From Tateyamaria omphalii (GTDB lineage Bacteria > Pseudomonadota > Alphaproteobacteria > Rhodobacterales > Rhodobacteraceae), in contig NZ_BMWT01000002.1 of the NCBI RefSeq assembly GCF_014651375.1, positions 935,477 through 999,476 on the forward strand: a DNA stretch of 64,000 bases, given 5' to 3'. Shown piece after piece: positions 1 to 64,000 of this stretch. The notes under the pieces were generated by a model that searched no databases, was not told where the DNA came from, and saw only the letters and a list, made by a program, of their open reading frames with translations. The stretch's first letter is position 1, and every line of letters starts with the position of its first letter. Made by a program: the position numbers and the translations under genes.

Positions 1-32
1 TGACCGGCATTCTGGAGCTAGCCCGAGCATGA
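1..32 (+). CDS. C-terminal end of an upstream gene (partial)
   Basis: The first bases read in frame as the tail TGILELARA followed by a TGA at 30-32. That stop overlaps the ATG of the next gene in an ATGA junction, the arrangement repeated throughout this window. The product cannot be named from nine residues. The overlap suggests that the operon starts upstream of the window. Confidence 0.45.
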   Translation, partial: TGILELARA

Positions 33-847
33 GCACATTTCAGACGTCGGATGGCCTGTCTCTGTACTTCGAAGATCATGGTGAAGGGCTGCCGCTGCTG
101 TGCCTGCCCGGCCTGACCCGCACCACACAGGACTTCCAGTACATCACGCCGCATCTTCCGCCCTGTCGCCTGATCAAGCTGGACTATCGCGGACGTGGGC
201 AATCACAATGGGATGAGAACTGGCAGAACTATACTCTACCGGTCGAGATACGCGATGTGATGGAATTGATGGATCATCTGTCGCTGTCTGCAGTCGCAGT
301 TCTTGGCACGTCACGCGGTGGGCTGAATGCCATGGCACTAGCGGCCACTGCACCGGATCGCCTACTCGGAGCGGTCCTGAATGACGTCGGACCAGAGCTG
401 GACCCGGCAGGTCTGGCCGGCATCATGACCTATCTGGGGCACCGTCCCGCCGTGCACAGCATGGCCAAAGCCGCTGCCGCGTTGCCTCATGTTCTTAAAG
501 GGTTCGAGGGCGTTCCAGCAGAGCGCTGGATGCAGGAAGCACACACGCACTTTGTCGAAACGAAAGACGGCCTCGACATCACTTATGATCCACGCCTGCG
601 CGATGCGGTCGAAGCAGGTGAAGAGATGCCGGACCTGTGGCCCTTCTTTGACGCGTTGGCGGGCAAGCCTCTGGCCCTGATCCGCGGAGCAGGATCTGAC
701 TTGTTGAGCGCGGAAACGGCGCGGAAAATGCAAGATCGTCGTCCTGACATGATCTTTGCAGAGGTCCCGGGACGTGGCCATGTGCCGTTTTTGGATGAAC
801 CTGAAGCCTTGGCAGCAATACGAGCATGGATGGAGAAGTTGGTTTGA
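29..847 (+). CDS. alpha/beta hydrolase
   Basis: A 272-residue single-domain alpha/beta hydrolase. The nucleophile elbow GTSRGG puts the catalytic serine at residue 95, the oxyanion region is near LPGLTRT (26-32), and the catalytic histidine lies in GRGHVPFLDEPEA near the C-terminus. No signal peptide is visible, so it is probably cytoplasmic. The family covers esterases, lactonases and C-C bond hydrolases, and the substrate cannot be read from sequence. It overlaps the preceding reading frame and the next gene, so it is translationally coupled in an operon that later includes pcaD and pcaB. An ester or lactone hydrolase role is plausible but inferred. Confidence 0.85.
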   Translation: MSTFQTSDGLSLYFEDHGEGLPLLCLPGLTRTTQDFQYITPHLPPCRLIKLDYRGRGQSQWDENWQNYTLPVEIRDVMELMDHLSLSAVAVLGTSRGGLNAMALAATAPDRLLGAVLNDVGPELDPAGLAGIMTYLGHRPAVHSMAKAAAALPHVLKGFEGVPAERWMQEAHTHFVETKDGLDITYDPRLRDAVEAGEEMPDLWPFFDALAGKPLALIRGAGSDLLSAETARKMQDRRPDMIFAEVPGRGHVPFLDEPEALAAIRAWMEKLV

Positions 848-1815
848 ATATTGAAATGATCCGCGCAGCGGCCGCTCGGCTGAAGGGGCATGCACGCAGG
901 ACCCCATTTCTCAATTCCCCCTTCATCGATGAAATCGCGGGCCGTCGTGTCTGGATCAAACCAGAGTGCTTGCAACATACCGGCAGCTTCAAGTTCCGTG
1001 GGGCATGGTCCGCCCTATCCGCCTTGGACGAGGCGACACGGGCCGCAGGTGTCATCGCCTTTTCAAGTGGCAATCATGCGCAAGGCGTCGCACTTGCGGC
1101 TCAGATGCACGGCGTGCCGTCCGTCATCGTTATGCCCAGCGATGCACCCGTACTGAAGATCGCCAACACCAAGGCGCTTGGCGCCGAGGTTGTGCTTTAC
1201 GAGCGTGGGTCGGGTGATCGTGACGTGATTGGTGCGCAACTGGCCAAGGAACGCGGTTTGACACTCGTCAAACCTTTCGATGAACCGCAAGTGATTGCGG
1301 GCCAAGGGACAACCGGTCTTGAGATCGCGGAACAGGCGGCGGCTGTCGGGGTAACGGCAGCAGACGTAATCGTCTGCTGTGGCGGCGGTGGATTCACCAG
1401 CGGCATTGCCCTTGCGCTTGAGGCAGAGGCCCCCGGTTTGCGTGTGCGTCCGGCTGAACCGGAAGGGTTCGACGACGTTGCCCGGTCTCTGCGCTCGGGC
1501 CAGATTGAACGGAACACAGCGGTATCGGGCAACATCTGTGATGCCATCATCACGCCTCAGCCCGGCCACCTGACCTTTCCAATCATAAAGCGTTTGTGCG
1601 GCCCCGGCCTTACGGTCAGCGAGGACGAGGCTCTGCATGCTGTTGCACAGGCGTTTCTGCGCCTGAAGGTCGTTGCTGAACCCGGCGGCGCCGTGGCCCT
1701 TGCTGCCGCCTTGTGTCGGCAGGATCAGATAGACGGGGACGACGTGATCGTCACCATTTCGGGCGGGAACGTGGACCCTGACCTATTTGAACGCGCATTG
1801 GACACACTTTCATGA
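844..1815 (+). CDS. threonine/serine dehydratase-like PLP enzyme
   Basis: A fold-type II pyridoxal-phosphate enzyme of about 323 residues, resembling catabolic threonine dehydratase or serine racemase. The Schiff-base lysine is in HTGSFKFRGA (about residue 50), the phosphate-binding glycine loop is CCGGGGFTSG, and a C-terminal SGGNVD motif is present. No ACT regulatory domain follows, which points to a catabolic rather than isoleucine-biosynthetic enzyme. I chose the TTG at 844: it has GGAG eight bases upstream and makes a TTGA overlap with the hydrolase stop. ATG codons at 826 and 856 are alternatives. It probably deaminates a hydroxy-amino acid to a 2-oxo acid, but the substrate is unknown. 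Confidence 0.85.
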   Translation: MNIEMIRAAAARLKGHARRTPFLNSPFIDEIAGRRVWIKPECLQHTGSFKFRGAWSALSALDEATRAAGVIAFSSGNHAQGVALAAQMHGVPSVIVMPSDAPVLKIANTKALGAEVVLYERGSGDRDVIGAQLAKERGLTLVKPFDEPQVIAGQGTTGLEIAEQAAAVGVTAADVIVCCGGGGFTSGIALALEAEAPGLRVRPAEPEGFDDVARSLRSGQIERNTAVSGNICDAIITPQPGHLTFPIIKRLCGPGLTVSEDEALHAVAQAFLRLKVVAEPGGAVALAAALCRQDQIDGDDVIVTISGGNVDPDLFERALDTLS

Positions 1816-3002
1816 CCGAATTCACCATCGCCAGTTTCAACGTCAAAAACCTGATCGGGCCGGATCAGGAATACTATCGCTTCCAGCAATACACACCTGA
1901 GGAATACGCCTGGAAAGTTGATTGGTTGTCCGAGCAGGTCCAAACCATGGATGCTGACATCATCGGCTTTCAGGAGATTTTTGAGGAAAGCGCACTGCAA
2001 GAGGTGATTGATGCTGCCGATGCCGAGGGCATGGCTGACAATGCCCAACACATCCCCGGCCCCAACAAGCGCTATCGACGTAAGGCGATCTTTCGCAAGC
2101 TGGCCTATCGTCCCTATACCAACGCTGCATTGGCCGTGGCTGCGAATGTTAATGATGGCGGTCCGGGGCAGCGCCGTCCGGGTGTCGCAATCCTGTCGCG
2201 CTTTGGCTTCGAGGGTGAGCCAGAGATCATTCAGGACCTGCCTGAACCCTTGGACATCGATTTTGGTCCCATGGGTCCTGATGGCGGCGGCAGCTTTCGA
2301 CTGACGCGTCTGAGCCGCCCGATCCTCAAGGTGCGCATCCCTGTTGGCAACCACGTCATAACCGTCTTCAACTGTCATCTAAAATCGAAACTGGGTGAGT
2401 TTGTTCGACCTGAAGGTGCCGACTTTCCGCCGGAAGTGGATTTGACCCGTTACGACCCGGTGGGCCGGGCGCTGGGTGGTCTACGCGCTTCATTGCGTCG
2501 GATGGCGGAGGCCTGGGTGCTGCGCCGTGCTATCATCGCCGAGTTGCAAGCTGGGTACCCAGTGATGGCCATGGGCGACTTCAACGATGGTGAGCATGCC
2601 GTCAGCTCGGAGATCATCAGCGGCGAGCACCCCTTCAAGAACTACGCCTGGATGCTGCGCCACGACGCTGAAACACCGCGGGATCGGTACTCGGAGCAAG
2701 AGGACGCGCAAATACGCGAGGACATTGAGGCGGTGCGCCTGCATTCGGCAGAAAAACAGTTCATCCGCAAGTCGTCTCGCGACATGGTGTATACGGCAGC
2801 GTTTGGCGGTGTGTACGAAAGCATCGACCAGATATACATGTCTCGCCATTTTCTACCTGACGCAAAGGGAAGCATCGGGCAGATGGACTATTTCAGCGTA
2901 TTGAACGATCATTTGACCGATGGCAGCCATGCCGAGGCGCCGTACAACAAGCTCGCCTCGGATCATGGGCAGATCATCGCGCATATGCGGTTGAAGGATT
3001 AA
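1812..3002 (+). CDS. endonuclease/exonuclease/phosphatase family protein
   Basis: A 396-residue protein with the core motifs of the metal-dependent EEP fold (DNase I, AP endonuclease, inositol phosphatase): SFNVKNL near the start, GFQEIF with the catalytic Glu, NCHLKSK, MGDFND, and the terminal SDHGQI histidine. There is no signal peptide, so it is unlikely to be a secreted nuclease. The start overlaps the dehydratase stop as ATGA. Whether it acts on nucleic acid or on a small phosphoester cannot be decided. Its place in a catabolic operon favours a phosphodiesterase on a small molecule, but that is inference. Confidence 0.8.
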   Translation: MTEFTIASFNVKNLIGPDQEYYRFQQYTPEEYAWKVDWLSEQVQTMDADIIGFQEIFEESALQEVIDAADAEGMADNAQHIPGPNKRYRRKAIFRKLAYRPYTNAALAVAANVNDGGPGQRRPGVAILSRFGFEGEPEIIQDLPEPLDIDFGPMGPDGGGSFRLTRLSRPILKVRIPVGNHVITVFNCHLKSKLGEFVRPEGADFPPEVDLTRYDPVGRALGGLRASLRRMAEAWVLRRAIIAELQAGYPVMAMGDFNDGEHAVSSEIISGEHPFKNYAWMLRHDAETPRDRYSEQEDAQIREDIEAVRLHSAEKQFIRKSSRDMVYTAAFGGVYESIDQIYMSRHFLPDAKGSIGQMDYFSVLNDHLTDGSHAEAPYNKLASDHGQIIAHMRLKD

Positions 3003-3007
3003 GCACC

Positions 3008-3796
3008 ATGCACATGGCGGATTTGGGCGACGTACGCCTGCACTACCGCATCGACGGCCCAAAAGATGGCGCGCCTATGGTCTTCGTGAATTCGCTGGGG
3101 ACCGACATGCGGCTGTGGGATCCGATCCTGCCCTTACTTCCCGATGGTTTGCGCATCCTGCGATTTGATAAGCGGGGTCACGGACTGTCGACCTGTCCGC
3201 CCGCACCCTACTCCATGGGGCAACTGGTCAGTGACTGTGAGCGGTTGATGGACCTGCAGGGCTTCAAGGATGTGATGTTTGTGGGCCTCTCTATTGGCGG
3301 CATGATTGCTCAAGGGCTGGCGGTGAAACGGCTGGACCTGATGCGCGCCATGGTGCTGTCGAACACCGGTGCCAAGATCGGCACCAAGGAGATGTGGGCC
3401 GACCGCATTCAGGATGTGAAGACCGGCGGGATCGAGGCGTTAGCCGATGCGGTCATGGATCGCTGGTTTTCAAAGGAGTTTCACCAGACATCCGAATTGG
3501 AGCTGTGGCGCAACATGCTGATCCGGCAAGAGGACGCGGGATACGCAGGATGCTCGGCGGCGATCTCCGGCACGGATTTCTTTGCCACGACGGCCACCTT
3601 ACGCCTTCCCACGCTGGGCATTGCAGGGTCCGAAGATGGATCGACCCCGCCCGATCTGGTGCGCGAAACCGTCGATCTGATCCCAGGAAGTCAATTCCAT
3701 CTAATCCGCAAGGCGGGTCATTTGCCATGCGTCGAACGACCAGAAGAATTCGCCCGTGTCCTGACAGATTTTATGCGCGCGACGGGGCACATCTGA
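3008..3796 (+). CDS. pcaD: 3-oxoadipate enol-lactonase (PcaD)
   Basis: A 262-residue alpha/beta hydrolase closely matching PcaD, which opens 3-oxoadipate enol-lactone to 3-oxoadipate in the protocatechuate branch of the beta-ketoadipate pathway. Visible features are the FVNSLGTDMRLWD N-terminal block, RFDKRGHGLS, the nucleophile elbow GLSIGG (Ser95), an acid near GSEDGSTPP and the histidine in AGHLPCVERPEEF. It sits three bases ahead of pcaB, the enzyme two steps earlier, which supports the call. The ATG at 3014 is an alternative start. pcaC, pcaGH and pcaQ are not in the window. Confidence 0.9.
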   Translation: MHMADLGDVRLHYRIDGPKDGAPMVFVNSLGTDMRLWDPILPLLPDGLRILRFDKRGHGLSTCPPAPYSMGQLVSDCERLMDLQGFKDVMFVGLSIGGMIAQGLAVKRLDLMRAMVLSNTGAKIGTKEMWADRIQDVKTGGIEALADAVMDRWFSKEFHQTSELELWRNMLIRQEDAGYAGCSAAISGTDFFATTATLRLPTLGIAGSEDGSTPPDLVRETVDLIPGSQFHLIRKAGHLPCVERPEEFARVLTDFMRATGHI

Positions 3797-3799
3797 TCC

Positions 3800-5122
3800 A
3801 TGGCTGCTTCGGTTTTTTCGTCCGCTCTGTATGGGCAGTTGTTCCCGACAGGAGAGGTTGGACGACTGTGGTCCGACAGCGCCGAAGTACGTGCGATGCT
3901 GCTGGTCGAGGGCGCTTTGGCCAAGGTTCAGGGCGCGCAAGGCATCATCCCGGAAGTGAGCGCATCCTATATCCATCGCTCGTCCTTGGAGGTCCAAATT
4001 GATCCCGCAGGCTTGGCTGACGCGACAAGCCAAAACGGTGTCAGCGTCCCTGCCCTTGTGGCCGAGTTCCGCAAGGCTATGAAAGCACCGGAACATGCGC
4101 AATACGCGCACTGGGGCGCAACAAGTCAGGACATCATCGACACCGCACTCATTCTGCGCCTGCGCCAAACCTTGAGCACTCAGCAGGATGTATTGAGCAG
4201 ATTGCTCAAAGCAATGGGCAATCAGGCCGAGATGCACGCAGAGACACCCATGGTCGCTCGCACCTATGGGCAGCATGCGACGCCCACCAGCTGGGGAGCC
4301 GTATTGGCGCAGTGGGGGCAGCCCCTTACTGATGCCATGCAGGAATTGCCAGCCTTGCGGGAAAGCTCTTTGTGGGTATCGCTCAGCGGCGCGGCGGGGA
4401 CGGCATCAGCCTTGGGACCAAAGGCGAATGAAACACGCGCAGAGCTGGCTGACGCGTTGAAGCTGCGCGATCCTGGCCGCAGTTGGCATACTGACCGTGG
4501 ACCCGTCCTGCGTATTGCGGATTGGATGGCACGGATCGTGGCATCCCTTTCTGCTATGGGGCAGACTGCGGTCGCGCTGACAGCGACCGAATGTCAGGAG
4601 ATGGCCTTGGATGCGGCGGGATCATCTTCGACGATGCCACAGAAGCAGAACCCAGTTGGGCCGTCGGCACTTGTGGCTCTTGGTTATCAGATGACGGGTT
4701 TGCGTACATCCTTGCAGGCCGCTGCGGCACACCAGCACCAGCGTGACGGGGCGGCTTGGTTTACCGAATGGATGGTGATGCCGCAGATAGCACTATGCTG
4801 GGCGGCATCGATCAGTGTTGCGGACACGCTTGTATCAAGCTGGAAACCGAACATGGCAACGATGGCATCTAAATTTGACGGTCTGGGCGGCGTTCACGCC
4901 GAGGCGTTGAGTTTTGCCTTGGCACAGCAGATGCCTCGCCCTGACGCGCAGGCAGCCACCAAGACACTGATTGCCGACGCCGTCGCATCGGAACAATCCT
5001 TGGAGCATGTTGCACGCACCGCTTACCCGGATTTGCCCGACACTCTTTTTGACCCATCCGCCCAACTGGGCACGGCCCCAGCAGACGCACGCGCCTTTGC
5101 CGAGCGGGTAAAAGCCTTGTGA
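3800..5122 (+). CDS. pcaB: 3-carboxy-cis,cis-muconate cycloisomerase (PcaB)
   Basis: A 440-residue member of the fumarase/aspartase superfamily. The superfamily signature GSSTMPQKQNP (about residues 273-283) carries the catalytic serine loop, and the region HWGATSQDIIDTA is typical of PcaB and adenylosuccinate lyase. PcaB converts 3-carboxymuconate to 4-carboxymuconolactone. The pcaD neighbour distinguishes it from purB. Its stop overlaps the next gene as GTGA, so the MFS transporter is coupled to it. Confidence 0.9.
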   Translation: MAASVFSSALYGQLFPTGEVGRLWSDSAEVRAMLLVEGALAKVQGAQGIIPEVSASYIHRSSLEVQIDPAGLADATSQNGVSVPALVAEFRKAMKAPEHAQYAHWGATSQDIIDTALILRLRQTLSTQQDVLSRLLKAMGNQAEMHAETPMVARTYGQHATPTSWGAVLAQWGQPLTDAMQELPALRESSLWVSLSGAAGTASALGPKANETRAELADALKLRDPGRSWHTDRGPVLRIADWMARIVASLSAMGQTAVALTATECQEMALDAAGSSSTMPQKQNPVGPSALVALGYQMTGLRTSLQAAAAHQHQRDGAAWFTEWMVMPQIALCWAASISVADTLVSSWKPNMATMASKFDGLGGVHAEALSFALAQQMPRPDAQAATKTLIADAVASEQSLEHVARTAYPDLPDTLFDPSAQLGTAPADARAFAERVKAL

Positions 5123-6348
5123 AGCTACCGGTCGTCTTCATCCTGCTGACCGTCATGATCGACGCGATGGGCATTGGCCTGATCGTGCCAGTCATGCCGG
5201 ACTTGATCCAAGAGGTGCAAGGGATGGGCTTGGGCACTGCGGCCCTCTGGGGCGGGGTTTTGTCGACCACCTTTGCTGCCATGCAATTCCTGTTTGGGCC
5301 ACTATTGGGTGCCTTGTCGGACCGCTATGGGCGTCGTCCCATACTGCTTGTGTCGCTGATTGTGTTGGCGCTCGATTACTTGGTCATGGCCGTCGCTGGC
5401 ACCATATGGCTGTTGTTGTTGGGGCGGGTTGTTGGCGGCATCACAGCGGCCACGCAATCCACCGCAAACGCCTATATGGCCGACATATCGAAACCAGAGC
5501 AGAAGGCTGCCAATTTCGGGCTGATCGGAGCCGCCTTTGGCATTGGCTTTGTGCTGGGTCCGGCCATGGGCGGGTTTCTGGCGGAATATGGAACACGTGC
5601 ACCGTTCTACGCGGCAGCTGGCCTGGCAGCGGCCAATGCGATGTTCGGCTACATCGTTTTGAAAGAAACCGTCGATGACCGCATTCGGCGCCCGTTCACG
5701 TGGTCCCGCGCCAATCCCTTCGGACTGTTCAAGCATCTGGGAAAATTGCCGGGTCTTGGACCGCTCCTGCTGGTGTTCTTCATCTACCAGATCGCGTTCA
5801 TCGTCTATCCGGCAATCTGGGCCTATTACACGGCAGAGCGTTTTGACTGGTCACCCGGTATGGTCGGCGTATCACTCAGCCTCTTTGGCATCTCGATGGC
5901 CGTGGTGCAGGGCGGACTAATCCGCCCCATCCTGAGGTTCCTGGGCGAGCGTGGCGCGGTCATATATGGCCATATCGCGGATGTCGCGGTGTTTCTCTTG
6001 ATCGGCTTTGTCAGTTCTGGGACATGGCTGCTGATCCTGACCCCGCTTGCCGCCTTGCCGGCGGTCATCACACCCGCCTTGCAAAGCATCATGTCCCAAG
6101 CTGTGGGCGACGATGAGCAAGGTGAGCTGCAGGGAGCGCTCGTGTCGATTTCCGCCCTTGCAATGATCGTGTCGCCAATGCTGATGACCACAGTCTTCTA
6201 TACGTTCACCACTCCGGAGACGGGCGCATACATGCCCGGTGCACCGTTCCTCTTGGCAGCCGTTTTGATGGCACTGGCACTTATGGTCTTTGTTCGAAAG
6301 ACAGGAACGACCGCCGCACACAACGTCAGTGGATCAACTGCGCCTTAG
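5119..6348 (+). CDS. TetA-like major facilitator superfamily transporter
   Basis: A 409-residue, 12-helix MFS protein starting at a GTG that overlaps the pcaB stop. Motif A, GALSDRYGRRP, lies at residues 64-74 between helices 2 and 3, and the early MIDAMGIGLIVPVMP block is typical of the TetA(TCR)/DHA1 drug:proton antiporters. The family exports tetracyclines or other lipophilic compounds. Coupling to the aromatic-acid genes suggests export or import of an aromatic intermediate rather than an antibiotic, but this is inference. Confidence 0.82.
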   Translation: MKLPVVFILLTVMIDAMGIGLIVPVMPDLIQEVQGMGLGTAALWGGVLSTTFAAMQFLFGPLLGALSDRYGRRPILLVSLIVLALDYLVMAVAGTIWLLLLGRVVGGITAATQSTANAYMADISKPEQKAANFGLIGAAFGIGFVLGPAMGGFLAEYGTRAPFYAAAGLAAANAMFGYIVLKETVDDRIRRPFTWSRANPFGLFKHLGKLPGLGPLLLVFFIYQIAFIVYPAIWAYYTAERFDWSPGMVGVSLSLFGISMAVVQGGLIRPILRFLGERGAVIYGHIADVAVFLLIGFVSSGTWLLILTPLAALPAVITPALQSIMSQAVGDDEQGELQGALVSISALAMIVSPMLMTTVFYTFTTPETGAYMPGAPFLLAAVLMALALMVFVRKTGTTAAHNVSGSTAP

Positions 6349-6421
6349 ATCGGTCGTTTTCCGGCTTGCTTGCGCCTCGCCACTGCGTCACCGTTGCTGC
6401 TAACACAGACGAAGGGACGAC

Positions 6422-7516
6422 ATGCAAACCATCAAAGCCGCCGTGTGCCATGAATTCGGAACGCCCCTTGTGGTCGAAGACATTCTTATCCGCCCCCCCG
6501 AGATGGGAGAGGTCGAAGTGACGCTGGACGCGGTCGCTATTTGCCATTCAGACATTTCCTATGCCGATGGTGCCTGGGGTGGCAGCTTGCCTGCTGTCTA
6601 CGGGCACGAAGCGGCCGGTTTGGTCAGCGCAGTTGGTCCCGGCGTGGTCGGCCTGACTGAAGGGGATAGTGTTATCGTCACGTTGATCCGGGCCTGCGGG
6701 ACGTGCCCGTCTTGTGCCAGCGGCAAGCCCACGATCTGTGAAACGCCGTATGATGGGGACCAGGGTCCGATACGCACAGCCAACAACGGAAAGCTGCATC
6801 AGGCGATGGCATGTGGCGCCTTTGCCGAGAAAGTCGTGGTCGACCAGAAGCAGTTGGTGAAGATTTCCAACGACATCTCGAAAGAGGCTGCAAGCCTGAT
6901 CGCCTGCGGTGTGATCACCGGGGTTGGTGCGGTGGTGAATGCGGCTGGTCTGCGGGCCGGACAGGATGTCGTCGTCATCGGGGCGGGCGGTGTTGGTCTG
7001 AACGCTATTCAAGGTGCCCGCATTGCTGGTGCCCGCCGAATTGTCGCCGTTGATATGACCGAGGAAAAGCTGGACGACGCCAAGGCCTTTGGGGCGACGC
7101 ATGGCGTGCTGGCCACGGGAAAATCGCCATGGCGCGCCAGTTACAAAGCCCTCGGCGGCAAAGGTGCAGAAGCAGTTATCGTGACCGTCGGCGCCATCCC
7201 CGCCTATGAACAAGCCCCCAAATACATGGGACGGGGCGGCAAGGTCGTTATGGTCGGGATGCCTCACTCCGGGGCCACGGCTGAATACGAACCGGTTATT
7301 CTGGCTGCCATTGGTCAGGGCATGGTTGGGTCCAAAATGGGCGACGTTGTGATCCAACGCGACATTCCGTGGATGGTGGACCTGTACCAACAAGGCCGCT
7401 TGCAGCTAGACAGCCTGATTTCGGGGCGTTGGTCACTGGATCAGATAAATGAAGCGATCGCCGACACGAAGTCTGGTACCGCACGACGGAACGTCATTCT
7501 GTTTGATAGGCCGTAA
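6422..7516 (+). CDS. zinc-dependent alcohol dehydrogenase
   Basis: A 364-residue medium-chain dehydrogenase. Catalytic zinc ligands are Cys41 (ICHSD) and His62 (YGHEAAG). A structural-zinc cluster of four cysteines is in CGTCPSCASGKPTIC, and the NAD(P)-binding loop GAGGVGLNA lies mid-protein. It most resembles the class III/aryl-alcohol group that oxidises primary alcohols or hydroxymethyl adducts. A 73-bp gap with no terminator separates it from the MFS gene, so it may have its own promoter. It faces the catabolic cluster on the other strand and may serve it. Substrate unknown. Confidence 0.88.
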   Translation: MQTIKAAVCHEFGTPLVVEDILIRPPEMGEVEVTLDAVAICHSDISYADGAWGGSLPAVYGHEAAGLVSAVGPGVVGLTEGDSVIVTLIRACGTCPSCASGKPTICETPYDGDQGPIRTANNGKLHQAMACGAFAEKVVVDQKQLVKISNDISKEAASLIACGVITGVGAVVNAAGLRAGQDVVVIGAGGVGLNAIQGARIAGARRIVAVDMTEEKLDDAKAFGATHGVLATGKSPWRASYKALGGKGAEAVIVTVGAIPAYEQAPKYMGRGGKVVMVGMPHSGATAEYEPVILAAIGQGMVGSKMGDVVIQRDIPWMVDLYQQGRLQLDSLISGRWSLDQINEAIADTKSGTARRNVILFDRP

Positions 7517-7572
7517 GGGGGTCAGCCCCCTCGCCCTTTGGCCTCACCCCCAGGATTATTTCAAGCAAGTAA
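7512..7572. repeat. dispersed G-rich palindromic intergenic repeat
   Basis: Immediately at the ADH stop lies GTAAGGGGGTCAGCCCCC. It is followed by a segment whose complement reads GAAATAATCCTGGGGGTGAG. The first part can fold into a GGGGG/CCCCC hairpin and may end ADH transcription. The second part matches the GAAATAC...GGGGGT element also seen at 33474 and 59936. Confidence 0.5.
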
Positions 7573-7585
7573 GAGGGACTGAAAA

Positions 7586-8818
7586 ATGCAACTCAAGGAC
7601 CTCGACATCATCGTCACAGCACCCCCCGCCCCCGGCTGGGGAGGGCGGTATTGGATTCTCGTAAAGGTCACGACCGATGACGGCATCGTCGGGTGGGGCG
7701 AATGCTATGCCGCGTCCATCGGGCCGGGCGCGATGCGATCCGTTATCGAGGATGTGTTTGACCGGCACATGCGCGGGGAAAACCCGGAAAACATCGAATT
7801 GATGTTCCGCCGCGCGTATTCGTCGGGGTTTACCCAGCGGCCTGACCTCACCGTCATGGGGGCATTCTCCGGTCTCGAGATTGCGTGCTGGGATATTCTG
7901 GGCAAAGCGCGCGAGCGGCCTGTCTGGGCGTTGTTGGGCGGCAAAATGAATAAGCGCATTCGCGCATATACCTACCTCTACCCTCTGCAACATCATGGGC
8001 TTGATACGTTCTGGACTTCGCCCGAGATGGCTGCCGAGTCGGCGCTGGACTGTGTGACCCGCGGCTACACAGCTGTGAAGTTTGATCCTGCGGGTCCCTA
8101 CACAATGCGCGGCGGACATATGCCAGGGATGCGGGACATTTCGCAATCCGTGGCATTCTGCAAAGCCATCCGTGAAGCTGTGGGAGATAGGGCCGATCTG
8201 CTTTTTGGCACACATGGTCAGTTCACGACAGCCGGAGCAATCCGGCTGGGGCAGGCATTGGAGCCTTATTCCCCGCTATGGTTCGAAGAACCAATCCCAC
8301 CGGATGCGGTCGAAGAGATGGCAAAAGTGGCGCGCGCGGTTCGCATTCCGGTCGCTACAGGCGAGCGGCTCACTACCAAGGCCGAATTTGCGCCGGTCTT
8401 GCGCAGTGGTGCTGCCACGATCCTGCAACCGGCACTGGGACGTGCCGGCGGGATATGGGAGATGAAGAAGGTTGCGGCGATGGCCGAGGTCCACAATGCG
8501 CAAATGGCTCCGCACCTTTACGCAGGTCCGGTTGAGTGGGCTGCAAACATCCACCTGGCAGCTTCGATCCCGAACCTTTTGATGTGTGAAACGATTGAGA
8601 CGCCGTTCCACGATCAATTGATCAAGGGCAGCATCCAAGTGGACAGCGGTTTTGTCACACCGCCCGAGACACCTGGGTTGGGCATTGATGTCGACGAAGA
8701 TCTGGCCCGCGCGCACCCATACACAGGGGACGGTTTGCATCTGCAAATGCAAGAAGCACCTTGCGACTACGAAAAGGGCAACAATTTCGAGGGCGGAGCC
8801 CCAGCCCCGCGCGACTAG
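7586..8818 (+). CDS. mandelate racemase/muconate lactonizing (enolase superfamily) protein
   Basis: A 410-residue enolase-superfamily enzyme with the N-terminal capping domain (about 1-130) and a C-terminal barrel. Barrel residues visible are a lysine in TAVKFDPAG, acidic or His positions in LLFGTHGQ and WFEEPIPPD, the TGERL glutamate and a histidine in MAPHLYAGP. This pattern fits acid-sugar dehydratases of the mandelate racemase subgroup, which abstract a proton alpha to a carboxylate. The exact sugar acid cannot be read. Its stop overlaps the end of the convergent CIA30 gene by four bases. A role with the adjacent ADH or with the opposing cluster is inferred. Confidence 0.85.
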   Translation: MQLKDLDIIVTAPPAPGWGGRYWILVKVTTDDGIVGWGECYAASIGPGAMRSVIEDVFDRHMRGENPENIELMFRRAYSSGFTQRPDLTVMGAFSGLEIACWDILGKARERPVWALLGGKMNKRIRAYTYLYPLQHHGLDTFWTSPEMAAESALDCVTRGYTAVKFDPAGPYTMRGGHMPGMRDISQSVAFCKAIREAVGDRADLLFGTHGQFTTAGAIRLGQALEPYSPLWFEEPIPPDAVEEMAKVARAVRIPVATGERLTTKAEFAPVLRSGAATILQPALGRAGGIWEMKKVAAMAEVHNAQMAPHLYAGPVEWAANIHLAASIPNLLMCETIETPFHDQLIKGSIQVDSGFVTPPETPGLGIDVDEDLARAHPYTGDGLHLQMQEAPCDYEKGNNFEGGAPAPRD

Positions 8819-9345
8819 CGATAAAGGCGCACGGCGGACACAGCAATGTCCGCCTGCATCTCGCGCCCGATAGCAAGAATGCCGATACGACGCAGCCGTC
8901 TTACGTCAAAGCGCGCTTCAGTTCGGTGTGCGATAAAGGTGTCAAAAGGGACTTTGTGAGTGGACCATTCGCGCGGCGCTGTGAATTCGGTTCGAAACGA
9001 TTGCCACGGCCGCGTCAGCGCATCTGTTCGGAGGCGCAGATCGTAAGTCTCACCGTTGCCAACTACATCCAAAGCAATGCCGGTATAGCCACTGGCATCG
9101 AACACTGCGCCGTCGGCCAAGTCGGAAGCAATCTGAACAAAACCGCCATTGTTGTCGAGCGAAACGCTCCCAGTCAGACGGATTGCGTCACGACCCTGCA
9201 CCACTTGTCGAACGGCCTGCCCGGATGACACACCACCCATGACCGTATCGGCCACGTACTCCCATCGCGGGGTCAGATCGAGGGTTTCTGCATGCGCCAT
9301 TGCCACCCAGCATAGCAGGGCTACCGGTGCTGTGCAGCGGATCAT
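8815..9345 (-). CDS. CIA30-family (NADH:ubiquinone oxidoreductase intermediate-associated) protein
   Basis: About 176 residues starting at the ATG at 9345, which overlaps the preceding RraA-like stop as ATGA. It has an N-terminal signal-like segment (CTAPVALLCWVAMAHA). The body WEYVADTVMGGVSSG, then a jelly-roll-like run ending in GILAIGREMQADIAVSAVRLYR, is the CIA30/galactose-binding-like domain. Bacterial members are mostly uncharacterised and not proven complex I factors. The signal peptide suggests a periplasmic location. It is the last gene of the long minus-strand cluster. Confidence 0.8.
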   Translation of the reverse strand: MIRCTAPVALLCWVAMAHAETLDLTPRWEYVADTVMGGVSSGQAVRQVVQGRDAIRLTGSVSLDNNGGFVQIASDLADGAVFDASGYTGIALDVVGNGETYDLRLRTDALTRPWQSFRTEFTAPREWSTHKVPFDTFIAHRTEARFDVRRLRRIGILAIGREMQADIAVSAVRLYR

Positions 9346-10034
9346 GTGCGCGCGGCCTCGAACGCGGCCCACACTGTCTCAAACTCCTCAAAGCTGATCC
9401 GTTTGTCTTTTACCGCATCGAATACGATGACCTCTGACTGCATGAGGGTTGCGATCGCGTCCGCAAGACTTGCCTTCACCTCATTGGGGATCACCACGGC
9501 CCCATGCCGATCTGCGTGAACCAAGTCTCCAGGGTGGATGTCGAGACCATGAATACGCACCGGCTGATCATAGTCGATGACATGCACAAATCCATGGCTC
9601 GGGCCAACTGAGCCAGCAACTACAGGATAGTCTTCTGCAAGATCGCCAAGATCGCGCATCACACCGTCGGTGAGGGTGCCCGAAAGACCAAACGCCTTGT
9701 GAATATTCGTATTGACCTCGCCCCAGTAAGCGCCAACGGCGTTTGGCACATCCAGATCCTGGACGACGCAAATGCAGGGATGATCCCCTTCCGACATGTA
9801 TTTGTAGTAAGCCATGCGCCGGGCTTTGATAACTTCAGGTGCATCGGTCGGCGGAGCAACTGCGCGGATACGCGCGGTGCGGGCGTGGCCAACCATGACA
9901 CCATTCGCATCCGAAGCGAGCATCGTTCCACGTGTGAACGCATTGAACCCGCGCTTGCCCTGTGCCACTTCGATGGCGTTGCAAACAGTGGGCGTATCGA
10001 CAGACTTCAACAGATCATGCAGCGCATCATCCAT
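9342..10034 (-). CDS. RraA-family protein (HMG/CHA aldolase-like)
   Basis: A 230-residue RraA-fold protein. The motif GTLTDGVMRDLGDL holds the D-G-x-x-R-D pattern that binds metal and substrate in 4-hydroxy-4-methyl-2-oxoglutarate/oxaloacetate-decarboxylating aldolases. Further motifs are HADRHGAVVIP and an N-terminal DTPTVCNAIE. The family also contains the RNase E inhibitor RraA, but the catalytic-type motif and catabolic neighbours favour aldolase or decarboxylase activity. It starts three bases after the MetE-like stop and overlaps the CIA30 gene. Confidence 0.82.
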   Translation of the reverse strand: MDDALHDLLKSVDTPTVCNAIEVAQGKRGFNAFTRGTMLASDANGVMVGHARTARIRAVAPPTDAPEVIKARRMAYYKYMSEGDHPCICVVQDLDVPNAVGAYWGEVNTNIHKAFGLSGTLTDGVMRDLGDLAEDYPVVAGSVGPSHGFVHVIDYDQPVRIHGLDIHPGDLVHADRHGAVVIPNEVKASLADAIATLMQSEVIVFDAVKDKRISFEEFETVWAAFEAART

Positions 10035-10037
10035 GAC

Positions 10038-11162
10038 TTATCCCTTCACCATGGCTGCGCCTTCGGATAAGGTCGCTAACTTGGCATAGGCAATCTCTGG
10101 ATCAACCGACCCAAAACCGGCAAACGTACCGAAGCCACAGTCACTGCCGGCAATCACGCGATCGGCACCAACGATATCGGTGAAGCGCTCGATACGCTGA
10201 CGGACCAATTCCGGGTGCTCGACAAAATTCGTGGTCGTATCAACGACACCTGGCACCAATACCTTGTCGTCTGGGATTTCGGCCCGACGGTCGCGGAAGA
10301 CCGTCCATTCATGGGCGTGGCGCGGGTTTGAGGTTTCAAACAACACGTACCGCGCCTTGGTCGACATCAATGTCGAGAACACCGTATCCATTGGGACATC
10401 ACAGGTATGCGGCCCCTCATAGTTGCCCCAACATATGTGCACACGAACCTTTTCTGAGGGCACATCAGCCAATGCATGATTCAGCGCCTCAACGTGCGCA
10501 TCGGCGATCTTGAGAAACTCTGCATCGCTCAGATCATTGAACAGCATGTGCCGTGACAGGGCGAGGTCTGGGCAATCCAGTTGCAGGTCCAGTCCTGCCC
10601 CCACAATCGTTTCATATTCGCTTTTCATCGCATCGGCGAGGGCCGCAAGATAGGCGTCGCGGGTTGGATAAAAATCATTCTGCAGAAAGAGCGAGATCAC
10701 ACCAGGCGAGGCCGCATTCATGAACCCGCGCTCAACCCCGTGTTTGGACATGGCGGTCTTAAGATTCGTGATGTCCTTCTCCAGCTCGCCCTGACCTTTG
10801 CTTTTGACCTCACCCGTGCACATGGGCCGGGCATATTTCGGGGTCCCCCCGTCGTCAGCGAGGCGCTTCAGAAAACTCGGAAACTGCTTGAGGTCGGCCG
10901 GTGCATTGCGGGGGCTGTCACCCGAGAAACCGGTGTAACGGTCCTTGACGTAGGTCGCGTAACTGATCTTCGATGTCTCGCCATCGCTGACGATGCCAAT
11001 ATTGGCAGCGACCTGCTTGGCGACCGTGTCGTCGACGGCTTGTGCCATTGCAGCGTCAAAGGCGGTCTGGTCAAAGCCCTCCCCACGTTCGCGGGCAAAG
11101 ATGAAATCAACAACTTCTTGTGTGCGGGGAAGTGACCCAACATGCGTTGTAACAATGGCCAT
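10038..11162 (-). CDS. cobalamin-independent methionine synthase (MetE) core-domain homologue
   Basis: A 374-residue protein matching only the C-terminal catalytic half of MetE. Four candidate zinc ligands are in place: His242 and Cys244 (VHICWGN), Glu276 (VLFETSN) and Cys342 (GSDCGFGTF). The N-terminus TTHVGSLPR is also typical. It lacks the N-terminal MetE half that binds polyglutamyl folate, so it is not an ordinary biosynthetic MetE. Such short homologues are thought to move methyl groups or to cleave thiol-linked substrates. Position in the ABC/catabolic cluster suggests action on a methylated or thiol substrate, which is inference. Confidence 0.82.
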   Translation of the reverse strand: MAIVTTHVGSLPRTQEVVDFIFARERGEGFDQTAFDAAMAQAVDDTVAKQVAANIGIVSDGETSKISYATYVKDRYTGFSGDSPRNAPADLKQFPSFLKRLADDGGTPKYARPMCTGEVKSKGQGELEKDITNLKTAMSKHGVERGFMNAASPGVISLFLQNDFYPTRDAYLAALADAMKSEYETIVGAGLDLQLDCPDLALSRHMLFNDLSDAEFLKIADAHVEALNHALADVPSEKVRVHICWGNYEGPHTCDVPMDTVFSTLMSTKARYVLFETSNPRHAHEWTVFRDRRAEIPDDKVLVPGVVDTTTNFVEHPELVRQRIERFTDIVGADRVIAGSDCGFGTFAGFGSVDPEIAYAKLATLSEGAAMVKG

Positions 11163-11176
11163 TTCGACGTCCTTTC

Positions 11177-12790
11177 CTATTGCGCTAACTCAGCGCCATT
11201 CCAATACCACGGAGTGTCACAGAACCCATCCGCACAGACAAAAGCCGTTCCGGCAAGCAATACGCCCACGCGGCCACTTGCGTCTTTTACAAAGTCGGCC
11301 GCGGTCCCCAACAAGTCTTCAGGTGTCGCGTATCCACGCGAGGACAAGAAGACGTCGATCCGGCAATTGGCGGCACCACAAAACGCGCGTCCTTGAACAC
11401 CGCCATTGCACGACACACCGGTCCAGTTCAGCAGAAAGTCGGCCAGGCCATCGCCATCGATGTCGCTAGCCTGCAATGCGGACGGATCCACAAAACTGAA
11501 CGGTCCCTGGCATAGCTTCCTAATGTGTGCATCCGCCGCCGCAGGCGGGGCATTGGGAATGGGCAAGCGCGGTGCAGGCGCAAACTGTATTGGCAAATCC
11601 TGGGTTGGCGTATCCGCTACCGCAACCTGCGCGCGGGCCACGGCGCCGGGATCGGCATCAAGCGGTCGTGCCTGAACCCGCGAAAATCCCGAACCCGACC
11701 ACGCCAACCAGGCGGAACACCCGAATGCACCTGCTGATGTGCCGCACACTCCTGTCCGCGTGTTCATGAACAGTGGCGCCGGACCATTGGGATCAGGTTC
11801 GGCGTGATAAGCCTGACCAATCCATTCGGACAGACCGCGCGCTGTCTGCGCAGATGAAAAGACTGTGACGCGACACTGGCCCGCGGAGTCGCATGCGCCA
11901 GGTACACCATGCACAGTCCCGTTCGGCCCCAAACACTCCACAAATCCCCAGTTCATGACGATATCCTCGGCCCCGTCGCCCTCTAGATCGCCAGGCCAGA
12001 GAGCACCTTCATTCAACCTTGCGGTGCTACAGACCGAATTTGCTGCACCGACGGCGCGGTCGTACATGCTCTGACCAGGCTGTATCGGCAGCACCGGAGG
12101 CACAAAGACGATGGCCGGACCGTCCTGTGGTTGCTGTCGGCGCAGCGGGATTCGGTCGGGATTCTGGGCGATCCCGTTGCGAGTGGCGGCGACCGCGCCA
12201 GCAACCGTGGGTGCGGTAGTCGCATACCGACCCAACGCGGCGGGAACTGGTCGGCCCAATTCCCCCCAGCGCGACACACAGACATAAAGCACCTGATCCA
12301 GCGCCCCGGCCAAACCAGAGACTCCAAAGTCAAAGGCCTGCCCCTGACCGGTGTCCAATATGAAACCCGGCGCCACGGTCAGCGCCTGCATCAATGGATC
12401 CACCATGGATAACCGAACAATTGTGCCACTGAATTCATCCAGTTCAAATGGCGGCAGACGGTATCCGGTTTGGCCCAGGAAAATGGTTGCGCCGGTCTGG
12501 ACCGAACCTCCTGACCAGTCGAAGTAAGGATCATACATCCGGACATAGACCTCATATGGGCCGGTCTGGTGTAACTCGTTCTCATAGCTTTCCAACGGAT
12601 CACGACCCTGCGGCGACGGGGCGGTGCAGGTGATGGTCATTGTGCCTCCGCCGTGCGCCGCCGAGGCATAAATGTTCGCACCCAGATCTTCGATCTTGGC
12701 CGTCCATGAAGGTACCGACTGCGCCAACGCCCCCGTCGCACAGGCGCAGGCAAGCAAGGCCGGCACCAGGTTTTTTAGTCCCGCGTTCAC
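11177..12790 (-). CDS. secreted protein with two aspartate-rich VCBS/FG-GAP-like motifs
   Basis: About 537 residues, started at the GTG at 12790, which overlaps the bicupin stop as GTGA. The N-terminus KNLVPALLACACATGALAQ is a signal peptide. Two motifs, DLEGDGAEDIVMNWG and DIDGDGLADFLLNWTG, each followed by Cys-containing segments, resemble calcium-binding VCBS or FG-GAP repeats. Paired cysteines suggest disulphides. No catalytic motif is recognised. It is probably periplasmic or extracellular, and a substrate-handling role with the ABC importer is only a guess. Confidence 0.65.
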   Translation of the reverse strand: MNAGLKNLVPALLACACATGALAQSVPSWTAKIEDLGANIYASAAHGGGTMTITCTAPSPQGRDPLESYENELHQTGPYEVYVRMYDPYFDWSGGSVQTGATIFLGQTGYRLPPFELDEFSGTIVRLSMVDPLMQALTVAPGFILDTGQGQAFDFGVSGLAGALDQVLYVCVSRWGELGRPVPAALGRYATTAPTVAGAVAATRNGIAQNPDRIPLRRQQPQDGPAIVFVPPVLPIQPGQSMYDRAVGAANSVCSTARLNEGALWPGDLEGDGAEDIVMNWGFVECLGPNGTVHGVPGACDSAGQCRVTVFSSAQTARGLSEWIGQAYHAEPDPNGPAPLFMNTRTGVCGTSAGAFGCSAWLAWSGSGFSRVQARPLDADPGAVARAQVAVADTPTQDLPIQFAPAPRLPIPNAPPAAADAHIRKLCQGPFSFVDPSALQASDIDGDGLADFLLNWTGVSCNGGVQGRAFCGAANCRIDVFLSSRGYATPEDLLGTAADFVKDASGRVGVLLAGTAFVCADGFCDTPWYWNGAELAQ

Positions 12791-13755
12791 TCCGGCACCC
12801 ACGTTGGACCAGCCGGGTCATCCGTACCTACGATGTGGTACAAAGACGCTTCTCCCGTCATGGAAGGCAACACCAAATGCGGCATGTTCTCAGGCATGCT
12901 CATCGTGTCACCCGGCGCAAGTGTCGCCGCGCCGCCCTCCCACGTGATCCTCCAATGCCCCCGCATCGGCATAAGAACACAAGGTTTGCTATGGCTATGC
13001 CAAGTGTCACTGGCGCTGCTGCGCGTGATCAAATCCACTTCGAAACCCGGCTTGTCGCGAATGATACCTGTCTCTCCAATCACCTTGCAGGGTGCGTCCT
13101 TGGCCAGACAAACCATGTCCCAATAGCGCCGCACCCCCATACCAACAACTTGCGCAGGTGACATCTCGGGAAAATCCGTAAGCTCCTCGCTGGTCAGCAA
13201 GGGCATGGGGTTCACGCCTTCAGGCAGGTTTTCTCCCTTTTTGGAATCGTAAAGGCTGCCATTCTCACCAAGCACCAAACCGTGATCTGTTGCATCCTCA
13301 ATCACTTGTGGAGCCCAGATGACACCACCGCCTGCATCATCCCCACCAAGGATCGCCATAATCATCCCATAGTCGGTGCCGATGTTTTCGAACCCGCGGA
13401 AGATACCAGTGGGGATGTTAATAATGTCCCCCTCTTCCAGCACCACCTCGCCCGCCGTGCCCCAACGACCCCAGAAAAAGCGCCAGCGGCCCGATAGAAC
13501 AAAGAACACCTCTGCCGTGCGATGCGAATGAAGCGAGTTGCGGCACTTCGGCGGTTGCCCTGCCGCCCCGATGTTGAACCCATGCGGAATGGAAATGTGG
13601 ACATGCTGATCCGGGCTTTCCGACACACCACCGCCAATGATGGTAAAGTTTTCCTTCTGGTCGCTCCCTGGCGTATGCGCGTCGATGAACGCGGTCTTGC
13701 AAGGCATGAGGTCGCCATAGCGCACGATGCGCGGCTCCATCTCGGCGGGGGTCAT
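12787..13755 (-). CDS. bicupin protein
   Basis: A 322-residue protein with two cupin barrels. The first has HSHRTAEVFFVLSG (His76, His78, Glu82). The second has WHSHSKPCVLMPMRGHW (His253, His255) and a late His293 in MPHLV. Both barrels seem able to bind a metal, although the second lacks the usual glutamate position. Bicupins include gentisate-type dioxygenases, oxalate decarboxylases and sugar-acid binding proteins. It lacks the full gentisate dioxygenase signature, so a ring-cleaving role is not claimed. It overlaps both neighbours by four bases. Confidence 0.78.
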   Translation of the reverse strand: MTPAEMEPRIVRYGDLMPCKTAFIDAHTPGSDQKENFTIIGGGVSESPDQHVHISIPHGFNIGAAGQPPKCRNSLHSHRTAEVFFVLSGRWRFFWGRWGTAGEVVLEEGDIINIPTGIFRGFENIGTDYGMIMAILGGDDAGGGVIWAPQVIEDATDHGLVLGENGSLYDSKKGENLPEGVNPMPLLTSEELTDFPEMSPAQVVGMGVRRYWDMVCLAKDAPCKVIGETGIIRDKPGFEVDLITRSSASDTWHSHSKPCVLMPMRGHWRITWEGGAATLAPGDTMSMPENMPHLVLPSMTGEASLYHIVGTDDPAGPTWVPE

Positions 13756-14288
13756 GTTTGGGTCCTTTCATGTGGGAGGGTCGGATCGGGCAACGGATCG
13801 CCCGGTATTGTCTTGGTGATATCAGAGTGAATCCAGACCATGCGGTCCACGAACCAGACCTTGGGCAGTATGGTCGCAACCAAACCGAGGCCCGTAGCCC
13901 ACGGGTTCAAAGAAATCAGGCCATAGATAAGGGGCAACAGACCTAAGGCCGACAAAGCCGTCAGGATGTTTGCGGCACGCATGTGATGGGCGGCGATCCG
14001 ATAGTGACTCCGCGCCAGGAAGATACGCTCGCCCAATGTACCACGCGACGCCCAACTACCGAAGTCAGCAGGCGGTGGAAAAGCGCGCGGGTTCGCCCAT
14101 GTCCAGACAGCGGCCAGCAGAAACAGTGGCATCGCCCACCAGCCGATCCACTGGCGCGCATAGATTGCCAGAACCATCATTGGCAGGCACGTGAATCGTG
14201 TCCAGACGCTGAGCGGGTTCGCATGACGCCGCCAGTCGGCATCCTGCATCCCCATCAGGCGTTCGGCGGCACGATAAAGGTCAGTCAT
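13752..14288 (-). CDS. DUF6653 family membrane protein
   Basis: A 178-residue integral membrane protein with four hydrophobic stretches: MMVLAIYARQWIGWWAMPLFLLAAVW as a pair, then ILTALSALGLLPLIYGLI and ATGLGLVATILP. The N-terminal ERLMGMQDADWRRHANPLSVWTRF and the C-terminal KVWFVDRMVWIHSD are the recognisable DUF6653 blocks. Function unknown. It is coupled by ATGA overlaps to the pyridoxamine-oxidase-like gene before it and to the bicupin after it. Confidence 0.75.
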   Translation of the reverse strand: MTDLYRAAERLMGMQDADWRRHANPLSVWTRFTCLPMMVLAIYARQWIGWWAMPLFLLAAVWTWANPRAFPPPADFGSWASRGTLGERIFLARSHYRIAAHHMRAANILTALSALGLLPLIYGLISLNPWATGLGLVATILPKVWFVDRMVWIHSDITKTIPGDPLPDPTLPHERTQT

Positions 14289-14899
14289 CCTTGCCCCTTC
14301 AGCAATGCGTTCTCGGCTTCCAATGCTGCGATCCGCGCATTCAGCTTGTCCAATTCGGGAGCAATTAATTGCGCGATCTCGGACGCATCAAAGCGCGGTG
14401 CAATGAACTGGGGGCAGTTCCAGTCAAAGGCTTCAAGGCGGATCGTCACCAACCGTTCAACGCGACCCTGCCCGTCCACGGCCAGTTTCTGAGCAAGGTC
14501 CGGGTTGCCTTGCGCCTGTTCAAAGGTGGCGCGCCCCTGCAACTTCATCCGCGCCTTGCGCGGGTAGTCCATCAGGAAGAGGGACACGCGGTCATCTCCC
14601 GCCAGATTGCCCTCGCTGATATGTTGCTTGTTGCCGCGGTAGTCCGCGAAGGCGAGCGTGTGATCGTCCAACACCTTGAGAAATCCGGCAGGTCCGCCGC
14701 AGTGCTGGATGTAGGGCCAGCCGGTTTCGGAGACCGTCGCCATGTAGAACGAAGTGCGCGAGGCAACAAAAGCCACTTCGTCTGCGGTCAAGGCATGGGT
14801 GCGCGCGCCGTAGCTGCGGGCGTACATCTCCGTAGAGCCGTCTGCCTCTTGCAGTGATTTCACAGCATCCGTGAACATCAGCTCATCATAGCGCTTCAC
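14285..14899 (-). CDS. pyridoxamine 5'-phosphate oxidase-fold protein
   Basis: About 204 residues. A split-barrel flavin- or PLP-binding domain spans residues 25-150 (FYMATVSETGWPYIQHCGG, FADYRGNKQHISEGNL, VSLFLMDYPRKARMKLQG). A C-terminal heptad segment, LDKLNARIAALEAENALLKG, looks like a short coiled coil. The GTG at 14899 was chosen for the GGGGTA upstream; the ATG at 14878 is possible. Members are flavin-dependent reductases, haem-degrading enzymes or flavin-binding proteins. The substrate is unknown, but a redox step in the cluster's pathway fits. Confidence 0.78.
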   Translation of the reverse strand: MKRYDELMFTDAVKSLQEADGSTEMYARSYGARTHALTADEVAFVASRTSFYMATVSETGWPYIQHCGGPAGFLKVLDDHTLAFADYRGNKQHISEGNLAGDDRVSLFLMDYPRKARMKLQGRATFEQAQGNPDLAQKLAVDGQGRVERLVTIRLEAFDWNCPQFIAPRFDASEIAQLIAPELDKLNARIAALEAENALLKGQG

Positions 14900-14906
14900 G
14901 ACAGAG

Positions 14907-15875
14907 CTACCCCGTCTGCAAAAGGATCTGTTTCCAGATCGACGTTTCATCAAAAAGCGCATACTCGCGCCGTAGGCCCCATGGCCCGAACTCGGCATGG
15001 GAAATGCCCAACACGTAGACCTCAGCCCCCGTCGGCGCGCCGAAATACCCCCATCCGTCATGTTTTCCATGCAGGTTCCAACGGATGGCGGCGCGCGGCG
15101 GCATCAAGTCGTCATCTCGTCCGATCTGATGGTCAATCGTGAACTTTGCACCCGGGAAGGACGCGCGCAGGCCCATCCAGAAGCGATCTACCGGGTCCGT
15201 GCCATGGCCCGTCACTCCCCCGGGATATTCAGACTGCGCGGCACGATCATACTCAGAGGGAATTGCCGCCATGTCGGCCCCCATGATCCGAGTCAGGATG
15301 TCGGCGTATTTCGCGCCCCATTCATTGTCATTGCCGCGTCCTTTATAAGGCCCCGGCTGGTCCGTGGCAGGGGTCAGCGGGCGCACGGCATTCTCCATCC
15401 CGCCTTCACGCTCGATCAGGTCGGCAGCATAGGCCTTCGCCTCCCATCCGATCTGGTTCACGATGGCGGTCTGGTCCCGGATCAGCCATTCATCGTTGAT
15501 CCGATCGTTGATGGCATGGCAATCCGCGATGATACGGTATTGCAGCGTCTTGCCTGATGCCTTGCCGTAAACCCCATCGGCCATATGGGTCGCCGTCGAC
15601 AGGATGCGATGCGACGAAAGCATCCCCTCCTCCGGGGTCCCGCTCCAGATCACATCCTCGCCCAGCAGTGTCCGGTCCGGAAATTCGGCCAAGGTCGCCA
15701 TGGTCGCGCCTATGACATTTTCGTTGCCAATGACCACCGAACCGGGCGAGCGCACCACGATGTCAGGACTGTAATAGTGGTGCAGTGTTGCGATGCCCCG
15801 GTCTTCCCAGATCTCCTTGGTGATGCCGAGGATATAGTCGGGGAAATCCTTCCACCGGTTCGAAAAACCCTTCAT
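14907..15875 (-). CDS. tandem NTF2/SnoaL-like (ester cyclase type) protein 1
   Basis: About 322 residues with two consecutive SnoaL/NTF2-like cone domains (about 10-150 and 185-320). Each has the typical HHYYSPDIVVRSPG or FWMGLRASFPGAKFTIDH pattern. The start at 15875 has AAAGGA eight bases upstream and overlaps the LacI stop as ATGA. The ATG at 15884 is less likely. The family includes polyketide cyclases, dehydratases, hydrolases and non-enzymatic ligand binders. It is one of three such proteins in this cluster, so the pathway substrate probably fits this pocket. Confidence 0.78.
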   Translation of the reverse strand: MKGFSNRWKDFPDYILGITKEIWEDRGIATLHHYYSPDIVVRSPGSVVIGNENVIGATMATLAEFPDRTLLGEDVIWSGTPEEGMLSSHRILSTATHMADGVYGKASGKTLQYRIIADCHAINDRINDEWLIRDQTAIVNQIGWEAKAYAADLIEREGGMENAVRPLTPATDQPGPYKGRGNDNEWGAKYADILTRIMGADMAAIPSEYDRAAQSEYPGGVTGHGTDPVDRFWMGLRASFPGAKFTIDHQIGRDDDLMPPRAAIRWNLHGKHDGWGYFGAPTGAEVYVLGISHAEFGPWGLRREYALFDETSIWKQILLQTG

Positions 15876-16891
15876 GCGGTCCATCCTTTGGGTATGCGGG
15901 CCGACCCGCGCAGGACCAGCGGTCCATCCAGCGCGACGCGGCGGGGTTTGGTATCGGGATCGGCGAGGCGATCCATCAGAATATCAACCGTGGCTTCGGC
16001 CATCTGCCCGGCGGGTTGGCGCACGGTAGTCAGGTCATAGCTGGGCCATGCTGCGAGGGTGACATCGTCATAGCCTACAACGGACACGTCACCCGGCACG
16101 CTCAGCCCCAGTTCAAAGCGCAGCACGTCCATGACGGCAAAGGCCATGTGGTCATTGGCACAGAAAACGGCATCAGGCCGGTCCGGCTCTGCAAACATCT
16201 TACGCGCAACAATCTTGGCGGTCTCAAAGTTAAAGTCACTGACGCCGCGGGCTGCGAGATTTTGTCCGCCTGCCTGAAGCCCGGCGACAAACCCGGCTTC
16301 ACGGTCGCGCTGGGTTGAAGCACCTTCCCACCCCGCTATATGCGCGATGCGTTTATGTCCGCCTGCCAACAGAAACTCAGCCAGCTTGCGCCCACCGTGG
16401 TAGTTGTCTGAGGTGACTGCCGAAAGCCGATCGTCATCCTGCGCCCGGTTGAAAAGAACGATGGGAATACCCGCCGCCTCGCACCGCTGCGTCAGATCGT
16501 TGGACATGCCCACGCTGGCGGCAATGATGCCGTCCACCTGATAGTCGAGCAATTCAGCCATGACCTCGTCCGCCTCCTCCCCACTGTTAGAGGAGAGGAA
16601 AACAAGAACGTGATAGCCCTGCTCCTGAAGTTTGCGGCTAAGCCGTTCGATGGCTTCAGGGTAGAAATGGTTTTCCAGATAGGCGACGACGAGACCGATG
16701 ATGCGGCTACGCCCGGTGATCAGGCTGCGCGCGAGCACGTTGGGGCGATAGCCCAGCGCATCCGCCGCCTGCCGCACCTTGTCAGCCGTCCGCTTGGAAA
16801 CTGACGCCCCAGGTGTAAACACACGTGAAACCGCCGACCGGGAGACCCCGGCCCGCGCGGCCACATCTAGTGCTGTCACCTTGTCTGGCAT
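15872..16891 (-). CDS. LacI-family transcriptional regulator
   Basis: A 339-residue LacI/GalR protein. The N-terminal helix-turn-helix VTALDVAARAGVSRSAVSRV and hinge helix (NVLARSLITGRSRIIGLVV) are complete. They are followed by a periplasmic-binding-protein-like effector domain (DGIIAASVGMS, FCANDHMAFAVMDVL, VVGYDDVTLAAWPSYDLTTVRQP). The start at 16891 overlaps the SDR stop by one base. It probably represses the cluster through the 20-bp palindrome at 26182, and the effector is probably the transported substrate or a metabolite. It lies inside the operon it is proposed to control, so autoregulation is likely. Confidence 0.92.
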   Translation of the reverse strand: MPDKVTALDVAARAGVSRSAVSRVFTPGASVSKRTADKVRQAADALGYRPNVLARSLITGRSRIIGLVVAYLENHFYPEAIERLSRKLQEQGYHVLVFLSSNSGEEADEVMAELLDYQVDGIIAASVGMSNDLTQRCEAAGIPIVLFNRAQDDDRLSAVTSDNYHGGRKLAEFLLAGGHKRIAHIAGWEGASTQRDREAGFVAGLQAGGQNLAARGVSDFNFETAKIVARKMFAEPDRPDAVFCANDHMAFAVMDVLRFELGLSVPGDVSVVGYDDVTLAAWPSYDLTTVRQPAGQMAEATVDILMDRLADPDTKPRRVALDGPLVLRGSARIPKGWTA

Positions 16892-17652
16892 CAGTCTGCT
16901 GTCCACCCCCCATCGATCAACATAGACGTACCTGTGACCATCGCCGATGCATCAGACGCCAAGAACAGGACAGCGCCCATGATGTCTTCGACCTCGGCCA
17001 CCCGTGGCAGCTTGATCTTGTCCATGATCCATGCGTACCGCTCGGGGTCTTGGAACGACTTCTCGGTGAATGCCGTGCGCACGAACGTCGGGCAGACGGT
17101 GTTAATGCGGATGCCCGCTTTCCCCCATTCGATGGCCATAGCTTTGACCATCCCTTCGACCCCGTGCTTCGTCGCGCAATAGACGGCCCGATCGATGCCG
17201 CCCACGTGGCCCATCTGCGAGGAAATGTGGATAATCGAGCCTGGCTTGCCTGCGTGCGTCAACGCCCGCGCAGCCGCCGTTGAAAGGAAATAGGCCCCCT
17301 TGAGGTTGATACCTACAACGGCGTCGAAATCGTCAGGCTGCGTTTCCATCGACGGGCCATGACGCGCCAGCCCAGCAGAGTTCAAGACGATATCGTATGG
17401 TTCATCAAAGGCTGCATTGACGGCTTCGACATCCGACTGATCAAGCGGCATGGCTTCTGCACTCCACCCCTGATCGGTCATGGCAGTCACCACATCCGCC
17501 AAGGCATCTGCGCGGCGTGCGGCACAGATCACGTGCGCACCTGCTTCAGCCAGCGCCACTGCGCATCCAAGGCCGATACCGGACGACGCACCTGTCACAA
17601 GCGCACGCTTTCCGGACAGATCAAAGGACGGGGTACGGGGCAGTTCGGTCAA
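16891..17652 (-). CDS. short-chain dehydrogenase/reductase
   Basis: A 253-residue classical SDR. The cofactor loop is GASSGIG (21-27), followed by NSAG (91-94), and the catalytic triad is Ser144, Tyr158 and Lys162 (YCATK). Arg-Arg after the second strand (CAARRAD) suggests NADP preference, which is tentative. The C-terminus VTGTSMLIDGGWTAD is standard. It overlaps the GST stop by four bases. It probably oxidises a hydroxyl or reduces a keto group in the cluster's pathway. Confidence 0.92.
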   Translation of the reverse strand: MTELPRTPSFDLSGKRALVTGASSGIGLGCAVALAEAGAHVICAARRADALADVVTAMTDQGWSAEAMPLDQSDVEAVNAAFDEPYDIVLNSAGLARHGPSMETQPDDFDAVVGINLKGAYFLSTAAARALTHAGKPGSIIHISSQMGHVGGIDRAVYCATKHGVEGMVKAMAIEWGKAGIRINTVCPTFVRTAFTEKSFQDPERYAWIMDKIKLPRVAEVEDIMGAVLFLASDASAMVTGTSMLIDGGWTAD

Positions 17653-18284
17653 AACGACAGCCTCCCTTTCAGTTCAGAGTAATCCACCATCACATGCGTC
17701 CGATACGCGGCCCGCTCGGTCAAGGCGTCGTAGTAGTCTTGCGTGCCCGCAGGCACCCGCCGATCCAGATCAAGCGTGAAGTAGCGATAGAGAATGTGAC
17801 CGACCCAGATGTCCGCAAGTCCCAGAGTTTCTCCTGACATCCACGCCCGCGCGCCCCGTTCCGACATTGCCACGGCAAGGTTGGCTTCAAACTGGCGCAA
17901 AGCGTGACCCACGGCTGCCAAGTCCCGCACTGCTTCGGGGGTGCGGTAGTAAGCCCAAAACAGCGGTACGGTAAATGACCGACACAGCGTATGCTTGGCC
18001 CACTCGGCCCACATGTCATCGCGTGGTGATGCCACAACGCCGCCTTCGCCATACTGCGTCACAAGATACCGAAGGATGGCCGCGCTCTCGAACATTACCC
18101 TGTCGCCATCTTCCAGGACCGGGACAAGCCCCATCGGATTCATCCGCCTAAAAGCCGGAGTGTCCGTGCCACCAAACCGACCTCCGACATCCTTGCGCTC
18201 AACAGCCAACCCAAGCTCGGCAGCGCCCCACATCACAGCCTGTACATTTGACGAAGAGGCGCGCCCATGGATGATCAGCGTCAT
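17649..18284 (-). CDS. glutathione S-transferase family protein
   Basis: A 211-residue GST. The N-terminal thioredoxin fold contains GRASSSNVQAVMWGAAELGL (Ser active-site region) and the substrate-side motif PVLEDGDRVMFESAAILRYL, where ES binds the glutamyl group. The C-terminal helical domain has GLADIWVGHILYRYF. It overlaps both neighbours by four bases. In a catabolic cluster it may cleave an ether or thioether, isomerise a bond or remove a reactive intermediate. Which of these applies cannot be read here. Confidence 0.88.
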   Translation of the reverse strand: MTLIIHGRASSSNVQAVMWGAAELGLAVERKDVGGRFGGTDTPAFRRMNPMGLVPVLEDGDRVMFESAAILRYLVTQYGEGGVVASPRDDMWAEWAKHTLCRSFTVPLFWAYYRTPEAVRDLAAVGHALRQFEANLAVAMSERGARAWMSGETLGLADIWVGHILYRYFTLDLDRRVPAGTQDYYDALTERAAYRTHVMVDYSELKGRLSF

Positions 18285-19327
18285 AGCGCCCGCCCCATTT
18301 CAGGGTCGAACCCGGTGCGCGCCTTGTTGAACTCTCGCATCCGGGCCAGAACATCGACACCGATCTGGTCGTACATGTGCAGCAAATCGACCATGACCCA
18401 ATTCTCTCGGATCAATCCTTTTTCAATGCGCCAGAAGTCTAGACTGCGCATTTCGATCCGTTTGTTCACAGGCGGGATGCCCAACCACCCGTCATGGGTG
18501 ATGGTCTGATACATATCTGGCCAGCCGGTGACCGCAGCAAAGGGCCCATCACCAAAGAAATGATAGGTGATCTCATCGATGTATTTCCCTCGATCCGGCA
18601 TGCCATTCAGGAACGGAATCTGATGCCAGTTACGGAACCCCGAGATGCCGCGCCCTGACCCGATACCGCTTGGTCCGTACCACATCATCTTGGGGTGCCA
18701 GAAGCGCTCCATTTCCATCACTTCAGGCCCACCCTGGCTTGGGTGCTTCTTGAGATGATCCAGCATGTCGATGATATGCTGGCAGGACGCGTCGCTGGTC
18801 GCGTCGTCACGTGGGCCTTCCACAAGACCGTTGCACATTGCGGGACCCGGCACATGCCATTCCCGCCCCAGTGACGGCACCATAGGCCAGGCGTTCGCCT
18901 GCATCATCACCTCTGGAATGTCCCAAAGGGCCTGCATCTCGACGATCTTGTCATTCTCGAATCGGTAGAATTCGTGAAACCGCATGTGGACGATGTGGCC
19001 GGTCGGCGGGATATCCAGCCAAGGAGCCGTGAACGTGCCGGTGTAGTAACCACCACACCCAACCCAATCGGCACCATCCGGTGTCGGACCCGAGATCACG
19101 ATATGGTCCCGCCTCTCAAGGTCAGGCCACGCTTTGGCCAGTGCACCATAGGCACGATCCACATGCGCATCCACACCTGTCACAGTCTCGAAAGGGAAAG
19201 CGAGGCGGAATACGACGTCAGGCGTGCACAGGGCATGCAACTGCGCCCGCACCGTATCCAAGTCAAAGTCATACAAAGCCTGCCGGAAAGGTGCGATCAG
19301 GGCCTTGTGCCGCGAGTGAGGATCCAT
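18281..19327 (-). CDS. tandem NTF2/SnoaL-like (ester cyclase type) protein 2
   Basis: A 348-residue protein with two SnoaL-like domains (about 5-155 and 195-335). The first has FEDV-type pocket segments such as YYTGTFTAPWLDIPPTGH and FHEFYRFENDKIVEMQALWD. The second has GWLGIPPVNKRIEMRSLDFWRIEKGLIRENWVMVDL. The repeated IPPxxxxxxMRxxxFxRxExxKIxE pattern is the SnoaL/ester-cyclase signature. AGGGATAAG precedes the ATG. It is a homologue of the proteins at 14907 and 20701, and its function is unknown. Confidence 0.8.
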   Translation of the reverse strand: MDPHSRHKALIAPFRQALYDFDLDTVRAQLHALCTPDVVFRLAFPFETVTGVDAHVDRAYGALAKAWPDLERRDHIVISGPTPDGADWVGCGGYYTGTFTAPWLDIPPTGHIVHMRFHEFYRFENDKIVEMQALWDIPEVMMQANAWPMVPSLGREWHVPGPAMCNGLVEGPRDDATSDASCQHIIDMLDHLKKHPSQGGPEVMEMERFWHPKMMWYGPSGIGSGRGISGFRNWHQIPFLNGMPDRGKYIDEITYHFFGDGPFAAVTGWPDMYQTITHDGWLGIPPVNKRIEMRSLDFWRIEKGLIRENWVMVDLLHMYDQIGVDVLARMREFNKARTGFDPEMGRAL

Positions 19328-19362
19328 CTTATCCCTGTCCAGAATTATTGCGAGGCGTTTGC

Positions 19363-20691
19363 CTACTCCGCCGCATCACGCGCAGGTGCGCCTTCGCCGT
19401 AGGGGACGTTGATCCCGCCATACCGGCGCACCCGCAGATTGCACTGCTCGGCGTGGCCAACGAACCCTTCCAACATGCAAAGCCGCGAGCCGTAAGCGCC
19501 AATCTCTGCCGCTGCCTCATCGGTCGTCACTTTCTGATAGCTATGCGTCTTGAGGTACTTGCCGACCCAGAGACCACCCGTATAGCGGCCTGCCTTCTTG
19601 GTCGGCAGGGTGTGGTTGGTGCCTATCACCTTGTCCCCATTCGCCACATTTGTCCGGGGGCCAAGGAACAGAGCGCCATAACATGTCATGTGTTCGAGGA
19701 ACCAGTCGTCCCGATCCGTCATCACTTGAACATGTTCAGAGGCGACATCATCAGCCACCTGCAGCATCTCTTCGTATGTGTCGCAAAGGATGATCTCTCC
19801 ATAATCCTCCCAGCTTTTGCGGGCAGTATCGGCAGTGGGCAGAATGCCGAGGATGCGTTCGATCTCCGCCGCTGTCTCATCCGCCAACTTGCGCGAGTTG
19901 GTGAGCAGGACGGCAGGGGAGTTGTAGCCATGTTCGGCCTGCCCGAGCAGGTCCGTGGCACACATCTCTGCATCGACAGTTTCGTCGGCGATCACCATTG
20001 TCTCCGTCGGACCGGCAAAAAGATCGATGCCCACACGGCCAAAAAGCTGGCGCTTGGCTTCGGCCACAAAGGCGTTGCCCGGACCGACCAGCATATGCAC
20101 TGGATCAATGGTCTCAGTTCCGATGGCCATGGCACCCACGGCCTGAATGCCTCCCATAACATAGATTTCGTGCGCACCACCAAGGTGCATGGCGGCAATA
20201 ACGGCAGGGTTCGGCTTGCCCTGCCACGGCGGTGTGCACGCAATGATACGCGGAACTCCGGCAACAGAGGCGGTTGCCACGGACATGTGAGCCGAGGCCA
20301 CCATGGGGAACTTGCCCCCCGGCACGTAACAGCCCACGGACTGCACCGGGATGTTCTTGTGGCCCAGGATCACACCCGGCATCGTCTCGACCTCGATATC
20401 CAGCATCGAGTCCCGCTGTGCCTGGGCAAAGTCGCGGACTTGTTGCTGCGCGAACTTGATATCCTCCATTTCGCGCGGGGTCAGTTCGGCCATCAGGGCT
20501 TCGATCTCGGCTTCAGTCAGGCGGAAGCTCTCGGGGCTGTAATTATCAAACTTCTCCGACAGCTCCCGTACAGCTGCATCGCCGCGCGCCTCAATGTCAG
20601 CCAACGTGGCCTCGACAATGGCGCGCGTCTTGGCATCATCCTCGGCCCGCTCTGCCTCGGGCTTGCCGCGCTTCAAATACTCGATTGTCAT
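19363..20691 (-). CDS. histidinol dehydrogenase-family protein, probably catabolic
   Basis: A 442-residue HisD homologue. The zinc-ligand equivalents are present: Gln and His in [10 protein letters not shown], Asp in [13 protein letters not shown] and a C-terminal His in EGFVGHAEQ. The catalytic Glu-His pair is in ASEHVQVMT. No other histidine gene is nearby and the neighbours are ABC transport and SnoaL genes. It is therefore more likely a catabolic paralogue, such as the sulfopropanediol 3-dehydrogenase HpsN group, than biosynthetic HisD. It would oxidise an alcohol to an acid in two NAD steps; the substrate is unknown. Confidence 0.85.
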
Positions 20692-20700
20692 CTCATCACC

Positions 20701-21231
20701 TCAGTTGTCGGGTCGCGGCGGTGTCTTGTCGCCACGATCGAAGGCTTCCCAGCCCTCACCATCAAAAACGTCCCGCCCCAACTGGGCGAGGACGTGGGGA
20801 AAATCGACCATCACGAAGTTGTCGGTGATGCGGCCATCTTCGACCTTCCAGAAATCCATGTATCGGATCTCGATCCGCTTGCCGGTGGGCGCAATCCCCA
20901 TGAATTCGCCAGCATGGGTGGCTTCCTGTCGACCAAAGGCCGCAGCCCACTCCCCCATATACAGCCGTGCCTCGTCCACGCAGACCTTATCGGCAAAGGC
21001 CGCCTGAAAGGGGCGTTGCCAGTTGTCCTGAAACTCTTGCAAGCCCGTCTTGGTGCCGCATCCCTGATTTCCCATCCAGCGGAAGGACTGGGCAAAGAAC
21101 TGGCCAATATCATCAATGCGGTGGTCGTTCAGACCATCCACCATCCCCTCAATAACCGCGCGCGTTTCCTCGGTCTTGGTCATGTCAGTGTCGCGGGTCA
21201 GAACCGCTTGCTCGGGGCGGGATCCCTTCAT
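20701..21231 (-). CDS. single-domain NTF2/SnoaL-like protein 3
   Basis: A 176-residue SnoaL-like protein with the pocket signature FMGIAPTGKRIEIRYMDFWKVEDGRITDNFVMVDFP. AAAGGA stands seven bases before the ATG at 21231, so this start is preferred to the internal ATG at 21183. It resembles the second half of the 348-residue protein downstream, suggesting duplication. It is the first catabolic gene after the transporter genes, behind an unusual hairpin (21242-21293). Confidence 0.8.
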   Translation of the reverse strand: MKGSRPEQAVLTRDTDMTKTEETRAVIEGMVDGLNDHRIDDIGQFFAQSFRWMGNQGCGTKTGLQEFQDNWQRPFQAAFADKVCVDEARLYMGEWAAAFGRQEATHAGEFMGIAPTGKRIEIRYMDFWKVEDGRITDNFVMVDFPHVLAQLGRDVFDGEGWEAFDRGDKTPPRPDN

Positions 21232-21241
21232 CGGATCATCC

Positions 21242-21293
21242 TTTCATTTGTGGTGTGTGACGCGTCGAAGAATTGACGCGTACACAAATGAAA
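21242..21293 (-). promoter_or_regulatory. intercistronic hairpin overlapping a ribosome-binding site
   Basis: An 11-base arm TTTCATTTGTG (21242-21252) pairs with 21283-21293. An inner 7-base arm ACGCGTC (21260-21266) pairs with 21275-21281. A seven-base bulge lies on one side and the loop is eight bases. On the transcript (minus strand) the 3' arm ends in the AAA of the AAAGGA Shine-Dalgarno of the SnoaL-like gene. No U-run follows, so it is more likely a translation or mRNA-stability element than a terminator. Confidence 0.5.
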
Positions 21294-21357
21294 TCCCGTG
21301 GCATCCGGTTGAGCGCGGGATGCGCTTGCATCCTGCAGGTGCGCGACGAGCTGCTCA

Positions 21358-22509
21358 TCAGCCTTTGACCGCCCCCGCTGTCAGCCCCGACACGATCTGG
21401 CGCTGGAACACCATGACCAGAAGGAACAGGGGTGCCGTGATAGACACAGCTGCAGCGACTGCCTCGACCTGGTCAGTCGTGGTCGTCTCGCGGTTGAAGT
21501 AGCCCGCGATGGCCGGAACCATGGTCTGGTTCTGTGCATCAAGCAGCAGCGCCGTGACAAGGAAATCGTTGTAGCCCAGAAGGAAGCTGAACAGCCCCGT
21601 CGTGATAACCCCCGGCCACATGACGGGCATGATCACACGGCGAAACGCCTGGAAATGGCTGCACCCGTCCACGCGCGCCGCCTCGTCCAACTCGGATGGG
21701 ATGTTCTGGAAGAACGACCGCAGCATCCAGATAGTGAAGGGTTGGTTGATTGCCACGAGCACGGCGATAATCGCCCAGGGCTGGCCATAGAGTGTCGGGC
21801 TGAGATCGCCCAGGATCGGGCGCAGGATTTCTGCCGAGTTGATGAACCACGGCAGGTAGCCAGCTACCAGCACCGAGTGCGGCAAGGCGCGGAAGACAAG
21901 CGCGATGATCAGGAGCCAGAAGGCGAGGTTCGAGCCGGAGCGTGCGAGGCCGTAGCCCGCGAGCGTACCGACCGTGAGCGACACCGTCACCACGCCCGCA
22001 GTCACGATCATCGAGTTGATGAAGTTGCGGTAGAACTGGTTCTCGCCCCAGACCGCCACGTAGTGCTCGGTTGTCAGGCCGAGGATCGGCGTACCGAGCG
22101 GACCGGCAATGCTGTTGAGCATGCCGAAGACCAAAGGCAGTGCTCCAAAAAAGATCAGCACAAACAGCAGGCCATAGACCGCCGCGCCCACGAGCCAGCC
22201 CAGCACGATGAAGCCAGGGGGCGAGTATTGCTCAACCATGCCCGGCAGCCGGGTGAACGCCCAGCGGATCGCGAAGTAGAGCACGATCAAGCCCAGAAGG
22301 ATGTCGAGTAAACTGAGGCCATTGCCCGCCGCCCGCGTAGCGGGTCCGGTGATCACGTTCCACGCACTTGCATCAAAGGCATCGCGCGGGGATTTCACGC
22401 TCATCACCGCGATCCACGCGATGGGGAAGGCCGCGATGAGGCACCAGAAGGCGAGGAAAGCGCCGGATGCGACCTTGAGGGACAGCGGCTGCGCGGTGGC
22501 TTTGGACAT
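21358..22509 (-). CDS. CUT1-type sugar ABC transporter permease, MalG-like, with extra membrane segments
   Basis: A 383-residue inner-membrane permease. The EAA loop DEAARVDGCSHFQAFRRVIMPVMWPGV, which contacts the ATPase, lies near residue 275. A typical MalG-type permease has about 280 residues. Here about 85 extra residues with hydrophobic stretches (LLDILLGLIVLYFAIRW, FIVLGWLVGAAVYGLLFVLI) lie between TM1 (FPIAWIAVMSVKSP) and the usual LTTEHYVAVW region. Its start overlaps the stop of the other permease by one base. It imports the cluster's substrate together with the genes upstream. Confidence 0.9.
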   Translation of the reverse strand: MSKATAQPLSLKVASGAFLAFWCLIAAFPIAWIAVMSVKSPRDAFDASAWNVITGPATRAAGNGLSLLDILLGLIVLYFAIRWAFTRLPGMVEQYSPPGFIVLGWLVGAAVYGLLFVLIFFGALPLVFGMLNSIAGPLGTPILGLTTEHYVAVWGENQFYRNFINSMIVTAGVVTVSLTVGTLAGYGLARSGSNLAFWLLIIALVFRALPHSVLVAGYLPWFINSAEILRPILGDLSPTLYGQPWAIIAVLVAINQPFTIWMLRSFFQNIPSELDEAARVDGCSHFQAFRRVIMPVMWPGVITTGLFSFLLGYNDFLVTALLLDAQNQTMVPAIAGYFNRETTTTDQVEAVAAAVSITAPLFLLVMVFQRQIVSGLTAGAVKG

Positions 22510-23537
22510 TAATGTGCCCCCCCTTTGTGGTCACGCCAGGTGCGGCGCAGCGGTAGGATCAGCAGGATCACAATGCCTACCATTGTCAGCATTGCGCTCG
22601 CTGCCGCCCGGCTGATCGCGCGGTTGCCGGCGTCATCCGGTGTCAGGAAATCGAAGGTCAGCCATTGCAGCGAAATCACATGCGCCTGACTGCGGAAGCC
22701 GATGATTTCGTCAAAGACGCGGTAGCAGTCCATCAGGTGGATCAGCGCGATGAAGATGATCAAAGGCATCAGATGCGGAATGATGACATAGCGCAGACGT
22801 TCAAAACGGTTCGCTCCGTCAATGATAGCACTTTCCAGTGTGTCCATGTTCACGGTCTGCAGACCGGCATAGAAGATCACGAAGGCAAAGGGCGCGACGT
22901 GCCACACGCGGTAGAAATACATCAGCAGCTCAATCGTCCAGGCTTGGGCAAACATCGCGATGTCACGATCAAGCCAACGCTCCAGCGTCGCCGTCAGAAT
23001 GCCGTCACCCACAAACAGCCAGTAGATCGAAAGCGATCCAATGACCGGTGTGATGATGAAAGGGAGGAGCGAAATGAAGATGACTGGCCCGCGCAAAGCC
23101 TTGGTCGCGTTGTTGACCGCCAACGCGATCATCAGACCCACACCAATCACAAGGGGCAAGGTTACAAGGGTGAACATCAACGTGAACCGCAGCGCCTTCC
23201 AGAAATCGATCTGAAGGATGTCACCCCAATTTCCGGAGCCGATGGCGGCCCAGAATTTGTCCATCTGCAAGACGTTCTGGTAGCTCTGCACACCCACCCA
23301 GGCTGTTGTTGTCTGCGTCCTGCCCGTTTCCTCGTCGATTACTGGGACTGTCTTGATCTCCGTCGTGCAAGTCTGGGTCAAAAAGCCGGGGGTACAGGTT
23401 TCGACCTCAATCTGCTGCATGACAGGTTGGGTAATCTGGAAAGACTGGATGAAGACCGAAATCAAAGGCGCCGCGATAAAAAGCAACATCATGAACACCG
23501 ATGGTGCCACGAACCAGAAGAAGGTTTTGAACTTCAT
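22509..23537 (-). CDS. CUT1-type sugar ABC transporter permease, MalF-like
   Basis: A 342-residue permease started at the ATG at 23537, behind GGAAAGGAC. After TM1 (FWFVAPSVFMMLLFIAAPLI) comes an unusual periplasmic loop of about 60 residues with two cysteines (VETCTPGFLTQTC) before the usual TM2. The EAA loop ESAIIDGANRFERLRYVIIPHLMPL is intact. Partner of the 383-residue permease. The loop could form a disulphide-bonded cap that contacts the binding protein, which is inference. Confidence 0.9.
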   Translation of the reverse strand: MKFKTFFWFVAPSVFMMLLFIAAPLISVFIQSFQITQPVMQQIEVETCTPGFLTQTCTTEIKTVPVIDEETGRTQTTTAWVGVQSYQNVLQMDKFWAAIGSGNWGDILQIDFWKALRFTLMFTLVTLPLVIGVGLMIALAVNNATKALRGPVIFISLLPFIITPVIGSLSIYWLFVGDGILTATLERWLDRDIAMFAQAWTIELLMYFYRVWHVAPFAFVIFYAGLQTVNMDTLESAIIDGANRFERLRYVIIPHLMPLIIFIALIHLMDCYRVFDEIIGFRSQAHVISLQWLTFDFLTPDDAGNRAISRAAASAMLTMVGIVILLILPLRRTWRDHKGGAH

Positions 23538-23717
23538 GCTGCTGTCCTTTCCACCATGCACAAGACAACCCCGATCTGGCGTTCGATCATCATGGTCGCG
23601 GCACCCGAGTGTGTGTCCGGTCGTTCGGCAAGACACGCGACACCCGCGCATCCAGCAGAGCCACCGCTCACATCAATATGGTTGAACTCCATGGTCATCT
23701 GTTCCCATCAGTGAAGT

Positions 23718-23746
23718 GGCTGGCCGAGGATGCGCCTCGGCCAGCC
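23718..23746 (-). promoter_or_regulatory. intercistronic stem-loop after the binding-protein gene
   Basis: A perfect 12-base inverted repeat, GGCTGGCCGAGG, with a five-base loop sits nine bases after the binding-protein stop and ahead of the permease gene. No U-run follows. Hairpins here in maltose-type operons protect the binding-protein mRNA and lower permease expression. The same role is proposed. Confidence 0.7.
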
Positions 23747-23754
23747 TAAGTTGC

Positions 23755-24975
23755 TTACTGCAACACGCCGGCCTCTTTGGCCGAAGTGGTGTAGGCTTCT
23801 TCCACAGCCGCAAGCGTCGCTGCGGCATCACGGTCACCGGTCAGGAATGCAGGCAGTTCGTTGCCCAGCGCGGTGTGCAGCAGACCCATCTGCGTCGTGG
23901 ACGGATACGCAGGCGGTGCGGGATTGGCGGTCGCCGTTGCAATTGCACCCTCGGCCAGCGGGCCGGGTTGGTAACCGTTCACGAGCCAGATTGCGGCCTC
24001 GTTGTTGGCAATGACCATGTCCGCATCCAGCCCCTCCATTGCCAGACGGAAGGCTGCGTCTGCCTCCTCGTCGGTGATGTTGGCCGCGATCACGATACCA
24101 TCCCACCACAGGGTCGTGGCAGGCGCACCGCCGTCCATTGCCATAGGTGCCGCGGCCATGGTGACCTTGCCGACAACCTGGCTTTCGTTCTCGTCATTCA
24201 TCGCACCAGCACGCGAAGCCCACAGGTTCGCCATGGCGATCTTGCCCTGTTGGAACTGCTGCTGAACGTACGTGGAGTCGCTGACCAGAACCTCTGGATC
24301 GGTGTAATCCAGCGTCTTCTTCATAGCCGCCAGCGCCTTCATCCCGGCGTCCGAATTCACCGCGGCGGTGTTGTCGTCGTTAAAGAACGCCCCACCAAAG
24401 CCCGGATACATATTCACGAATTCCTGGGCGAGGTTCCAGCCCGACTTCATGGTCGCGCCAATGGCGTGATCGACGACACCTGCTTCCTTGATCTTATCAG
24501 CGGCAGCGAACACTTCGTCCCACGTTGTGGGGGTGTCGATGCCCAGATCAGCCAGAATATCGCTGCGATACATCAGGTGCTGTGTGTTCACCATCATCGC
24601 CACGGCCATGATCTTGCCATCCACGCGGATCAACTGGTTGGGCGAAAGGTTCTGACCGTACTTCGCCACCAGATCATCCAGCGGGCGAATGGTGCCCGCG
24701 TTCAGCAGCGGCGTGACGGTGCCGTTCGACACACCACCGATGTGATATAGCGATGGGTTCGCCTCGAACGCCGCGGGTTGCTTGGTGCGGAATTCCTGGT
24801 CCAGTTCGGCCTGGAAGTTGCCGCACTCGGCCATGGCGTCGGTCACGGCTTTCCACGCCTCAAAACCCGCTGTCAACGACTTGAGCGGCACCTCGTTTTC
24901 GTAGGAACACGCGGCAAAGGCCGTGGTGCCCAAAAGCGAGACAGCGCCCGCCAGTGCCAATTTCTTCAGATACAT
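23755..24975 (-). CDS. ABC transporter extracellular solute-binding protein
   Basis: A 406-residue cluster-B (family 1, sugar-type) binding protein. The N-terminus MYLKKLALAGAVSLLGTTAFA is a signal peptide with cleavage after AFA. The mature protein has typical segments such as KQPAAFEANPSLYHIGGVSNGTV, DDLVAKYGQ and TTWDEVFAAADKIKEAGV. It delivers a carbohydrate-like or polyol-like ligand to the permeases encoded next. The ligand cannot be inferred. It is separated from the permease genes by a strong hairpin. Confidence 0.92.
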   Translation of the reverse strand: MYLKKLALAGAVSLLGTTAFAACSYENEVPLKSLTAGFEAWKAVTDAMAECGNFQAELDQEFRTKQPAAFEANPSLYHIGGVSNGTVTPLLNAGTIRPLDDLVAKYGQNLSPNQLIRVDGKIMAVAMMVNTQHLMYRSDILADLGIDTPTTWDEVFAAADKIKEAGVVDHAIGATMKSGWNLAQEFVNMYPGFGGAFFNDDNTAAVNSDAGMKALAAMKKTLDYTDPEVLVSDSTYVQQQFQQGKIAMANLWASRAGAMNDENESQVVGKVTMAAAPMAMDGGAPATTLWWDGIVIAANITDEEADAAFRLAMEGLDADMVIANNEAAIWLVNGYQPGPLAEGAIATATANPAPPAYPSTTQMGLLHTALGNELPAFLTGDRDAAATLAAVEEAYTTSAKEAGVLQ

Positions 24976-25069
24976 TTACAGACTCCCTGTTGTGTTTGAC
25001 GCCAGTGCATCTTGCAAGGCTGCACTGGCCGGATTGGTCCGCCCGGATGCCTCCGGACAAACAAGTTCC

Positions 25070-26116
25070 TCAGGCAAGACGTTCGCCGGAAGAAGAATCA
25101 AATGCGTGGCAGATGCCCGCAGGAACCGAGAAGGACACTGTGTCACCGATCTCGGCCCGGAATTCCTTGTGCGCTTTGATCGACACAAGCTGCCCACCAG
25201 CGCGCACGGTCAGCATCGTGGCATCCCCAAGCAACTCAATCGTGTAGATCGGCGCGGTGATTTGGCCATCGCTTTCAGCCAAAGCCGCGTCCTCCGCTCG
25301 AAAGCCCAGTGTGGCCGGACCATCTGGTGCCGACAGACCGCTGATCGTGACATTGTCGCCGGCAAACGTGCCCCCATTGACCGTGCCGTCCATCAGGTTC
25401 ATGGCTGGCGAACCGATGAAGCTGGCCACAAAGGTGTTGGCGGGCCGGTCGTAAATCTCCGTCGGCGTGCCAACCTGTTGGACCTTGCCCTGCTTCATCA
25501 CGACGACACGGTCGGCCAGGGTCATCGCCTCGATCTGGTCGTGTGTCACGTAAACGGTTGTGACTTTCAGCTCGTGGCTGAGGTTCTTGATCTGGGCACG
25601 GGTCGACACACGCAGCTTGGCATCGAGATTCGACAACGGTTCGTCCATAAGGAACACGTTGGGCTCGCGCACGATGGCCCGTGCCAGCGCCACACGCTGA
25701 CGCTGGCCGCCCGACAACTCCGCCGGTTTGCGGTGTAGGAACTCGTCCAGCTCAACCATGGCAGAGGCGCGGCGTACCTTCTCGTCGTGCGAGGCCGGAT
25801 CGACCTTGCGCACCTTCAGCGGGAAGCGGATGTTTTCATAGACATTGAGATGCGGGTACAAGCCATAGGACTGGAACACCATCGCGACATCCCGGTCCTT
25901 GGGGTCCAGATCGTTGACGCGCTTGCCATCGATCATGATGTCGCCTTCAGTTGCATCTTCAAGCCCGGCAATCATGCGCATCGTCGTCGTCTTGCCACAG
26001 CCTGACGGACCAAGCAGAACCAGGAATTCTTCATCCGCGATGGTTAGGTCAAAATTGTCGACGCCGACAAATGTGCCCCACCGCTTGTTCAAGTTACGCA
26101 GCTGGATTTCCGCCAT
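25070..26116 (-). CDS. sugar ABC transporter ATP-binding protein (UgpC/MalK type)
   Basis: A 348-residue ATPase. Walker A GPSGCGKTT is at 36-44, the Q-loop at VFQSYGLYPH, signature LSGGQ at 134-138, Walker B FLMDEP at 155-160, the D-loop SNLDAKLR and H-loop VTHDQ. A C-terminal TOBE/OB domain of about 110 residues follows, as in MalK and UgpC. GGGGGA precedes the ATG. It is the first gene of the long minus-strand cluster and lies just downstream of the LacI-type palindrome. Confidence 0.93.
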   Translation of the reverse strand: MAEIQLRNLNKRWGTFVGVDNFDLTIADEEFLVLLGPSGCGKTTTMRMIAGLEDATEGDIMIDGKRVNDLDPKDRDVAMVFQSYGLYPHLNVYENIRFPLKVRKVDPASHDEKVRRASAMVELDEFLHRKPAELSGGQRQRVALARAIVREPNVFLMDEPLSNLDAKLRVSTRAQIKNLSHELKVTTVYVTHDQIEAMTLADRVVVMKQGKVQQVGTPTEIYDRPANTFVASFIGSPAMNLMDGTVNGGTFAGDNVTISGLSAPDGPATLGFRAEDAALAESDGQITAPIYTIELLGDATMLTVRAGGQLVSIKAHKEFRAEIGDTVSFSVPAGICHAFDSSSGERLA

Positions 26117-26813
26117 CAGATCCCCCGGCCGAAAGGTTGCAAGCTTAGGCTAGACAGCCATATCAGCGCTTGGCAACTGTTTTTTGCACACGTGTGCAAA
26201 ACTGCCTGTACGGCTGCTCTGTTAAGCCTTTCAAATGCGCAACTGCACGCGTTTCAGGTAATTGGAAACGCTGCACTGCAGCAAGGCGGCCAGAGGCAAT
26301 TTGCAATCTACGACACCGCCCTTTGTTGGCCTTTTGACATTTCAACCGGCAGGTGAGTCGAGCATCCTAATCTGACCTGCGCTGCAGTGCGGCGCGCGCC
26401 AAAAGGGATGATGCAACCTTCATGGTCACCCGAAAAAGAGGCTGCGCGAAACCAGTAGATGTCCACGCCGCCCACCTATCCGACGGGATTGCTGGCGCTT
26501 GGGCACACCAATCTACACCCGAATCGAACACGCCTTCAGAACTGATCAGAGCGCAGAGAACATGCCGTGCAAGGACCGTAGATTTCGGCACCCTGACAAT
26601 GCAATGCGCGAAGATCGGCACGTTTGCGATCAGAAAGACAGAACAGGGTGACCTTCGGTCGCGTTTCAGCGAGTGAATGACAATATCTGTTCGAGGTGAC
26701 GGGTCTGCACTGTCCGCAAGAGCGCGCCACTTTCTCCCGGTATTCGGACGCGCGTCCAGTGGTTCAGCATATCCAGCCCCAAGCACCACCCATTTTTCGA
26801 AAGTGCAAACCGC
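26117..26813. other. 697-bp region without a convincing gene
   Basis: Between the ABC ATPase start and the next gene. It holds the 20-bp palindrome and a second smaller inverted repeat GCGTTTC/GAAACGC (26249-26271). Open frames of 84-140 codons exist on both strands (26367-26789), but they look unlike known proteins, overlap each other and lack ribosome sites. It may hold a decayed gene or a regulatory RNA. Confidence 0.5.
26182..26201. promoter_or_regulatory. perfect 20-bp LacI-type operator palindrome
   Basis: TTTTGCACACGTGTGCAAAA is a perfect inverted repeat with a central CG, the geometry expected for LacI-family operators. It lies 65 bp upstream of the ABC ATPase start and 10.7 kb from the cluster's own lacI gene. 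No second copy was noticed. Repression of the whole cluster from this site is inferred. Confidence 0.75.
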
Positions 26814-27227
26814 ATGAAGACCGACGACAAAACGCCCGACCCTTACACTGTCAACTACATTGGGACGTATCTCAGAAACTACGCGATTTTCGGATCTCTG
26901 GCAGCGATCGGGGCGCGAATGATGCGCGCAGCGGTCAAAAATGAAGCCCCTCTGTCAGCAATCGATTTGGGCCGCTTGGTCGGTTTATCTGAAGGCATCA
27001 TGATTTGGGGTGTCGGCCTTTTGACGCTTTTAACCGGACTTGGGCTGTGCTTTTGGAACGCAGGCAGCGCAATCATGGACATCCTGAAGTTTCACAAAGT
27101 TCCGCCAAACGCCAAGGACATGCAGCTGATAAAAGCTGCCGGTGTGTTTGTATTCATTGTCTTGGGCATTGCAGTCCCGTTTTACGCGGGCGTTGCAATC
27201 TTTGGCTTCTATCTGCGGGCACTCTAG
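26814..27227 (+). CDS. small membrane protein of unknown function
   Basis: A 137-residue protein with three likely transmembrane segments (NYAIFGSLAAIGARM, weak; IMIWGVGLLTLLTGLGLCFW; AAGVFVFIVLGIAVPFYAGVAIFGFYL). The soluble part between them contains DILKFHKVPPNAKDMQLIK. I do not recognise a family. It is convergent with the glutaryl-CoA dehydrogenase gene and is preceded by the long non-coding stretch, so it is probably monocistronic. Confidence 0.6.
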   Translation: MKTDDKTPDPYTVNYIGTYLRNYAIFGSLAAIGARMMRAAVKNEAPLSAIDLGRLVGLSEGIMIWGVGLLTLLTGLGLCFWNAGSAIMDILKFHKVPPNAKDMQLIKAAGVFVFIVLGIAVPFYAGVAIFGFYLRAL

Positions 27228-27251
27228 GCAAGCAAAATCACATTGCGCCAA

Positions 27252-27288
27252 GGCAACGGACCGGGCAGCAACCCGGCCCCTGGCCTTG
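27252..27288. terminator. hairpin between convergent genes
   Basis: Nested repeats CAAGG/CCTTG and CCGGG/CCCGG lie between the stops of the membrane-protein gene and the glutaryl-CoA dehydrogenase gene. They can fold on either strand, but the T-run is poor. Possible bidirectional terminator. Confidence 0.35.
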
Positions 27289-27312
27289 TTTGGAAACGTC
27301 TTGAGGGCGTCT

Positions 27313-28536
27313 TCAGAAAAAGGCCTGCAAGCCAGTTTGCGCGCGCCCAAGGATCAGCGCATGCACATCATGGGTGCCCTCATAGGTGTTTACCGTTTCA
27401 AGGTTCACCATGTGACGCATCACCTGGAACTCACCGGAAATCCCGTTCCCGCCATGCATGTCACGGGCCGCACGCGCAATCTCAAGCGCCTTGCCACAGT
27501 TATTGCGTTTGACGATGGAAATCATCTCGGGCGCGGCCTGTGCTGCATCCATCAAACGACCCACCTGCAGCGAAGCTTGCAAACCCAAGGTGATCTCCGT
27601 CTGCATATCGGCCAGCTTCTTTTGGAACAGTTGCGTTTGCGCCAGCGGCTTGCCGAACTGTTTGCGGTCCAGCCCGTATTGACGCGCGGCGTGCCAGCAG
27701 AACTCGGCTGCCCCCATCGCCCCCCACGAGATGCCGTAGCGCGCACGATTCAGACACCCAAACGGCCCCTTGAGTCCCTGAACATCCGGAAGCAGTGCGT
27801 CCTCACCAACCTCCACATTCTCCATCACGATCTCACCGGTGATCGAGGCCCGCAGGGACAGTTTGTTTTCGATTTTGGGCGCGGACAGGCCCGCCATACC
27901 TTTCTCAAGGACAAATCCACGGATCTTGCCGCCGTGTTCCTCGGACTTGGCCCAGATCACGAAGACATCGGCAATGGGCGCATTCGAAATCCACATCTTG
28001 GACCCGTTCAGCACATAACCATCGTCAGTCTTTTTGGCCGTGGTCTTCATCCCCGCCGGGTCGCTGCCTGCGTCAGGTTCCGTCAGACCAAAACACCCAA
28101 TCCACTCACCCGATGCCAGTTTGGGCAAGTATTTCTTGCGCTGTTCTTCCGATCCGTAGGCATAGATCGGATAGATGACGAGCGAGGATTGCACCGACAT
28201 CATGGACCGGTATCCGCTATCGATCCGCTCGACCTCGCGCGCGACGAGACCGTAGGAGACATACGAACTGCCAAGCCCACCATACTCTTCGGGTAGCGTT
28301 ACACCCAAAAGACCCATATTCCCCATCTCGCGAAAGATATCCGCATCCGTCGTCTCATCGGCGAAAGCACTGACCACACGCGGCGCCAGTTTTTCCTGGG
28401 CGTAGGCATGAGCCGAGGCCTGGATCATGCGTTCGTCTTCGATCAACTGATCAGATAGGCGCAGAGGATCGGACCAGTCAAAGGACCCAAGGTCCGGCGC
28501 ATCTTTGGCCTTCAGGATCTTTGTCTCGACGTTCAT
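27313..28536 (-). CDS. gcdH: glutaryl-CoA dehydrogenase
   Basis: A 407-residue acyl-CoA dehydrogenase, started at the ATG at 28536 behind GGAGGACCCT. GcdH-specific features are the N-terminal [23 protein letters not shown]/substrate motifs [15 protein letters not shown] and [11 protein letters not shown], and the catalytic glutamate in [20 protein letters not shown]. It oxidises and decarboxylates glutaryl-CoA to crotonyl-CoA in lysine, tryptophan and aromatic catabolism, passing electrons to ETF. It is a single gene divergent from the cupredoxin-like gene. Confidence 0.92.
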
Positions 28537-28763
28537 AGGGTCCTCCATCCATCTGCGTGTGCCGGATCGGCATGTCTTTGCATTGCTATGTAATGCGACG
28601 CGACGGGCAACGCCATGCGTCATCGGCACCATGCACCAACCCAATTCAGGTGACATGCCCCAGGCTGGACGCAAGCCCGCCCCAATTCGGCCTCATTCTC
28701 CCCTCATAGACAACGGATACGATTCTGTCTTTCGGGTGGGGCCGAAGCAAAAGGAGTGCTGGC

Positions 28764-29114
28764 ATGAAGCGCGCGATGCAAATTGGGGCCGTCCTGGCCA
28801 CGCTGACGGCTGCAACCGCGGTCTCTGCAGCCGAACACGAGATTCTGATCCTGCCGGACGCCTATTTCCCGTCGGTCCTGTATCTTGACGAAGGCGACAC
28901 GGTGAAGTTCACCAATCTCACTGGTGCAGAGCACAACATCATCTCAAAGAACGAAAGCTGGGCGCTCGGTCCGATTGCAGACCAAGGGTCTGTCACCATG
29001 ATCGTTGACCAAAACGTTCAAACCACTTTCTACGATGCAGACGCTGTTTCGGAAGAGGATGGATCGTACCTCGTTGAGGGCAACATGAGCTTCGGAGAAG
29101 CGCCGCTCGACTAG
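28764..29114 (+). CDS. secreted cupredoxin-fold protein lacking type 1 copper ligands
   Basis: A 116-residue protein with a signal peptide (MQIGAVLATLTAATAVSAA). The body resembles plastocyanin or amicyanin: ILPDAYFPSVLYLDEGDTVKFTNLTGAEHNI, with His57 at the usual first copper-ligand site. The expected C-terminal Cys-His-Met ligand loop is replaced by FYDADAVSEEDGSYLVEGNMSFG, so there is no cysteine to hold a blue copper. It may bind another metal or have a structural role. AAAAGGAG is a good ribosome site before the ATG. Confidence 0.75.
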   Translation: MKRAMQIGAVLATLTAATAVSAAEHEILILPDAYFPSVLYLDEGDTVKFTNLTGAEHNIISKNESWALGPIADQGSVTMIVDQNVQTTFYDADAVSEEDGSYLVEGNMSFGEAPLD

Positions 29115-29782
29115 GCGTCAACTGGGGTTATGAGGTCCGAACCGGATGCCCGGTTCGAATTGACTGCAGAATCCACCCGGTGCCACATTAGAAGGTCATC
29201 AGGGGCGGCTCGCATCAGCGTGGCGGCCCCTTTTCCCTTTTCGCCCAACCACAACGCGACATCCTCGGGCTCGAGCACGACGGGCATACGGTGATGGATG
29301 GACGACATGGATTTGTTCGCAGCAGTGGTCACAATGGCCGCTGCACGTATCCGATCACCGTGTTCCTCCTTTGGTTTCCACTCTTGCCAGACTGCCGCAA
29401 AAACCAGTGGCGCCCCATCGCTGCGGGTAATGTACCAAGGCAACCGCGTCTCACCTTCGCGTGTCCATTCATAAAAACCCGATGCAGGAATAGCGGCGCG
29501 TCGCTCTCGGCAGGCATTTCGGAATGCCGGTTTCTCAGCAATCGTCTCAGACCTTGCATTGATGAGGAGCGGACCATCCGTGGGTGTCTTGTACCAATGT
29601 GGGATGAAACCCCAACGCATCGGGGCCAGCCATCGTTGCCCACGCTGATACGTGACAGTGTGTACGGAGTCGGTCGGGCAGACATTGAAATTAGGAACGT
29701 CGGGCATGTCATTTGCGGCAACAGCCGCGAACATCTCCGACATATCTTCCGGGGCCAGCGATATTGAAAAACGTCCACACAT
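29111..29782 (-). CDS. yedK: SOS-response-associated peptidase (YedK/HMCES, abasic-site DNA crosslinker)
   Basis: A 223-residue SRAP protein, started at the MCGRF methionine (29782) because the mature Cys2 is the active nucleophile. Conserved Asn75, Glu105 and His163 (HxRMP in SIHHRMPVVL) match the HMCES/YedK site that traps abasic sites in single-stranded DNA. The stop overlaps the end of the convergent cupredoxin-like gene. No LexA site was noticed upstream. Confidence 0.9.
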   Translation of the reverse strand: MCGRFSISLAPEDMSEMFAAVAANDMPDVPNFNVCPTDSVHTVTYQRGQRWLAPMRWGFIPHWYKTPTDGPLLINARSETIAEKPAFRNACRERRAAIPASGFYEWTREGETRLPWYITRSDGAPLVFAAVWQEWKPKEEHGDRIRAAAIVTTAANKSMSSIHHRMPVVLEPEDVALWLGEKGKGAATLMRAAPDDLLMWHRVDSAVNSNRASGSDLITPVDA

Positions 29783-29814
29783 GAGAATGAAACTATCTGG
29801 TCCAAACAAAAATC

Positions 29815-29938
29815 GTAAGGCGGATCTTGATCCGCCAGCGCGGCGGAGGACACCTCCGCCTTACAGTTGGGTATGAAAAAAGGCGGAGCATCTGCTCCGC
29901 CTTACTCTTGATCCTGTAAGGCGCAGGTGTCCTGCGCC
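29815..29938. repeat. four consecutive small palindromes of the GTAAGGCGG family
   Basis: Hairpins: GGCGGATC-TT-GATCCGCC (29819-29836), GGCGGAGG-ACA-CCTCCGCC (29842-29860), GGCGGAGCA-TC-TGCTCCGCC (29882-29901) and GGCGCAGG-TGT-CCTGCGCC (29920-29938). Most are preceded or followed by GTAA or TTAC. Related copies lie at 41448 and 57307, making this a dispersed palindromic repeat family. Confidence 0.7.
29875..29901 (-). terminator. rho-independent terminator of the 5'-nucleotidase gene
   Basis: Read on the minus strand, the nine-base stem GGCGGAGCA/TGCTCCGCC is followed directly by TTTTTT. It lies about 45 bases after the nucleotidase stop and before the yedK start. Confidence 0.8.
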
Positions 29939-29945
29939 ACCGCCA

Positions 29946-31505
29946 CTACTTCACCGTGATACGACCATCGGTGTAGGGCGTGAACGGCCCCTGCTCCGCT
30001 AGGTACTCCGCCAGCACATCCGCCAAGTCAGGTCCGAAATCATAAGCGTTCTCTGCAGTTGTGAACATGGCATAGCCATCACCACCATTGCGAACGTAGT
30101 TATTCGAAACGACCCCATAGACCTTGGCCGGATCAATGGGCGCGCCTCCAACCATAACGTCACTCACACGCTCACCCACGGGTTTTGACGCATCAAAGGC
30201 AAAGCTCATCCCCGCTACCTGAGGGAAGCGACCCTTAACCTCTTCGATCTGACTCACGCCGTTTTCCAACGCATCGACCATTGCTTGGCCGGAGACTTGG
30301 AACGTTGACAGTGTATTCTGGAAGGGGAGCACGGTCAGCACCTCGCCCATCGTGATTTCGCCCGAATCGATCGAGGCGCGGATGCCCCCACCGTTCTGAA
30401 TAGCGATCTCGACCCCCTGCTCCTTGACCCGCGCCAGCATTGCATCAGCAATTAACGAGCCCATGGCGCATTCCTGCACACGACAGACCGAACGGTCCCC
30501 TTCGATAGGCTCTGCAGCCTCCGCAACAATCCGCGTTTTCATCTCTGCGATGGGCGCGCCCATCTCTGCGATCCGCGCGACGAAATCGGCATTGGGTTCA
30601 ACGGACGCATCCAGCAGCATCGGATCACCAGAGGCCGCCGTCACATTGCCGTCGTCATCGAATGTCACCGTCAGGTGGCCGAGATACTTGGTGTAGGCAT
30701 AGGCCTGCGCGACAGCCGCATCGCCCACCATGGTTGGATAAGCCGGTGTTTCCGCGTCGTCATTGGACATCAGCGTATGGCTGTGGCCACCGATCACCAC
30801 GTCGATACCGTCCACCGCCTCGGCAATCGCGAGGTCCTTGGTCAGGCCCACATGGTTCAGCGCGATTATGATATCGACCCCTTCACCCTGCAGCGTGGCG
30901 ACATCCGCCTGCAGCGCTTCGATTTCATCCTGGAAAACAACATTTGGGCCGGGAGACGACGTTTCGACCGTGTCTGTGGCCAGGGCAGAGATCACGCCAA
31001 TCTTCTTGCCGCCCACTTCGAGGACCACGTGGTTTTCAACCTTGCCACTCAGCGTCTCTTCCGCCGTCAGGTCCAGGTTGCCTGAGATGACAGGAAAGCT
31101 CACCTTCTCGATAAAATCGGCCAGACCCTGCGGGCCATCATCGAACTCGTGGTTGCCCACGGCCATGGCGTCATAACCCATCTGTTCCATGAACTCAGCC
31201 TCGGCCGCACCCTTATAGGTGGTGTAGAATAGCGAGCCCTGGAACGGGTCGCCCGCGTCCAATACGATGACGTTCTGGTTGTCGAGCGATGCCTTCTTGG
31301 AATCAATTGCGCTCTTTACCCGCGCAACGCCACCAAAGCATGACCCTTCGGCCTCGCCCTCGGCGTTACAGGTCGAATCGTACTTGTTGATCGATTCAAT
31401 GCGGCTGTGCATGTCGTTGGTGTGCAAAATGTGCAGCGTGTATTCGGCCGATGCCATGCCTGCGCTCAACGTAAGCGCAGCAGTGCCCATCAGAAATCGG
31501 GTCAT
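29946..31505 (-). CDS. 5'-nucleotidase/UDP-sugar hydrolase (UshA type)
   Basis: A 519-residue periplasmic enzyme with a signal peptide (MTRFLMGTAALTLSAGMASA). Its metallophosphatase domain has LHTNDMHSRIE (Asp31, His33), DAGDPFQGS, VGNHEFDDG, LNHVG and GGHSH, the five metal-binding blocks. The C-terminal 5'-nucleotidase domain has QNGGGIRASIDSGEIT and SNNYVRNGGDGYAMF. It hydrolyses nucleotides or UDP-sugars for nucleoside and phosphate salvage. It is divergent from the DUF952 gene and ends in a clear terminator. Confidence 0.9.
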   Translation of the reverse strand: MTRFLMGTAALTLSAGMASAEYTLHILHTNDMHSRIESINKYDSTCNAEGEAEGSCFGGVARVKSAIDSKKASLDNQNVIVLDAGDPFQGSLFYTTYKGAAEAEFMEQMGYDAMAVGNHEFDDGPQGLADFIEKVSFPVISGNLDLTAEETLSGKVENHVVLEVGGKKIGVISALATDTVETSSPGPNVVFQDEIEALQADVATLQGEGVDIIIALNHVGLTKDLAIAEAVDGIDVVIGGHSHTLMSNDDAETPAYPTMVGDAAVAQAYAYTKYLGHLTVTFDDDGNVTAASGDPMLLDASVEPNADFVARIAEMGAPIAEMKTRIVAEAAEPIEGDRSVCRVQECAMGSLIADAMLARVKEQGVEIAIQNGGGIRASIDSGEITMGEVLTVLPFQNTLSTFQVSGQAMVDALENGVSQIEEVKGRFPQVAGMSFAFDASKPVGERVSDVMVGGAPIDPAKVYGVVSNNYVRNGGDGYAMFTTAENAYDFGPDLADVLAEYLAEQGPFTPYTDGRITVK

Positions 31506-31646
31506 CTGGTGTCTCCCTCATTGGTTATGTGCATATCGTGACAACAATCCGCACCGCGAGTCAAAGCGGTTCCTTGGGGAAAGCGCGCAACAAATCCATG
31601 ACAGCCCGCACTTGACCACTGCGTAAGCAAGCTGCATCACGCACCC

Positions 31647-31994
31647 ATGCTGATTTACAAGATTTTCCGCGCCCCCGAATGGGCGCATCTGCGCGAAAAC
31701 CGCAGCACGCCGGGCGCGCCGATCGATGTGCAGGATGGCTATGTCCATTTCTCGACGGCGACACAGGCTGCCGAAACCGCCGCCAAGCATTTTGCAGGCG
31801 AAGACGACCTGTTCCTGATCGCGGTCGAGACGGACGGCCTGGGTGATGACCTGAAATGGGAAGTGTCCCGCGGCGGGGCCGAGTTCCCGCATCTGTATCG
31901 CGAGATGCGGTTGGCAGATGTCCACTGGGCACAACCCTTGCCACTGAAAAACGGACATCACCAGTTCCCGGCGGGTGCAGGGTTCGACACGTGA
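31647..31994 (+). CDS. DUF952 family protein
   Basis: A 115-residue small protein with the DUF952 pattern: IYKIFRAPEWAHLRE, DVQDGYVHFSTATQAAETAAKHFAG and RLADVHWAQPLPL. The fold resembles ADP-ribosyltransferase-like or cytosolic binding proteins and no function is established. It is coupled by GTGA to the DUF1330 gene, and through it to pyrD. Confidence 0.82.
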   Translation: MLIYKIFRAPEWAHLRENRSTPGAPIDVQDGYVHFSTATQAAETAAKHFAGEDDLFLIAVETDGLGDDLKWEVSRGGAEFPHLYREMRLADVHWAQPLPLKNGHHQFPAGAGFDT

Positions 31995-32419
31995 CCCATA
32001 TCGACCCGACAGCTGAGCAGTTTCAGGCCTTCAAGGACCTGCCACGCGACACACCGATCGAGATGCTCAACCTCGTCCGTTTCAACGATCTCGCCAATTA
32101 TCCAGGTGACCACGAATTGGCGCGCGACGGGCTGACCGGCGCGCAGGCCTATGGGCTCTATGGCAACCACTCGGCCCCGGTTCTGGCCAAGGTCGGCGGC
32201 CGTATTGCATGGCGTGGTGGCTTTGAAACCACGCTGATCGGTCCGGTGGACGAGGCTTGGGACGCCGTGTTTATCGCCCACTACCCAAATGCAGGGGCCT
32301 TCCTCGCCATGGTCACTGATCCCGACTACAAGCGCGCTGTGGTGCACCGGCAGGCAGCTGTCAAAACCTCGCGCCTGATCCGGTGCATACCAGCAGACGG
32401 GGGCGCGTCTTTCGGATGA
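31991..32419 (+). CDS. DUF1330 family protein
   Basis: About 142 residues from the GTG at 31991, which overlaps the DUF952 stop as GTGA. DUF1330 features are [32 protein letters not shown] and [31 protein letters not shown]. The fold is a dimeric alpha/beta (ferredoxin-like) barrel related to small oxygenases and Dabb proteins, with no known reaction. Its stop overlaps the pyrD start as ATGA. Confidence 0.82.
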
Positions 32420-33474
32420 AGCAAACTCTGGAACGCATCGGAACCCAGGCCCTGCGCAGGCTGGACCCAGAAACAGCACATGGACTGGCACTTAAAGCCC
32501 TGCACACACCGCTTGCGCCGCTGCCCGGCCCCATCACCAGCGACCGTCTGCGCACGTCACTGGCGGGTATGGACCTGCCCAACCCCGTGGGCCTTGCCGC
32601 AGGCTTCGACAAGAACGCGACTGCGATTGCACCGCTCAGCCGCGCGGGCTTCGGCTGGATCGAGGTCGGTGCGGCAACGCCCCTGCCCCAACCCGGCAAT
32701 CCAAAACCGCGCCTCTTTCGGCTGACCGAGGATGCGGCCGCCATCAACCGTTTCGGATTTAACAATGACGGGATGCAGGCGATTGCCGCCCGCTTGGCGA
32801 AACGCCCCAAAGGGGTGCCAGTTGGCCTGAACCTTGGCGCCAACAAGGACAGCGCCAACCGGGCCGAGGATTTCGCAAAGGTGCTGCAACACTGCGCCCC
32901 GTATATCGACTTCGCCACGGTCAACGTCTCCAGCCCGAACACGGAAAAGCTACGGGACCTGCAGGGGCCCATGGCTTTGGCGGCACTGCTTGACGGCGTG
33001 ATGCAGGTGCGCGGTGACATCCCCGTCTTCCTGAAAATCGCCCCGGACCTGACCGATCAGGACCTCGCCGACATCGCCAAGGTGGCCCAGGACGCGCGCG
33101 TCGCCGCCATCATTGCAACAAACACCACGCTGGACCGGACAGGCCTGCGCAGCGCGCATGCGCAGGAAAAGGGCGGCCTTTCCGGCGCTCCCCTGTTCGA
33201 GAAATCCACGCGCGTGCTGGCAAAGCTTCATCGCCTGACCAAGGTGCCGCTGATCGGTGTCGGTGGCATCGCGTCTGCCGAACACGCCTACGCCAAGATC
33301 AAGGCAGGCGCCTCAGCGGTGCAGCTTTACACCGGCCTTGTGTACGGCGGCCTCAGCCTCGCCACGCGCATCGCAGAAGAATTGGACACCCACCTGCAAC
33401 AAGACGGTTTCCAATCCGTGGCAAGCGCAGTCGGCACTGAAACACAGAAGTGGCTCCAGGCTTCTTCTGACTGA
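32416..33474 (+). CDS. pyrD: quinone-dependent dihydroorotate dehydrogenase (class 2)
   Basis: A 352-residue class 2 PyrD, started at the ATG at 32416. The extended N-terminal helix ([18 protein letters not shown]) anchors it to the membrane and quinone. FMN and substrate motifs are [49 protein letters not shown] (catalytic serine) and [15 protein letters not shown]. It oxidises dihydroorotate to orotate in pyrimidine synthesis. Confidence 0.96.
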
Positions 33475-33507
33475 AAATACGACGGGGTCTGGGGCAGCGC
33501 CCCAGTC
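33474..33507. terminator. hairpin after pyrD with a dispersed G-rich repeat
   Basis: GAAAATACGACGGGGT is followed by CTGGGGC-AGC-GCCCCAG (33489-33505). It lies between the convergent ends of pyrD and the MATE gene. A T-run is missing. The sequence matches a repeat also at 7540 and 59936, so it may be either a terminator or a repeat. Confidence 0.45.
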
Positions 33508-33509
33508 CC

Positions 33510-34841
33510 TCAGCCCGCCGCCCGCTCCAAAGCCGGATACCGCACCCCCAGCGTCACCCCCCGTGCGGCAAATGATATGAGGATGGCAGCCCACAGCCCG
33601 TGATTGCCCATGAGGGGCAAGAGAACCAACACGGCCAACCAGTACAGCACAAAAGAGATCGCCATCATGTTGCGCATGTCCCTCCCCCGGCCAGCGCCAA
33701 TGAATATGCCATCGAACATCCACGCGGCACAGCCCACCAACGGGGCAGCGACCATCCACCACAGGTACTCCCGCGCCACCACCTGCACCTCGGCATCCTT
33801 GGCCATCACGTCAATGAGCCATGGGCCAACAAACAGGAACGCGCCCGCAGTGACGCAGCATACGGTCATGCCCCACATGGATGTCATCAGCGCAGATCGG
33901 CGCACCCGCATGGGATCGCGGCGACCGTAGGCGCGGGCAATCAGGGTTTCTGCGGCAAAGGCAAAGCCATCCATGGCATAGGCGGTGATATACATGAACT
34001 GGATCAGCACCTCGTTCGCGGCCAGCGTCACATCACCGAACTTTGCACCCAGAAACACGAAGCTCGAAAAGATGATCATCAGCATTAGCGAGCGCAGCAA
34101 GATATCGGTATTCAGAAGCGCCATCTTGATCAGTTGCGCGCGCCGCAACACACGCGGCCAGTCGCGCCACGCGGGGCGATCAAAAGCCGCCCGGCAGAAC
34201 CACAGCCCCAAGGCCGCGCCAATCACCTCGGCAATGACCGTGGCAATGGCCACACCGCTGACCCCCCAGCCAAAGCCCAGCACGAAGACAAAGTTCAGGA
34301 TGATGTTCACCCCGTTCATGACAAGTTGGACCCAGAACACGCCGCCGGTTCGCTCCATCGCCACCAACCAGCCGGTCAAAGCGTAGACTGCAATGGCCGC
34401 CGGGGCGGTCCAGATGCGAATAAACAGGTAGTCGCGGGTCAGGCTCTCGACGTCGGCGCTGGCGGGCGACAGCTCGAAAGCCAGCCAGAAGATCGGGAAT
34501 TGCAGCAGGATCAAACCCGCCCCGCCCATGGCAGCCACCAGCAAGGCGCGGGTCAACCAGGCCGATACCTCGTCGTTGTCTCCTGCCCCTGCCGCCTGCC
34601 CGGCAAGGCTGACGGTGCCCATGCGCAGGAACCCGAAAATCCAATAGACGGTGCTAAGGATGATGGCCCCCATGGCCACAGCGCCAATGGGCGCCGCTTC
34701 TCCCATCTGCCCCACGACGCCGACATCAACCGCGCCAAGGATCGGCACGGTGGCGTTGGACAACACAATGGGCAGCGCAATCTTGAGCACCCGCTTGTGG
34801 GTCAGCGGCGCGGGTGGGGCGGTGGGGGCGACCGCCTCCAT
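33510..34841 (-). CDS. MATE-family multidrug efflux transporter
   Basis: A 443-residue, 12-helix MATE protein. Recognisable blocks are IALPIVLSNATVPILGAVDVGVVGQMG near the start, GTVSLAGQAAGAGD, and the repeat-half ETLIARAYGRRD. Such proteins exchange Na+ or H+ for cationic or aromatic compounds. Its ATG follows the PaaI gene's TAG with no gap, so it is the last gene of a three-gene operon with two thioesterases. Confidence 0.9.
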   Translation of the reverse strand: MEAVAPTAPPAPLTHKRVLKIALPIVLSNATVPILGAVDVGVVGQMGEAAPIGAVAMGAIILSTVYWIFGFLRMGTVSLAGQAAGAGDNDEVSAWLTRALLVAAMGGAGLILLQFPIFWLAFELSPASADVESLTRDYLFIRIWTAPAAIAVYALTGWLVAMERTGGVFWVQLVMNGVNIILNFVFVLGFGWGVSGVAIATVIAEVIGAALGLWFCRAAFDRPAWRDWPRVLRRAQLIKMALLNTDILLRSLMLMIIFSSFVFLGAKFGDVTLAANEVLIQFMYITAYAMDGFAFAAETLIARAYGRRDPMRVRRSALMTSMWGMTVCCVTAGAFLFVGPWLIDVMAKDAEVQVVAREYLWWMVAAPLVGCAAWMFDGIFIGAGRGRDMRNMMAISFVLYWLAVLVLLPLMGNHGLWAAILISFAARGVTLGVRYPALERAAG

Positions 34842-35342
34842 CTAGCGCCGTTGCGGCATGACGAAGTGCCCGGTGGCCTGGGCAAACAGCCGGTCCCGAT
34901 TGTCCTGCCAGCCCTCCACATGGACCGAGGCATAGCGCCGCCCTGACCGGTTGATGCGCGCGCGGGCATAGGCATCACGCGGTAGACCTGAGCGCAGATA
35001 GTCTACCGAGAAATCAACCGTCTTGGGCAGCCGGGGCAACTTGGGTGCGGTGCTCGGATCAAAGTCGAGCGCGCCGCTTTCAATATCCTCCCACAGATAG
35101 GACCAGGACAAGGTGATCACCGCAGTCGCTTCAAGGAACGCAGCCGTCACCCCACCATGCAATGCGGGCAACAGCGGGTTACCGATCAGCTTTTCGTCAA
35201 AGGGCAGCACACCGGTCAACTCGTCCCCGCGCCGATCAAAGGTCAGTCCAAGATACTGGATATAAGGCACGCCGCTGACCAGCGCCGACAGCGCGGCATC
35301 GCGGCGCTGTTTGACAACCTGCACGGGCTCAGGACGCTTCAT
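34842..35342 (-). CDS. PaaI-type hot-dog thioesterase
   Basis: A 166-residue hot-dog protein with the acyl-CoA thioesterase motif [21 protein letters not shown] and a C-terminal [34 protein letters not shown]. It starts in a four-base overlap with the next upstream thioesterase, so the pair probably arose by duplication and is co-translated. It hydrolyses an unknown acyl-CoA. Confidence 0.85.
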
Positions 35343-35767
35343 CGCTTGCCCTCCACCGTAAAGGCGCCCGTCGCTGTGGCCACCGGATTGTCGCTGTCAT
35401 CATCACAGGCCGTAGCCCGCACGAAAGCCACCGATCGCGTGACATGGTAGCAGGTCGCCCGGGTGGTGATGGCCTGTCCGGGTGTGGCCGCCCGCATGTA
35501 GTCAATGCGCAGATCAAGCGTGGCCGTCCCGCCAAGGTTTTCCGGATGGCTCATCACCGCAGCTCCACAGCACGTGTCCATTAGTGCCGAGACCGCGCCG
35601 CCGCTGATCACCCCCGTCTCGGGATCCCCGATCAGCCGGTCGTCATAAGGCATGGTGATCACCGCAACACCATCGTCCATCTCGGTCAGCTCCATCCCAA
35701 GATCTCGGGAATGTGGAATGGCTTCAATGAATTGTCTGGCAAGCTTCAGCTTATCTGGATCGGACAT
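35339..35767 (-). CDS. PaaI-type hot-dog thioesterase
   Basis: A 142-residue protein with the standard hot-dog motif [21 protein letters not shown], where the Asp at the start of the helix is the usual catalytic acid, and [23 protein letters not shown]. It is the first gene of the three-gene operon ending in the MATE exporter and is divergent from a MerR gene. Likely an aromatic or medium-chain acyl-CoA thioesterase; substrate unknown. Confidence 0.87.
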
Positions 35768-35892
35768 ATGGCCTCGTCACACGGTCGTGGAAGCAAGTTA
35801 TGGGTCTTGTGTGCAGATTGGGCAAGGCACCTGTTGCGTGCCGCGCTTACGCGTCATAGGCTCCAAGTGCAGGGATGGAGACAAAGGAAGTC

Positions 35893-36264
35893 ATGGCAGA
35901 CGACCGCTTGAGCTTTAAAGAGATGTGCGCGGAATTCGATGTGACACCGCGCACGCTGCGCTACTACGAATACATCGAATTGCTGCAACCGGACCGCGAA
36001 GGGCGGTCACGTTTCTATGGCCCGCGCGAATGTGCCCGCATGAAACTCATTCTCCGCGGACGCAAATTCGGCTTCCAGCTTGAGGACATCCGACAATGGT
36101 TGCTGATCTACGAGAACGAAGGCAACGAGCCCCAAATGCGTGCTTGGATTGAACTGGCCGACGGCCAACTGAAAGAACTGGACGAGCAGCGCAAACAACT
36201 GGACGAAGCCCGGGACGAATTGCAGGGCCTGCGCGACAGTGTGGCCAGCGGGCTGAAAAAATAG
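35893..36264 (+). CDS. MerR-family transcriptional regulator
   Basis: About 123 residues from the ATG at 35893, behind AAAGGAAG (the ATG at 35875 is possible). The N-terminal winged helix reads LSFKEMCAEFDVTPRTLRYYEYIELLQPDREG, then KLILRGRKFGFQLEDIRQWLLIYE, then a long C-terminal coiled coil. No metal-binding cysteines are present, so it belongs to the acyl-CoA or branched-chain metabolism type. It is a paralogue of the MerR protein at 39228. Divergent from the thioesterases, which it may control. Confidence 0.85.
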   Translation: MADDRLSFKEMCAEFDVTPRTLRYYEYIELLQPDREGRSRFYGPRECARMKLILRGRKFGFQLEDIRQWLLIYENEGNEPQMRAWIELADGQLKELDEQRKQLDEARDELQGLRDSVASGLKK

Positions 36265-36555
36265 AGCTATCCACTTCTCTGAATACAGCAAAAGCTAACC
36301 GAAAAGGTGCACTAAATCCTGGAATTGCCGATGGCATGATGCCAAAAGTACTCCCGAGGCACTTTGTGCGCCAGTATTGACGTCCGGGCAAAGCTGGAGG
36401 AATACAGGCCGAGGTAGCGCACGCCCACGTCTTTGAAAATACTGGGTGTGCGCTCAAGCAATCCACTATTCGCACAACACGTAAAATAAGTGTTGTGGTT
36501 GAATCCGCGAATTGAAATGCTCCCAGAAGTAGAATCGACTTTTGGGGAGTACGAT

Positions 36556-38457
36556 ATGTCAATTCTCGGTACGGAAGAATACAATGGTTACACATTTGAG
36601 TTCGACAGCAATGGAAAAGTCACCATTGACAATACGGGTGGTGGCACGCTTGACGTAAACGTTGGACTGCTTTGGGAAGATTTCAAAACAACCAGCACCT
36701 TTTTGAATAGTCCCTACGCGGAAACTCATGAAAATGGTCTAAGGCGTTACAAAGGCACATCAGATGACGACGTCGTAACCATGGTGCCTGGTGGTGGCGT
36801 TTTTACCGGTGGCGGAGACGACATTATCAATGTGAACGCAGTACGCGGGTTCGGACAGAACCACACATATGCAGGTACCGGGAACGACACTTTAAACATG
36901 GGTTTCGACCGGGTTGGCGCCAAAAGCAACGGTGAATTGTTATCACATGGGCATCACGTCCGTGGAGATAATGATGATGACGTGAATCGCGGAAACGATG
37001 TTTTCAGGTTTCGCGACCTTGACGGCCTTCGGGCGGGTGCCGCTATTGTTGGACGGATTGAAGACTTTGACCCAAGCAGGGACGAAATCTATATCGAAGA
37101 CACCTTGATCGATTTTGACAATCTGCCCGCCAGTATCGATGGCAACACGGTTCGTGTCGTGCAATACAATGGGAACTTCGATGATCCGGATGCCGACCCA
37201 CAGCAGTGGCTGCTGATCGAAGCCCACAATGGCTACGTATTCTATGCGCTTGAAGGCGCCAGGGTCATTACCACGCCCGGGTTTACCGGCGGCGCAAATG
37301 ACTCGCGCCAAGAGCAGCATTTTCTTCGGTCTTTGGTGGACCCGGCCACAGGCTTGAATATCGACCTGACAAGCGCGTCGGCCATCGCAGCATTCTTTGA
37401 CAGCTTGCCATCCACGCAGTTTGTGGACCCACAGAATTTTATTCCGGACGGTGTAGCCCAAGGCAACGGTCTTTATATTGTCGACAACGATGGCACACCC
37501 AGAAACGATGGAAATGATGACGATGATCAAATTCAGAATGTTCAAGAGGTCATTCAGGGGAGTGAAAACGATGATGTCATTGCCGCTGGTTTAAACAATG
37601 ACAGCGTGGCGGCGTTGGGTGGAAATGACACTGTCTACGGCGGAACTGGGCATGACACCGTAAGCGGCGGCAACGGTGACGACGAAATCCATGGCGGCCG
37701 AGGCAACGATGAGATTACTGGCGGCTTCGGCGCGGATACTTTGAGCGGAGACACTGGCAACGACACTATCGACGGCAACAATGGCTTTGACAGTGTTAAC
37801 GGCGGGACTGGTGATGACAGCATCCGTGGAAATGCTGGTAACGATACGCTTTTCGGTGATGAAGGAAACGATACTCTGAATGGCGGTATCGGGGCTGACA
37901 GCCTTTATGGGGGCGATGGCAACGACGTTGTATTTTCCATGGATGGTTTCGACTTTGTCAGTGGTGGAGCAGGCAACGACAGTCTGTTTGGGAATGCGGG
38001 CAACGATACGCTTTTCGGTGACGCAGGCAACGATACTCTGAATGGCGGCATTGGTGCCGACGTGCTGAACGGCGGCAGCGACAACGATACACTACTTGGG
38101 CTGAATGGCTTTGATCTGCTCATAGGTGGCAGTGGCGACGACAATCTCGAGGGCAATTCAGGCAATGACACTTTGGTCGGTGGTCTAGGAGATGACCAAA
38201 TGCGGGGTGGGCAAGGTGCTGATGTATTTGTTTTTGACGGCGGAAACGATCTGATCAGAGATTACTCGCTGATCGTTGATGCCTTGGAAATTGATGCTTC
38301 TCTAATGAACGAAGCGACGCCCCAAGGCAGTGACCTTGCCAACTACAGCTCTGTGATCGATGGCAATCTCGTCTTGGATTTTGGGAACGGCAACAGCCTG
38401 ACGCTGAACAACGTAACGAACGTGAACCTGCTGTTTGACGACGCAGCATTTATCTAG
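36556..38457 (+). CDS. RTX-type calcium-binding secreted protein
   Basis: About 633 residues from the ATG at 36556, which has GGGGAG upstream. Residues 1-300 have no recognised catalytic motif. Around residues 335-575 lie many GGxGxDxLx nonapeptide repeats that bind calcium and fold after secretion. The C-terminus is a hydrophobic [19 protein letters not shown], as in type I secretion signals. No T1SS exporter genes are nearby. The gene and its flanks look more AT-rich than neighbouring genes, so acquisition is possible. Confidence 0.85.
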
Positions 38458-38509
38458 AGCATTGCAGTGTCAGCGCCAACAAACAGAAACTGACTGCAAG
38501 CAAAACCAA

Positions 38510-38543
38510 GAACACCTGCACGACAAACATGGTGCAGGTGTTC
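38510..38543. terminator. bidirectional terminator between the RTX gene and uspA-like gene
   Basis: A perfect 12-base inverted repeat GAACACCTGCAC (38510-38521) and GTGCAGGTGTTC (38532-38543) with a ten-base loop, between convergent genes. The minus strand continues with TTGGTTTTGC, a weak T-run. Confidence 0.65.
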
Positions 38544-38553
38544 ACACTGGAAC

Positions 38554-39000
38554 TCAGATGACCGACAACGTGGCGCATTTCGCCAGATGATTCACCTGCT
38601 GACTCGTGCTGCCCTGAACCAGGGATCCGATACTGCCCAAACCGCGCCGCCCCGTGATGATCAAGTCAGCACCGACATCCTGTGCGCACGCCGTAATCTT
38701 TTGGGCCGGATCCCCCTGATCCGTGCGGGCCTCGACGATTTCCTTGCCGCATTCCTTTGCAATTGCTGTCGCCTCATCCACAATCTTGTTCGCCGCTTCG
38801 ACCACCTCTTCATGGCTCGGCATCGTGGTTACGGCGTGATAGCCCGCAACTGCCCCCATCGCAAAAGCAACCGTCTGCGGCTGCGGGGTGTGCACCAGAT
38901 AAAGCTCACTGTGATATTTGTCGGCCAGATCGCACGCAATGCGCACCGCATTGTCCGATGTGCTTGATCCGTCGACACCAACTACAATTTTCTTGAACAT
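38554..39000 (-). CDS. universal stress protein (UspA family)
   Basis: A 148-residue single-domain Usp, started at MFKKIVVGVDGSSTSDNAV (39000) with GGGAG upstream. The ATP-binding motif is GADLIITGRRGLGSIGSLVQGSTSQQV (G-2X-G-9X-G-S/T). The N-terminal DGSS and the final HLAKCATLSVI are typical. Role in stress survival is known only for the family. It is divergent from the MerR-led beta-oxidation operon. Confidence 0.93.
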   Translation of the reverse strand: MFKKIVVGVDGSSTSDNAVRIACDLADKYHSELYLVHTPQPQTVAFAMGAVAGYHAVTTMPSHEEVVEAANKIVDEATAIAKECGKEIVEARTDQGDPAQKITACAQDVGADLIITGRRGLGSIGSLVQGSTSQQVNHLAKCATLSVI

Positions 39001-39096
39001 GTCATGCACTCCCTTTGACTGCATGTGCAGCGTAGTGGGGCGACGAACTCGACTCATTGATATGCATCAAGGTGCATATTGCAGCCCATCCAGCAG

Positions 39097-39160
39097 TTGA
39101 CGTTGCAGAAAATCACGTCAACTTCCTTCGTGACGCAACGTACAGTTTACGTCAACGTCA
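39097..39160. promoter_or_regulatory. cluster of ACGT-type sites upstream of the MerR gene
   Basis: TTGACGTTG (39097-39105), ATCACGTCAAC (39112-39122), CGCAACGT (39134-39141) and TTTACGTCAACGTCA (39146-39160) lie in the gap between the universal stress gene and merR. Similar TTTACG sites are known for LiuR-type MerR regulators of acyl-CoA metabolism. Autoregulation is inferred. Confidence 0.5.
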
Positions 39161-39227
39161 TCTGCCGGTTGCATCGAATCCGCGTCTCCACCATGTGATG
39201 ACCGCAAGAGGATATGCGAGTGATCCG

Positions 39228-39629
39228 ATGAGTGAGAAAACCATGACCATCCGCGAAATGTGCGACGCGTTCGCCGTGACACCGCGGACCCTGCGCTTTT
39301 ACGAAGCCAAGGAATTGCTGTTCCCAATCCGGGAAGGCCAAAAGCGCCTATTCACCAAACGCGACCGGGCCCGTCTGAAGCTGATCCTGCGCGGCAAGCG
39401 CTTTGGTTTCAGCCTCGAGGAAATCCGCCAGCTTCTGGACCTCTACGACATGGGCGACCAGCAGCAGACGCAACTGGCGCGCACCTATGAGATCGCCCGC
39501 GACCGCTTGGCCGACATGGAACGCCAACGCGATGAATTGACCGAGGCCATTGATGACCTCCGGAACCAGTTGAAGTGGGGCGAGAAGATGATCGCCTCGA
39601 TGAACACCACGAAAAAAGCCGCTGAGTAA
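39228..39629 (+). CDS. MerR-family regulator of the beta-oxidation operon
   Basis: About 133 residues from the ATG at 39228. The N-terminal DNA-binding part MTIREMCDAFAVTPRTLRFYEAKELLFPIREG and the following RDRARLKLILRGKRFGFSLEEIRQLLDLY match acyl-CoA type MerR proteins. A C-terminal coiled coil (RDRLADMERQRDELTEAIDDLRNQ) dimerises it. No metal cysteines are seen. It lies 28 bases ahead of the acyl-CoA dehydrogenase gene and probably senses an acyl-CoA. The ribosome site is weak, so the start is uncertain. Confidence 0.85.
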   Translation: MSEKTMTIREMCDAFAVTPRTLRFYEAKELLFPIREGQKRLFTKRDRARLKLILRGKRFGFSLEEIRQLLDLYDMGDQQQTQLARTYEIARDRLADMERQRDELTEAIDDLRNQLKWGEKMIASMNTTKKAAE

Positions 39630-39656
39630 GCACTGCTGAATTAGGGAGAGAGACCT

Positions 39657-41438
39657 ATGCCGAGCTACACGCCCCCCACCAAAGACATGCAATTCATCCT
39701 GCACGACGTGCTGAATATCACGGGCAGCGACATTCCGGGCTATGACGAGTTGGAAGCCGACTTCACCTCCGCAATCCTTGATGAAGCGGGCAAGCTGACC
39801 TCCGAAGTTCTCGCACCGCTGAACGTCGTTGGCGACAAGGAAGGCTGCCGTTTGGAAAACGGCGTCGTCTACACCCCCACCGGGTTCAAGGATGCTTTCG
39901 AGCAGGTCAAAGAGGGCGGTTGGCCCGGTCTGGACATGCCCGAGGAATTCGGCGGCCAGAACATGCCCTATGTCATGGGCACGGCCGTGGGCGAGATGTT
40001 CTCATCCGCCAACATGGCCTTCACCATGTATCAGGGCCTGACCCACGGCGCGGCGTCAGCCATTCTGGCGCATGGCTCGCAACAGCAGAAGGAAACCTAT
40101 CTGCCCAAGATGGTGTCCTGCGAATGGACTGGCACCATGAACCTGACCGAACCGCATTGCGGCACGGACTTGGGTCTGATGCGCACCAAGGCTGAACCGC
40201 AAGACGACGGCACCTACAAAATCTCCGGCCAGAAGATTTTCATCTCTGCCGGTGAGCACGACATGGCCGACAACATCATTCACCTCGTGCTGGCGAAGAT
40301 CGTTGGCGGCCCCGAGGGGATCAAAGGTGTATCGCTGTTCATCGTGCCCAAGTTCCTCGTGAACGAAGATGGTAGCCTTGGCGCTCGCAACGGTGTCGCC
40401 GTCGGCAACATCGAAGAGAAGATGGGCATTCACGGCAACTCCACCTGCGTGATGAACTATGACGGCGCCGTGGGCTACCTGATTGGCGAAGAGCACAAGG
40501 GCATGCGCGCCATGTTCACCATGATGAACGAAGCACGTCTGGGTGTGGGCATGCAGGGCCTGTCCCAAGCCGAAGTCGCGTATCAGAACGCGCTTGAGTA
40601 TGCCAAGGACCGCTTGCAAGGTCGCGACGTGACCGGTGCGAAGGCCCCTGAAAAGCCCGCCGATCCGCTGATCGTTCACCCAGACATCCGCCGTTCGCTG
40701 ATGGACCAAAAGTCTTTTGCCGAAGGTGGGCGTGCCTTCATCCTATGGGGCGCGACCATGATCGACGCCGCCCACCGAGCGGGCGACAAGGACGCTGATG
40801 GCCTCGTGTCGCTGCTGACCCCGATCATCAAGGGCTTCCTGACCGATGTGGGCTATGACAACACCATCAAGGCTCAGCAGGTCTATGGCGGTCACGGCTA
40901 CATCGAGGAATGGGGCATGTCGCAATACACCCGCGACGCCCGCATCGCGATGATCTACGAAGGGGCCAATGGCGTGCAGGCGCTGGACCTCGTGGGCCGC
41001 AAGCTGGCACAGGATGGCGGCAAGCACGTGATGGCGTTCTTTGATCTGGTGAAAGGCTTCATCAAGGAGAATGCCGGTCAGGACGAAGCCTATGACGCCG
41101 AATTCCTGGAGCCTCTGAAAGCCGCGTCCAAGGACCTGCAAGCCGCCAGCATGTACTTCATGCAAAACGGTATGACGAACCCGAACAACGCTTTGAGCGG
41201 AAGCTACGACTTCATGCACATGTTCGGCCACGTCTGCCTCGGCCTGATGTGGGCCAAGATGGGCAAAGCCTCGCGCGAAGCTCTTGCTGGTGGAACATCC
41301 GACCCGGAATTCCATGAAACCAAGCTGGCGACGGGTCGCTACTACATGGCCCGCCAACTGCCTGCCACGGCGCTGCACCTGACACGCATCCAGTCAGGGG
41401 CCGATCCGGTGATGGCGCTGGAAGCGGCAAACTTCTAA
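39657..41438 (+). CDS. acyl-CoA dehydrogenase with C-terminal extension (FadE-like)
   Basis: A 593-residue acyl-CoA dehydrogenase of the long form with an extra C-terminal domain (about residues 470-590). FAD and substrate motifs are [30 protein letters not shown] and the catalytic [18 protein letters not shown] (glutamate base). It carries out the first oxidation of fatty acyl-CoAs, passing electrons to ETF. First structural gene of the operon headed by merR. GGGAGAGAG precedes the ATG. Confidence 0.92.
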
Positions 41439-41447
41439 AGTGTGTGA

Positions 41448-41474
41448 GGCGGGGGACACCCCCGCCTTACTTTT
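41448..41474. repeat. GTAAGGCGG-family palindrome with T-run
   Basis: GGCGGGGG-ACA-CCCCCGCC lies just after the acyl-CoA dehydrogenase stop and is followed by TTACTTTT. It can act as a weak terminator on the plus strand. Its complement reads GTAAGGCGGGGG, the same family as at 29815 and 57307. Confidence 0.65.
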
Positions 41475-41487
41475 GAGAGGGAATCGC

Positions 41488-41859
41488 TTGTCAAAGTCTT
41501 GGAATCTGCGTGATCCGAAGCAGGCACGTGCATTCTTCGCTCATGCCGATAGTTGGCGTCGAAGCCGTGCAGACCTCACCGACGACGAAAGGCGCGTGAC
41601 TTTCGTGTCGGACGGCCAACCTATTGCGGGTGCAATTGAGTGTGGATCAGACTTTCCACAGCTGAGGTTCATAAATTTCGAGTGCTTGTGGCCTGAACTC
41701 TTTACAGACACCGAGGAAGCTACTGGCTATGCGTCAACTTTCGTCGGCGAAGGCTGTGCAGTGGTTTGGAGCGACGGGAGACATACACCGTTGCGTTCCA
41801 TGCGTTATGATCGCGAAGGTGGCGAATTGGTGTGCCGCATTGATTACAACAAGACATGA
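41488..41859 (+). CDS. small protein of unknown function
   Basis: About 123 residues if started at the TTG at 41488, which has GAGAGGGA upstream. The composition is soluble and acidic-basic mixed, with FFAHADSWRRSRADL and a C-terminal GEGCAVVWSDGRHTPLRSMRYDREGGELVCRIDYNKT. I recognise no family. It lies between two beta-oxidation genes after a hairpin, so it may be an insertion rather than part of the pathway. Confidence 0.45.
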   Translation: MSKSWNLRDPKQARAFFAHADSWRRSRADLTDDERRVTFVSDGQPIAGAIECGSDFPQLRFINFECLWPELFTDTEEATGYASTFVGEGCAVVWSDGRHTPLRSMRYDREGGELVCRIDYNKT

Positions 41860-41872
41860 TAGGAAGTCTTCG

Positions 41873-42085
41873 ATGCCCAAACGCTTTCGCCTGACCCGCC
41901 GCTTTCCCGTCGCCATGACCGAAGACGGCTATCGCCGCCTCAAGCGGTTTGCCGCCGATGCGGGGCTGGACGAGGGCGAGGCCCTGTCTTTCCTGTTCGA
42001 GAATTTCGATAGCGTGATGAACGAGGAAAACCTGACGGCCCGCTTGCGGTTGTTCAATTCCGAGTTGGAGGCGCGGAAGCGCTGA
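41873..42085 (+). CDS. small conserved-type protein of unknown function
   Basis: A 70-residue protein (MPKRFRLTRRFPVAMTEDGYRRLKRFAADAGLDEGEALSF is its first part) with a strong ribosome site, AGGA, eight bases before the ATG. The central helix-rich segment GYRRLKRFAADAGLDEGEALSFLFENFDSV resembles a ribbon-helix-helix DNA-binding protein, but this is uncertain. It lies 24 bases ahead of the next acyl-CoA dehydrogenase and is probably co-transcribed. Confidence 0.6.
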   Translation: MPKRFRLTRRFPVAMTEDGYRRLKRFAADAGLDEGEALSFLFENFDSVMNEENLTARLRLFNSELEARKR

Positions 42086-42109
42086 CACTGTCTCCTGGGG
42101 AGGAGAGAT

Positions 42110-43267
<1,158 letters not shown>

Positions 43268-43309
43268 TGCTGCAAGCCGAGCGGCTCTTGGTGGACCAGC
43301 CCTCCGGGG

Positions 43310-43501
43310 GGAGTTTTCTTGGCAAGATGAAGACTGGATCCCTGCGCAAGATCCACCCCGCCATCCGGCCTGGGACAGCGGGACGTTGGGGCTTCACCTT
43401 GCACATGGCTCAGCTCTCCAGCCTGCCATGCATCCTCAGCATGAGGCGTTAACCTTAATGCTTGGTGAACTGATCCAACTTCATCTTGCCAAGTAAACTC
43501 C
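43310..43501. repeat. 192-bp element bounded by 30-bp imperfect inverted repeats
   Basis: 43310-43340 (GGAGTTTTCTTGGCAAGATG, then AAGACTGGATC) is repeated in inverted form at 43472-43501, with two differences. The interior has no convincing gene. It lies between the acyl-CoA dehydrogenase and GST genes. A miniature, non-autonomous mobile element or a pair of Roseobacter-type intergenic repeats is possible. The rest of the 306-bp gap holds a G-rich stretch (43503-43517) and no gene. Confidence 0.6.
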
Positions 43502-43573
43502 ACGGGGGGTCCGGGGGTGTGAAACCCACCGGTCTTGCCCTCTCAATACTCAAGACCGGAAAGGCCCGCGCTC

Positions 43574-44206
43574 ATGACCCTCAAATTGCACTGCTTTGGT
43601 GAAAGCGGAAACTCATACAAGGCGGCCCTGGCCCTGCAATTATCTGGCCTCGATTGGGAACCCGTATTTATTGACTTCTTTGGCGGAGCGTCCCGCACCG
43701 ACGAGTATCGCGCCCTCAACCCGATGGGCGAGGCGCCTTTGCTGCAAGATGGAGACCACAAGATCAGCCAGTCCGGCGTCATCCAGCAGTATATCTCAGA
43801 CAAGACGGGCAAGTTCGGTGGCAAGGGCGAAGACAGCTACGAAGTGCTGCGCTGGGTTCTCTGGGACAACCACAAGCTCAGCTCCATGTGCGGTATGACC
43901 CGGTTCCTTATGAACTTCCTGCCCGAAGACAAACGCCCGCAAGAGGTTATCGCCTTTAACCAAGGACGCCTCAAAGCCGCCTATACGGTACTGAACGATC
44001 ATCTCGAAGGCCGCGATTGGATTGTCGGCGACAGCCTGACCAATGCCGATCTGTCGTGCTGCGGATACCTCTACTACCCCGAGCCGTTCGGCTTTGATCG
44101 GGCCGACTGGCCCAACATCGACCGCTGGTTGACAAACATCTCGAATACCCCCGGCTGGAAGGCTCCATACGACCTTATGCCGGGCTCTCCCGCCGACCGC
44201 GCATAA
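43574..44206 (+). CDS. glutathione S-transferase family protein
   Basis: A 210-residue GST started at MTLKLHCFGESGNSYKAALAL (43574). The thioredoxin fold has the Ser/Asn-type site GESGNSYK and QDGDHKISQSGVIQQYI, with the cis-Pro region NPMGEAPLL. The C-terminal domain holds WIVGDSLTNADLSCCGYLY. It sits inside the beta-oxidation operon between the dehydrogenases and thiolase, a common place in this group of bacteria. Function in fat breakdown is unknown. Confidence 0.87.
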   Translation: MTLKLHCFGESGNSYKAALALQLSGLDWEPVFIDFFGGASRTDEYRALNPMGEAPLLQDGDHKISQSGVIQQYISDKTGKFGGKGEDSYEVLRWVLWDNHKLSSMCGMTRFLMNFLPEDKRPQEVIAFNQGRLKAAYTVLNDHLEGRDWIVGDSLTNADLSCCGYLYYPEPFGFDRADWPNIDRWLTNISNTPGWKAPYDLMPGSPADRA

Positions 44207-44207
44207 G

Positions 44208-44217
44208 TTTACGTAAA
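44208..44217. promoter_or_regulatory. palindromic TTTACGTAAA site
   Basis: A perfect 10-bp palindrome just after the GST stop (44206) and about 85 bp ahead of the thiolase start. It matches the ACGT core seen upstream of merR at 39146. It is probably a MerR-family site for an internal promoter of the thiolase and FadB genes. Confidence 0.5.
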
Positions 44218-44239
44218 GCGCCGCAACGTCACCCTTGAT

Positions 44240-44255
44240 TAGACCATCCGGTCTA
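44240..44255. promoter_or_regulatory. TetR-type palindrome TAGACC-ATCC-GGTCTA
   Basis: Six-base arms TAGACC and GGTCTA separated by ATCC form a 16-bp inverted repeat, the form of many TetR-family operators. It lies 48 bases ahead of the thiolase ATG, next to the TTTACGTAAA site. No tetR gene is in the window, so this would be a site for a regulator from elsewhere. Confidence 0.5.
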
Positions 44256-44302
44256 CCCCATCTGAAGACAAAGACACGCCATTTGGCAGGAGGACCAATC
44301 CG

Positions 44303-45514
44303 ATGACCGAAGCCTATATCTACGACGCGATCCGCACCCCGCGCGGCAAGGGCCGCAAGGACGGTGCGCTGCACGAGGTGACCTCGCTGCGCCTGTCGAC
44401 CCTGACGCTAAACGCGCTGAAAGAGCGCAACAACATCGACGGCCACGTTGTCGAGGATGTGATCTGGGGCAACGTCACGCAGGTGATGGAACAGGGCGGC
44501 AACCTCGCCCGGACCGCCGTGCTGGCCTCAGACTTGGATGAAGCGATCCCCGGCATCGCCATTAACCGCTTCTGCGCCTCTGGTCTGGAAGCCGTGAACA
44601 TCGCTGCCAACCAGGTGCGCGGCGGGGCCGGTGACGGCTATATCGCTGGTGGGGTCGAGATGATGGGCCGTGTCGCCATGGGCTCCGATGGCGCAGCCAT
44701 TGCTGCGGACCCGTCGATCGCCATGGAAAGCTATTTTGCCCCCCAAGGCATCGGTGCGGACCTGATCGCCACCGAATACGGCTTCTCCCGCGATGACGTT
44801 GACCAGTATTCAGTCGAAAGCCAGCGTCGCGCGAAAGAGGCGTGGGACGACAATCGGTTTGAAAAGTCAGTCATCACCGTCAAGGACCAGAACGGTCTGC
44901 CGATCCTCGACCATGACGAATACATGCGCCCTCAGACCGACATGCAGTCGCTGGGCAGCCTGAACCCCGCCTTTGAAGCAATGGGCAAGGTCATGCCCGG
45001 CTTCGACAAGGTCGCGCTGATGAAATACCCGCATCTCGAACGCATCAACCACGTGCACCACGCGGGCAACTCCTCCGGCATCGTGGACGGCGCCGCCGCC
45101 CTGCTCATCGGCAACAAGGAGCTGGGCGAAAAGCTGGGCCTCAAGCCTCGTGCGCGCATCAAGTCCACCGCCAAGATCGGCACTGATCCCACCATCAACC
45201 TGACCGGCCCGGTGCCCGTGACCGAAAAGATCCTGCGCGACAATGGTATGAACATTGGCGACATCGACCTGTTCGAAGTGAACGAAGCCTTCGCCGCAGT
45301 CGTCCTGCGCTTCCTGCAGGCCTTTGACGTCGATCACGGTAAGGTAAACGTGAATGGCGGTGCCATCGCCATGGGTCACCCGCTGGGCGCCACGGGCGCC
45401 ATGATCCTCGGCACGCTGCTGGACGAGATGGAGCGGACCGACAAGGAAACCGGTCTTGCCACCCTCTGCGTCGCCTCCGGCATGGGTGCCGCCACAATCA
45501 TCGAACGCGTGTAA
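44303..45514 (+). CDS. acetyl-CoA C-acyltransferase (thiolase)
   Basis: A 403-residue type I thiolase. The nucleophile Cys91 is in INRFCASGLEAVN. The second site is HPLGATGA (catalytic His, NGGAIAMGHPLGATG), and the third the C-terminal CVASGMGAA. It cleaves 3-ketoacyl-CoA to acetyl-CoA in the last step of beta-oxidation. Sixteen bases after its stop comes the FadB-like gene with which it forms the usual complex. AGGAGG precedes the ATG. Confidence 0.94.
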   Translation: MTEAYIYDAIRTPRGKGRKDGALHEVTSLRLSTLTLNALKERNNIDGHVVEDVIWGNVTQVMEQGGNLARTAVLASDLDEAIPGIAINRFCASGLEAVNIAANQVRGGAGDGYIAGGVEMMGRVAMGSDGAAIAADPSIAMESYFAPQGIGADLIATEYGFSRDDVDQYSVESQRRAKEAWDDNRFEKSVITVKDQNGLPILDHDEYMRPQTDMQSLGSLNPAFEAMGKVMPGFDKVALMKYPHLERINHVHHAGNSSGIVDGAAALLIGNKELGEKLGLKPRARIKSTAKIGTDPTINLTGPVPVTEKILRDNGMNIGDIDLFEVNEAFAAVVLRFLQAFDVDHGKVNVNGGAIAMGHPLGATGAMILGTLLDEMERTDKETGLATLCVASGMGAATIIERV

Positions 45515-45529
45515 GGGGAGAACACGAAT

Positions 45530-47728
45530 ATGGCTGACTTTACACTGACCAAAGACGGCGAAGGCATCGCCACCATCACATGGGACGTGCCCGGCAAGAC
45601 CATGAACGTCATGTCCTTTGAGGGGCTGGAACTGCTCAATGACATGATTGACGACGTGCTGGCCGACGAGGCCGTCAAAGGTGTCGTGATCACCTCCGGC
45701 AAGGACACCTTCGCCGGCGGCATGGACCTGAACCTGCTCGCCAAGATGAAGGAAGAAGCGGGCGACAACCCCGCCAAGGGCCTGTTCGAAGGCACCATGA
45801 AAATGCACGGCCTTCTGCGCAAGATCGAGCGTGCAGGCATGGACCCCAAGACCAACAAGGGCGGCAAGCCGATTGCGGCAGCCCTACCTGGCACCGCGGC
45901 TGGCATCGGGCTGGAACTGCCGCTGGCCACGCACCGCACCTTCATCGCAGACAACCCCAAGGCCAAGGTTGGCCTGCCCGAAATCCTCGTCGGCATCTTC
46001 CCCGGCGCGGGTGGCACAACGCGCCTAGCGCGCAAGCTGGGCGCGATGGAAGCCTCACCCTTCCTGCTGGAAGGCAAGATGGTCTCCCCCGCCAAGGCCA
46101 AGGGCAAGCTGGTGGACGAGGTCGTGGATGACCCCGTCGCCGCCGCGCGTGAGTGGGTGCTGAACGCTAAGGATGCGGACCTTGTGAAGCCGTGGGACCA
46201 GAAGGGCTATAAAATGCCCGGCGGTGCACCCTATCACCCCGCAGGCTTTATGACCTTTGTGGGGGCCGCCGCCATGGTGAACGGCAAGACCCAAGGGGTC
46301 TACCCCGCCGCCAAGGCCCTGCTCAGCGCCGTCTATGAAGGCGCGCTTGTGCCCTTCGACACCGCGCTGAAGATCGAAGCGCGCTGGTTCACCAATGTGC
46401 TGCTGAACCCCTCGTCGGGCGCCATGATCCGCTCGCTCTTCCTCAACAAGGAAGCACTGGAAAAAGGCGCTGTACGGCCCCAAGGCATCGAAGACCAACG
46501 GGTCAAGAAACTCGGTGTGCTGGGTGCGGGCCTCATGGGCGCGGGCATTGCCCTCGTTTCGGCTCAAGCCGGTATCGAAGTGGTCCTGATCGACCGCGAC
46601 CAGGAAAGCGCGGATCGGGGCAAGAACTACTCCGAGAAGTATGTCGCGGGCGGCATCAAGCGCGGCAAGACTACGCAGGAAAAAGGCGAAGCGCTCTTGT
46701 CCCGCATCACCGCCACGCCCGACCTTGAGCAACTCAAAGGCTGTGACCTGATCATCGAAGCCGTGTTCGAGGACCCCAAAGTCAAGGCCGAGATCACGCA
46801 AAAGGTCGAGGCGATCATACCCGACGACTGCATCTTTGCCTCCAACACTTCGACCCTGCCGATCTCCGAACTGGCGAAGGCCAGCAAGAACCAGGAGCAG
46901 TTCATCGGCATCCACTTCTTCTCACCCGTCGAGAAGATGCTGCTGGTCGAGATCATCAAAGGCGCCAACACAGGCGACCGGGCCGTGGCCAAGGCGCTCG
47001 ACTACGTGCGCCAGATCCGCAAGACACCCATCGTGGTCAACGACGCGCGTTTCTTCTACGCCAACCGCTGCATCATCCCCTACATCAACGAGGGGACGCG
47101 GATGGTCACCGAAGGGGTCGAGCCTGCGCTGATCGAAAACGCCGCCAAGATGGTTGGCATGCCGCTGGGTCCGCTGCAATTGACGGATGAGACGGCCATT
47201 GATCTGGGCGCGAAAATCGCCCGCGCGACCAAGGCTGCCATGGGCGACGCCTATCCCGACAGCCCGTCCGACGACCTGATCTTCTGGATGGAAGAGCTGG
47301 GGCGCATGGGTCGCAAGGCGAATGCGGGCTTCTACGACTACGATGAGAAGGGTAAACGCCAGGGCATCTGGCGCGGCGTGCACGACAAGTACCCGCTGAT
47401 GGACGACCAACCCGAACTGGGCGAGGTCCAGCACCGCCTGCTGTTCTCCCAAGTGCTTGAGGCCGTCCGCGCACTGGAAGAAGGCGTGCTGATGGACATC
47501 CGCGAAGGCGACGTGGGCGCGATCCTCGGCTGGGGCTTTGCCCCATGGTCCGGCGGTCCGCTGAGCTGGCTCGACATCATCGGCGCGCCTTACGCTGCTG
47601 AACGCTGCGACCAGCTGGAAGCCAAGTATGGCGAGCGGTTCAAGTGCCCCGCATTGCTGCGCGAGATGGCCGAGAAGAACCAGAGCTTCTATGGCCGCTT
47701 TGAGCCCAAGGAAGCCGCGGCAGCCTGA
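45530..47728 (+). CDS. 3-hydroxyacyl-CoA dehydrogenase/enoyl-CoA hydratase fusion (FadB-type)
   Basis: A 732-residue multifunctional protein. Residues 1-300 form an enoyl-CoA hydratase/isomerase (SGKDTFAGGMDL, GTAAGIGLELPLATH, LVGIFPGAGGTTRLARKLG). From about 323 a Rossmann domain (GVLGAGLMGAGIALVSAQAG) and a 3-hydroxyacyl-CoA dehydrogenase domain follow (IGIHFFSPVEKMLLVEII, then two C-terminal copies). It catalyses hydration and NAD-dependent oxidation of acyl-CoAs. Last gene of the operon, followed by a terminator. Confidence 0.94.
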   Translation: MADFTLTKDGEGIATITWDVPGKTMNVMSFEGLELLNDMIDDVLADEAVKGVVITSGKDTFAGGMDLNLLAKMKEEAGDNPAKGLFEGTMKMHGLLRKIERAGMDPKTNKGGKPIAAALPGTAAGIGLELPLATHRTFIADNPKAKVGLPEILVGIFPGAGGTTRLARKLGAMEASPFLLEGKMVSPAKAKGKLVDEVVDDPVAAAREWVLNAKDADLVKPWDQKGYKMPGGAPYHPAGFMTFVGAAAMVNGKTQGVYPAAKALLSAVYEGALVPFDTALKIEARWFTNVLLNPSSGAMIRSLFLNKEALEKGAVRPQGIEDQRVKKLGVLGAGLMGAGIALVSAQAGIEVVLIDRDQESADRGKNYSEKYVAGGIKRGKTTQEKGEALLSRITATPDLEQLKGCDLIIEAVFEDPKVKAEITQKVEAIIPDDCIFASNTSTLPISELAKASKNQEQFIGIHFFSPVEKMLLVEIIKGANTGDRAVAKALDYVRQIRKTPIVVNDARFFYANRCIIPYINEGTRMVTEGVEPALIENAAKMVGMPLGPLQLTDETAIDLGAKIARATKAAMGDAYPDSPSDDLIFWMEELGRMGRKANAGFYDYDEKGKRQGIWRGVHDKYPLMDDQPELGEVQHRLLFSQVLEAVRALEEGVLMDIREGDVGAILGWGFAPWSGGPLSWLDIIGAPYAAERCDQLEAKYGERFKCPALLREMAEKNQSFYGRFEPKEAAAA

Positions 47729-47751
47729 TCAGCGTCCAATGGAAGATTTTC

Positions 47752-47785
47752 AAGGGGCTGCGTTCTGCGCGGCCCCTTTTGCTTT
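47752..47785 (+). terminator. rho-independent terminator of the beta-oxidation operon
   Basis: AAGGGGCTGCG-TTCT-GCGCGGCCCCTT forms an 11-base stem with a small mismatch near the tip, followed by TTGCTTT. It lies 24 bases after the FadB stop. Confidence 0.8.
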
Positions 47786-47971
47786 GAGGCACCCTATCAA
47801 GGCGTCCAACAGCCTTGATCGGCCCCCAACGAACAGACAGTGTCATACTCGAAGTGTCCAAGTCAGAATTAGACACATCGCAAAACTGTCTTCCGGATCA
47901 CGCCACCTGAGACAGTAGACGTTGCTGGCCGGATGGGCATACTGCATCCACGTAACAACAGGAGCCGTAAG

Positions 47972-48361
47972 GTGGAGCATTTCACAGCAGGGTGCGTCTG
48001 CGGTGCACTGCGCCTTGTGGCGAAGGGGCAGGCCGATCGGGTGGGCATCTGTCATTGCCTGGACTGCCGCAAGCACCATGGTGCCTTGTTCTTTGCCGCC
48101 GCCATTTTTCCGCGGGAAGCCGTTGAAATCACGGGGGAAACGCGGGGTCATGCCGGGCGACACACCTGCGCCACCTGCGGCTCCTCCGTCTTTGCCATCA
48201 GCGATGGGGAGGTTGAAGTTCACCTGGGTTCACTTGACGAACCCGGACAATTCACCCCAACTTACGAACTCTGGACCATCCGCCGGGAGCCTTGGCTGCC
48301 CGCCTTCCCCGGTATGACCCAATACGCGCGCGGGCGCGACACTCCCGAGGAGGACACATGA
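47972..48361 (+). CDS. GFA-family zinc protein (glutathione-dependent formaldehyde-activating type)
   Basis: About 129 residues from the GTG at 47972, which has AGGAG seven bases upstream. Zinc cysteines are Cys8 and Cys10 (GCVCGAL), Cys27, Cys29 and Cys32 (CHCLDC) and Cys66, Cys69 (CATCGS), the GFA/CENP-V pattern. The reaction in bacteria is largely unproven, and glutathione-adduct or S-hydroxymethylglutathione chemistry is assumed. Its stop overlaps the start of the LysE gene. Confidence 0.88.
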   Translation: MEHFTAGCVCGALRLVAKGQADRVGICHCLDCRKHHGALFFAAAIFPREAVEITGETRGHAGRHTCATCGSSVFAISDGEVEVHLGSLDEPGQFTPTYELWTIRREPWLPAFPGMTQYARGRDTPEEDT

Positions 48362-48984
48362 TGGACCCGGCCCTGCTCATCGCCTTCATCACGACAACTT
48401 TGCTGTTCGTTGCGGCCCCCGGCCCCTCCGTCGCCTTTGCGACGGCGCAGGGGCTGAAACATGGGCGCCGTGGTCTGTTCATCACGGTCGCCGGGGATGG
48501 CTTGGGGACAATCGTTCACATCGCGGTTGCGGCCAGTTCACTGGCCACGCTGCTCGCCCTGTCTGACGTGATCCTGCCGCCTCTGCAAATTGCCGGTGGG
48601 GTCTTCATCGTCTGGATGGGGCTGCAATCCTTTGCGGCCATGCGTAACGGCACCACGCTCCGGGCAACGGCGGCCAACAAGGTGACGTTCTGGGCCGGCT
48701 TCTTTGCCTGCGTCTCGAACCCCAAAGCGATCGTGTTTTTCGTGGCGCTGTTTCCGGCCTTCATCTCGGCCGATCACAGCGTGCTGGTGCAAACCCTGAT
48801 CTACGGGGCGATCTTTCTGGTGCTCGATGCCTTATCGATCATCGGGTACGCCTTGCTGACAATGCACACGGTGAACCGGGCGACCTCACGCTGGCTCAAT
48901 CCACATATGCTGACCGGGACCGGGCTGACGGGTGTGGGCCTGACAATGATTGTCAAAGGTTACCGGGCCCTTCCCGGCACCTGA
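48358..48984 (+). CDS. LysE-family amino acid exporter
   Basis: A 208-residue membrane protein with about six helices. The early LFVAAPGPSVAFATAQGLKHGRRGLFIT and later FWAGFFACVSNPKAIVFFVALFPAFI are the RhtB/LysE motifs. It exports amino acids or derivatives such as homoserine or threonine; the substrate is unknown. GAGGAGG precedes the ATG at 48358, which overlaps the GFA stop. Confidence 0.9.
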   Translation: MMDPALLIAFITTTLLFVAAPGPSVAFATAQGLKHGRRGLFITVAGDGLGTIVHIAVAASSLATLLALSDVILPPLQIAGGVFIVWMGLQSFAAMRNGTTLRATAANKVTFWAGFFACVSNPKAIVFFVALFPAFISADHSVLVQTLIYGAIFLVLDALSIIGYALLTMHTVNRATSRWLNPHMLTGTGLTGVGLTMIVKGYRALPGT

Positions 48985-48997
48985 AATCGCCGAAGTA

Positions 48998-49648
48998 TCA
49001 GATGACAACGCCGTAGCGTGCATCCTCAACCTTCATGCATTCGACGAGGAACACGGCGTCGCGGGCCGGGATTACATCGTAACCCGGCTCCGCGGCGCAC
49101 AGGTCGTCAAGGTGCACCATGTGCCGTGGACAATGAACAAGCGCACCCCCTTCGGCATAGACAACCTGCTCCTGGGCAAAGACCAGCGTGACAATCTCGA
49201 TCTGTGTGCGCGGCGTGACGCGGCGAATGCCCCGATACCCTTCCAATGACTTGGCCGCCAGTACGGCGAATGGATCACCAAAGGCATCGCAGGCCGCATC
49301 GCTTTCCACCAGAACGCCTTGGTCAGGCAACAGCTCAAGATCCGCACTGTTGCCCAATGCCCCCGCAGGGACAAAGACGGAATGATACGCCGAAGGAACA
49401 GAAGCATCAGCTGTCCAAAAAATGTCCCGCCTCACCTCGACCAAGGGTTGCAAGCCTGCATCAAATGTCAAAACCAGATCGCCCGCGGCCAGTGCATCCG
49501 CAGCGCGCCACCCCATCGACGTCGCAACCCGCGTTCCGGCCAAAAGCCCACGTGTGGTCATGACACCACCATCCCATGCCGCTGTAGCTTCCGGCATTCT
49601 GCGTGGCGCTTGCCCCTTTGCCCATCCAAACATCGTTTCCATCCCCAT
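48998..49648 (-). CDS. Hint-domain protein with missing catalytic residues
   Basis: A 216-residue protein containing a Hint (hedgehog/intein) domain: LLAGTRVATSMGWRAADALAAGDLVLTFDAGLQPL, then FVPAGALG. The splicing cysteine that should precede LAGTRV is a Gly-Leu, and the conserved His of the SPQHRVL block is replaced (LLPDQGVLVESD). It therefore probably cannot self-cleave. Similar proteins in this bacterial group are often linked to RTX or secreted proteins. The ATG at 49633 is an alternative start. Confidence 0.75.
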   Translation of the reverse strand: MGMETMFGWAKGQAPRRMPEATAAWDGGVMTTRGLLAGTRVATSMGWRAADALAAGDLVLTFDAGLQPLVEVRRDIFWTADASVPSAYHSVFVPAGALGNSADLELLPDQGVLVESDAACDAFGDPFAVLAAKSLEGYRGIRRVTPRTQIEIVTLVFAQEQVVYAEGGALVHCPRHMVHLDDLCAAEPGYDVIPARDAVFLVECMKVEDARYGVVI

Positions 49649-49834
49649 GGTGCGGCGCTGGCAGCGCGCCGGTTTGTTTTGACATCAGCAGTTGCAGTGA
49701 TTCCCAAGGCCAAGACGGGCCGCAATCTGGGCGGGAATAAGGCACTGTCGCCCCAGACGGCTCCAGTGATCCCGCTAATGCCTCTTTGTTTGCAAATTGA
49801 GGACAGTTTTCAGCACATGCGAGTAAATCAGGGA
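49649..49834. other. gap between Hint and sulfotransferase genes
   Basis: A 186-bp stretch upstream of the Hint gene with no recognised gene, repeat or regulatory motif. It presumably holds the Hint promoter. Confidence 0.4.
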
Positions 49835-50479
49835 TTATTCGAAGGCATATCCGAATCTGTCGATATCCTCGGCGCAAGCCTCGGAGACGGCTTCTCGTGC
49901 AGCGTCCGAGTAGTAGCCACGGTAATCTGCAACCCGGTCCGACGCATTGATGCGTGCCGGCAGTTGCTGACGGAACCCCAAGTGGTCCCAAAGGGGATCG
50001 GCATCCAAATCAAAATGCTCAAGCCGTATGTAAAGATCGCAGCGCTCGCGTCCGGCAGCATCGGTCATGTAGTGCCGCGCAGGGCTGGCCTTCATGGAAG
50101 ACCGCGTTTGCGCCGCGCAGGCGAAATCGCCAAACGGCATCTGACCGGCAAGCGCGACGGCCGGGTGGTCAAAACTCTGCTCCCGCAACCAGTGATAATA
50201 ACTGACCATTCGGTCCCAGGGATTGCGAACAAGGGTAAAGGCGAAAAGGCCGTCGAGGCTGGGCACCAACCCGTCAATGTCCGCGAGTGTCGAATGCTTC
50301 CAGAGACGCCCGCGAGTTTGTTTGTCCTGCACCCTGTGCCGCCGCTTCAACGCCTTGGGGGTATCACCCAGCATAATGTCATCCTTCATCGCGCGCGCTT
50401 CGAGCGCCAGCGCCATGGCCGTGCCTCCGGTCTTGGGCGCGTGGACAAAGATGTATTTACGGCCGGTACTCAGGATCAT
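49835..50479 (-). CDS. sulfotransferase family protein
   Basis: A 214-residue PAPS-dependent sulfotransferase of the type 2 family. The 5'-phosphosulfate loop is VHAPKTGGTAMA (residues 12-23) and the 3'-phosphate block is LVRNPWDRMVSYYHWL (about 83-98). It transfers sulfate from PAPS to an unknown acceptor, often a carbohydrate or lipid. It overlaps the next upstream gene by four bases, so both form an operon. Confidence 0.87.
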   Translation of the reverse strand: MILSTGRKYIFVHAPKTGGTAMALALEARAMKDDIMLGDTPKALKRRHRVQDKQTRGRLWKHSTLADIDGLVPSLDGLFAFTLVRNPWDRMVSYYHWLREQSFDHPAVALAGQMPFGDFACAAQTRSSMKASPARHYMTDAAGRERCDLYIRLEHFDLDADPLWDHLGFRQQLPARINASDRVADYRGYYSDAAREAVSEACAEDIDRFGYAFE

Positions 50480-51420
50480 GAAGGAAGCCTAGCCGCACTT
50501 TCCCGGCTACGCATCGCAATGATGACACCAGCCAGTATGATCAGAGCAATACCAGCGCCTTGTAGCCAAGTGACCGGTTGCCCAAGCAACATCCAGCCGA
50601 AAAAAGGGCCAAAGATCATGACGGAGTATTCGAAAATCGCGACATGGCTGGCTTCTCCAATCTGATAAGCGCGGTTCAACAGTCCCACGCCCACCACGGA
50701 CCCAAACACCTGCATCAACAGATAGGGCCACGCCTCGCCAATCGGCCAGATCCAACCGCGGGTCAGAAAGGCCATACCACCCGCCCCGACCGGCAGGTCG
50801 ATCACTGTGATGGCGCCGAGAACAATCGTCCCGAGTGCACCCTGCGCGACGAAAATCCCCAGAAGCAATGTCAGTGTGCTTTCCCCGTCGCACAGCGCCC
50901 GCGTCGCAACGACACCGGAGGCATAGAGGATTCCACCCAGCACAGGTAACACGGCCACCCACCCCAGGCTGCCTCCGGATGGGCCAAGAACCACGAGGAT
51001 ACCCGCGAACCCAACAGCCACGGCAATGATCCGCCATGGACCTATCCGCTGGCGCAGGACAAAGGCCGTAAGCAGCAGCACGAAGATGGGCGAGGTAAAA
51101 AGCCCGGCAAGCGCCATGGCGATGGGCATGAACGCCAGCGCACCGAAATAACAGAACATGCCGATCGCAATCAGCGTGGACCGAAACGCCACCGCCCCGA
51201 ACCTGCGGGGGCGTAAGGTCCCGAAGCCCAAGGCTGACAGGGCGAATACGATGGGGGCTGCAAGCAGCAGACGCATGATCAGGAACTGCCACACCGAAAT
51301 CGTCTGGGCGATCACGGCGACGTAGATGTCGATGGCGCCGATCACGCACATCGCCCCCACCATGTTCAGCGCAGCGGCTGTCGGGCGGTGGGTCTGAGAG
51401 GTCGTCATAAGGCTATCCAT
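50476..51420 (-). CDS. EamA/DMT-family transporter
   Basis: About 314 residues from the ATG at 51420 with a GAGGGG ribosome site. Ten hydrophobic helices in two EamA repeats (ALNMVGAMCVIGAIDIYVAVIAQ start; second half after VLGPSGGSLGWVAVLPVLGGILYAS). A C-terminal VTWLQGAGIALIILAGVIIAM closes it. It exports or imports metabolites such as amino acids. It is co-transcribed with the sulfotransferase and is divergent from the acyl-CoA synthetase. Confidence 0.88.
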   Translation of the reverse strand: MDSLMTTSQTHRPTAAALNMVGAMCVIGAIDIYVAVIAQTISVWQFLIMRLLLAAPIVFALSALGFGTLRPRRFGAVAFRSTLIAIGMFCYFGALAFMPIAMALAGLFTSPIFVLLLTAFVLRQRIGPWRIIAVAVGFAGILVVLGPSGGSLGWVAVLPVLGGILYASGVVATRALCDGESTLTLLLGIFVAQGALGTIVLGAITVIDLPVGAGGMAFLTRGWIWPIGEAWPYLLMQVFGSVVGVGLLNRAYQIGEASHVAIFEYSVMIFGPFFGWMLLGQPVTWLQGAGIALIILAGVIIAMRSRESAARLPS

Positions 51421-51483
51421 TGCTTGCGCCCCTCGCCATAACGACGCAACATCGCTGCGCAAGACGATACGGGGAGGACCGAT

Positions 51484-53103
51484 ATGGGTTGGATGGCAGA
51501 TGAAACAGGCCTCGGCAAGACGGCTGCGAACTATGTGCCCCTGACGCCGCTGTCGCATCTGCGGCGGGCGGCATCGGTCTTTGCCGACCGGGTGGCGGTG
51601 ATCTACGGATCACATCGCGTGACCTATGCGCAATACTACGAGAGATGCACACGCCTTGCGTCCGCCCTTGCCGCCAAGGGCGTGGCCCCGGGCGATGTGG
51701 TAGCGACCCTGATCCCCAACCTGCCCGCGCAAGCCGAGGCGCATTTCGGCGTGCCTGCCTGCAGTGCCGTTTTGAACACCATCAACACCCGCCTCGATGT
51801 GGATACGGTTGCCTATATCTTTGATCATGGAGGTGCGAAGGTCGTGCTGGTGGATTCCCAGTTCCTGGAGCTGGCGGAGGCTGCATCACAGCAGATGGAC
51901 GGCCCGGCGCCGGTGCTGATCGAATGCCCGGACCCCCATGCCGGGTTCCCCGCATCGGGACGGCATCAGACCTATGAGGATTTGCTTGCGACGGGAGATC
52001 CTGCCTTTGACTGGATCATGCCAGAGGATGAATGGGAGAGCCTTGCCCTCAACTATACGTCTGGCACAACCGGACGGCCCAAGGGTGTCGTCTATCATCA
52101 CCGGGGGGCATACCTGATGACGATGGGCACCGTCGTGTCATGGCGCATGGTTCTGCATCCGGTGTTCATGGCCATCGTGCCCCTGTTTCACTGCAACGGC
52201 TGGAACCACACGTGGATGATGCCCATGCTGGGTGGCACCTTGGTGTGCTGCCGCGATGTGACGGCCACGGCCATCTACAACGCAATCCACTACGAAGGCG
52301 TGACCCACTTCGGCGGCGCCCCCATCGTGTTGAACATGATCGTGAACGCGCTGGACGAAGACCGGAGGACCTTTGATCACGTGGTCGAGGTCTTTACTGC
52401 CGGTGCGCCCCCTGCCCCGGCGACACTCGCCAAGATCGAAGCGTTGGGGTTCAACGTCACGCAGGTATACGGGCTGACCGAAACCTATGGTCACGTGACC
52501 GAGTGTCTGTGGCAAAGCGATTGGGACGGGGCCGAGGATACGGCGGCGATCAAGGCGCGGCAGGGCGTGGCCTTTCCCATGATGGAGCATATCACGGTCA
52601 TGGACGCCGATATGGCGCAGGTGCCGATGGATGGGGCCGCGCAGGGTGAAATCATGATCCGGGGCAACTCGGTCATGAAAGGGTATCTGAAGAACCCGGA
52701 TGCGACAGCAGAGGCGTTCGAGGGCGGATATTTCCATTCGGGCGACATCGCGATCCAGCACCCGGATGGCTACATCCAGATCGCGGACCGCGCCAAGGAC
52801 ATCATCATCTCAGGCGGCGAGAACATCAGTTCTGTCGAGGTGGAGGGTGTGCTGATGGGTCACCCGGACGTGAACCTTGCCGCTGTGGTGGCGAAACCGG
52901 ATGACAAGTGGGGTGAGGTGCCTTGTGCCTTTGTTGAGTTGAAGCCCGGTACGAACCCGAGCGAGGCAGATCTGGTCGCGTTTTCGCGGGAGACTTTGGC
53001 TGGTTTTAAGGCGCCGAAGCGGGTTGTGTTTCAGGAGCTGCCCAAGACATCGACCGGGAAGATTCAGAAGTTCGAATTGCGCAAGATTGCGGGCGATCTC
53101 TGA
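51484..53103 (+). CDS. AMP-forming acyl-CoA synthetase
   Basis: A 539-residue ANL-superfamily ligase. The AMP-binding P-loop is YTSGTTGRPK (191-200), followed by VYGLTETYGHV, the aspartate of YFHSGDIAIQHPDGYIQIADRAKDIIISGGENISSVEVE, and the C-terminal lysine in KTSTGKIQKFELRK. It activates a short- or medium-chain fatty or aromatic acid to its CoA ester. The DmdB type (methylmercaptopropionate ligase) seems less similar. GGGGAGGA is the ribosome site. Confidence 0.92.
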   Translation: MGWMADETGLGKTAANYVPLTPLSHLRRAASVFADRVAVIYGSHRVTYAQYYERCTRLASALAAKGVAPGDVVATLIPNLPAQAEAHFGVPACSAVLNTINTRLDVDTVAYIFDHGGAKVVLVDSQFLELAEAASQQMDGPAPVLIECPDPHAGFPASGRHQTYEDLLATGDPAFDWIMPEDEWESLALNYTSGTTGRPKGVVYHHRGAYLMTMGTVVSWRMVLHPVFMAIVPLFHCNGWNHTWMMPMLGGTLVCCRDVTATAIYNAIHYEGVTHFGGAPIVLNMIVNALDEDRRTFDHVVEVFTAGAPPAPATLAKIEALGFNVTQVYGLTETYGHVTECLWQSDWDGAEDTAAIKARQGVAFPMMEHITVMDADMAQVPMDGAAQGEIMIRGNSVMKGYLKNPDATAEAFEGGYFHSGDIAIQHPDGYIQIADRAKDIIISGGENISSVEVEGVLMGHPDVNLAAVVAKPDDKWGEVPCAFVELKPGTNPSEADLVAFSRETLAGFKAPKRVVFQELPKTSTGKIQKFELRKIAGDL

Positions 53104-53478
53104 GTTTAACTCATGTCCCTGTGGGTTTGTCCCCGCGGGGACAACCTGTTCGGTGAGCTTACTATTTTTCAACCGATCTTAGATTTGCCAATGAGATCAG
53201 ATTGTTGCCAATGCGCCCGGCATGTTTACCTAATCTCCACGAAAAATTAACATGCTGGCGGCCAAGAGGCCGCGGTTTTTGGCATTGGTGACAATGAGCT
53301 GAATCCAATCAAATGTATTTGTGAAGGTGGACAGAAAGGCTGAAAGTGTCACGGCCTTCTTTGACCCAAAAGGTAAAGTAGTTTTCCGCCTCCAGCGCTC
53401 AATAATAGGTTGTGCACTTTTTGGCAGTTTGTAATGTGTCGTTGTTTAGCGTCAGATGCCTGCTGGGGGTCCTTACCA
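53104..53478. other. 375-bp region upstream of the second RTX gene
   Basis: AT-rich, without a convincing gene. It contains the perfect palindrome GTCCCCGCGGGGAC (53129-53142), which may terminate the acyl-CoA synthetase transcript, and two direct repeats TTGCCAATG (53185-53193 and 53205-53213) spaced 20 bp apart. The RTX promoter probably lies here. Confidence 0.5.
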
Positions 53479-55674
53479 GTGTCCACAATTTCATTTTCCA
53501 ACCCGCAAGACCTCCTCTTGTTTGCAGAAACCTTTGTTCCGGGTGGTGTTGTTGACCCCGCACCGGATTACCGCTTTCTCGTGACCGATGAAGGCGTGAT
53601 TTACACACGGATTTTGGACCCTGCCAACGACGGGTACTTTAATGTGGACCCAACCATAACCGTCACTGGCGAAAACCTGTCGGTTTCAGAAACCGGGCTT
53701 CTGGTTGGAACGATTGACACGATCACATTTGCATCCGCCAATCGCGGCGAAATCGCCATCCTCAGCAATACCAGTGGGTCCGGTGCCAGATTTACTGACA
53801 TCTTACTGGATCGCCTTGATGGAGTCGAAGCATCCAATACAGCGTTTGAACAGTTTCTGGGAGGTGCTGTCGGCACCGTGGAATTCGGCAGCGGCAATGA
53901 TGAAATTCTGACCGGGGGCTTCCTTCGTTTCGCAACGGGCATAGATGGTGGTGACGGTGATGACACGTTTCTATTCTCGCCGGTCACATCAGGTTTCGAA
54001 CTTGCGCTGAACGGTGGTGCCGGCACGGACACGCTAAACCTCGCCGCATTCAATGCGGGCTTTGGCGAAGTGAACCTGCTTGAAGGTTTCGTTACCTATA
54101 GAGGTATTCGATTGGATATCTCGGGATTTGAGACTGTTTTGGGTGGCCTTTCGGTCACGCGCTACACCGGATCCACATTGAACGATCATATCTTTGGTGC
54201 CGAAGGAGAGGATAGTCTGTTCGGGTTGGCTGGTGACGACGAGTTGCATGGCGGCAGCAACGATGATGAGATTCAGGGCGGTAGCGGTGATGATCTTATT
54301 TTTGGGGACGCGGGTTTAGACCATCTGTTTGGCGGTGAAGGCAGCGACACGATTTGGGGTGGTGAGGACAACGACTTCATCAACGCCGGAAATGGCAATG
54401 ATCTGGTCTATGGTGGAGAAGGCCGAGACGGAGTTTCCGGAGGTGAAGGCTTTGACACGCTGTACGGCGGCCTTGGGAACGACCGAATGAATGGGGAAAA
54501 CAACGCTGACTCGCTTTTCGGAGAGGAAGGAAACGACGAGCTTAGCGGCGGACAAGGTTTTGACCATTTGTTTGGCGGAGTTGGTAACGATACTTTGCGT
54601 GGTGGTTTGGGCGGAGATGTTTTGTGGGGAGAGGAACAAAACGACTTTCTTGATGGGAACGAAGGTCAGGACACTCTGCACGGCGGAGATGGCGATGATA
54701 CGTTAGCGGGTGGCTTTTTGGATGCAGCCGCGGACTTGATTTTTGGGGGAGCGGGCGATGATTTGGCCAATGGAGGAGCCGGTTTCGACACCGTGCATGG
54801 CGATGATGGTAACGACACGCTGATTGGGGCAGACGGCGCTGATTCACTCTATGGCGACGTGGGTGATGATCGCCTTGTTGGTGGTCAAGGCTTTGACCAG
54901 CTTTTTGGTGGCGTGGGTGATGACACACTGTTGGCGGGAGAGAACGCGGACCGCGCCTTTGGCGGCGATGGCAACGACTTGATCCGGGGCGGAACCAACG
55001 ACGGCACGTCGATAGATGGCCTGTTTGGCGAGGCGGGTGACGACACTATCTTTGGCGAAGGTGGGTTCGACCTTCTTGATGGCGGCGAGGGCAACGACAG
55101 TCTGGATGGCGGGGCGCAGGCGGATAATCTTTATGGCCGTGCCGGCATGGACACACTGCTGGGCGGCGATGGGCTGGATCGCTTGTTCGGCGGGGCGGAT
55201 GACGATCTTGCCTTTGGTGGCGCCGGCAATGACGGGCTGTTTGGCGAGGCTGGCAATGACACGCTAAACGGTGGTGAGGGCAATGACCGCTTCTTTGGCG
55301 GATCCGGCAACGACGTGATTGATGGCGGCACAGGCAACGACACGATCAATGCGGGTGCGGGCTTTGACACCATCACCGGGGGCGCGGGCGATGACCTGCT
55401 CTTTGGTCGGTTCAATGCCGACACGTTTGTGTTCGCCGACGGGCATGGCAATGACACGATTGCTGACTTCACCGCAGCCAATCGGTTTGAGCGGATCGAC
55501 CTGTCAGGCGTGAGTGCAATTTCGGACTTGAGTGATCTGGAGCTGGATAGCGACACAAACGGTGCCGCAACCCAAGTCGGTGCAGACGTCCTGATTGATA
55601 CGGGTGTAGGCAGTTCGATCATCTTGGTGAACACCGTGCTGTCCGATCTGAACCCCGACAACTTCATTTTCTGA
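53479..55674 (+). CDS. large RTX-type calcium-binding secreted protein
   Basis: About 731 residues from the GTG at 53479; the ATG at 53410 gives 754. Residues 1-230 have no catalytic motif. From about 235 to 660 there are many GGxGxDxLxGGxGDDxLxG repeats, mostly spaced as consecutive nonapeptides. The C-terminus IILVNTVLSDLNPDNFIF resembles a type I secretion signal. Calcium folds such repeats outside the cell. The gene lies next to the cyclase gene and no exporter genes are present. Confidence 0.87.
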   Translation: MSTISFSNPQDLLLFAETFVPGGVVDPAPDYRFLVTDEGVIYTRILDPANDGYFNVDPTITVTGENLSVSETGLLVGTIDTITFASANRGEIAILSNTSGSGARFTDILLDRLDGVEASNTAFEQFLGGAVGTVEFGSGNDEILTGGFLRFATGIDGGDGDDTFLFSPVTSGFELALNGGAGTDTLNLAAFNAGFGEVNLLEGFVTYRGIRLDISGFETVLGGLSVTRYTGSTLNDHIFGAEGEDSLFGLAGDDELHGGSNDDEIQGGSGDDLIFGDAGLDHLFGGEGSDTIWGGEDNDFINAGNGNDLVYGGEGRDGVSGGEGFDTLYGGLGNDRMNGENNADSLFGEEGNDELSGGQGFDHLFGGVGNDTLRGGLGGDVLWGEEQNDFLDGNEGQDTLHGGDGDDTLAGGFLDAAADLIFGGAGDDLANGGAGFDTVHGDDGNDTLIGADGADSLYGDVGDDRLVGGQGFDQLFGGVGDDTLLAGENADRAFGGDGNDLIRGGTNDGTSIDGLFGEAGDDTIFGEGGFDLLDGGEGNDSLDGGAQADNLYGRAGMDTLLGGDGLDRLFGGADDDLAFGGAGNDGLFGEAGNDTLNGGEGNDRFFGGSGNDVIDGGTGNDTINAGAGFDTITGGAGDDLLFGRFNADTFVFADGHGNDTIADFTAANRFERIDLSGVSAISDLSDLELDSDTNGAATQVGADVLIDTGVGSSIILVNTVLSDLNPDNFIF

Positions 55675-55771
55675 CCTCTGCCCCCTCAGGTGGTGCGGAA
55701 AGAGTTTCAACGCCGAGACTTGGCAAGTCCCCATCGCGGGTCCATTTTGGTGTCACGCGAGGGGTACTGCC

Positions 55772-57310
55772 ATGAGCCTTGATGATCTGCCGCCATCCAC
55801 AGGCTATTCCATTGATGTTGAGCCACTGACGCACCCCGTGCGCATCTGGCACAATGATGTGCTGCTGGCTGACACCACACGTGCCCGCGCGATGTATGAA
55901 ACTCGTCTACCCACGGCCATCTACGTCCCGCGCGAGGATATCCTGGTCAACCTTGGCCCCAAGACCGACTTGCAGACCTTCTGCCCGTTCAAGGGCACGG
56001 CGAGCTATCATGATGTTTTGCTGGACGGTGAAACGATCCCGAACGGTGTGTGGAGCTATGTGTCCGCCCTGCCCGAGAGCAAGGGCATTCAAGGTTTTGT
56101 CGGGTTCATGCCCAATGCCGCGACACACATCGACTTGGGCGAGAACCAGTTGCAGACCGAGCGCGACGGCAACATTACTGGGCCGCTAGTGGATTGGCTG
56201 ATGCGCGAGGCGGGTACGCTGCCCGACCCCGAAGCCTTTACACGCGCCGTGGCCACCAAGATGCGCGAGAACGGGATTGCCGTATCTCGCCTTGCCGTTC
56301 TGATTTGGTCGTTGCATCCGATGATTGCGGGCAAGAACTATATCTGGCGTGTGGATACAGACGACGTGCAGACCTTTGCCCCGTCTTACGACATCCACCA
56401 GTTTCCAGGCTTTGTGAACAGCCCGTTGCAGCATGTGTCCAAGGGGTTGGGCGGCGTGCGGCAGCGCTTGGGTGATACAGACGAAGCGTCTCGCTTTCCG
56501 ATCATGGACGATCTGCGGGCCGAAGGGGCGACGGACTATGTGGCCATGCCGCTGCCTTTTTCAGATGGGCGGGCGAATGTGCTGACGCTGACCTCGGACC
56601 ACCCAGACGGGTTCACGACCGAGAACCTTGGGCTGGTCTTTGAATGTGCGACCGTCATCAGCCGCTATTACGAGGTGTTCATGCAGCGCGAGAATGCACA
56701 GGCTTTGCTGGAAACCTATGTGGGCAAGCGGTCGGGTGCGCGGGTGCTGGGCGGCGAAATCCGGCGCGGCGATGGGGACGAGATTGATGCGGCGATCATG
56801 TTCTGTGACCTGCGCGGTTCAACCCGGTTGGAGCAGGAGCTGCCGCGGGATGAATACATTGCGCTGCTGAACGCGTTTCTGGACATCACATCGACCATCG
56901 TGGACGCACATGGCGGCGAGGTGTTGAAGTTCATTGGCGACGCTGTGCTGGCGGTCTTCCCCGCAGGCGAGGATGCGGCGGCGGCTTGTGCGTCGGCCCT
57001 TGAGGCTGCGCGGGAGGTTGTTGCGAAGGTGACCGAAGATGAGGTGACGGCGTTGACGTCTTGCGCCATCGGGATCGCCTTTGGTCGGGTCACATATGGG
57101 AATATCGGATCAAGCACGCGATTGGATTTCACCGTGATCGGCCTTGCCGCCAATGTGGCCGCGCGCCTGTGCGATGCGGGCAAGCGCCATGAGCAAGCGA
57201 TCATGGTCACGGACGAGGTGGCGGCGGGCCAGACCGGGTTGTCCGATCTGGGACACTTGGAGTTGCGCGGTGTCAGCGCCCCAATCCATGCCTTTGGCGA
57301 TATGTCGTAA
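55772..57310 (+). CDS. DUF427-class III adenylate cyclase fusion protein
   Basis: A 512-residue protein. Residues 20-120 match DUF427 (HPVRIWHNDVLLADTTRARAMYETRLPTAIYVPRED, then TFCPFKGTASYHDV). The middle (about 150-330) may be a sensor domain. The C-terminal cyclase domain (about 335-505) has metal aspartates Asp346 (IMFCDLRGS) and Asp390 (KFIGDAVLAVF), and an RLDFTVIGLAANVAARL block. It should make cAMP. It has no transmembrane segment and no signal peptide. The DUF427 fusion is unusual. It could respond to a metabolite. Confidence 0.85.
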   Translation: MSLDDLPPSTGYSIDVEPLTHPVRIWHNDVLLADTTRARAMYETRLPTAIYVPREDILVNLGPKTDLQTFCPFKGTASYHDVLLDGETIPNGVWSYVSALPESKGIQGFVGFMPNAATHIDLGENQLQTERDGNITGPLVDWLMREAGTLPDPEAFTRAVATKMRENGIAVSRLAVLIWSLHPMIAGKNYIWRVDTDDVQTFAPSYDIHQFPGFVNSPLQHVSKGLGGVRQRLGDTDEASRFPIMDDLRAEGATDYVAMPLPFSDGRANVLTLTSDHPDGFTTENLGLVFECATVISRYYEVFMQRENAQALLETYVGKRSGARVLGGEIRRGDGDEIDAAIMFCDLRGSTRLEQELPRDEYIALLNAFLDITSTIVDAHGGEVLKFIGDAVLAVFPAGEDAAAACASALEAAREVVAKVTEDEVTALTSCAIGIAFGRVTYGNIGSSTRLDFTVIGLAANVAARLCDAGKRHEQAIMVTDEVAAGQTGLSDLGHLELRGVSAPIHAFGDMS

Positions 57311-57329
57311 GGCGGAGGCGTCCTCCGCC
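57307..57329. repeat. GTAAGGCGG-family palindrome at the cyclase stop
   Basis: GTAAGGCGGAGG-CGT-CCTCCGCC, whose TAA is the cyclase stop codon. It lies between the convergent ends of the cyclase and propionyl-CoA synthetase genes. Without a T-run it may be a repeat or a weak bidirectional terminator. Confidence 0.65.
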
Positions 57330-57336
57330 CCGCCCT

Positions 57337-59226
57337 TCACCCCTTGGCGTAGCCGATGGTTTGCAGTGCGTCCTTGATCTCGTCCAGGATGACCGGGTCG
57401 TCGATGGTTGCGGGCATCTTGAAGTCCTGATTGTCCGCGATCTTGACCACTGTGCCACGCAGGATTTTCCCGGAGCGGGTCTTGGGCAAGCGATCCACGA
57501 CCACTGCCTGTTTGAAGGCAGCCACCGGGCCGATCTGGTCACGGACGCGTTTGACGCATTCGGTGACGATATCGCCGTGCGGGCGGTTTACACCTGTTGT
57601 CAGACACAGAAGGCCCACGGGGCTTTGCCCCTTGAGCTGGTCCGAAACTCCGATAACCGCGCATTCAGCCACGTCCGGGTGGCCGGCCAGCACCTCCTCC
57701 ATCGCGCCGGTGGACAGGCGGTGGCCTGCAACGTTGATGACATCATCGGTGCGCGCCATGATGTAGAGGTAGCCGTCTTCGTCCATCATGCCCGCATCGC
57801 CGGTTTCGTAGTAACCGGGGAACGTGTGGAGATAGGAATTGATGAACCGATCCTCTGCATTCCAAAGCGTCGGCAGAGTGCCGGGGGGCAGAGGCAGTTT
57901 GACCGCAATGGCGCCAAGTTCGCCGGGCGCGACGGGGTGACCCGCGTCGTCCAGGATCTGCACATAGTAGCCGGGCATGGCGACGGTGGGTGAGCCGACC
58001 TTGACTGGAAGCGCCTCAAGCCCGGCGGGGTTGCCCGCAATCGTGTAGCCCGTTTCGGTCTGCCACCAGTGGTCGTAGACTGGCACGTCCAACAGGTCCT
58101 GGGCCCATTCGATGGTGTCGGGATCGGCCCGTTCGCCCGCCAGATAGAGCGCGCGCAGGCCGCTAAGGTTGTATTTCGCGCGGTACTCACCCTTGGGATC
58201 CTCGCGCTTCACGGCGCGGATGGCGGTGGGGGCCGTGAAGAAGGATTTGACGTCATGTTCTTCGATCACGCGCCAGAAGGTGCCCGCGTCGGGCGTGCCG
58301 ACCGGCTTGCCCTCGAACACGATGGTGGTGTTGCCGTGGATCAGTGGTGCGTAGCAAATGTAGGAGTGACCGACGACCCAGCCCACGTCGGAGGCGGCCC
58401 AGAACACCTCGCCCGGGTTCATCTGGTAGATGTTCTTCATCGTCCAGTTCAGCGCCACGAGATGGCCCGCCGTGGCCCGCACCACGCCCTTGGGCGCGCC
58501 AGTGGTGCCGGAGGTGTAGAGGATATAGGCGGGATGGGTCCCGGCAACGGGTGTGCAAGGCGCGGGTTCAACCCCCTCTTGCACCGCATGCCAGTCAACA
58601 TCGCGGGGGCCAAGGTCGCAAGGTCTTTGCTCGCGTTGCAGGATGACGCAGAAGTCCGGCGCATGGTCCGCCTCTTTGATCGCACCGTCGAGCAGCGGTT
58701 TGTACTCGACGATCCGGCCCGGTTCGAGACCGCAGGACGCGGCGATGATCGCCTTGGGTGTGCAATCGTTGATGCGCACGGCCAGTTCATGGGCGGCAAA
58801 GCCACCAAACACAACCGAATGAACGGCGCCGATACGTGCGCAGGCCAGCATGGCCACCAGCGCTTCGGTCACCATCGGCATGTAAATGATCACGCGATCT
58901 CCAACGGTGACGCCCTTGGCTGCAAGGGCGCCCGCGAGAGACGCGACCTGTTTCTGCAACTCGGCATAGGTCGTCTTGGACTTAGCCCCGGTGATCGGGC
59001 TGTCATAGATGATGGCCACCTGGTCGCCACGACCAGCTTCGACATGCCGGTCCACGGCGTTCCAGCAGGTGTTCACCTCAGCGTCTGCAAACCAGTCATA
59101 GAGGTTTTCGCCACGCTGGCTCAGTGCCTTGGTTGGGGCCTTGACCCAGTCGATGGCTTGCGCCGCCTGCATCCACCACCCCTCGGGGTCCGCTTTCCAA
59201 CTGTCATACTCCGCCCGATAGCCCAT
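57337..59226 (-). CDS. prpE: propionyl-CoA synthetase (acetyl-CoA synthetase type)
   Basis: A 629-residue ANL ligase, started at MGYRAEYDSWKADPEGWW (59226), behind GGAGGAG. The N-terminal ACS domain has PTKALSQRGENLYDWFADAEVNTCWNAVDRHVE. AMP motifs are YILYTSGTTGAPKGVVR, WQTETGYTIAGNP and DAGMMDEDGYLYIMARTDDVINVAGHRLSTG, and the catalytic lysine is in KTRSGKILRGTV. The non-clustered N-terminal FADAEVNTCWN pattern is closer to PrpE than to AcsA. It activates propionate or a related acid. Confidence 0.9.
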   Translation of the reverse strand: MGYRAEYDSWKADPEGWWMQAAQAIDWVKAPTKALSQRGENLYDWFADAEVNTCWNAVDRHVEAGRGDQVAIIYDSPITGAKSKTTYAELQKQVASLAGALAAKGVTVGDRVIIYMPMVTEALVAMLACARIGAVHSVVFGGFAAHELAVRINDCTPKAIIAASCGLEPGRIVEYKPLLDGAIKEADHAPDFCVILQREQRPCDLGPRDVDWHAVQEGVEPAPCTPVAGTHPAYILYTSGTTGAPKGVVRATAGHLVALNWTMKNIYQMNPGEVFWAASDVGWVVGHSYICYAPLIHGNTTIVFEGKPVGTPDAGTFWRVIEEHDVKSFFTAPTAIRAVKREDPKGEYRAKYNLSGLRALYLAGERADPDTIEWAQDLLDVPVYDHWWQTETGYTIAGNPAGLEALPVKVGSPTVAMPGYYVQILDDAGHPVAPGELGAIAVKLPLPPGTLPTLWNAEDRFINSYLHTFPGYYETGDAGMMDEDGYLYIMARTDDVINVAGHRLSTGAMEEVLAGHPDVAECAVIGVSDQLKGQSPVGLLCLTTGVNRPHGDIVTECVKRVRDQIGPVAAFKQAVVVDRLPKTRSGKILRGTVVKIADNQDFKMPATIDDPVILDEIKDALQTIGYAKG

Positions 59227-59337
59227 GGCCCATACTCCTCCGTCATAGTCGCAAGCAGGGTTACGCGGCGACAACTGTCGGGGGCAAGGGCTGAGAGCGC
59301 CAACTGTGGCAGAATATCACGTGGACAGGCTGAAATA

Positions 59338-59589
59338 TCAGTCGTTGCTGTCCAAACGTTCGTAGGAAATGGCAGCCCGGCAATCCAGATCGTCGGTCGC
59401 TGAACAGCTGACGCGTCGGGGGCCGTCATAGATCACACGCTTGGTAAACGTCCTGCCATTGGCTGAATAGTCGCGCGTTACGGCGCGGAGGCTGTCGCCA
59501 CGGTATTCGAATGTGCCCTCGCGTTCGGCGGTGATCTCGGTGCAGGCGGAGACCGAAAGAAGCATCAGGGCGGTTAGTCCAAGTCGCAT
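59338..59589 (-). CDS. small lipoprotein (paralogue A)
   Basis: An 83-residue lipoprotein started at MRLGLTALMLLSVSAC (59589), with lipobox SVSAC. The mature part has VTRDYSANGRTFTKRVIYDGPRRVSCSATDDLDCRAAISYE with two conserved cysteines. It is clearly homologous to the 83-residue lipoprotein just upstream. Function unknown. It lies between prpE and maeB on the minus strand. Confidence 0.75.
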   Translation of the reverse strand: MRLGLTALMLLSVSACTEITAEREGTFEYRGDSLRAVTRDYSANGRTFTKRVIYDGPRRVSCSATDDLDCRAAISYERLDSND

Positions 59590-59633
59590 CAGGCAATCCT
59601 CATTGGCAAAGGGCGGCATTGGAAACCGTGGTG

Positions 59634-59885
59634 TCAGTCTCGTACCCGATTGACCTTGTCGAAAAGCGCGGCGCGACAATCCAGCCTGTCGCCGGTGATA
59701 CAGGTCACGCGTTCAGCGCCCGAGATGATCGTGGTGCGGGAATAGGTGCTGCCATCATCGTTTTGGTAGACCCGCGTGATGGATGGATAGGTGCGACCGA
59801 ACTCGCTGTAGGTGCCGCGGGTTTCGCTGACGACCTCGGCGCAACCCGCAACCGTCAACAGAGCCAGCACAAGAATTGCGCGCAT
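59634..59885 (-). CDS. small lipoprotein (paralogue B)
   Basis: An 83-residue lipoprotein, started at MRAILVLALLTVAGC (59885), with lipobox TVAGC. The mature part ITRVYQNDDGSTYSRTTIISGAERVTCITGDRLDCRAALF matches paralogue A block by block, including both cysteines. The pair is a tandem duplication. Function unknown. Confidence 0.75.
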   Translation of the reverse strand: MRAILVLALLTVAGCAEVVSETRGTYSEFGRTYPSITRVYQNDDGSTYSRTTIISGAERVTCITGDRLDCRAALFDKVNRVRD

Positions 59886-59935
59886 GATGATCACCCCAGC
59901 CTATCCACTCGGATACAGATAGGGTGCGAGATGCC

Positions 59936-59955
59936 GAAATACACCTGGGGGTTGT
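59936..59955. repeat. GAAATAC...GGGGGT intergenic repeat
   Basis: GAAATACACCTGGGGGTTGT lies between the lipoprotein and malic enzyme genes. It matches the complement of 7540-7563 and the start of the element at 33474. Confidence 0.5.
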
Positions 59956-59985
59956 GCCGATTTTTCAGGCTGGATTGGCTAATCT

Positions 59986-62259
59986 TTAGCCGTAGTGCGC
60001 CACCGGCGTGCCCGCCACGGCTGACATGTTCAGCAATCCACGCGCCGTGATGGATGGGGATACGATATGGGCGCGGTTGCCCATTCCCATCAGGATCGGG
60101 CCAACTTCCAACCCGCCCCCTTTCATCTTGAGGATGTTGCGCACACCCGAAGCGGCGTCAGCGTGGGCGAAGACGAGCACGTTTGCGGCCCCTTCCAACC
60201 GGCTGCCCGGGAACAGGCGCTGCCTCAACTCGGGATCAAGGGCCGTGTCGATGTTCATCTCGCCCTCGTAGCAGAAATTGTGGTTTTGCGCGTCCAGCAT
60301 CCGGATCGCTTCGCGCAGACGCCCGCCGGACCCTTCGCCCTGGTTGCCGAACTGGCTTTGAGAACAGAAAGCGATTTTCGGTTCGATGCCGAAGCGGCGC
60401 ACGTGGCGGGCCGCCCCAATGGCAATCTCGGCGATCTCGTCCGGGTTGGGATGCAGGTGCACCTGCGTATCGGCCACGAAAAGCGGCCCGTCTTCGAGGA
60501 TCATCATGCTGAGCGCGCCCACGGGATGATAGGAGTCGCGCCCCAAAACCTGTTGCACATAGTTGAGATGCCAGCGGAATTCGCCAAACGTGCCGCAGAT
60601 CAGGCTGTCGGCCTCTTCCCGATGAACCATGACGGCCCCGATCGCGGTCGAGTTTGTGCGCATGATGGCGCGGGCGAGATCGGGTGTGACACCGCGCCGG
60701 CACATCAGTTCGTGATAGGTGCCCCAATAGTCGCGGTAGCGTGGGTCGTTCTCGGGGTTCACGAGGTCGACCGTATCACCAATCTTGATCGTGAGGCCCG
60801 CGCGGGCAATCCGTGCTTCGATCACTTCGGGACGTCCAATCAGGATGGGCCGCTCGGTGGTTTCCTCGACCATCGCCTGGGCTGCGCGCAGAACGCGTTC
60901 CTCTTCCCCCTCGGCAAAGACGATACGGCGGGAAGTGATACGCGCCGCCTCGAACACGGGGCGCATGAGAAGAGCGGATTTGAAGACCGACCCGTCGAGA
61001 TTGGATTTGTAGGCGTCCATATCTTCGATGGGACGGGTGGCAACGCCCGTGTCCATTGCGGCCTTCGCCACGGCGGAGCTGACGATGCCCACGAGGCGTG
61101 GATCGAAAGGCTTCGGTATCAGGTAGTCTGCGCCGAAATTGAGCTGTTCGCCCTGGTAGGCTGCGGCCGCCTCGGCGCTGGTGGTGGCGCGGGCGAGGGC
61201 CGCAATGCCGTCGATGCATGCAAGCTGCATCTCGTCATTGATCGTTGTGGCGCCCACGTCGAGTGCGCCGCGGAAGATGAAGGGGAAGCACAGGACGTTA
61301 TTGACCTGGTTGGGAAAATCGCTGCGGCCCGTGGCAATGATCGCATCGGGGGCCACGCTGCGGGCATCGTCGGGCAGAATTTCAGGGGTTGGGTTGGCAA
61401 GAGCGAAGATGATGGGTTGCGTGGCCATCTTTTTCACATGTTCGGGTTTCAGGACCCCAGGGCCTGAGAGGCCGAGGAACAGGTCCGCGTCGTCGATCAC
61501 GTCATCAAGCGTGCGCTTGTCACTTTTCTGAGCAAAGGCGGCTTTGGCCGGGTTCATATCCTCGGTCCGGCCTTCGTAGACGAGGCCGTGGATATCGCAG
61601 AGCCAGATGTTTTCGCGTTTGACACCCAGTTTTAGCAGCATGTTGAGGCAGGCAATGCCCGCAGCACCGCCGCCGGTGCTGACGATCTTGATATCGTCGA
61701 AGCTCTTGCCCGCCACATGCAGCGCGTTCTTGGCGGCTGCGCCCACAACGATGGCTGTGCCGTGCTGGTCGTCGTGAAAGACGGGGATATTCATCCGCTC
61801 GCGGCAGAGCTTTTCCACGACAAAGCATTCCGGGGCCCTGATGTCTTCGAGGTTGATGGCACCGAAGGTGGGTTCCAGTGCGCAGACGATGTCAGCCAGC
61901 TTTTCGGGGTCGCTTTCATTTACTTCGATATCGAAGCAGTCGATGGAGGCGAATTTCTTGAACAGGACCGCCTTGCCTTCCATCACCGGTTTGGACGCCA
62001 GCGCCCCGATATTGCCGAGGCCCAGTACCGCAGAACCATTCGACACGACCGCCACGAGGTTGCCGCGTGCGGTGTAGCGGGCGGCGTTTGCTGCGTCTTC
62101 TTTGATCTCGAGACAGGCTTCGGCCACGCCGGGAGAATAGGCGCGGGCCAGATCGCGACCGTTTGCCATCGGCTTGGTTGCGCGTATTTCGAGTTTTCCG
62201 GGTTTTGGGAATTCATGGTAGGCAAGTGCCGCGTCGCGCAAGTTCGGTGTATCGGACAT
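59986..62259 (-). CDS. maeB: NADP-dependent malic enzyme with phosphotransacetylase-like domain
   Basis: A 757-residue MaeB. Residues 1-430 are the malic enzyme: [70 protein letters not shown] and [10 protein letters not shown]. Residues from about 440 are the phosphate acetyltransferase-like regulatory domain ([17 protein letters not shown] to [18 protein letters not shown]). It decarboxylates malate to pyruvate with NADP. The C-terminal domain is thought to sense acetyl-CoA. AAGGGGATTCT precedes the ATG. Confidence 0.95.
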
Positions 62260-62640
62260 AGAATCCCCTTAGGTGCTCGGATTTGGTTTAGCGTTAAACT
62301 ATTTTTGCAAAGCCGCCAATTGACGTTTGGTCACATGCGGAAAACGTGATCCAGAGATGTGAGATGGATCACTGTTGCTGCCCCCTACAGCCATCTCACA
62401 TCCCAAACAGTAAAGTTCGGAAACCCGCAGCAGTCATCGTACCGAAGCATTGCAGCCCGGTCACGCATCCACAGTCAGATTGGGCCACTCAAATTGGGGA
62501 CGGTCAACTTTGCCACACGTGCCAACTGGCGGTTCCCCCTTTGGCAACTGGGTGGATCAGCATGAACAGGTATTTCTGAATTCTTAATCGCAGATTGAGA
62601 AAGCCACTAACTGTGACTGGAACAGCCCTCAAAGCAGTAT
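62260..62640. other. 381-bp region upstream of maeB with a 12-bp inverted repeat
   Basis: No convincing gene. A perfect inverted repeat GATGTGAGATGG (62356-62367) pairs with CCATCTCACATC (62391-62402) around a 23-base loop. It may terminate the MFS gene transcript, which runs in this direction, or regulate maeB. No T-run follows on the minus strand. Confidence 0.5.
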
Positions 62641-64000
62641 CTAGGGAGACGCGATTTTCTTTTGAGCAATCTTGAAGAGCATTAGAGCCGGAAAAACGGC
62701 CACGAAAAGCCAAACCAACGAGAGAAATGCATCGTTGAACGTCAGATGTGCGACTTGCAGCTTGAGCGAGTTTTGGATGGCAGTTGATGCCGCGGCATCA
62801 ACGGTGCCGGGATCAAGCCCCCGCCCCACCAATGCCTGAGACAAGAGGTCGGTTCTTTGGTGTAACGCCTGATTGGATAGGTTGAGATTGCTGCCCAAAA
62901 CCTGGGAATTCAGAGTGTTCATGCGCTGTATGAATGTGCTCAGGCAGGCAACGCCGATCAACCCGCCCAATTGACGCCCCAAACTAAACAGACCCGTCCC
63001 GGCAGAGATCAACGGCCTTGGCAATCCGCTCAGTGCGATCAGAGTCAGGCTCAAAAACAGAAACCCCAACCCAAACCCTCGAAGCAACAACGCAACCCAC
63101 ATATCATGTGATCCGCTTTGCGAACCCGATCCAGAAAGCATCCACATGGATGTCATCACCAGAAGCACACCGATGGGCGTAAAGACCATAGGATTGGCAC
63201 CTTGTACCGAGATGAGCCATCCGGCTGTCAGCAAGGCCAATCCAATGGCCAAACTGGACGGAAGAAGCAGCCGCCCGGTCAATTCCGACGGTAAGAACAG
63301 AACATTCAGAGCAAAGGCTTGAATGAGAAATGCGCTGCCGAACAGAGCAAAGCCAGCGATGAAGCTGACCACAAAGCCGAAGACAAAATCCGAATTGCCG
63401 AACACGTCAGTTTTGAACATTGCTTGCCGTGACTGCATCCTCAATCGCGCAATGACACCAATCAGCCCAAGAAGCGCGACCGCACTCCAAAATTGTATGC
63501 GGGCGCTGTCGAACCAGTTCCAGCGCGCACCCTCTGATAACGTGTAAGCGGTGGCGGTCATAGCAATGGCAAACATGCCAAGGCAGACCCAATCAAAGTC
63601 CAGTTCTTCGCACTTATGCAAAGGAAGGTGGCGACGTACTGCAAGCAGAATGAATAATGCGGCGAGCGCAATACCGGCACTGAGAGCAAATATCCACCTC
63701 CAGGAACCGACGGCGATGAGTTCACCATGCAGGACTGGTGCGGCGGACGCCGGAGCAACAACCACTCCAAATGCAAAGACAGCCTGGATCAGCCCCTGTC
63801 GGTCTTTTGGAAAAAGCTGGAACAGAATTGTCTGGGCAGCGACAAGCAGGCCTGCGCTTGCAGCGCCTTGCAAAACTCGAGAGGTCACAAGGCTTGGAAA
63901 TCCGGGAGAAACCGCACAAAGCAGAGACGTCATGATCGTGCCGACCAATGCTAGCCAAAGGATGGATCCGGCACCGGCCCGGTTGATGGCCCAAGCACTG
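62641..64000 (-). CDS. DHA2-type MFS exporter (partial, 5' end outside the window)
   Basis: The frame is open to the end of the window (upstream in-frame residues read SAWAINRAGAGSILWLALVG), so the N-terminus is missing and the visible part has about 453 residues. It has many helices, RVLQGAASAGLLVAAQTILFQLFPKDRQGLIQAVFAFGVVVAPASAAPVLHGELIAVGSWRWIFALSAGIAL (motif C-type region and GSWRWIF), a sign of the 14-helix drug:H+ antiporter family. The C-terminus FPALMLFKIAQKKIASP is intact. It probably exports drugs together with an upstream membrane-fusion protein. Confidence 0.88.
   Translation of the reverse strand, partial: SAWAINRAGAGSILWLALVGTIMTSLLCAVSPGFPSLVTSRVLQGAASAGLLVAAQTILFQLFPKDRQGLIQAVFAFGVVVAPASAAPVLHGELIAVGSWRWIFALSAGIALAALFILLAVRRHLPLHKCEELDFDWVCLGMFAIAMTATAYTLSEGARWNWFDSARIQFWSAVALLGLIGVIARLRMQSRQAMFKTDVFGNSDFVFGFVVSFIAGFALFGSAFLIQAFALNVLFLPSELTGRLLLPSSLAIGLALLTAGWLISVQGANPMVFTPIGVLLVMTSMWMLSGSGSQSGSHDMWVALLLRGFGLGFLFLSLTLIALSGLPRPLISAGTGLFSLGRQLGGLIGVACLSTFIQRMNTLNSQVLGSNLNLSNQALHQRTDLLSQALVGRGLDPGTVDAAASTAIQNSLKLQVAHLTFNDAFLSLVWLFVAVFPALMLFKIAQKKIASP

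Follow-up and report, generated by a model that had tools for sequence, protein, structure and literature searches.

Comparison of related genomic regions supports the view that 13 genes of Tateyamaria omphalii (a sugar-type ABC importer, a LacI regulator, three SnoaL-type proteins, a HisD homologue, an SDR, a bicupin, a MetE core and an RraA-type protein) form one conserved, regulated unit common to many marine bacteria. The unit lies in the window, the whole 64,000-nucleotide stretch analysed here. Tentatively, we take the unit to be a catabolic island under LacI repression that degrades a polar ring compound bearing a methoxy group, the likeliest candidates being mycosporine-like amino acids (MAAs) or their gadusol core.

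Eighteen minus-strand open reading frames, all co-oriented, tile positions 8815-26116 (Table 1). The original prediction of a co-oriented 18-gene cluster is thus borne out, and profile matches gave the families it had named for the importer, SnoaL proteins, HisD homologue, SDR, GST, LacI, flavoprotein, DUF6653, bicupin, MetE core and RraA. It had also described many overlaps of 1-4 bases; with trimmed starts, nine of the 17 junctions do overlap, but by 1, 4, 13 or 16 bases, and the other eight are gaps of 3, 9, 14, 28 and 35 bases and, within the transporter part, of 94, 126 and 217 bases. The longest-frame starts of the PPOX, permease 1 and CIA30 genes are probably too far upstream, and the better-fitting starts were picked by neighbour overlap and homologue length. 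The N-terminus of hyp541 appears hydrophobic by eye. Scans of the window for Rfam families and tRNAs gave no hits.

Table 1. Features of the cluster and its flanks (positions in the window; loci, related loci with a match).
Feature	Position	Strand	Remarks
LacI-type operator (predicted) TTGCACACGTGTGCAA	26184..26199	.	centre 75 bases ahead of ATPase start
ABC importer ATPase, UgpC/MalK type	25070..26116	-	PRK11650 E 6.1e-135, above cut-off; 97/120 loci
Solute-binding protein, SBP_bac_1	23755..24975	-	99/120 loci
Permease 1	22509..23537 (start trimmed from 23651)	-	BPD_transp_1; 100/120 loci
Permease 2	21358..22509	-	BPD_transp_1; 100/120 loci
SnoaS, single-domain SnoaL protein	20701..21231	-	SnoaL E 3.2e-18; 91/120 loci
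HisD-like dehydrogenase, G-K-F-P-M subfamily	19363..20691	-	Histidinol_dh E 3.1e-135; 102/120 loci
SnoaA2, double SnoaL (NTF2-fold) protein	18281..19327	-	seed of locus comparison
GST-like protein, local addition	17649..18284	-	GST_N E 1.2e-11; 6/120 loci
SDR oxidoreductase, KduD/gluconate dehydrogenase-like	16891..17652	-	100/120 loci
LacI-family regulator	15872..16906	-	107/120 loci
SnoaB2, double SnoaL protein	14907..15884	-	SnoaL + SnoaL_2; 111/120 loci
PPOX-type flavoprotein, local addition	14285..14878 (start trimmed from 15070)	-	PNPOx_N E 3.2e-11; 7/120 loci
DUF6653 protein, local addition	13752..14288	-	E 4.3e-47; 4/120 loci
Bicupin, proposed dioxygenase	12787..13755	-	Cupin_2; 94/120 loci
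hyp541, local addition	11177..12802	-	no Pfam match; weak matches (24-29%) in 4/120 loci
MetE-core protein	10038..11162	-	Meth_synt_2; 87/120 loci
RraA-type protein, proposed aldolase	9342..10034	-	RraA-like E 7.6e-18; 60/120 loci (lower bound)
CIA30-family protein, local addition	8815..9345 (start trimmed from 9372)	-	CIA30 E 8.9e-26; 6/120 loci
Enolase-superfamily protein, membership uncertain	7586..8818	+	convergent; nearest solved 3t4w, 3rcy; 10/120 loci
ADH	6422-7516	+	convergent with cluster

A locus comparison seeded with SnoaA2 retrieved 120 related loci, 115 of them distinct, among which the order of the core genes is mostly the same. Twelve of the 13 core genes each recur in at least 87 of these loci, and RraA in 60, which is a lower bound. 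Since the core is kept across so many loci, the cluster is not a chance assembly. The five further genes that had been counted as members (GST, PPOX, DUF6653, hyp541 and CIA30) are each present in only 4-7 of the 120, so that 13 of the 18 are conserved together and the refuting outcome named at the outset, a lack of joint conservation, did not arise for them. The order is retained in alphaproteobacterial families and in some gammaproteobacteria, a Paracoccus plasmid carries a bounded copy, and, of 149 genomes sampled from the window's family, 50 contain the SnoaL family of the core.

A palindrome, TTGCA-N6-TGCAA, is found upstream of the first gene, that of the ATPase, in 78 of 89 loci, compared with 0-4 at eight control positions. 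The window copy overlaps a putative promoter (by eye, -35 TTGCCA and -10 TAGCCT). In genome G126, where a metE-hydrolase pair has been relocated, the pair is still preceded by the palindrome. The conserved predicted operator thus lends support to LacI control of a single unit, as originally proposed. Another palindrome, TTTGCAACCGGTTGCAAA, present in many genomes, was attributed to a different regulator and left out of account. The region could instead be a housekeeping importer beside unrelated genes, or several operons, as the wide gaps in the transporter part, the five non-conserved genes and the occurrence of lower-module genes apart from the rest might suggest; given the retained core order, the bounded plasmid copy and an operator that moves along with metE, this is very unlikely.

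The ADH and enolase-superfamily genes, earlier described as divergent and possibly part of the cluster, are both convergent with it, the end of the enolase gene overlapping that of the CIA30 gene at 8815-8818, and TTGCA-N6-TGCAA is absent ahead of both. Membership of ADH found no support: matches were seen in six loci, three of them close relatives (82-92%) and three distant (25-34%). For the enolase the outcome is mixed, with a place at an end of ten of the 120 loci (85-93% identity in eight, 54% in a SAR324 locus and 28% in one) but no operator; it may be an occasional helper. Its nearest relatives are sugar-acid dehydratases, below cut-off.

The HisD homologue, judged by its sequence, belongs to a third HisD subfamily with its own motif, besides HisD and HpsN. 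The motif G-K-F-P-M occupies residues 126-130 of the window protein; K-F-P-M is present in 76/76 aligned proteins from the loci, and the motif G-S-A-P-L of the biosynthetic HisD clade is missing from the window protein. The protein is 37% identical to the genome's likely true HisD versus 46% to HpsN types, and it exceeds the cut-off of TIGR00069, a model that does not separate HpsN-type proteins. Its nearest solved relative is HpsN (E 9.5e-118), whose active-site catalytic residues it has (Glu319-His320 and Asp353-Lys354). The proteomic data on hisD in Roseobacter litoralis, as given in an excerpt of PMC4103551, offered no link to this cluster.

The similarity to HpsN made sulfonate breakdown, along the lines of the 2,3-dihydroxypropanesulfonate (DHPS) pathway, the first candidate, and an SDR is indeed present, with SmoF (E 6e-11) among the distant matches of the binding protein, behind 5iai (E 1.7e-15). 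The HpsN motif G-R-Y-A/S-H, which according to an excerpt of PMC11382572 includes the sulfonate-binding His, is missing in 76/76 aligned proteins, and the host genome's HpsN-motif proteins lie elsewhere, one of them adjoining SDR, MDR and TRAP-like genes; the DHPS pathway was therefore dropped, and a sulfonate substrate is regarded as highly improbable. Contig C11 carries an hps-like set, whose TRAP genes were assigned by eye. Within the cluster no sulfite-releasing gene was recognised and no HpsN-motif protein was found, and the hpsN/hpsO/hpsP and transporter set is thus not present there. The DHPS operons of Roseobacteraceae resemble the cluster in joining a HisD-fold dehydrogenase with an SDR, an importer and a regulator, but they differ in motif and in using a TRAP rather than a CUT1 ABC transporter, and the cluster adds SnoaL proteins, a MetE core, a bicupin and RraA.

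For the remaining enzymes, fold matches alone were never taken as evidence of function. The SnoaL proteins, of which two to four are double in most core loci, are predicted to be NTF2-fold proteins with conserved acid residues: the SnoaA2 model (mean pLDDT 89.1) has two such domains, and Asp136, Asp297 and Asp314 are invariant in 34 sequences. Unlike the double NTF2-fold epoxide hydrolases Lsd19/MonB and the SnoaL-type cyclases (~14-24% identity), they occur in a catabolic setting with an importer. The MetE-core protein shares the Meth_synt_2 domain of the MetE/methionine synthase II family, together with His242, Cys244, Glu276 and Cys342 (presumably the zinc ligands), conserved at ≥97% in up to 88 sequences; unlike that family it falls far below all methionine-synthase cut-offs (best 80.9 bits versus 406) and lies within a catabolic regulon. 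The predicted bicupin model (mean pLDDT 89.3) is nearest to quercetin 2,3-dioxygenase, tied with oxalate decarboxylase and vicilins, and the nearest solved sequence is acireductone dioxygenase (ARD), at E 0.0044 only. Bicupin dioxygenases of the quercetinase type have a His, His, Glu, His metal site; here His76, His78 and Glu82 are invariant, and Arg120 stands at the expected place of the fourth metal ligand. An ARD-like cupin also occurs in the HisD-like operon L193.

Aldolases of the CHA/HMG (LigK/PcmE) type carry the motif D-X20-R-D. The RraA-type protein scores 31.9 bits against the LigK/PcmE model TIGR02798 (cut-off 304.5; E 9.2e-8) and has a conserved Glu106-X20-Arg127-Asp128, with Glu where the motif has Asp. 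In L163, L165 and L172 rraA was not seen in the stretch examined, and 37 of 103 loci with the HisD-like and bicupin genes show neither rraA nor HpcH, many of these stretches ending early. HpcH was rejected as a replacement for RraA: it was found in 5/152 loci, L112 has both, and the 37 loci just mentioned show neither.

MAAs are sunscreen compounds abundant in algae, corals and cyanobacteria. As the best reading, we infer an upper module (SnoaL proteins and MetE) and a lower module (HisD-like enzyme, cupin, hydrolase and aldolase) directed at a methoxylated cyclohexenone. The ABC importer would take up the compound, and an inducer would free LacI from its operator. The SnoaL enzymes may remove amino acids from the cyclohexenimine ring, the paralogues serving different substituents, and the MetE-core protein would take off the O-methyl group. 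The HisD-like enzyme, which has the catalytic residues of HpsN without its sulfonate-reading His, could then convert the C5 -C(OH)-CH2OH group into a carboxylate by a four-electron oxidation, the bicupin would use O2 to open the reductone ring so formed, and RraA would cleave a product with the skeleton of 4-carboxy-4-hydroxy-2-oxoadipate into pyruvate and oxaloacetate. The single operator-controlled unit, the conserved MetE-core residues, the cupin similarities and the sub-cut-off aldolase similarity are consistent with this scheme. According to an excerpt of the review PMC3083659, shinorine and porphyra-334 are hydrolysed by bacteria, giving mycosporine-glycine and 4-deoxygadusol. Against the scheme, none of the cluster's genes points specifically to MAAs, it gives no firm place to the SDR, the alpha/beta hydrolase or the Amidohydro_2 protein, and Arg120, the tied bicupin folds and the 37 loci with neither rraA nor HpcH do not favour it.

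Divergent relatives offer further points for the MAA scheme. A haloarchaeal SnoaL cluster in Halobellus has a syringate/3-O-methylgallate O-demethylase-like protein, a catechol 2,3-dioxygenase-like (extradiol) protein, an HpaI-like aldolase, an aldehyde dehydrogenase and a hydroxyacid-type dehydrogenase, which are non-homologous to the core yet of similar chemistry. Genes of Gly/Ser/Thr metabolism also lie in or near such clusters: in Halomonas, tdh-kbl sits within the cluster itself, in Ensifer it lies between a pair of SnoaL clusters, and in four vibrio-type loci a serine ammonia-lyase gene is 3.3 kb from SnoaL. Among 152 loci, kbl was found in three (one at 34% only) and the lyase in four, all one vibrio-type unit. 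The amino-acid argument is weakened because, of 50 genomes searched in the window's family, 32 had a kbl match, and in none of these was it within 50 kb on the cluster's contig (contigs often end nearby). Sarcosine oxidase near L155 and L152 was discounted as support, being at about chance level by rough estimate. Sulfatase-type proteins were noted near L166 and L170 and, by eye, near L187 and L191.

The Halobellus set, the quercetinase-like bicupin and the cupin in L193 would also fit some other methoxylated substrate of aromatic or reductone-like type, such as a methoxyphenolic metabolite of algae or an enediol resembling ascorbate, degraded along the same lines by demethylation, ring opening and an aldolase step. 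A further point for it is that HpsN itself oxidises a -CHOH-CH2OH group (excerpt of PMC11382572). Such a substrate seems improbable: it leaves the amino-acid genes near divergent clusters unexplained, ascorbate has no methyl group, and several SnoaL paralogues would presumably be superfluous for an aromatic substrate. Catabolism of gallate and methoxyphenols proceeds through a LigM/DesA demethylase, a ring-cleaving dioxygenase and the CHA aldolase LigK/GalC. The proposed lower pathway resembles it in its order of chemical types, in its RraA-type aldolase and in the DesA-like protein of Halobellus, but differs in having a bicupin for the LigAB-type dioxygenase, a MetE core for DesA/LigM in most clusters, SnoaL proteins and a sugar-type importer.

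The main rival, which we consider possible though rather unlikely, is the oxidative breakdown of a sugar, a sugar acid or a polyol. The SDR and HisD-like enzyme would oxidise the substrate, a lactonase (Amidohydro_2 or alpha/beta hydrolase) would open the lactone, a dehydratase (enolase superfamily or SnoaL proteins, depending on lineage) would give a 2-keto-3-deoxy acid, and RraA or HpcH would release pyruvate. Such a substrate suits the CUT1 importer with LacI, the SDR, nearest KduD/2-deoxygluconate dehydrogenases, the Amidohydro_2 protein, nearest L-fucono-1,5-lactonase (below cut-off), and the occasional enolase. HisD-like genes are also found without double SnoaL proteins, one of them next to genes for a ribose-type importer and for a xylose-isomerase-like protein, a point for sugars and against MAAs. 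A sugar pathway, in turn, gives no role to two to four double SnoaL proteins, to the widespread MetE core or to the Halobellus O-demethylase and extradiol dioxygenase, and the enolase is confined to few loci.

A literature search surfaced no paper on the cluster and no catabolic genes for MAAs. If the MAA reading is true, these would be the first genes for the complete breakdown of MAAs by bacteria, spread among marine and hypersaline microbes, and would provide a genetic marker to follow what becomes of the carbon and nitrogen in MAAs. Should the substrate prove to be another, the cluster still marks out a HisD subfamily by a motif of its own and a 13-gene regulated core, and offers a setting for testing new roles of SnoaL and MetE-core proteins.

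The cluster, which very probably constitutes a LacI-controlled catabolic system, consists of 18 minus-strand ORFs called in the window, which spans G000:C2:935477-999476. With trimmed starts, its 17 junctions comprise 9 overlaps and 8 gaps; the largest gaps (94, 126 and 217 bases) all lie within the transporter part. The gene families listed in the original prediction were matched by Pfam and NCBIfam searches. The ADH and enolase-superfamily genes had been described as divergent from the cluster; their plus-strand positions make them convergent with it. The solved close relatives of the enolase-superfamily protein, 3t4w and 3rcy, are named merely as mandelate racemase/muconate lactonizing enzyme-like. 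Near the cluster end lies a PcaB-type lyase, matching the 3-carboxy-cis,cis-muconate cycloisomerase model below its cut-off. Coordinates and compared loci are tabulated below.

Features of the window and of loci compared with it
Feature	Location	Coordinates (strand)	Content
PcaB-type lyase	window	3800-5122 (+)	
ADH	window	6422-7516 (+)	
Enolase-superfamily protein	window	7586-8818 (+)	
Cluster	window	8815-26116 (-)	18 genes
SnoaA2, double SnoaL protein	window	18281-19327	seed for locus comparison
LacI-type operator	window	26184-26199	palindrome TTGCA-N6-TGCAA
Acyl-CoA dehydrogenase	window	27313-28674 (-)	upstream of cluster
L183	host genome, G000:C5:114000-133900	10111-11247	solitary double SnoaL paralogue (31%)
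L156	Halobellus limi plasmid	165-19310	archaeal cluster of five SnoaL with MetE-II; solar saltern isolate
L192			HisD-like with RraA
L193			HisD-like with LacI, xylose-isomerase-like protein, ribose-type importer, alpha/beta hydrolase, ARD-like cupin
L194			HisD-like with importer, LacI, amidase, SDR, bicupin, hydrolase, RraA; only a SnoaB2-like fragment
L195			HisD-like with SDR
L196			HisD-like with importer, LacI, bicupin, hydrolase, RraA; without SnoaL
L197			HisD-like with TRAP-like genes, RraA, HpcH

The seed SnoaL protein was matched at E 0.001 or better in 50/149 genomes of the same family. At E 1e-40, the SnoaL profile matched 22/398 phylum-drawn and 28/385 class-drawn genomes, samples that partly overlap. 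The closest named proteins of the window double SnoaL protein come from Tateyamaria-type roseobacters; the 31% paralogue in the host genome stands without a surrounding cluster. The best 80 of 584 matches and 40 further loci gave 120 loci, 115 of them distinct by SnoaA2 sequence. Matches to the core were obtained by tblastn in 111 loci for snoaB2 (second double SnoaL), 107 for lacI, 102 for the hisD-like gene, 100 for the SDR, 94 for the bicupin, 91 for snoaS (single-domain SnoaL) and 87 for metE. The transporter counts (each permease 100, binding protein 99, ATPase 97) include a few distant, different importers, and the 60 for rraA is a lower bound, since many locus stretches stop short of its position. 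The remaining genes were matched far less often: enolase 10, PPOX 7, CIA30, GST and ADH 6 each, DUF6653 and hyp541 4 each. An acyl-CoA dehydrogenase family was present in 6/120 loci. Most often the genes run ATPase, binding protein, permeases, snoaS, hisD-like, snoaA2, SDR, lacI, snoaB2, bicupin, metE, rraA, and a divergent double SnoaL gene often precedes the ATPase. ORF clustering also recovered an alpha/beta hydrolase in 47 loci and an Amidohydro_2 protein in 30, neither of which is encoded in the window; elsewhere the host genome has a hydrolase 57% identical to the former, and its best match to the latter is 28% identical. On a 77-kb plasmid of Paracoccus alcaliphilus, a copy lacking metE spans the divergent SnoaL to RraA and is flanked by mobilisation genes and a LysR gene, which thus mark the limits of the unit.

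Among the 89 loci whose LacI is at least 58% identical, 78 have the palindrome TTGCA-N6-TGCAA upstream of the ATPase, and in 77 of these its centre is CG. Its counts before eight other genes of the cluster were 4/88, 3/92, 2/102, 0/102, 0/81, 0/87, 0/58 and 0/89 loci. The whole host genome has it in nine places, two with the central CG: the cluster copy and an ACCGGT copy resembling another regulator's site. Allowing one mismatch gives 3 matches in the window, where chance alone would give 3.2, so the case for the operator rests on position and conservation, not on count. In G126, where metE and the hydrolase gene lie on a separate contig, TTGCATACGCTTGCAA precedes the probable metE start (inferred from length) by ~90 bases, which assigns the relocated pair to the regulon. 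No exact copy was found before ADH or enolase in the window. Another palindrome, TTTGCAACCGGTTGCAAA, was seen in G055, G075, G086, G089, G530, G532 and G045 (once with one change), frequently paired at about 4-8 kb; it is probably the operator of a different conserved LacI-type regulator.

The HisD homologue matched solved HpsN (2,3-dihydroxypropanesulfonate dehydrogenase) enzymes best (E 9.5e-118) and HisD next, and it retains the catalytic Glu-His and Asp-Lys pairs. As described in PMC11382572, HpsN carries the motif G-R-Y-A/S-H, whose His binds the sulfonate, and HisD carries G-S-A-P-L. In the window protein the motif reads G-K-F-P-M, and 76/76 aligned locus proteins share its K-F-P-M. Over all loci, 127 instances (duplicates included) were tallied as KFPM 114, RYSH 5, KYPL 4 and GYPM, KYPM, LASY and RFPL 1 each. 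A DNA search for the motif matched 36/36 chosen genomes with SnoaL versus 4/30 without. The host genome additionally encodes one likely true HisD and two HpsN-motif proteins, 87% identical to each other. One (L185, contig C11) sits in an hps-like set, with an SDR, an MDR and three proteins judged TRAP-like by eye alongside; the other (L186, start of C2) is near a contig end. Because K-F-P-M is invariant among the aligned proteins and HpsN-motif proteins exist apart in the same genome, the cluster homologue is assigned, by sequence, to a third HisD-fold subfamily distinct from HpsN.

The HisD-like gene also occurs apart from complete clusters (L192-L197), in the company given in the table. For this reason the system looks like two separable modules, a lower one of HisD-like protein, cupin, hydrolase and aldolase and an upper one of SnoaLs and MetE. 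The transporter varies among clusters (ABC, SSS, TRAP-like, or MFS with porin), and TonB receptors lie near some. Aldolases of the HpcH/HpaI kind were found in 5/152 loci. Within the stretch covered, L163, L165 and L172 lack rraA; L112 has both rraA and HpcH, and 37/103 core loci show neither in the stretches compared. The Halobellus limi cluster encodes five SnoaLs, four of them double and one single, as well as a MetE-II protein and an ABC importer. It also encodes, below cut-off, a syringate/3-O-methylgallate-type O-demethylase (DesA, E 4e-141), an extradiol, catechol 2,3-dioxygenase-type protein (E 1e-73) and an HpaI-type aldolase, together with an aldehyde dehydrogenase and a protein of the threonate/3-hydroxyisobutyrate dehydrogenase type. 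By analogy, these types of chemistry could be open to the MetE, bicupin, RraA and HisD-like enzymes of the window.

Genes of amino acid metabolism accompany some clusters. The threonine genes tdh-kbl are embedded in a Halomonas cluster, and a kbl-tdh pair lies between two SnoaL-ABC clusters (L157, L162) on Ensifer adhaerens plasmid p-2, where another LacI, sharing 52% identity with that of the cluster, stands beside kbl. At four vibrio-type loci (L159, L166, L187, L188) a serine ammonia-lyase lies 3.3 kb from SnoaL. There an MFS transporter, a double SnoaL, a porin and LacI form a unit that faces a sodium symporter and the L-serine ammonia-lyase; copies of it lie on a V. europaeus plasmid and in other genomes.

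The substrate is tentatively proposed to be a mycosporine-like amino acid (MAA) or gadusol, at somewhat below even chances. In 4-deoxygadusol, the MAA core, two oxygenated ring carbons flank the position of the methoxy group, and a CH2OH is attached to a tertiary carbinol. The compound 4-carboxy-4-hydroxy-2-oxoadipate is the substrate of LigK/GalC-like aldolases of the RraA type. Oxidation of the CH2OH, demethylation and C1-C2 cleavage would leave, by our own mapping, exactly the seven-carbon skeleton of that compound, which an RraA-type aldolase would then split. Ketosteroid isomerase and scytalone dehydratase are NTF2-fold enzymes working on cyclohexenones. Two to four double SnoaLs were present per locus in 101/103 core loci, and such multiplicity would suit varied amino-acid substituents. 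According to a review (PMC3083659), mycosporine-glycine and 4-deoxygadusol arise from shinorine and porphyra-334 by bacterial conversion. The threonine and serine genes beside some clusters count in favour of an MAA as well. Against an MAA, no cluster gene is diagnostic of these compounds, and none of the 32 family genomes with a kbl match has that gene close to the cluster. The SDR, lactonase-like and enolase genes would fit a sugar acid; a sugar acid or polyol as substrate is rated a little less probable than an MAA or gadusol. A literature search, with subscription journals and preprints mostly outside its coverage, returned no paper on this gene set and no MAA catabolic genes. Regulated islands of importer and enzyme genes are already known; what is new is the present gene combination and its HisD subfamily.
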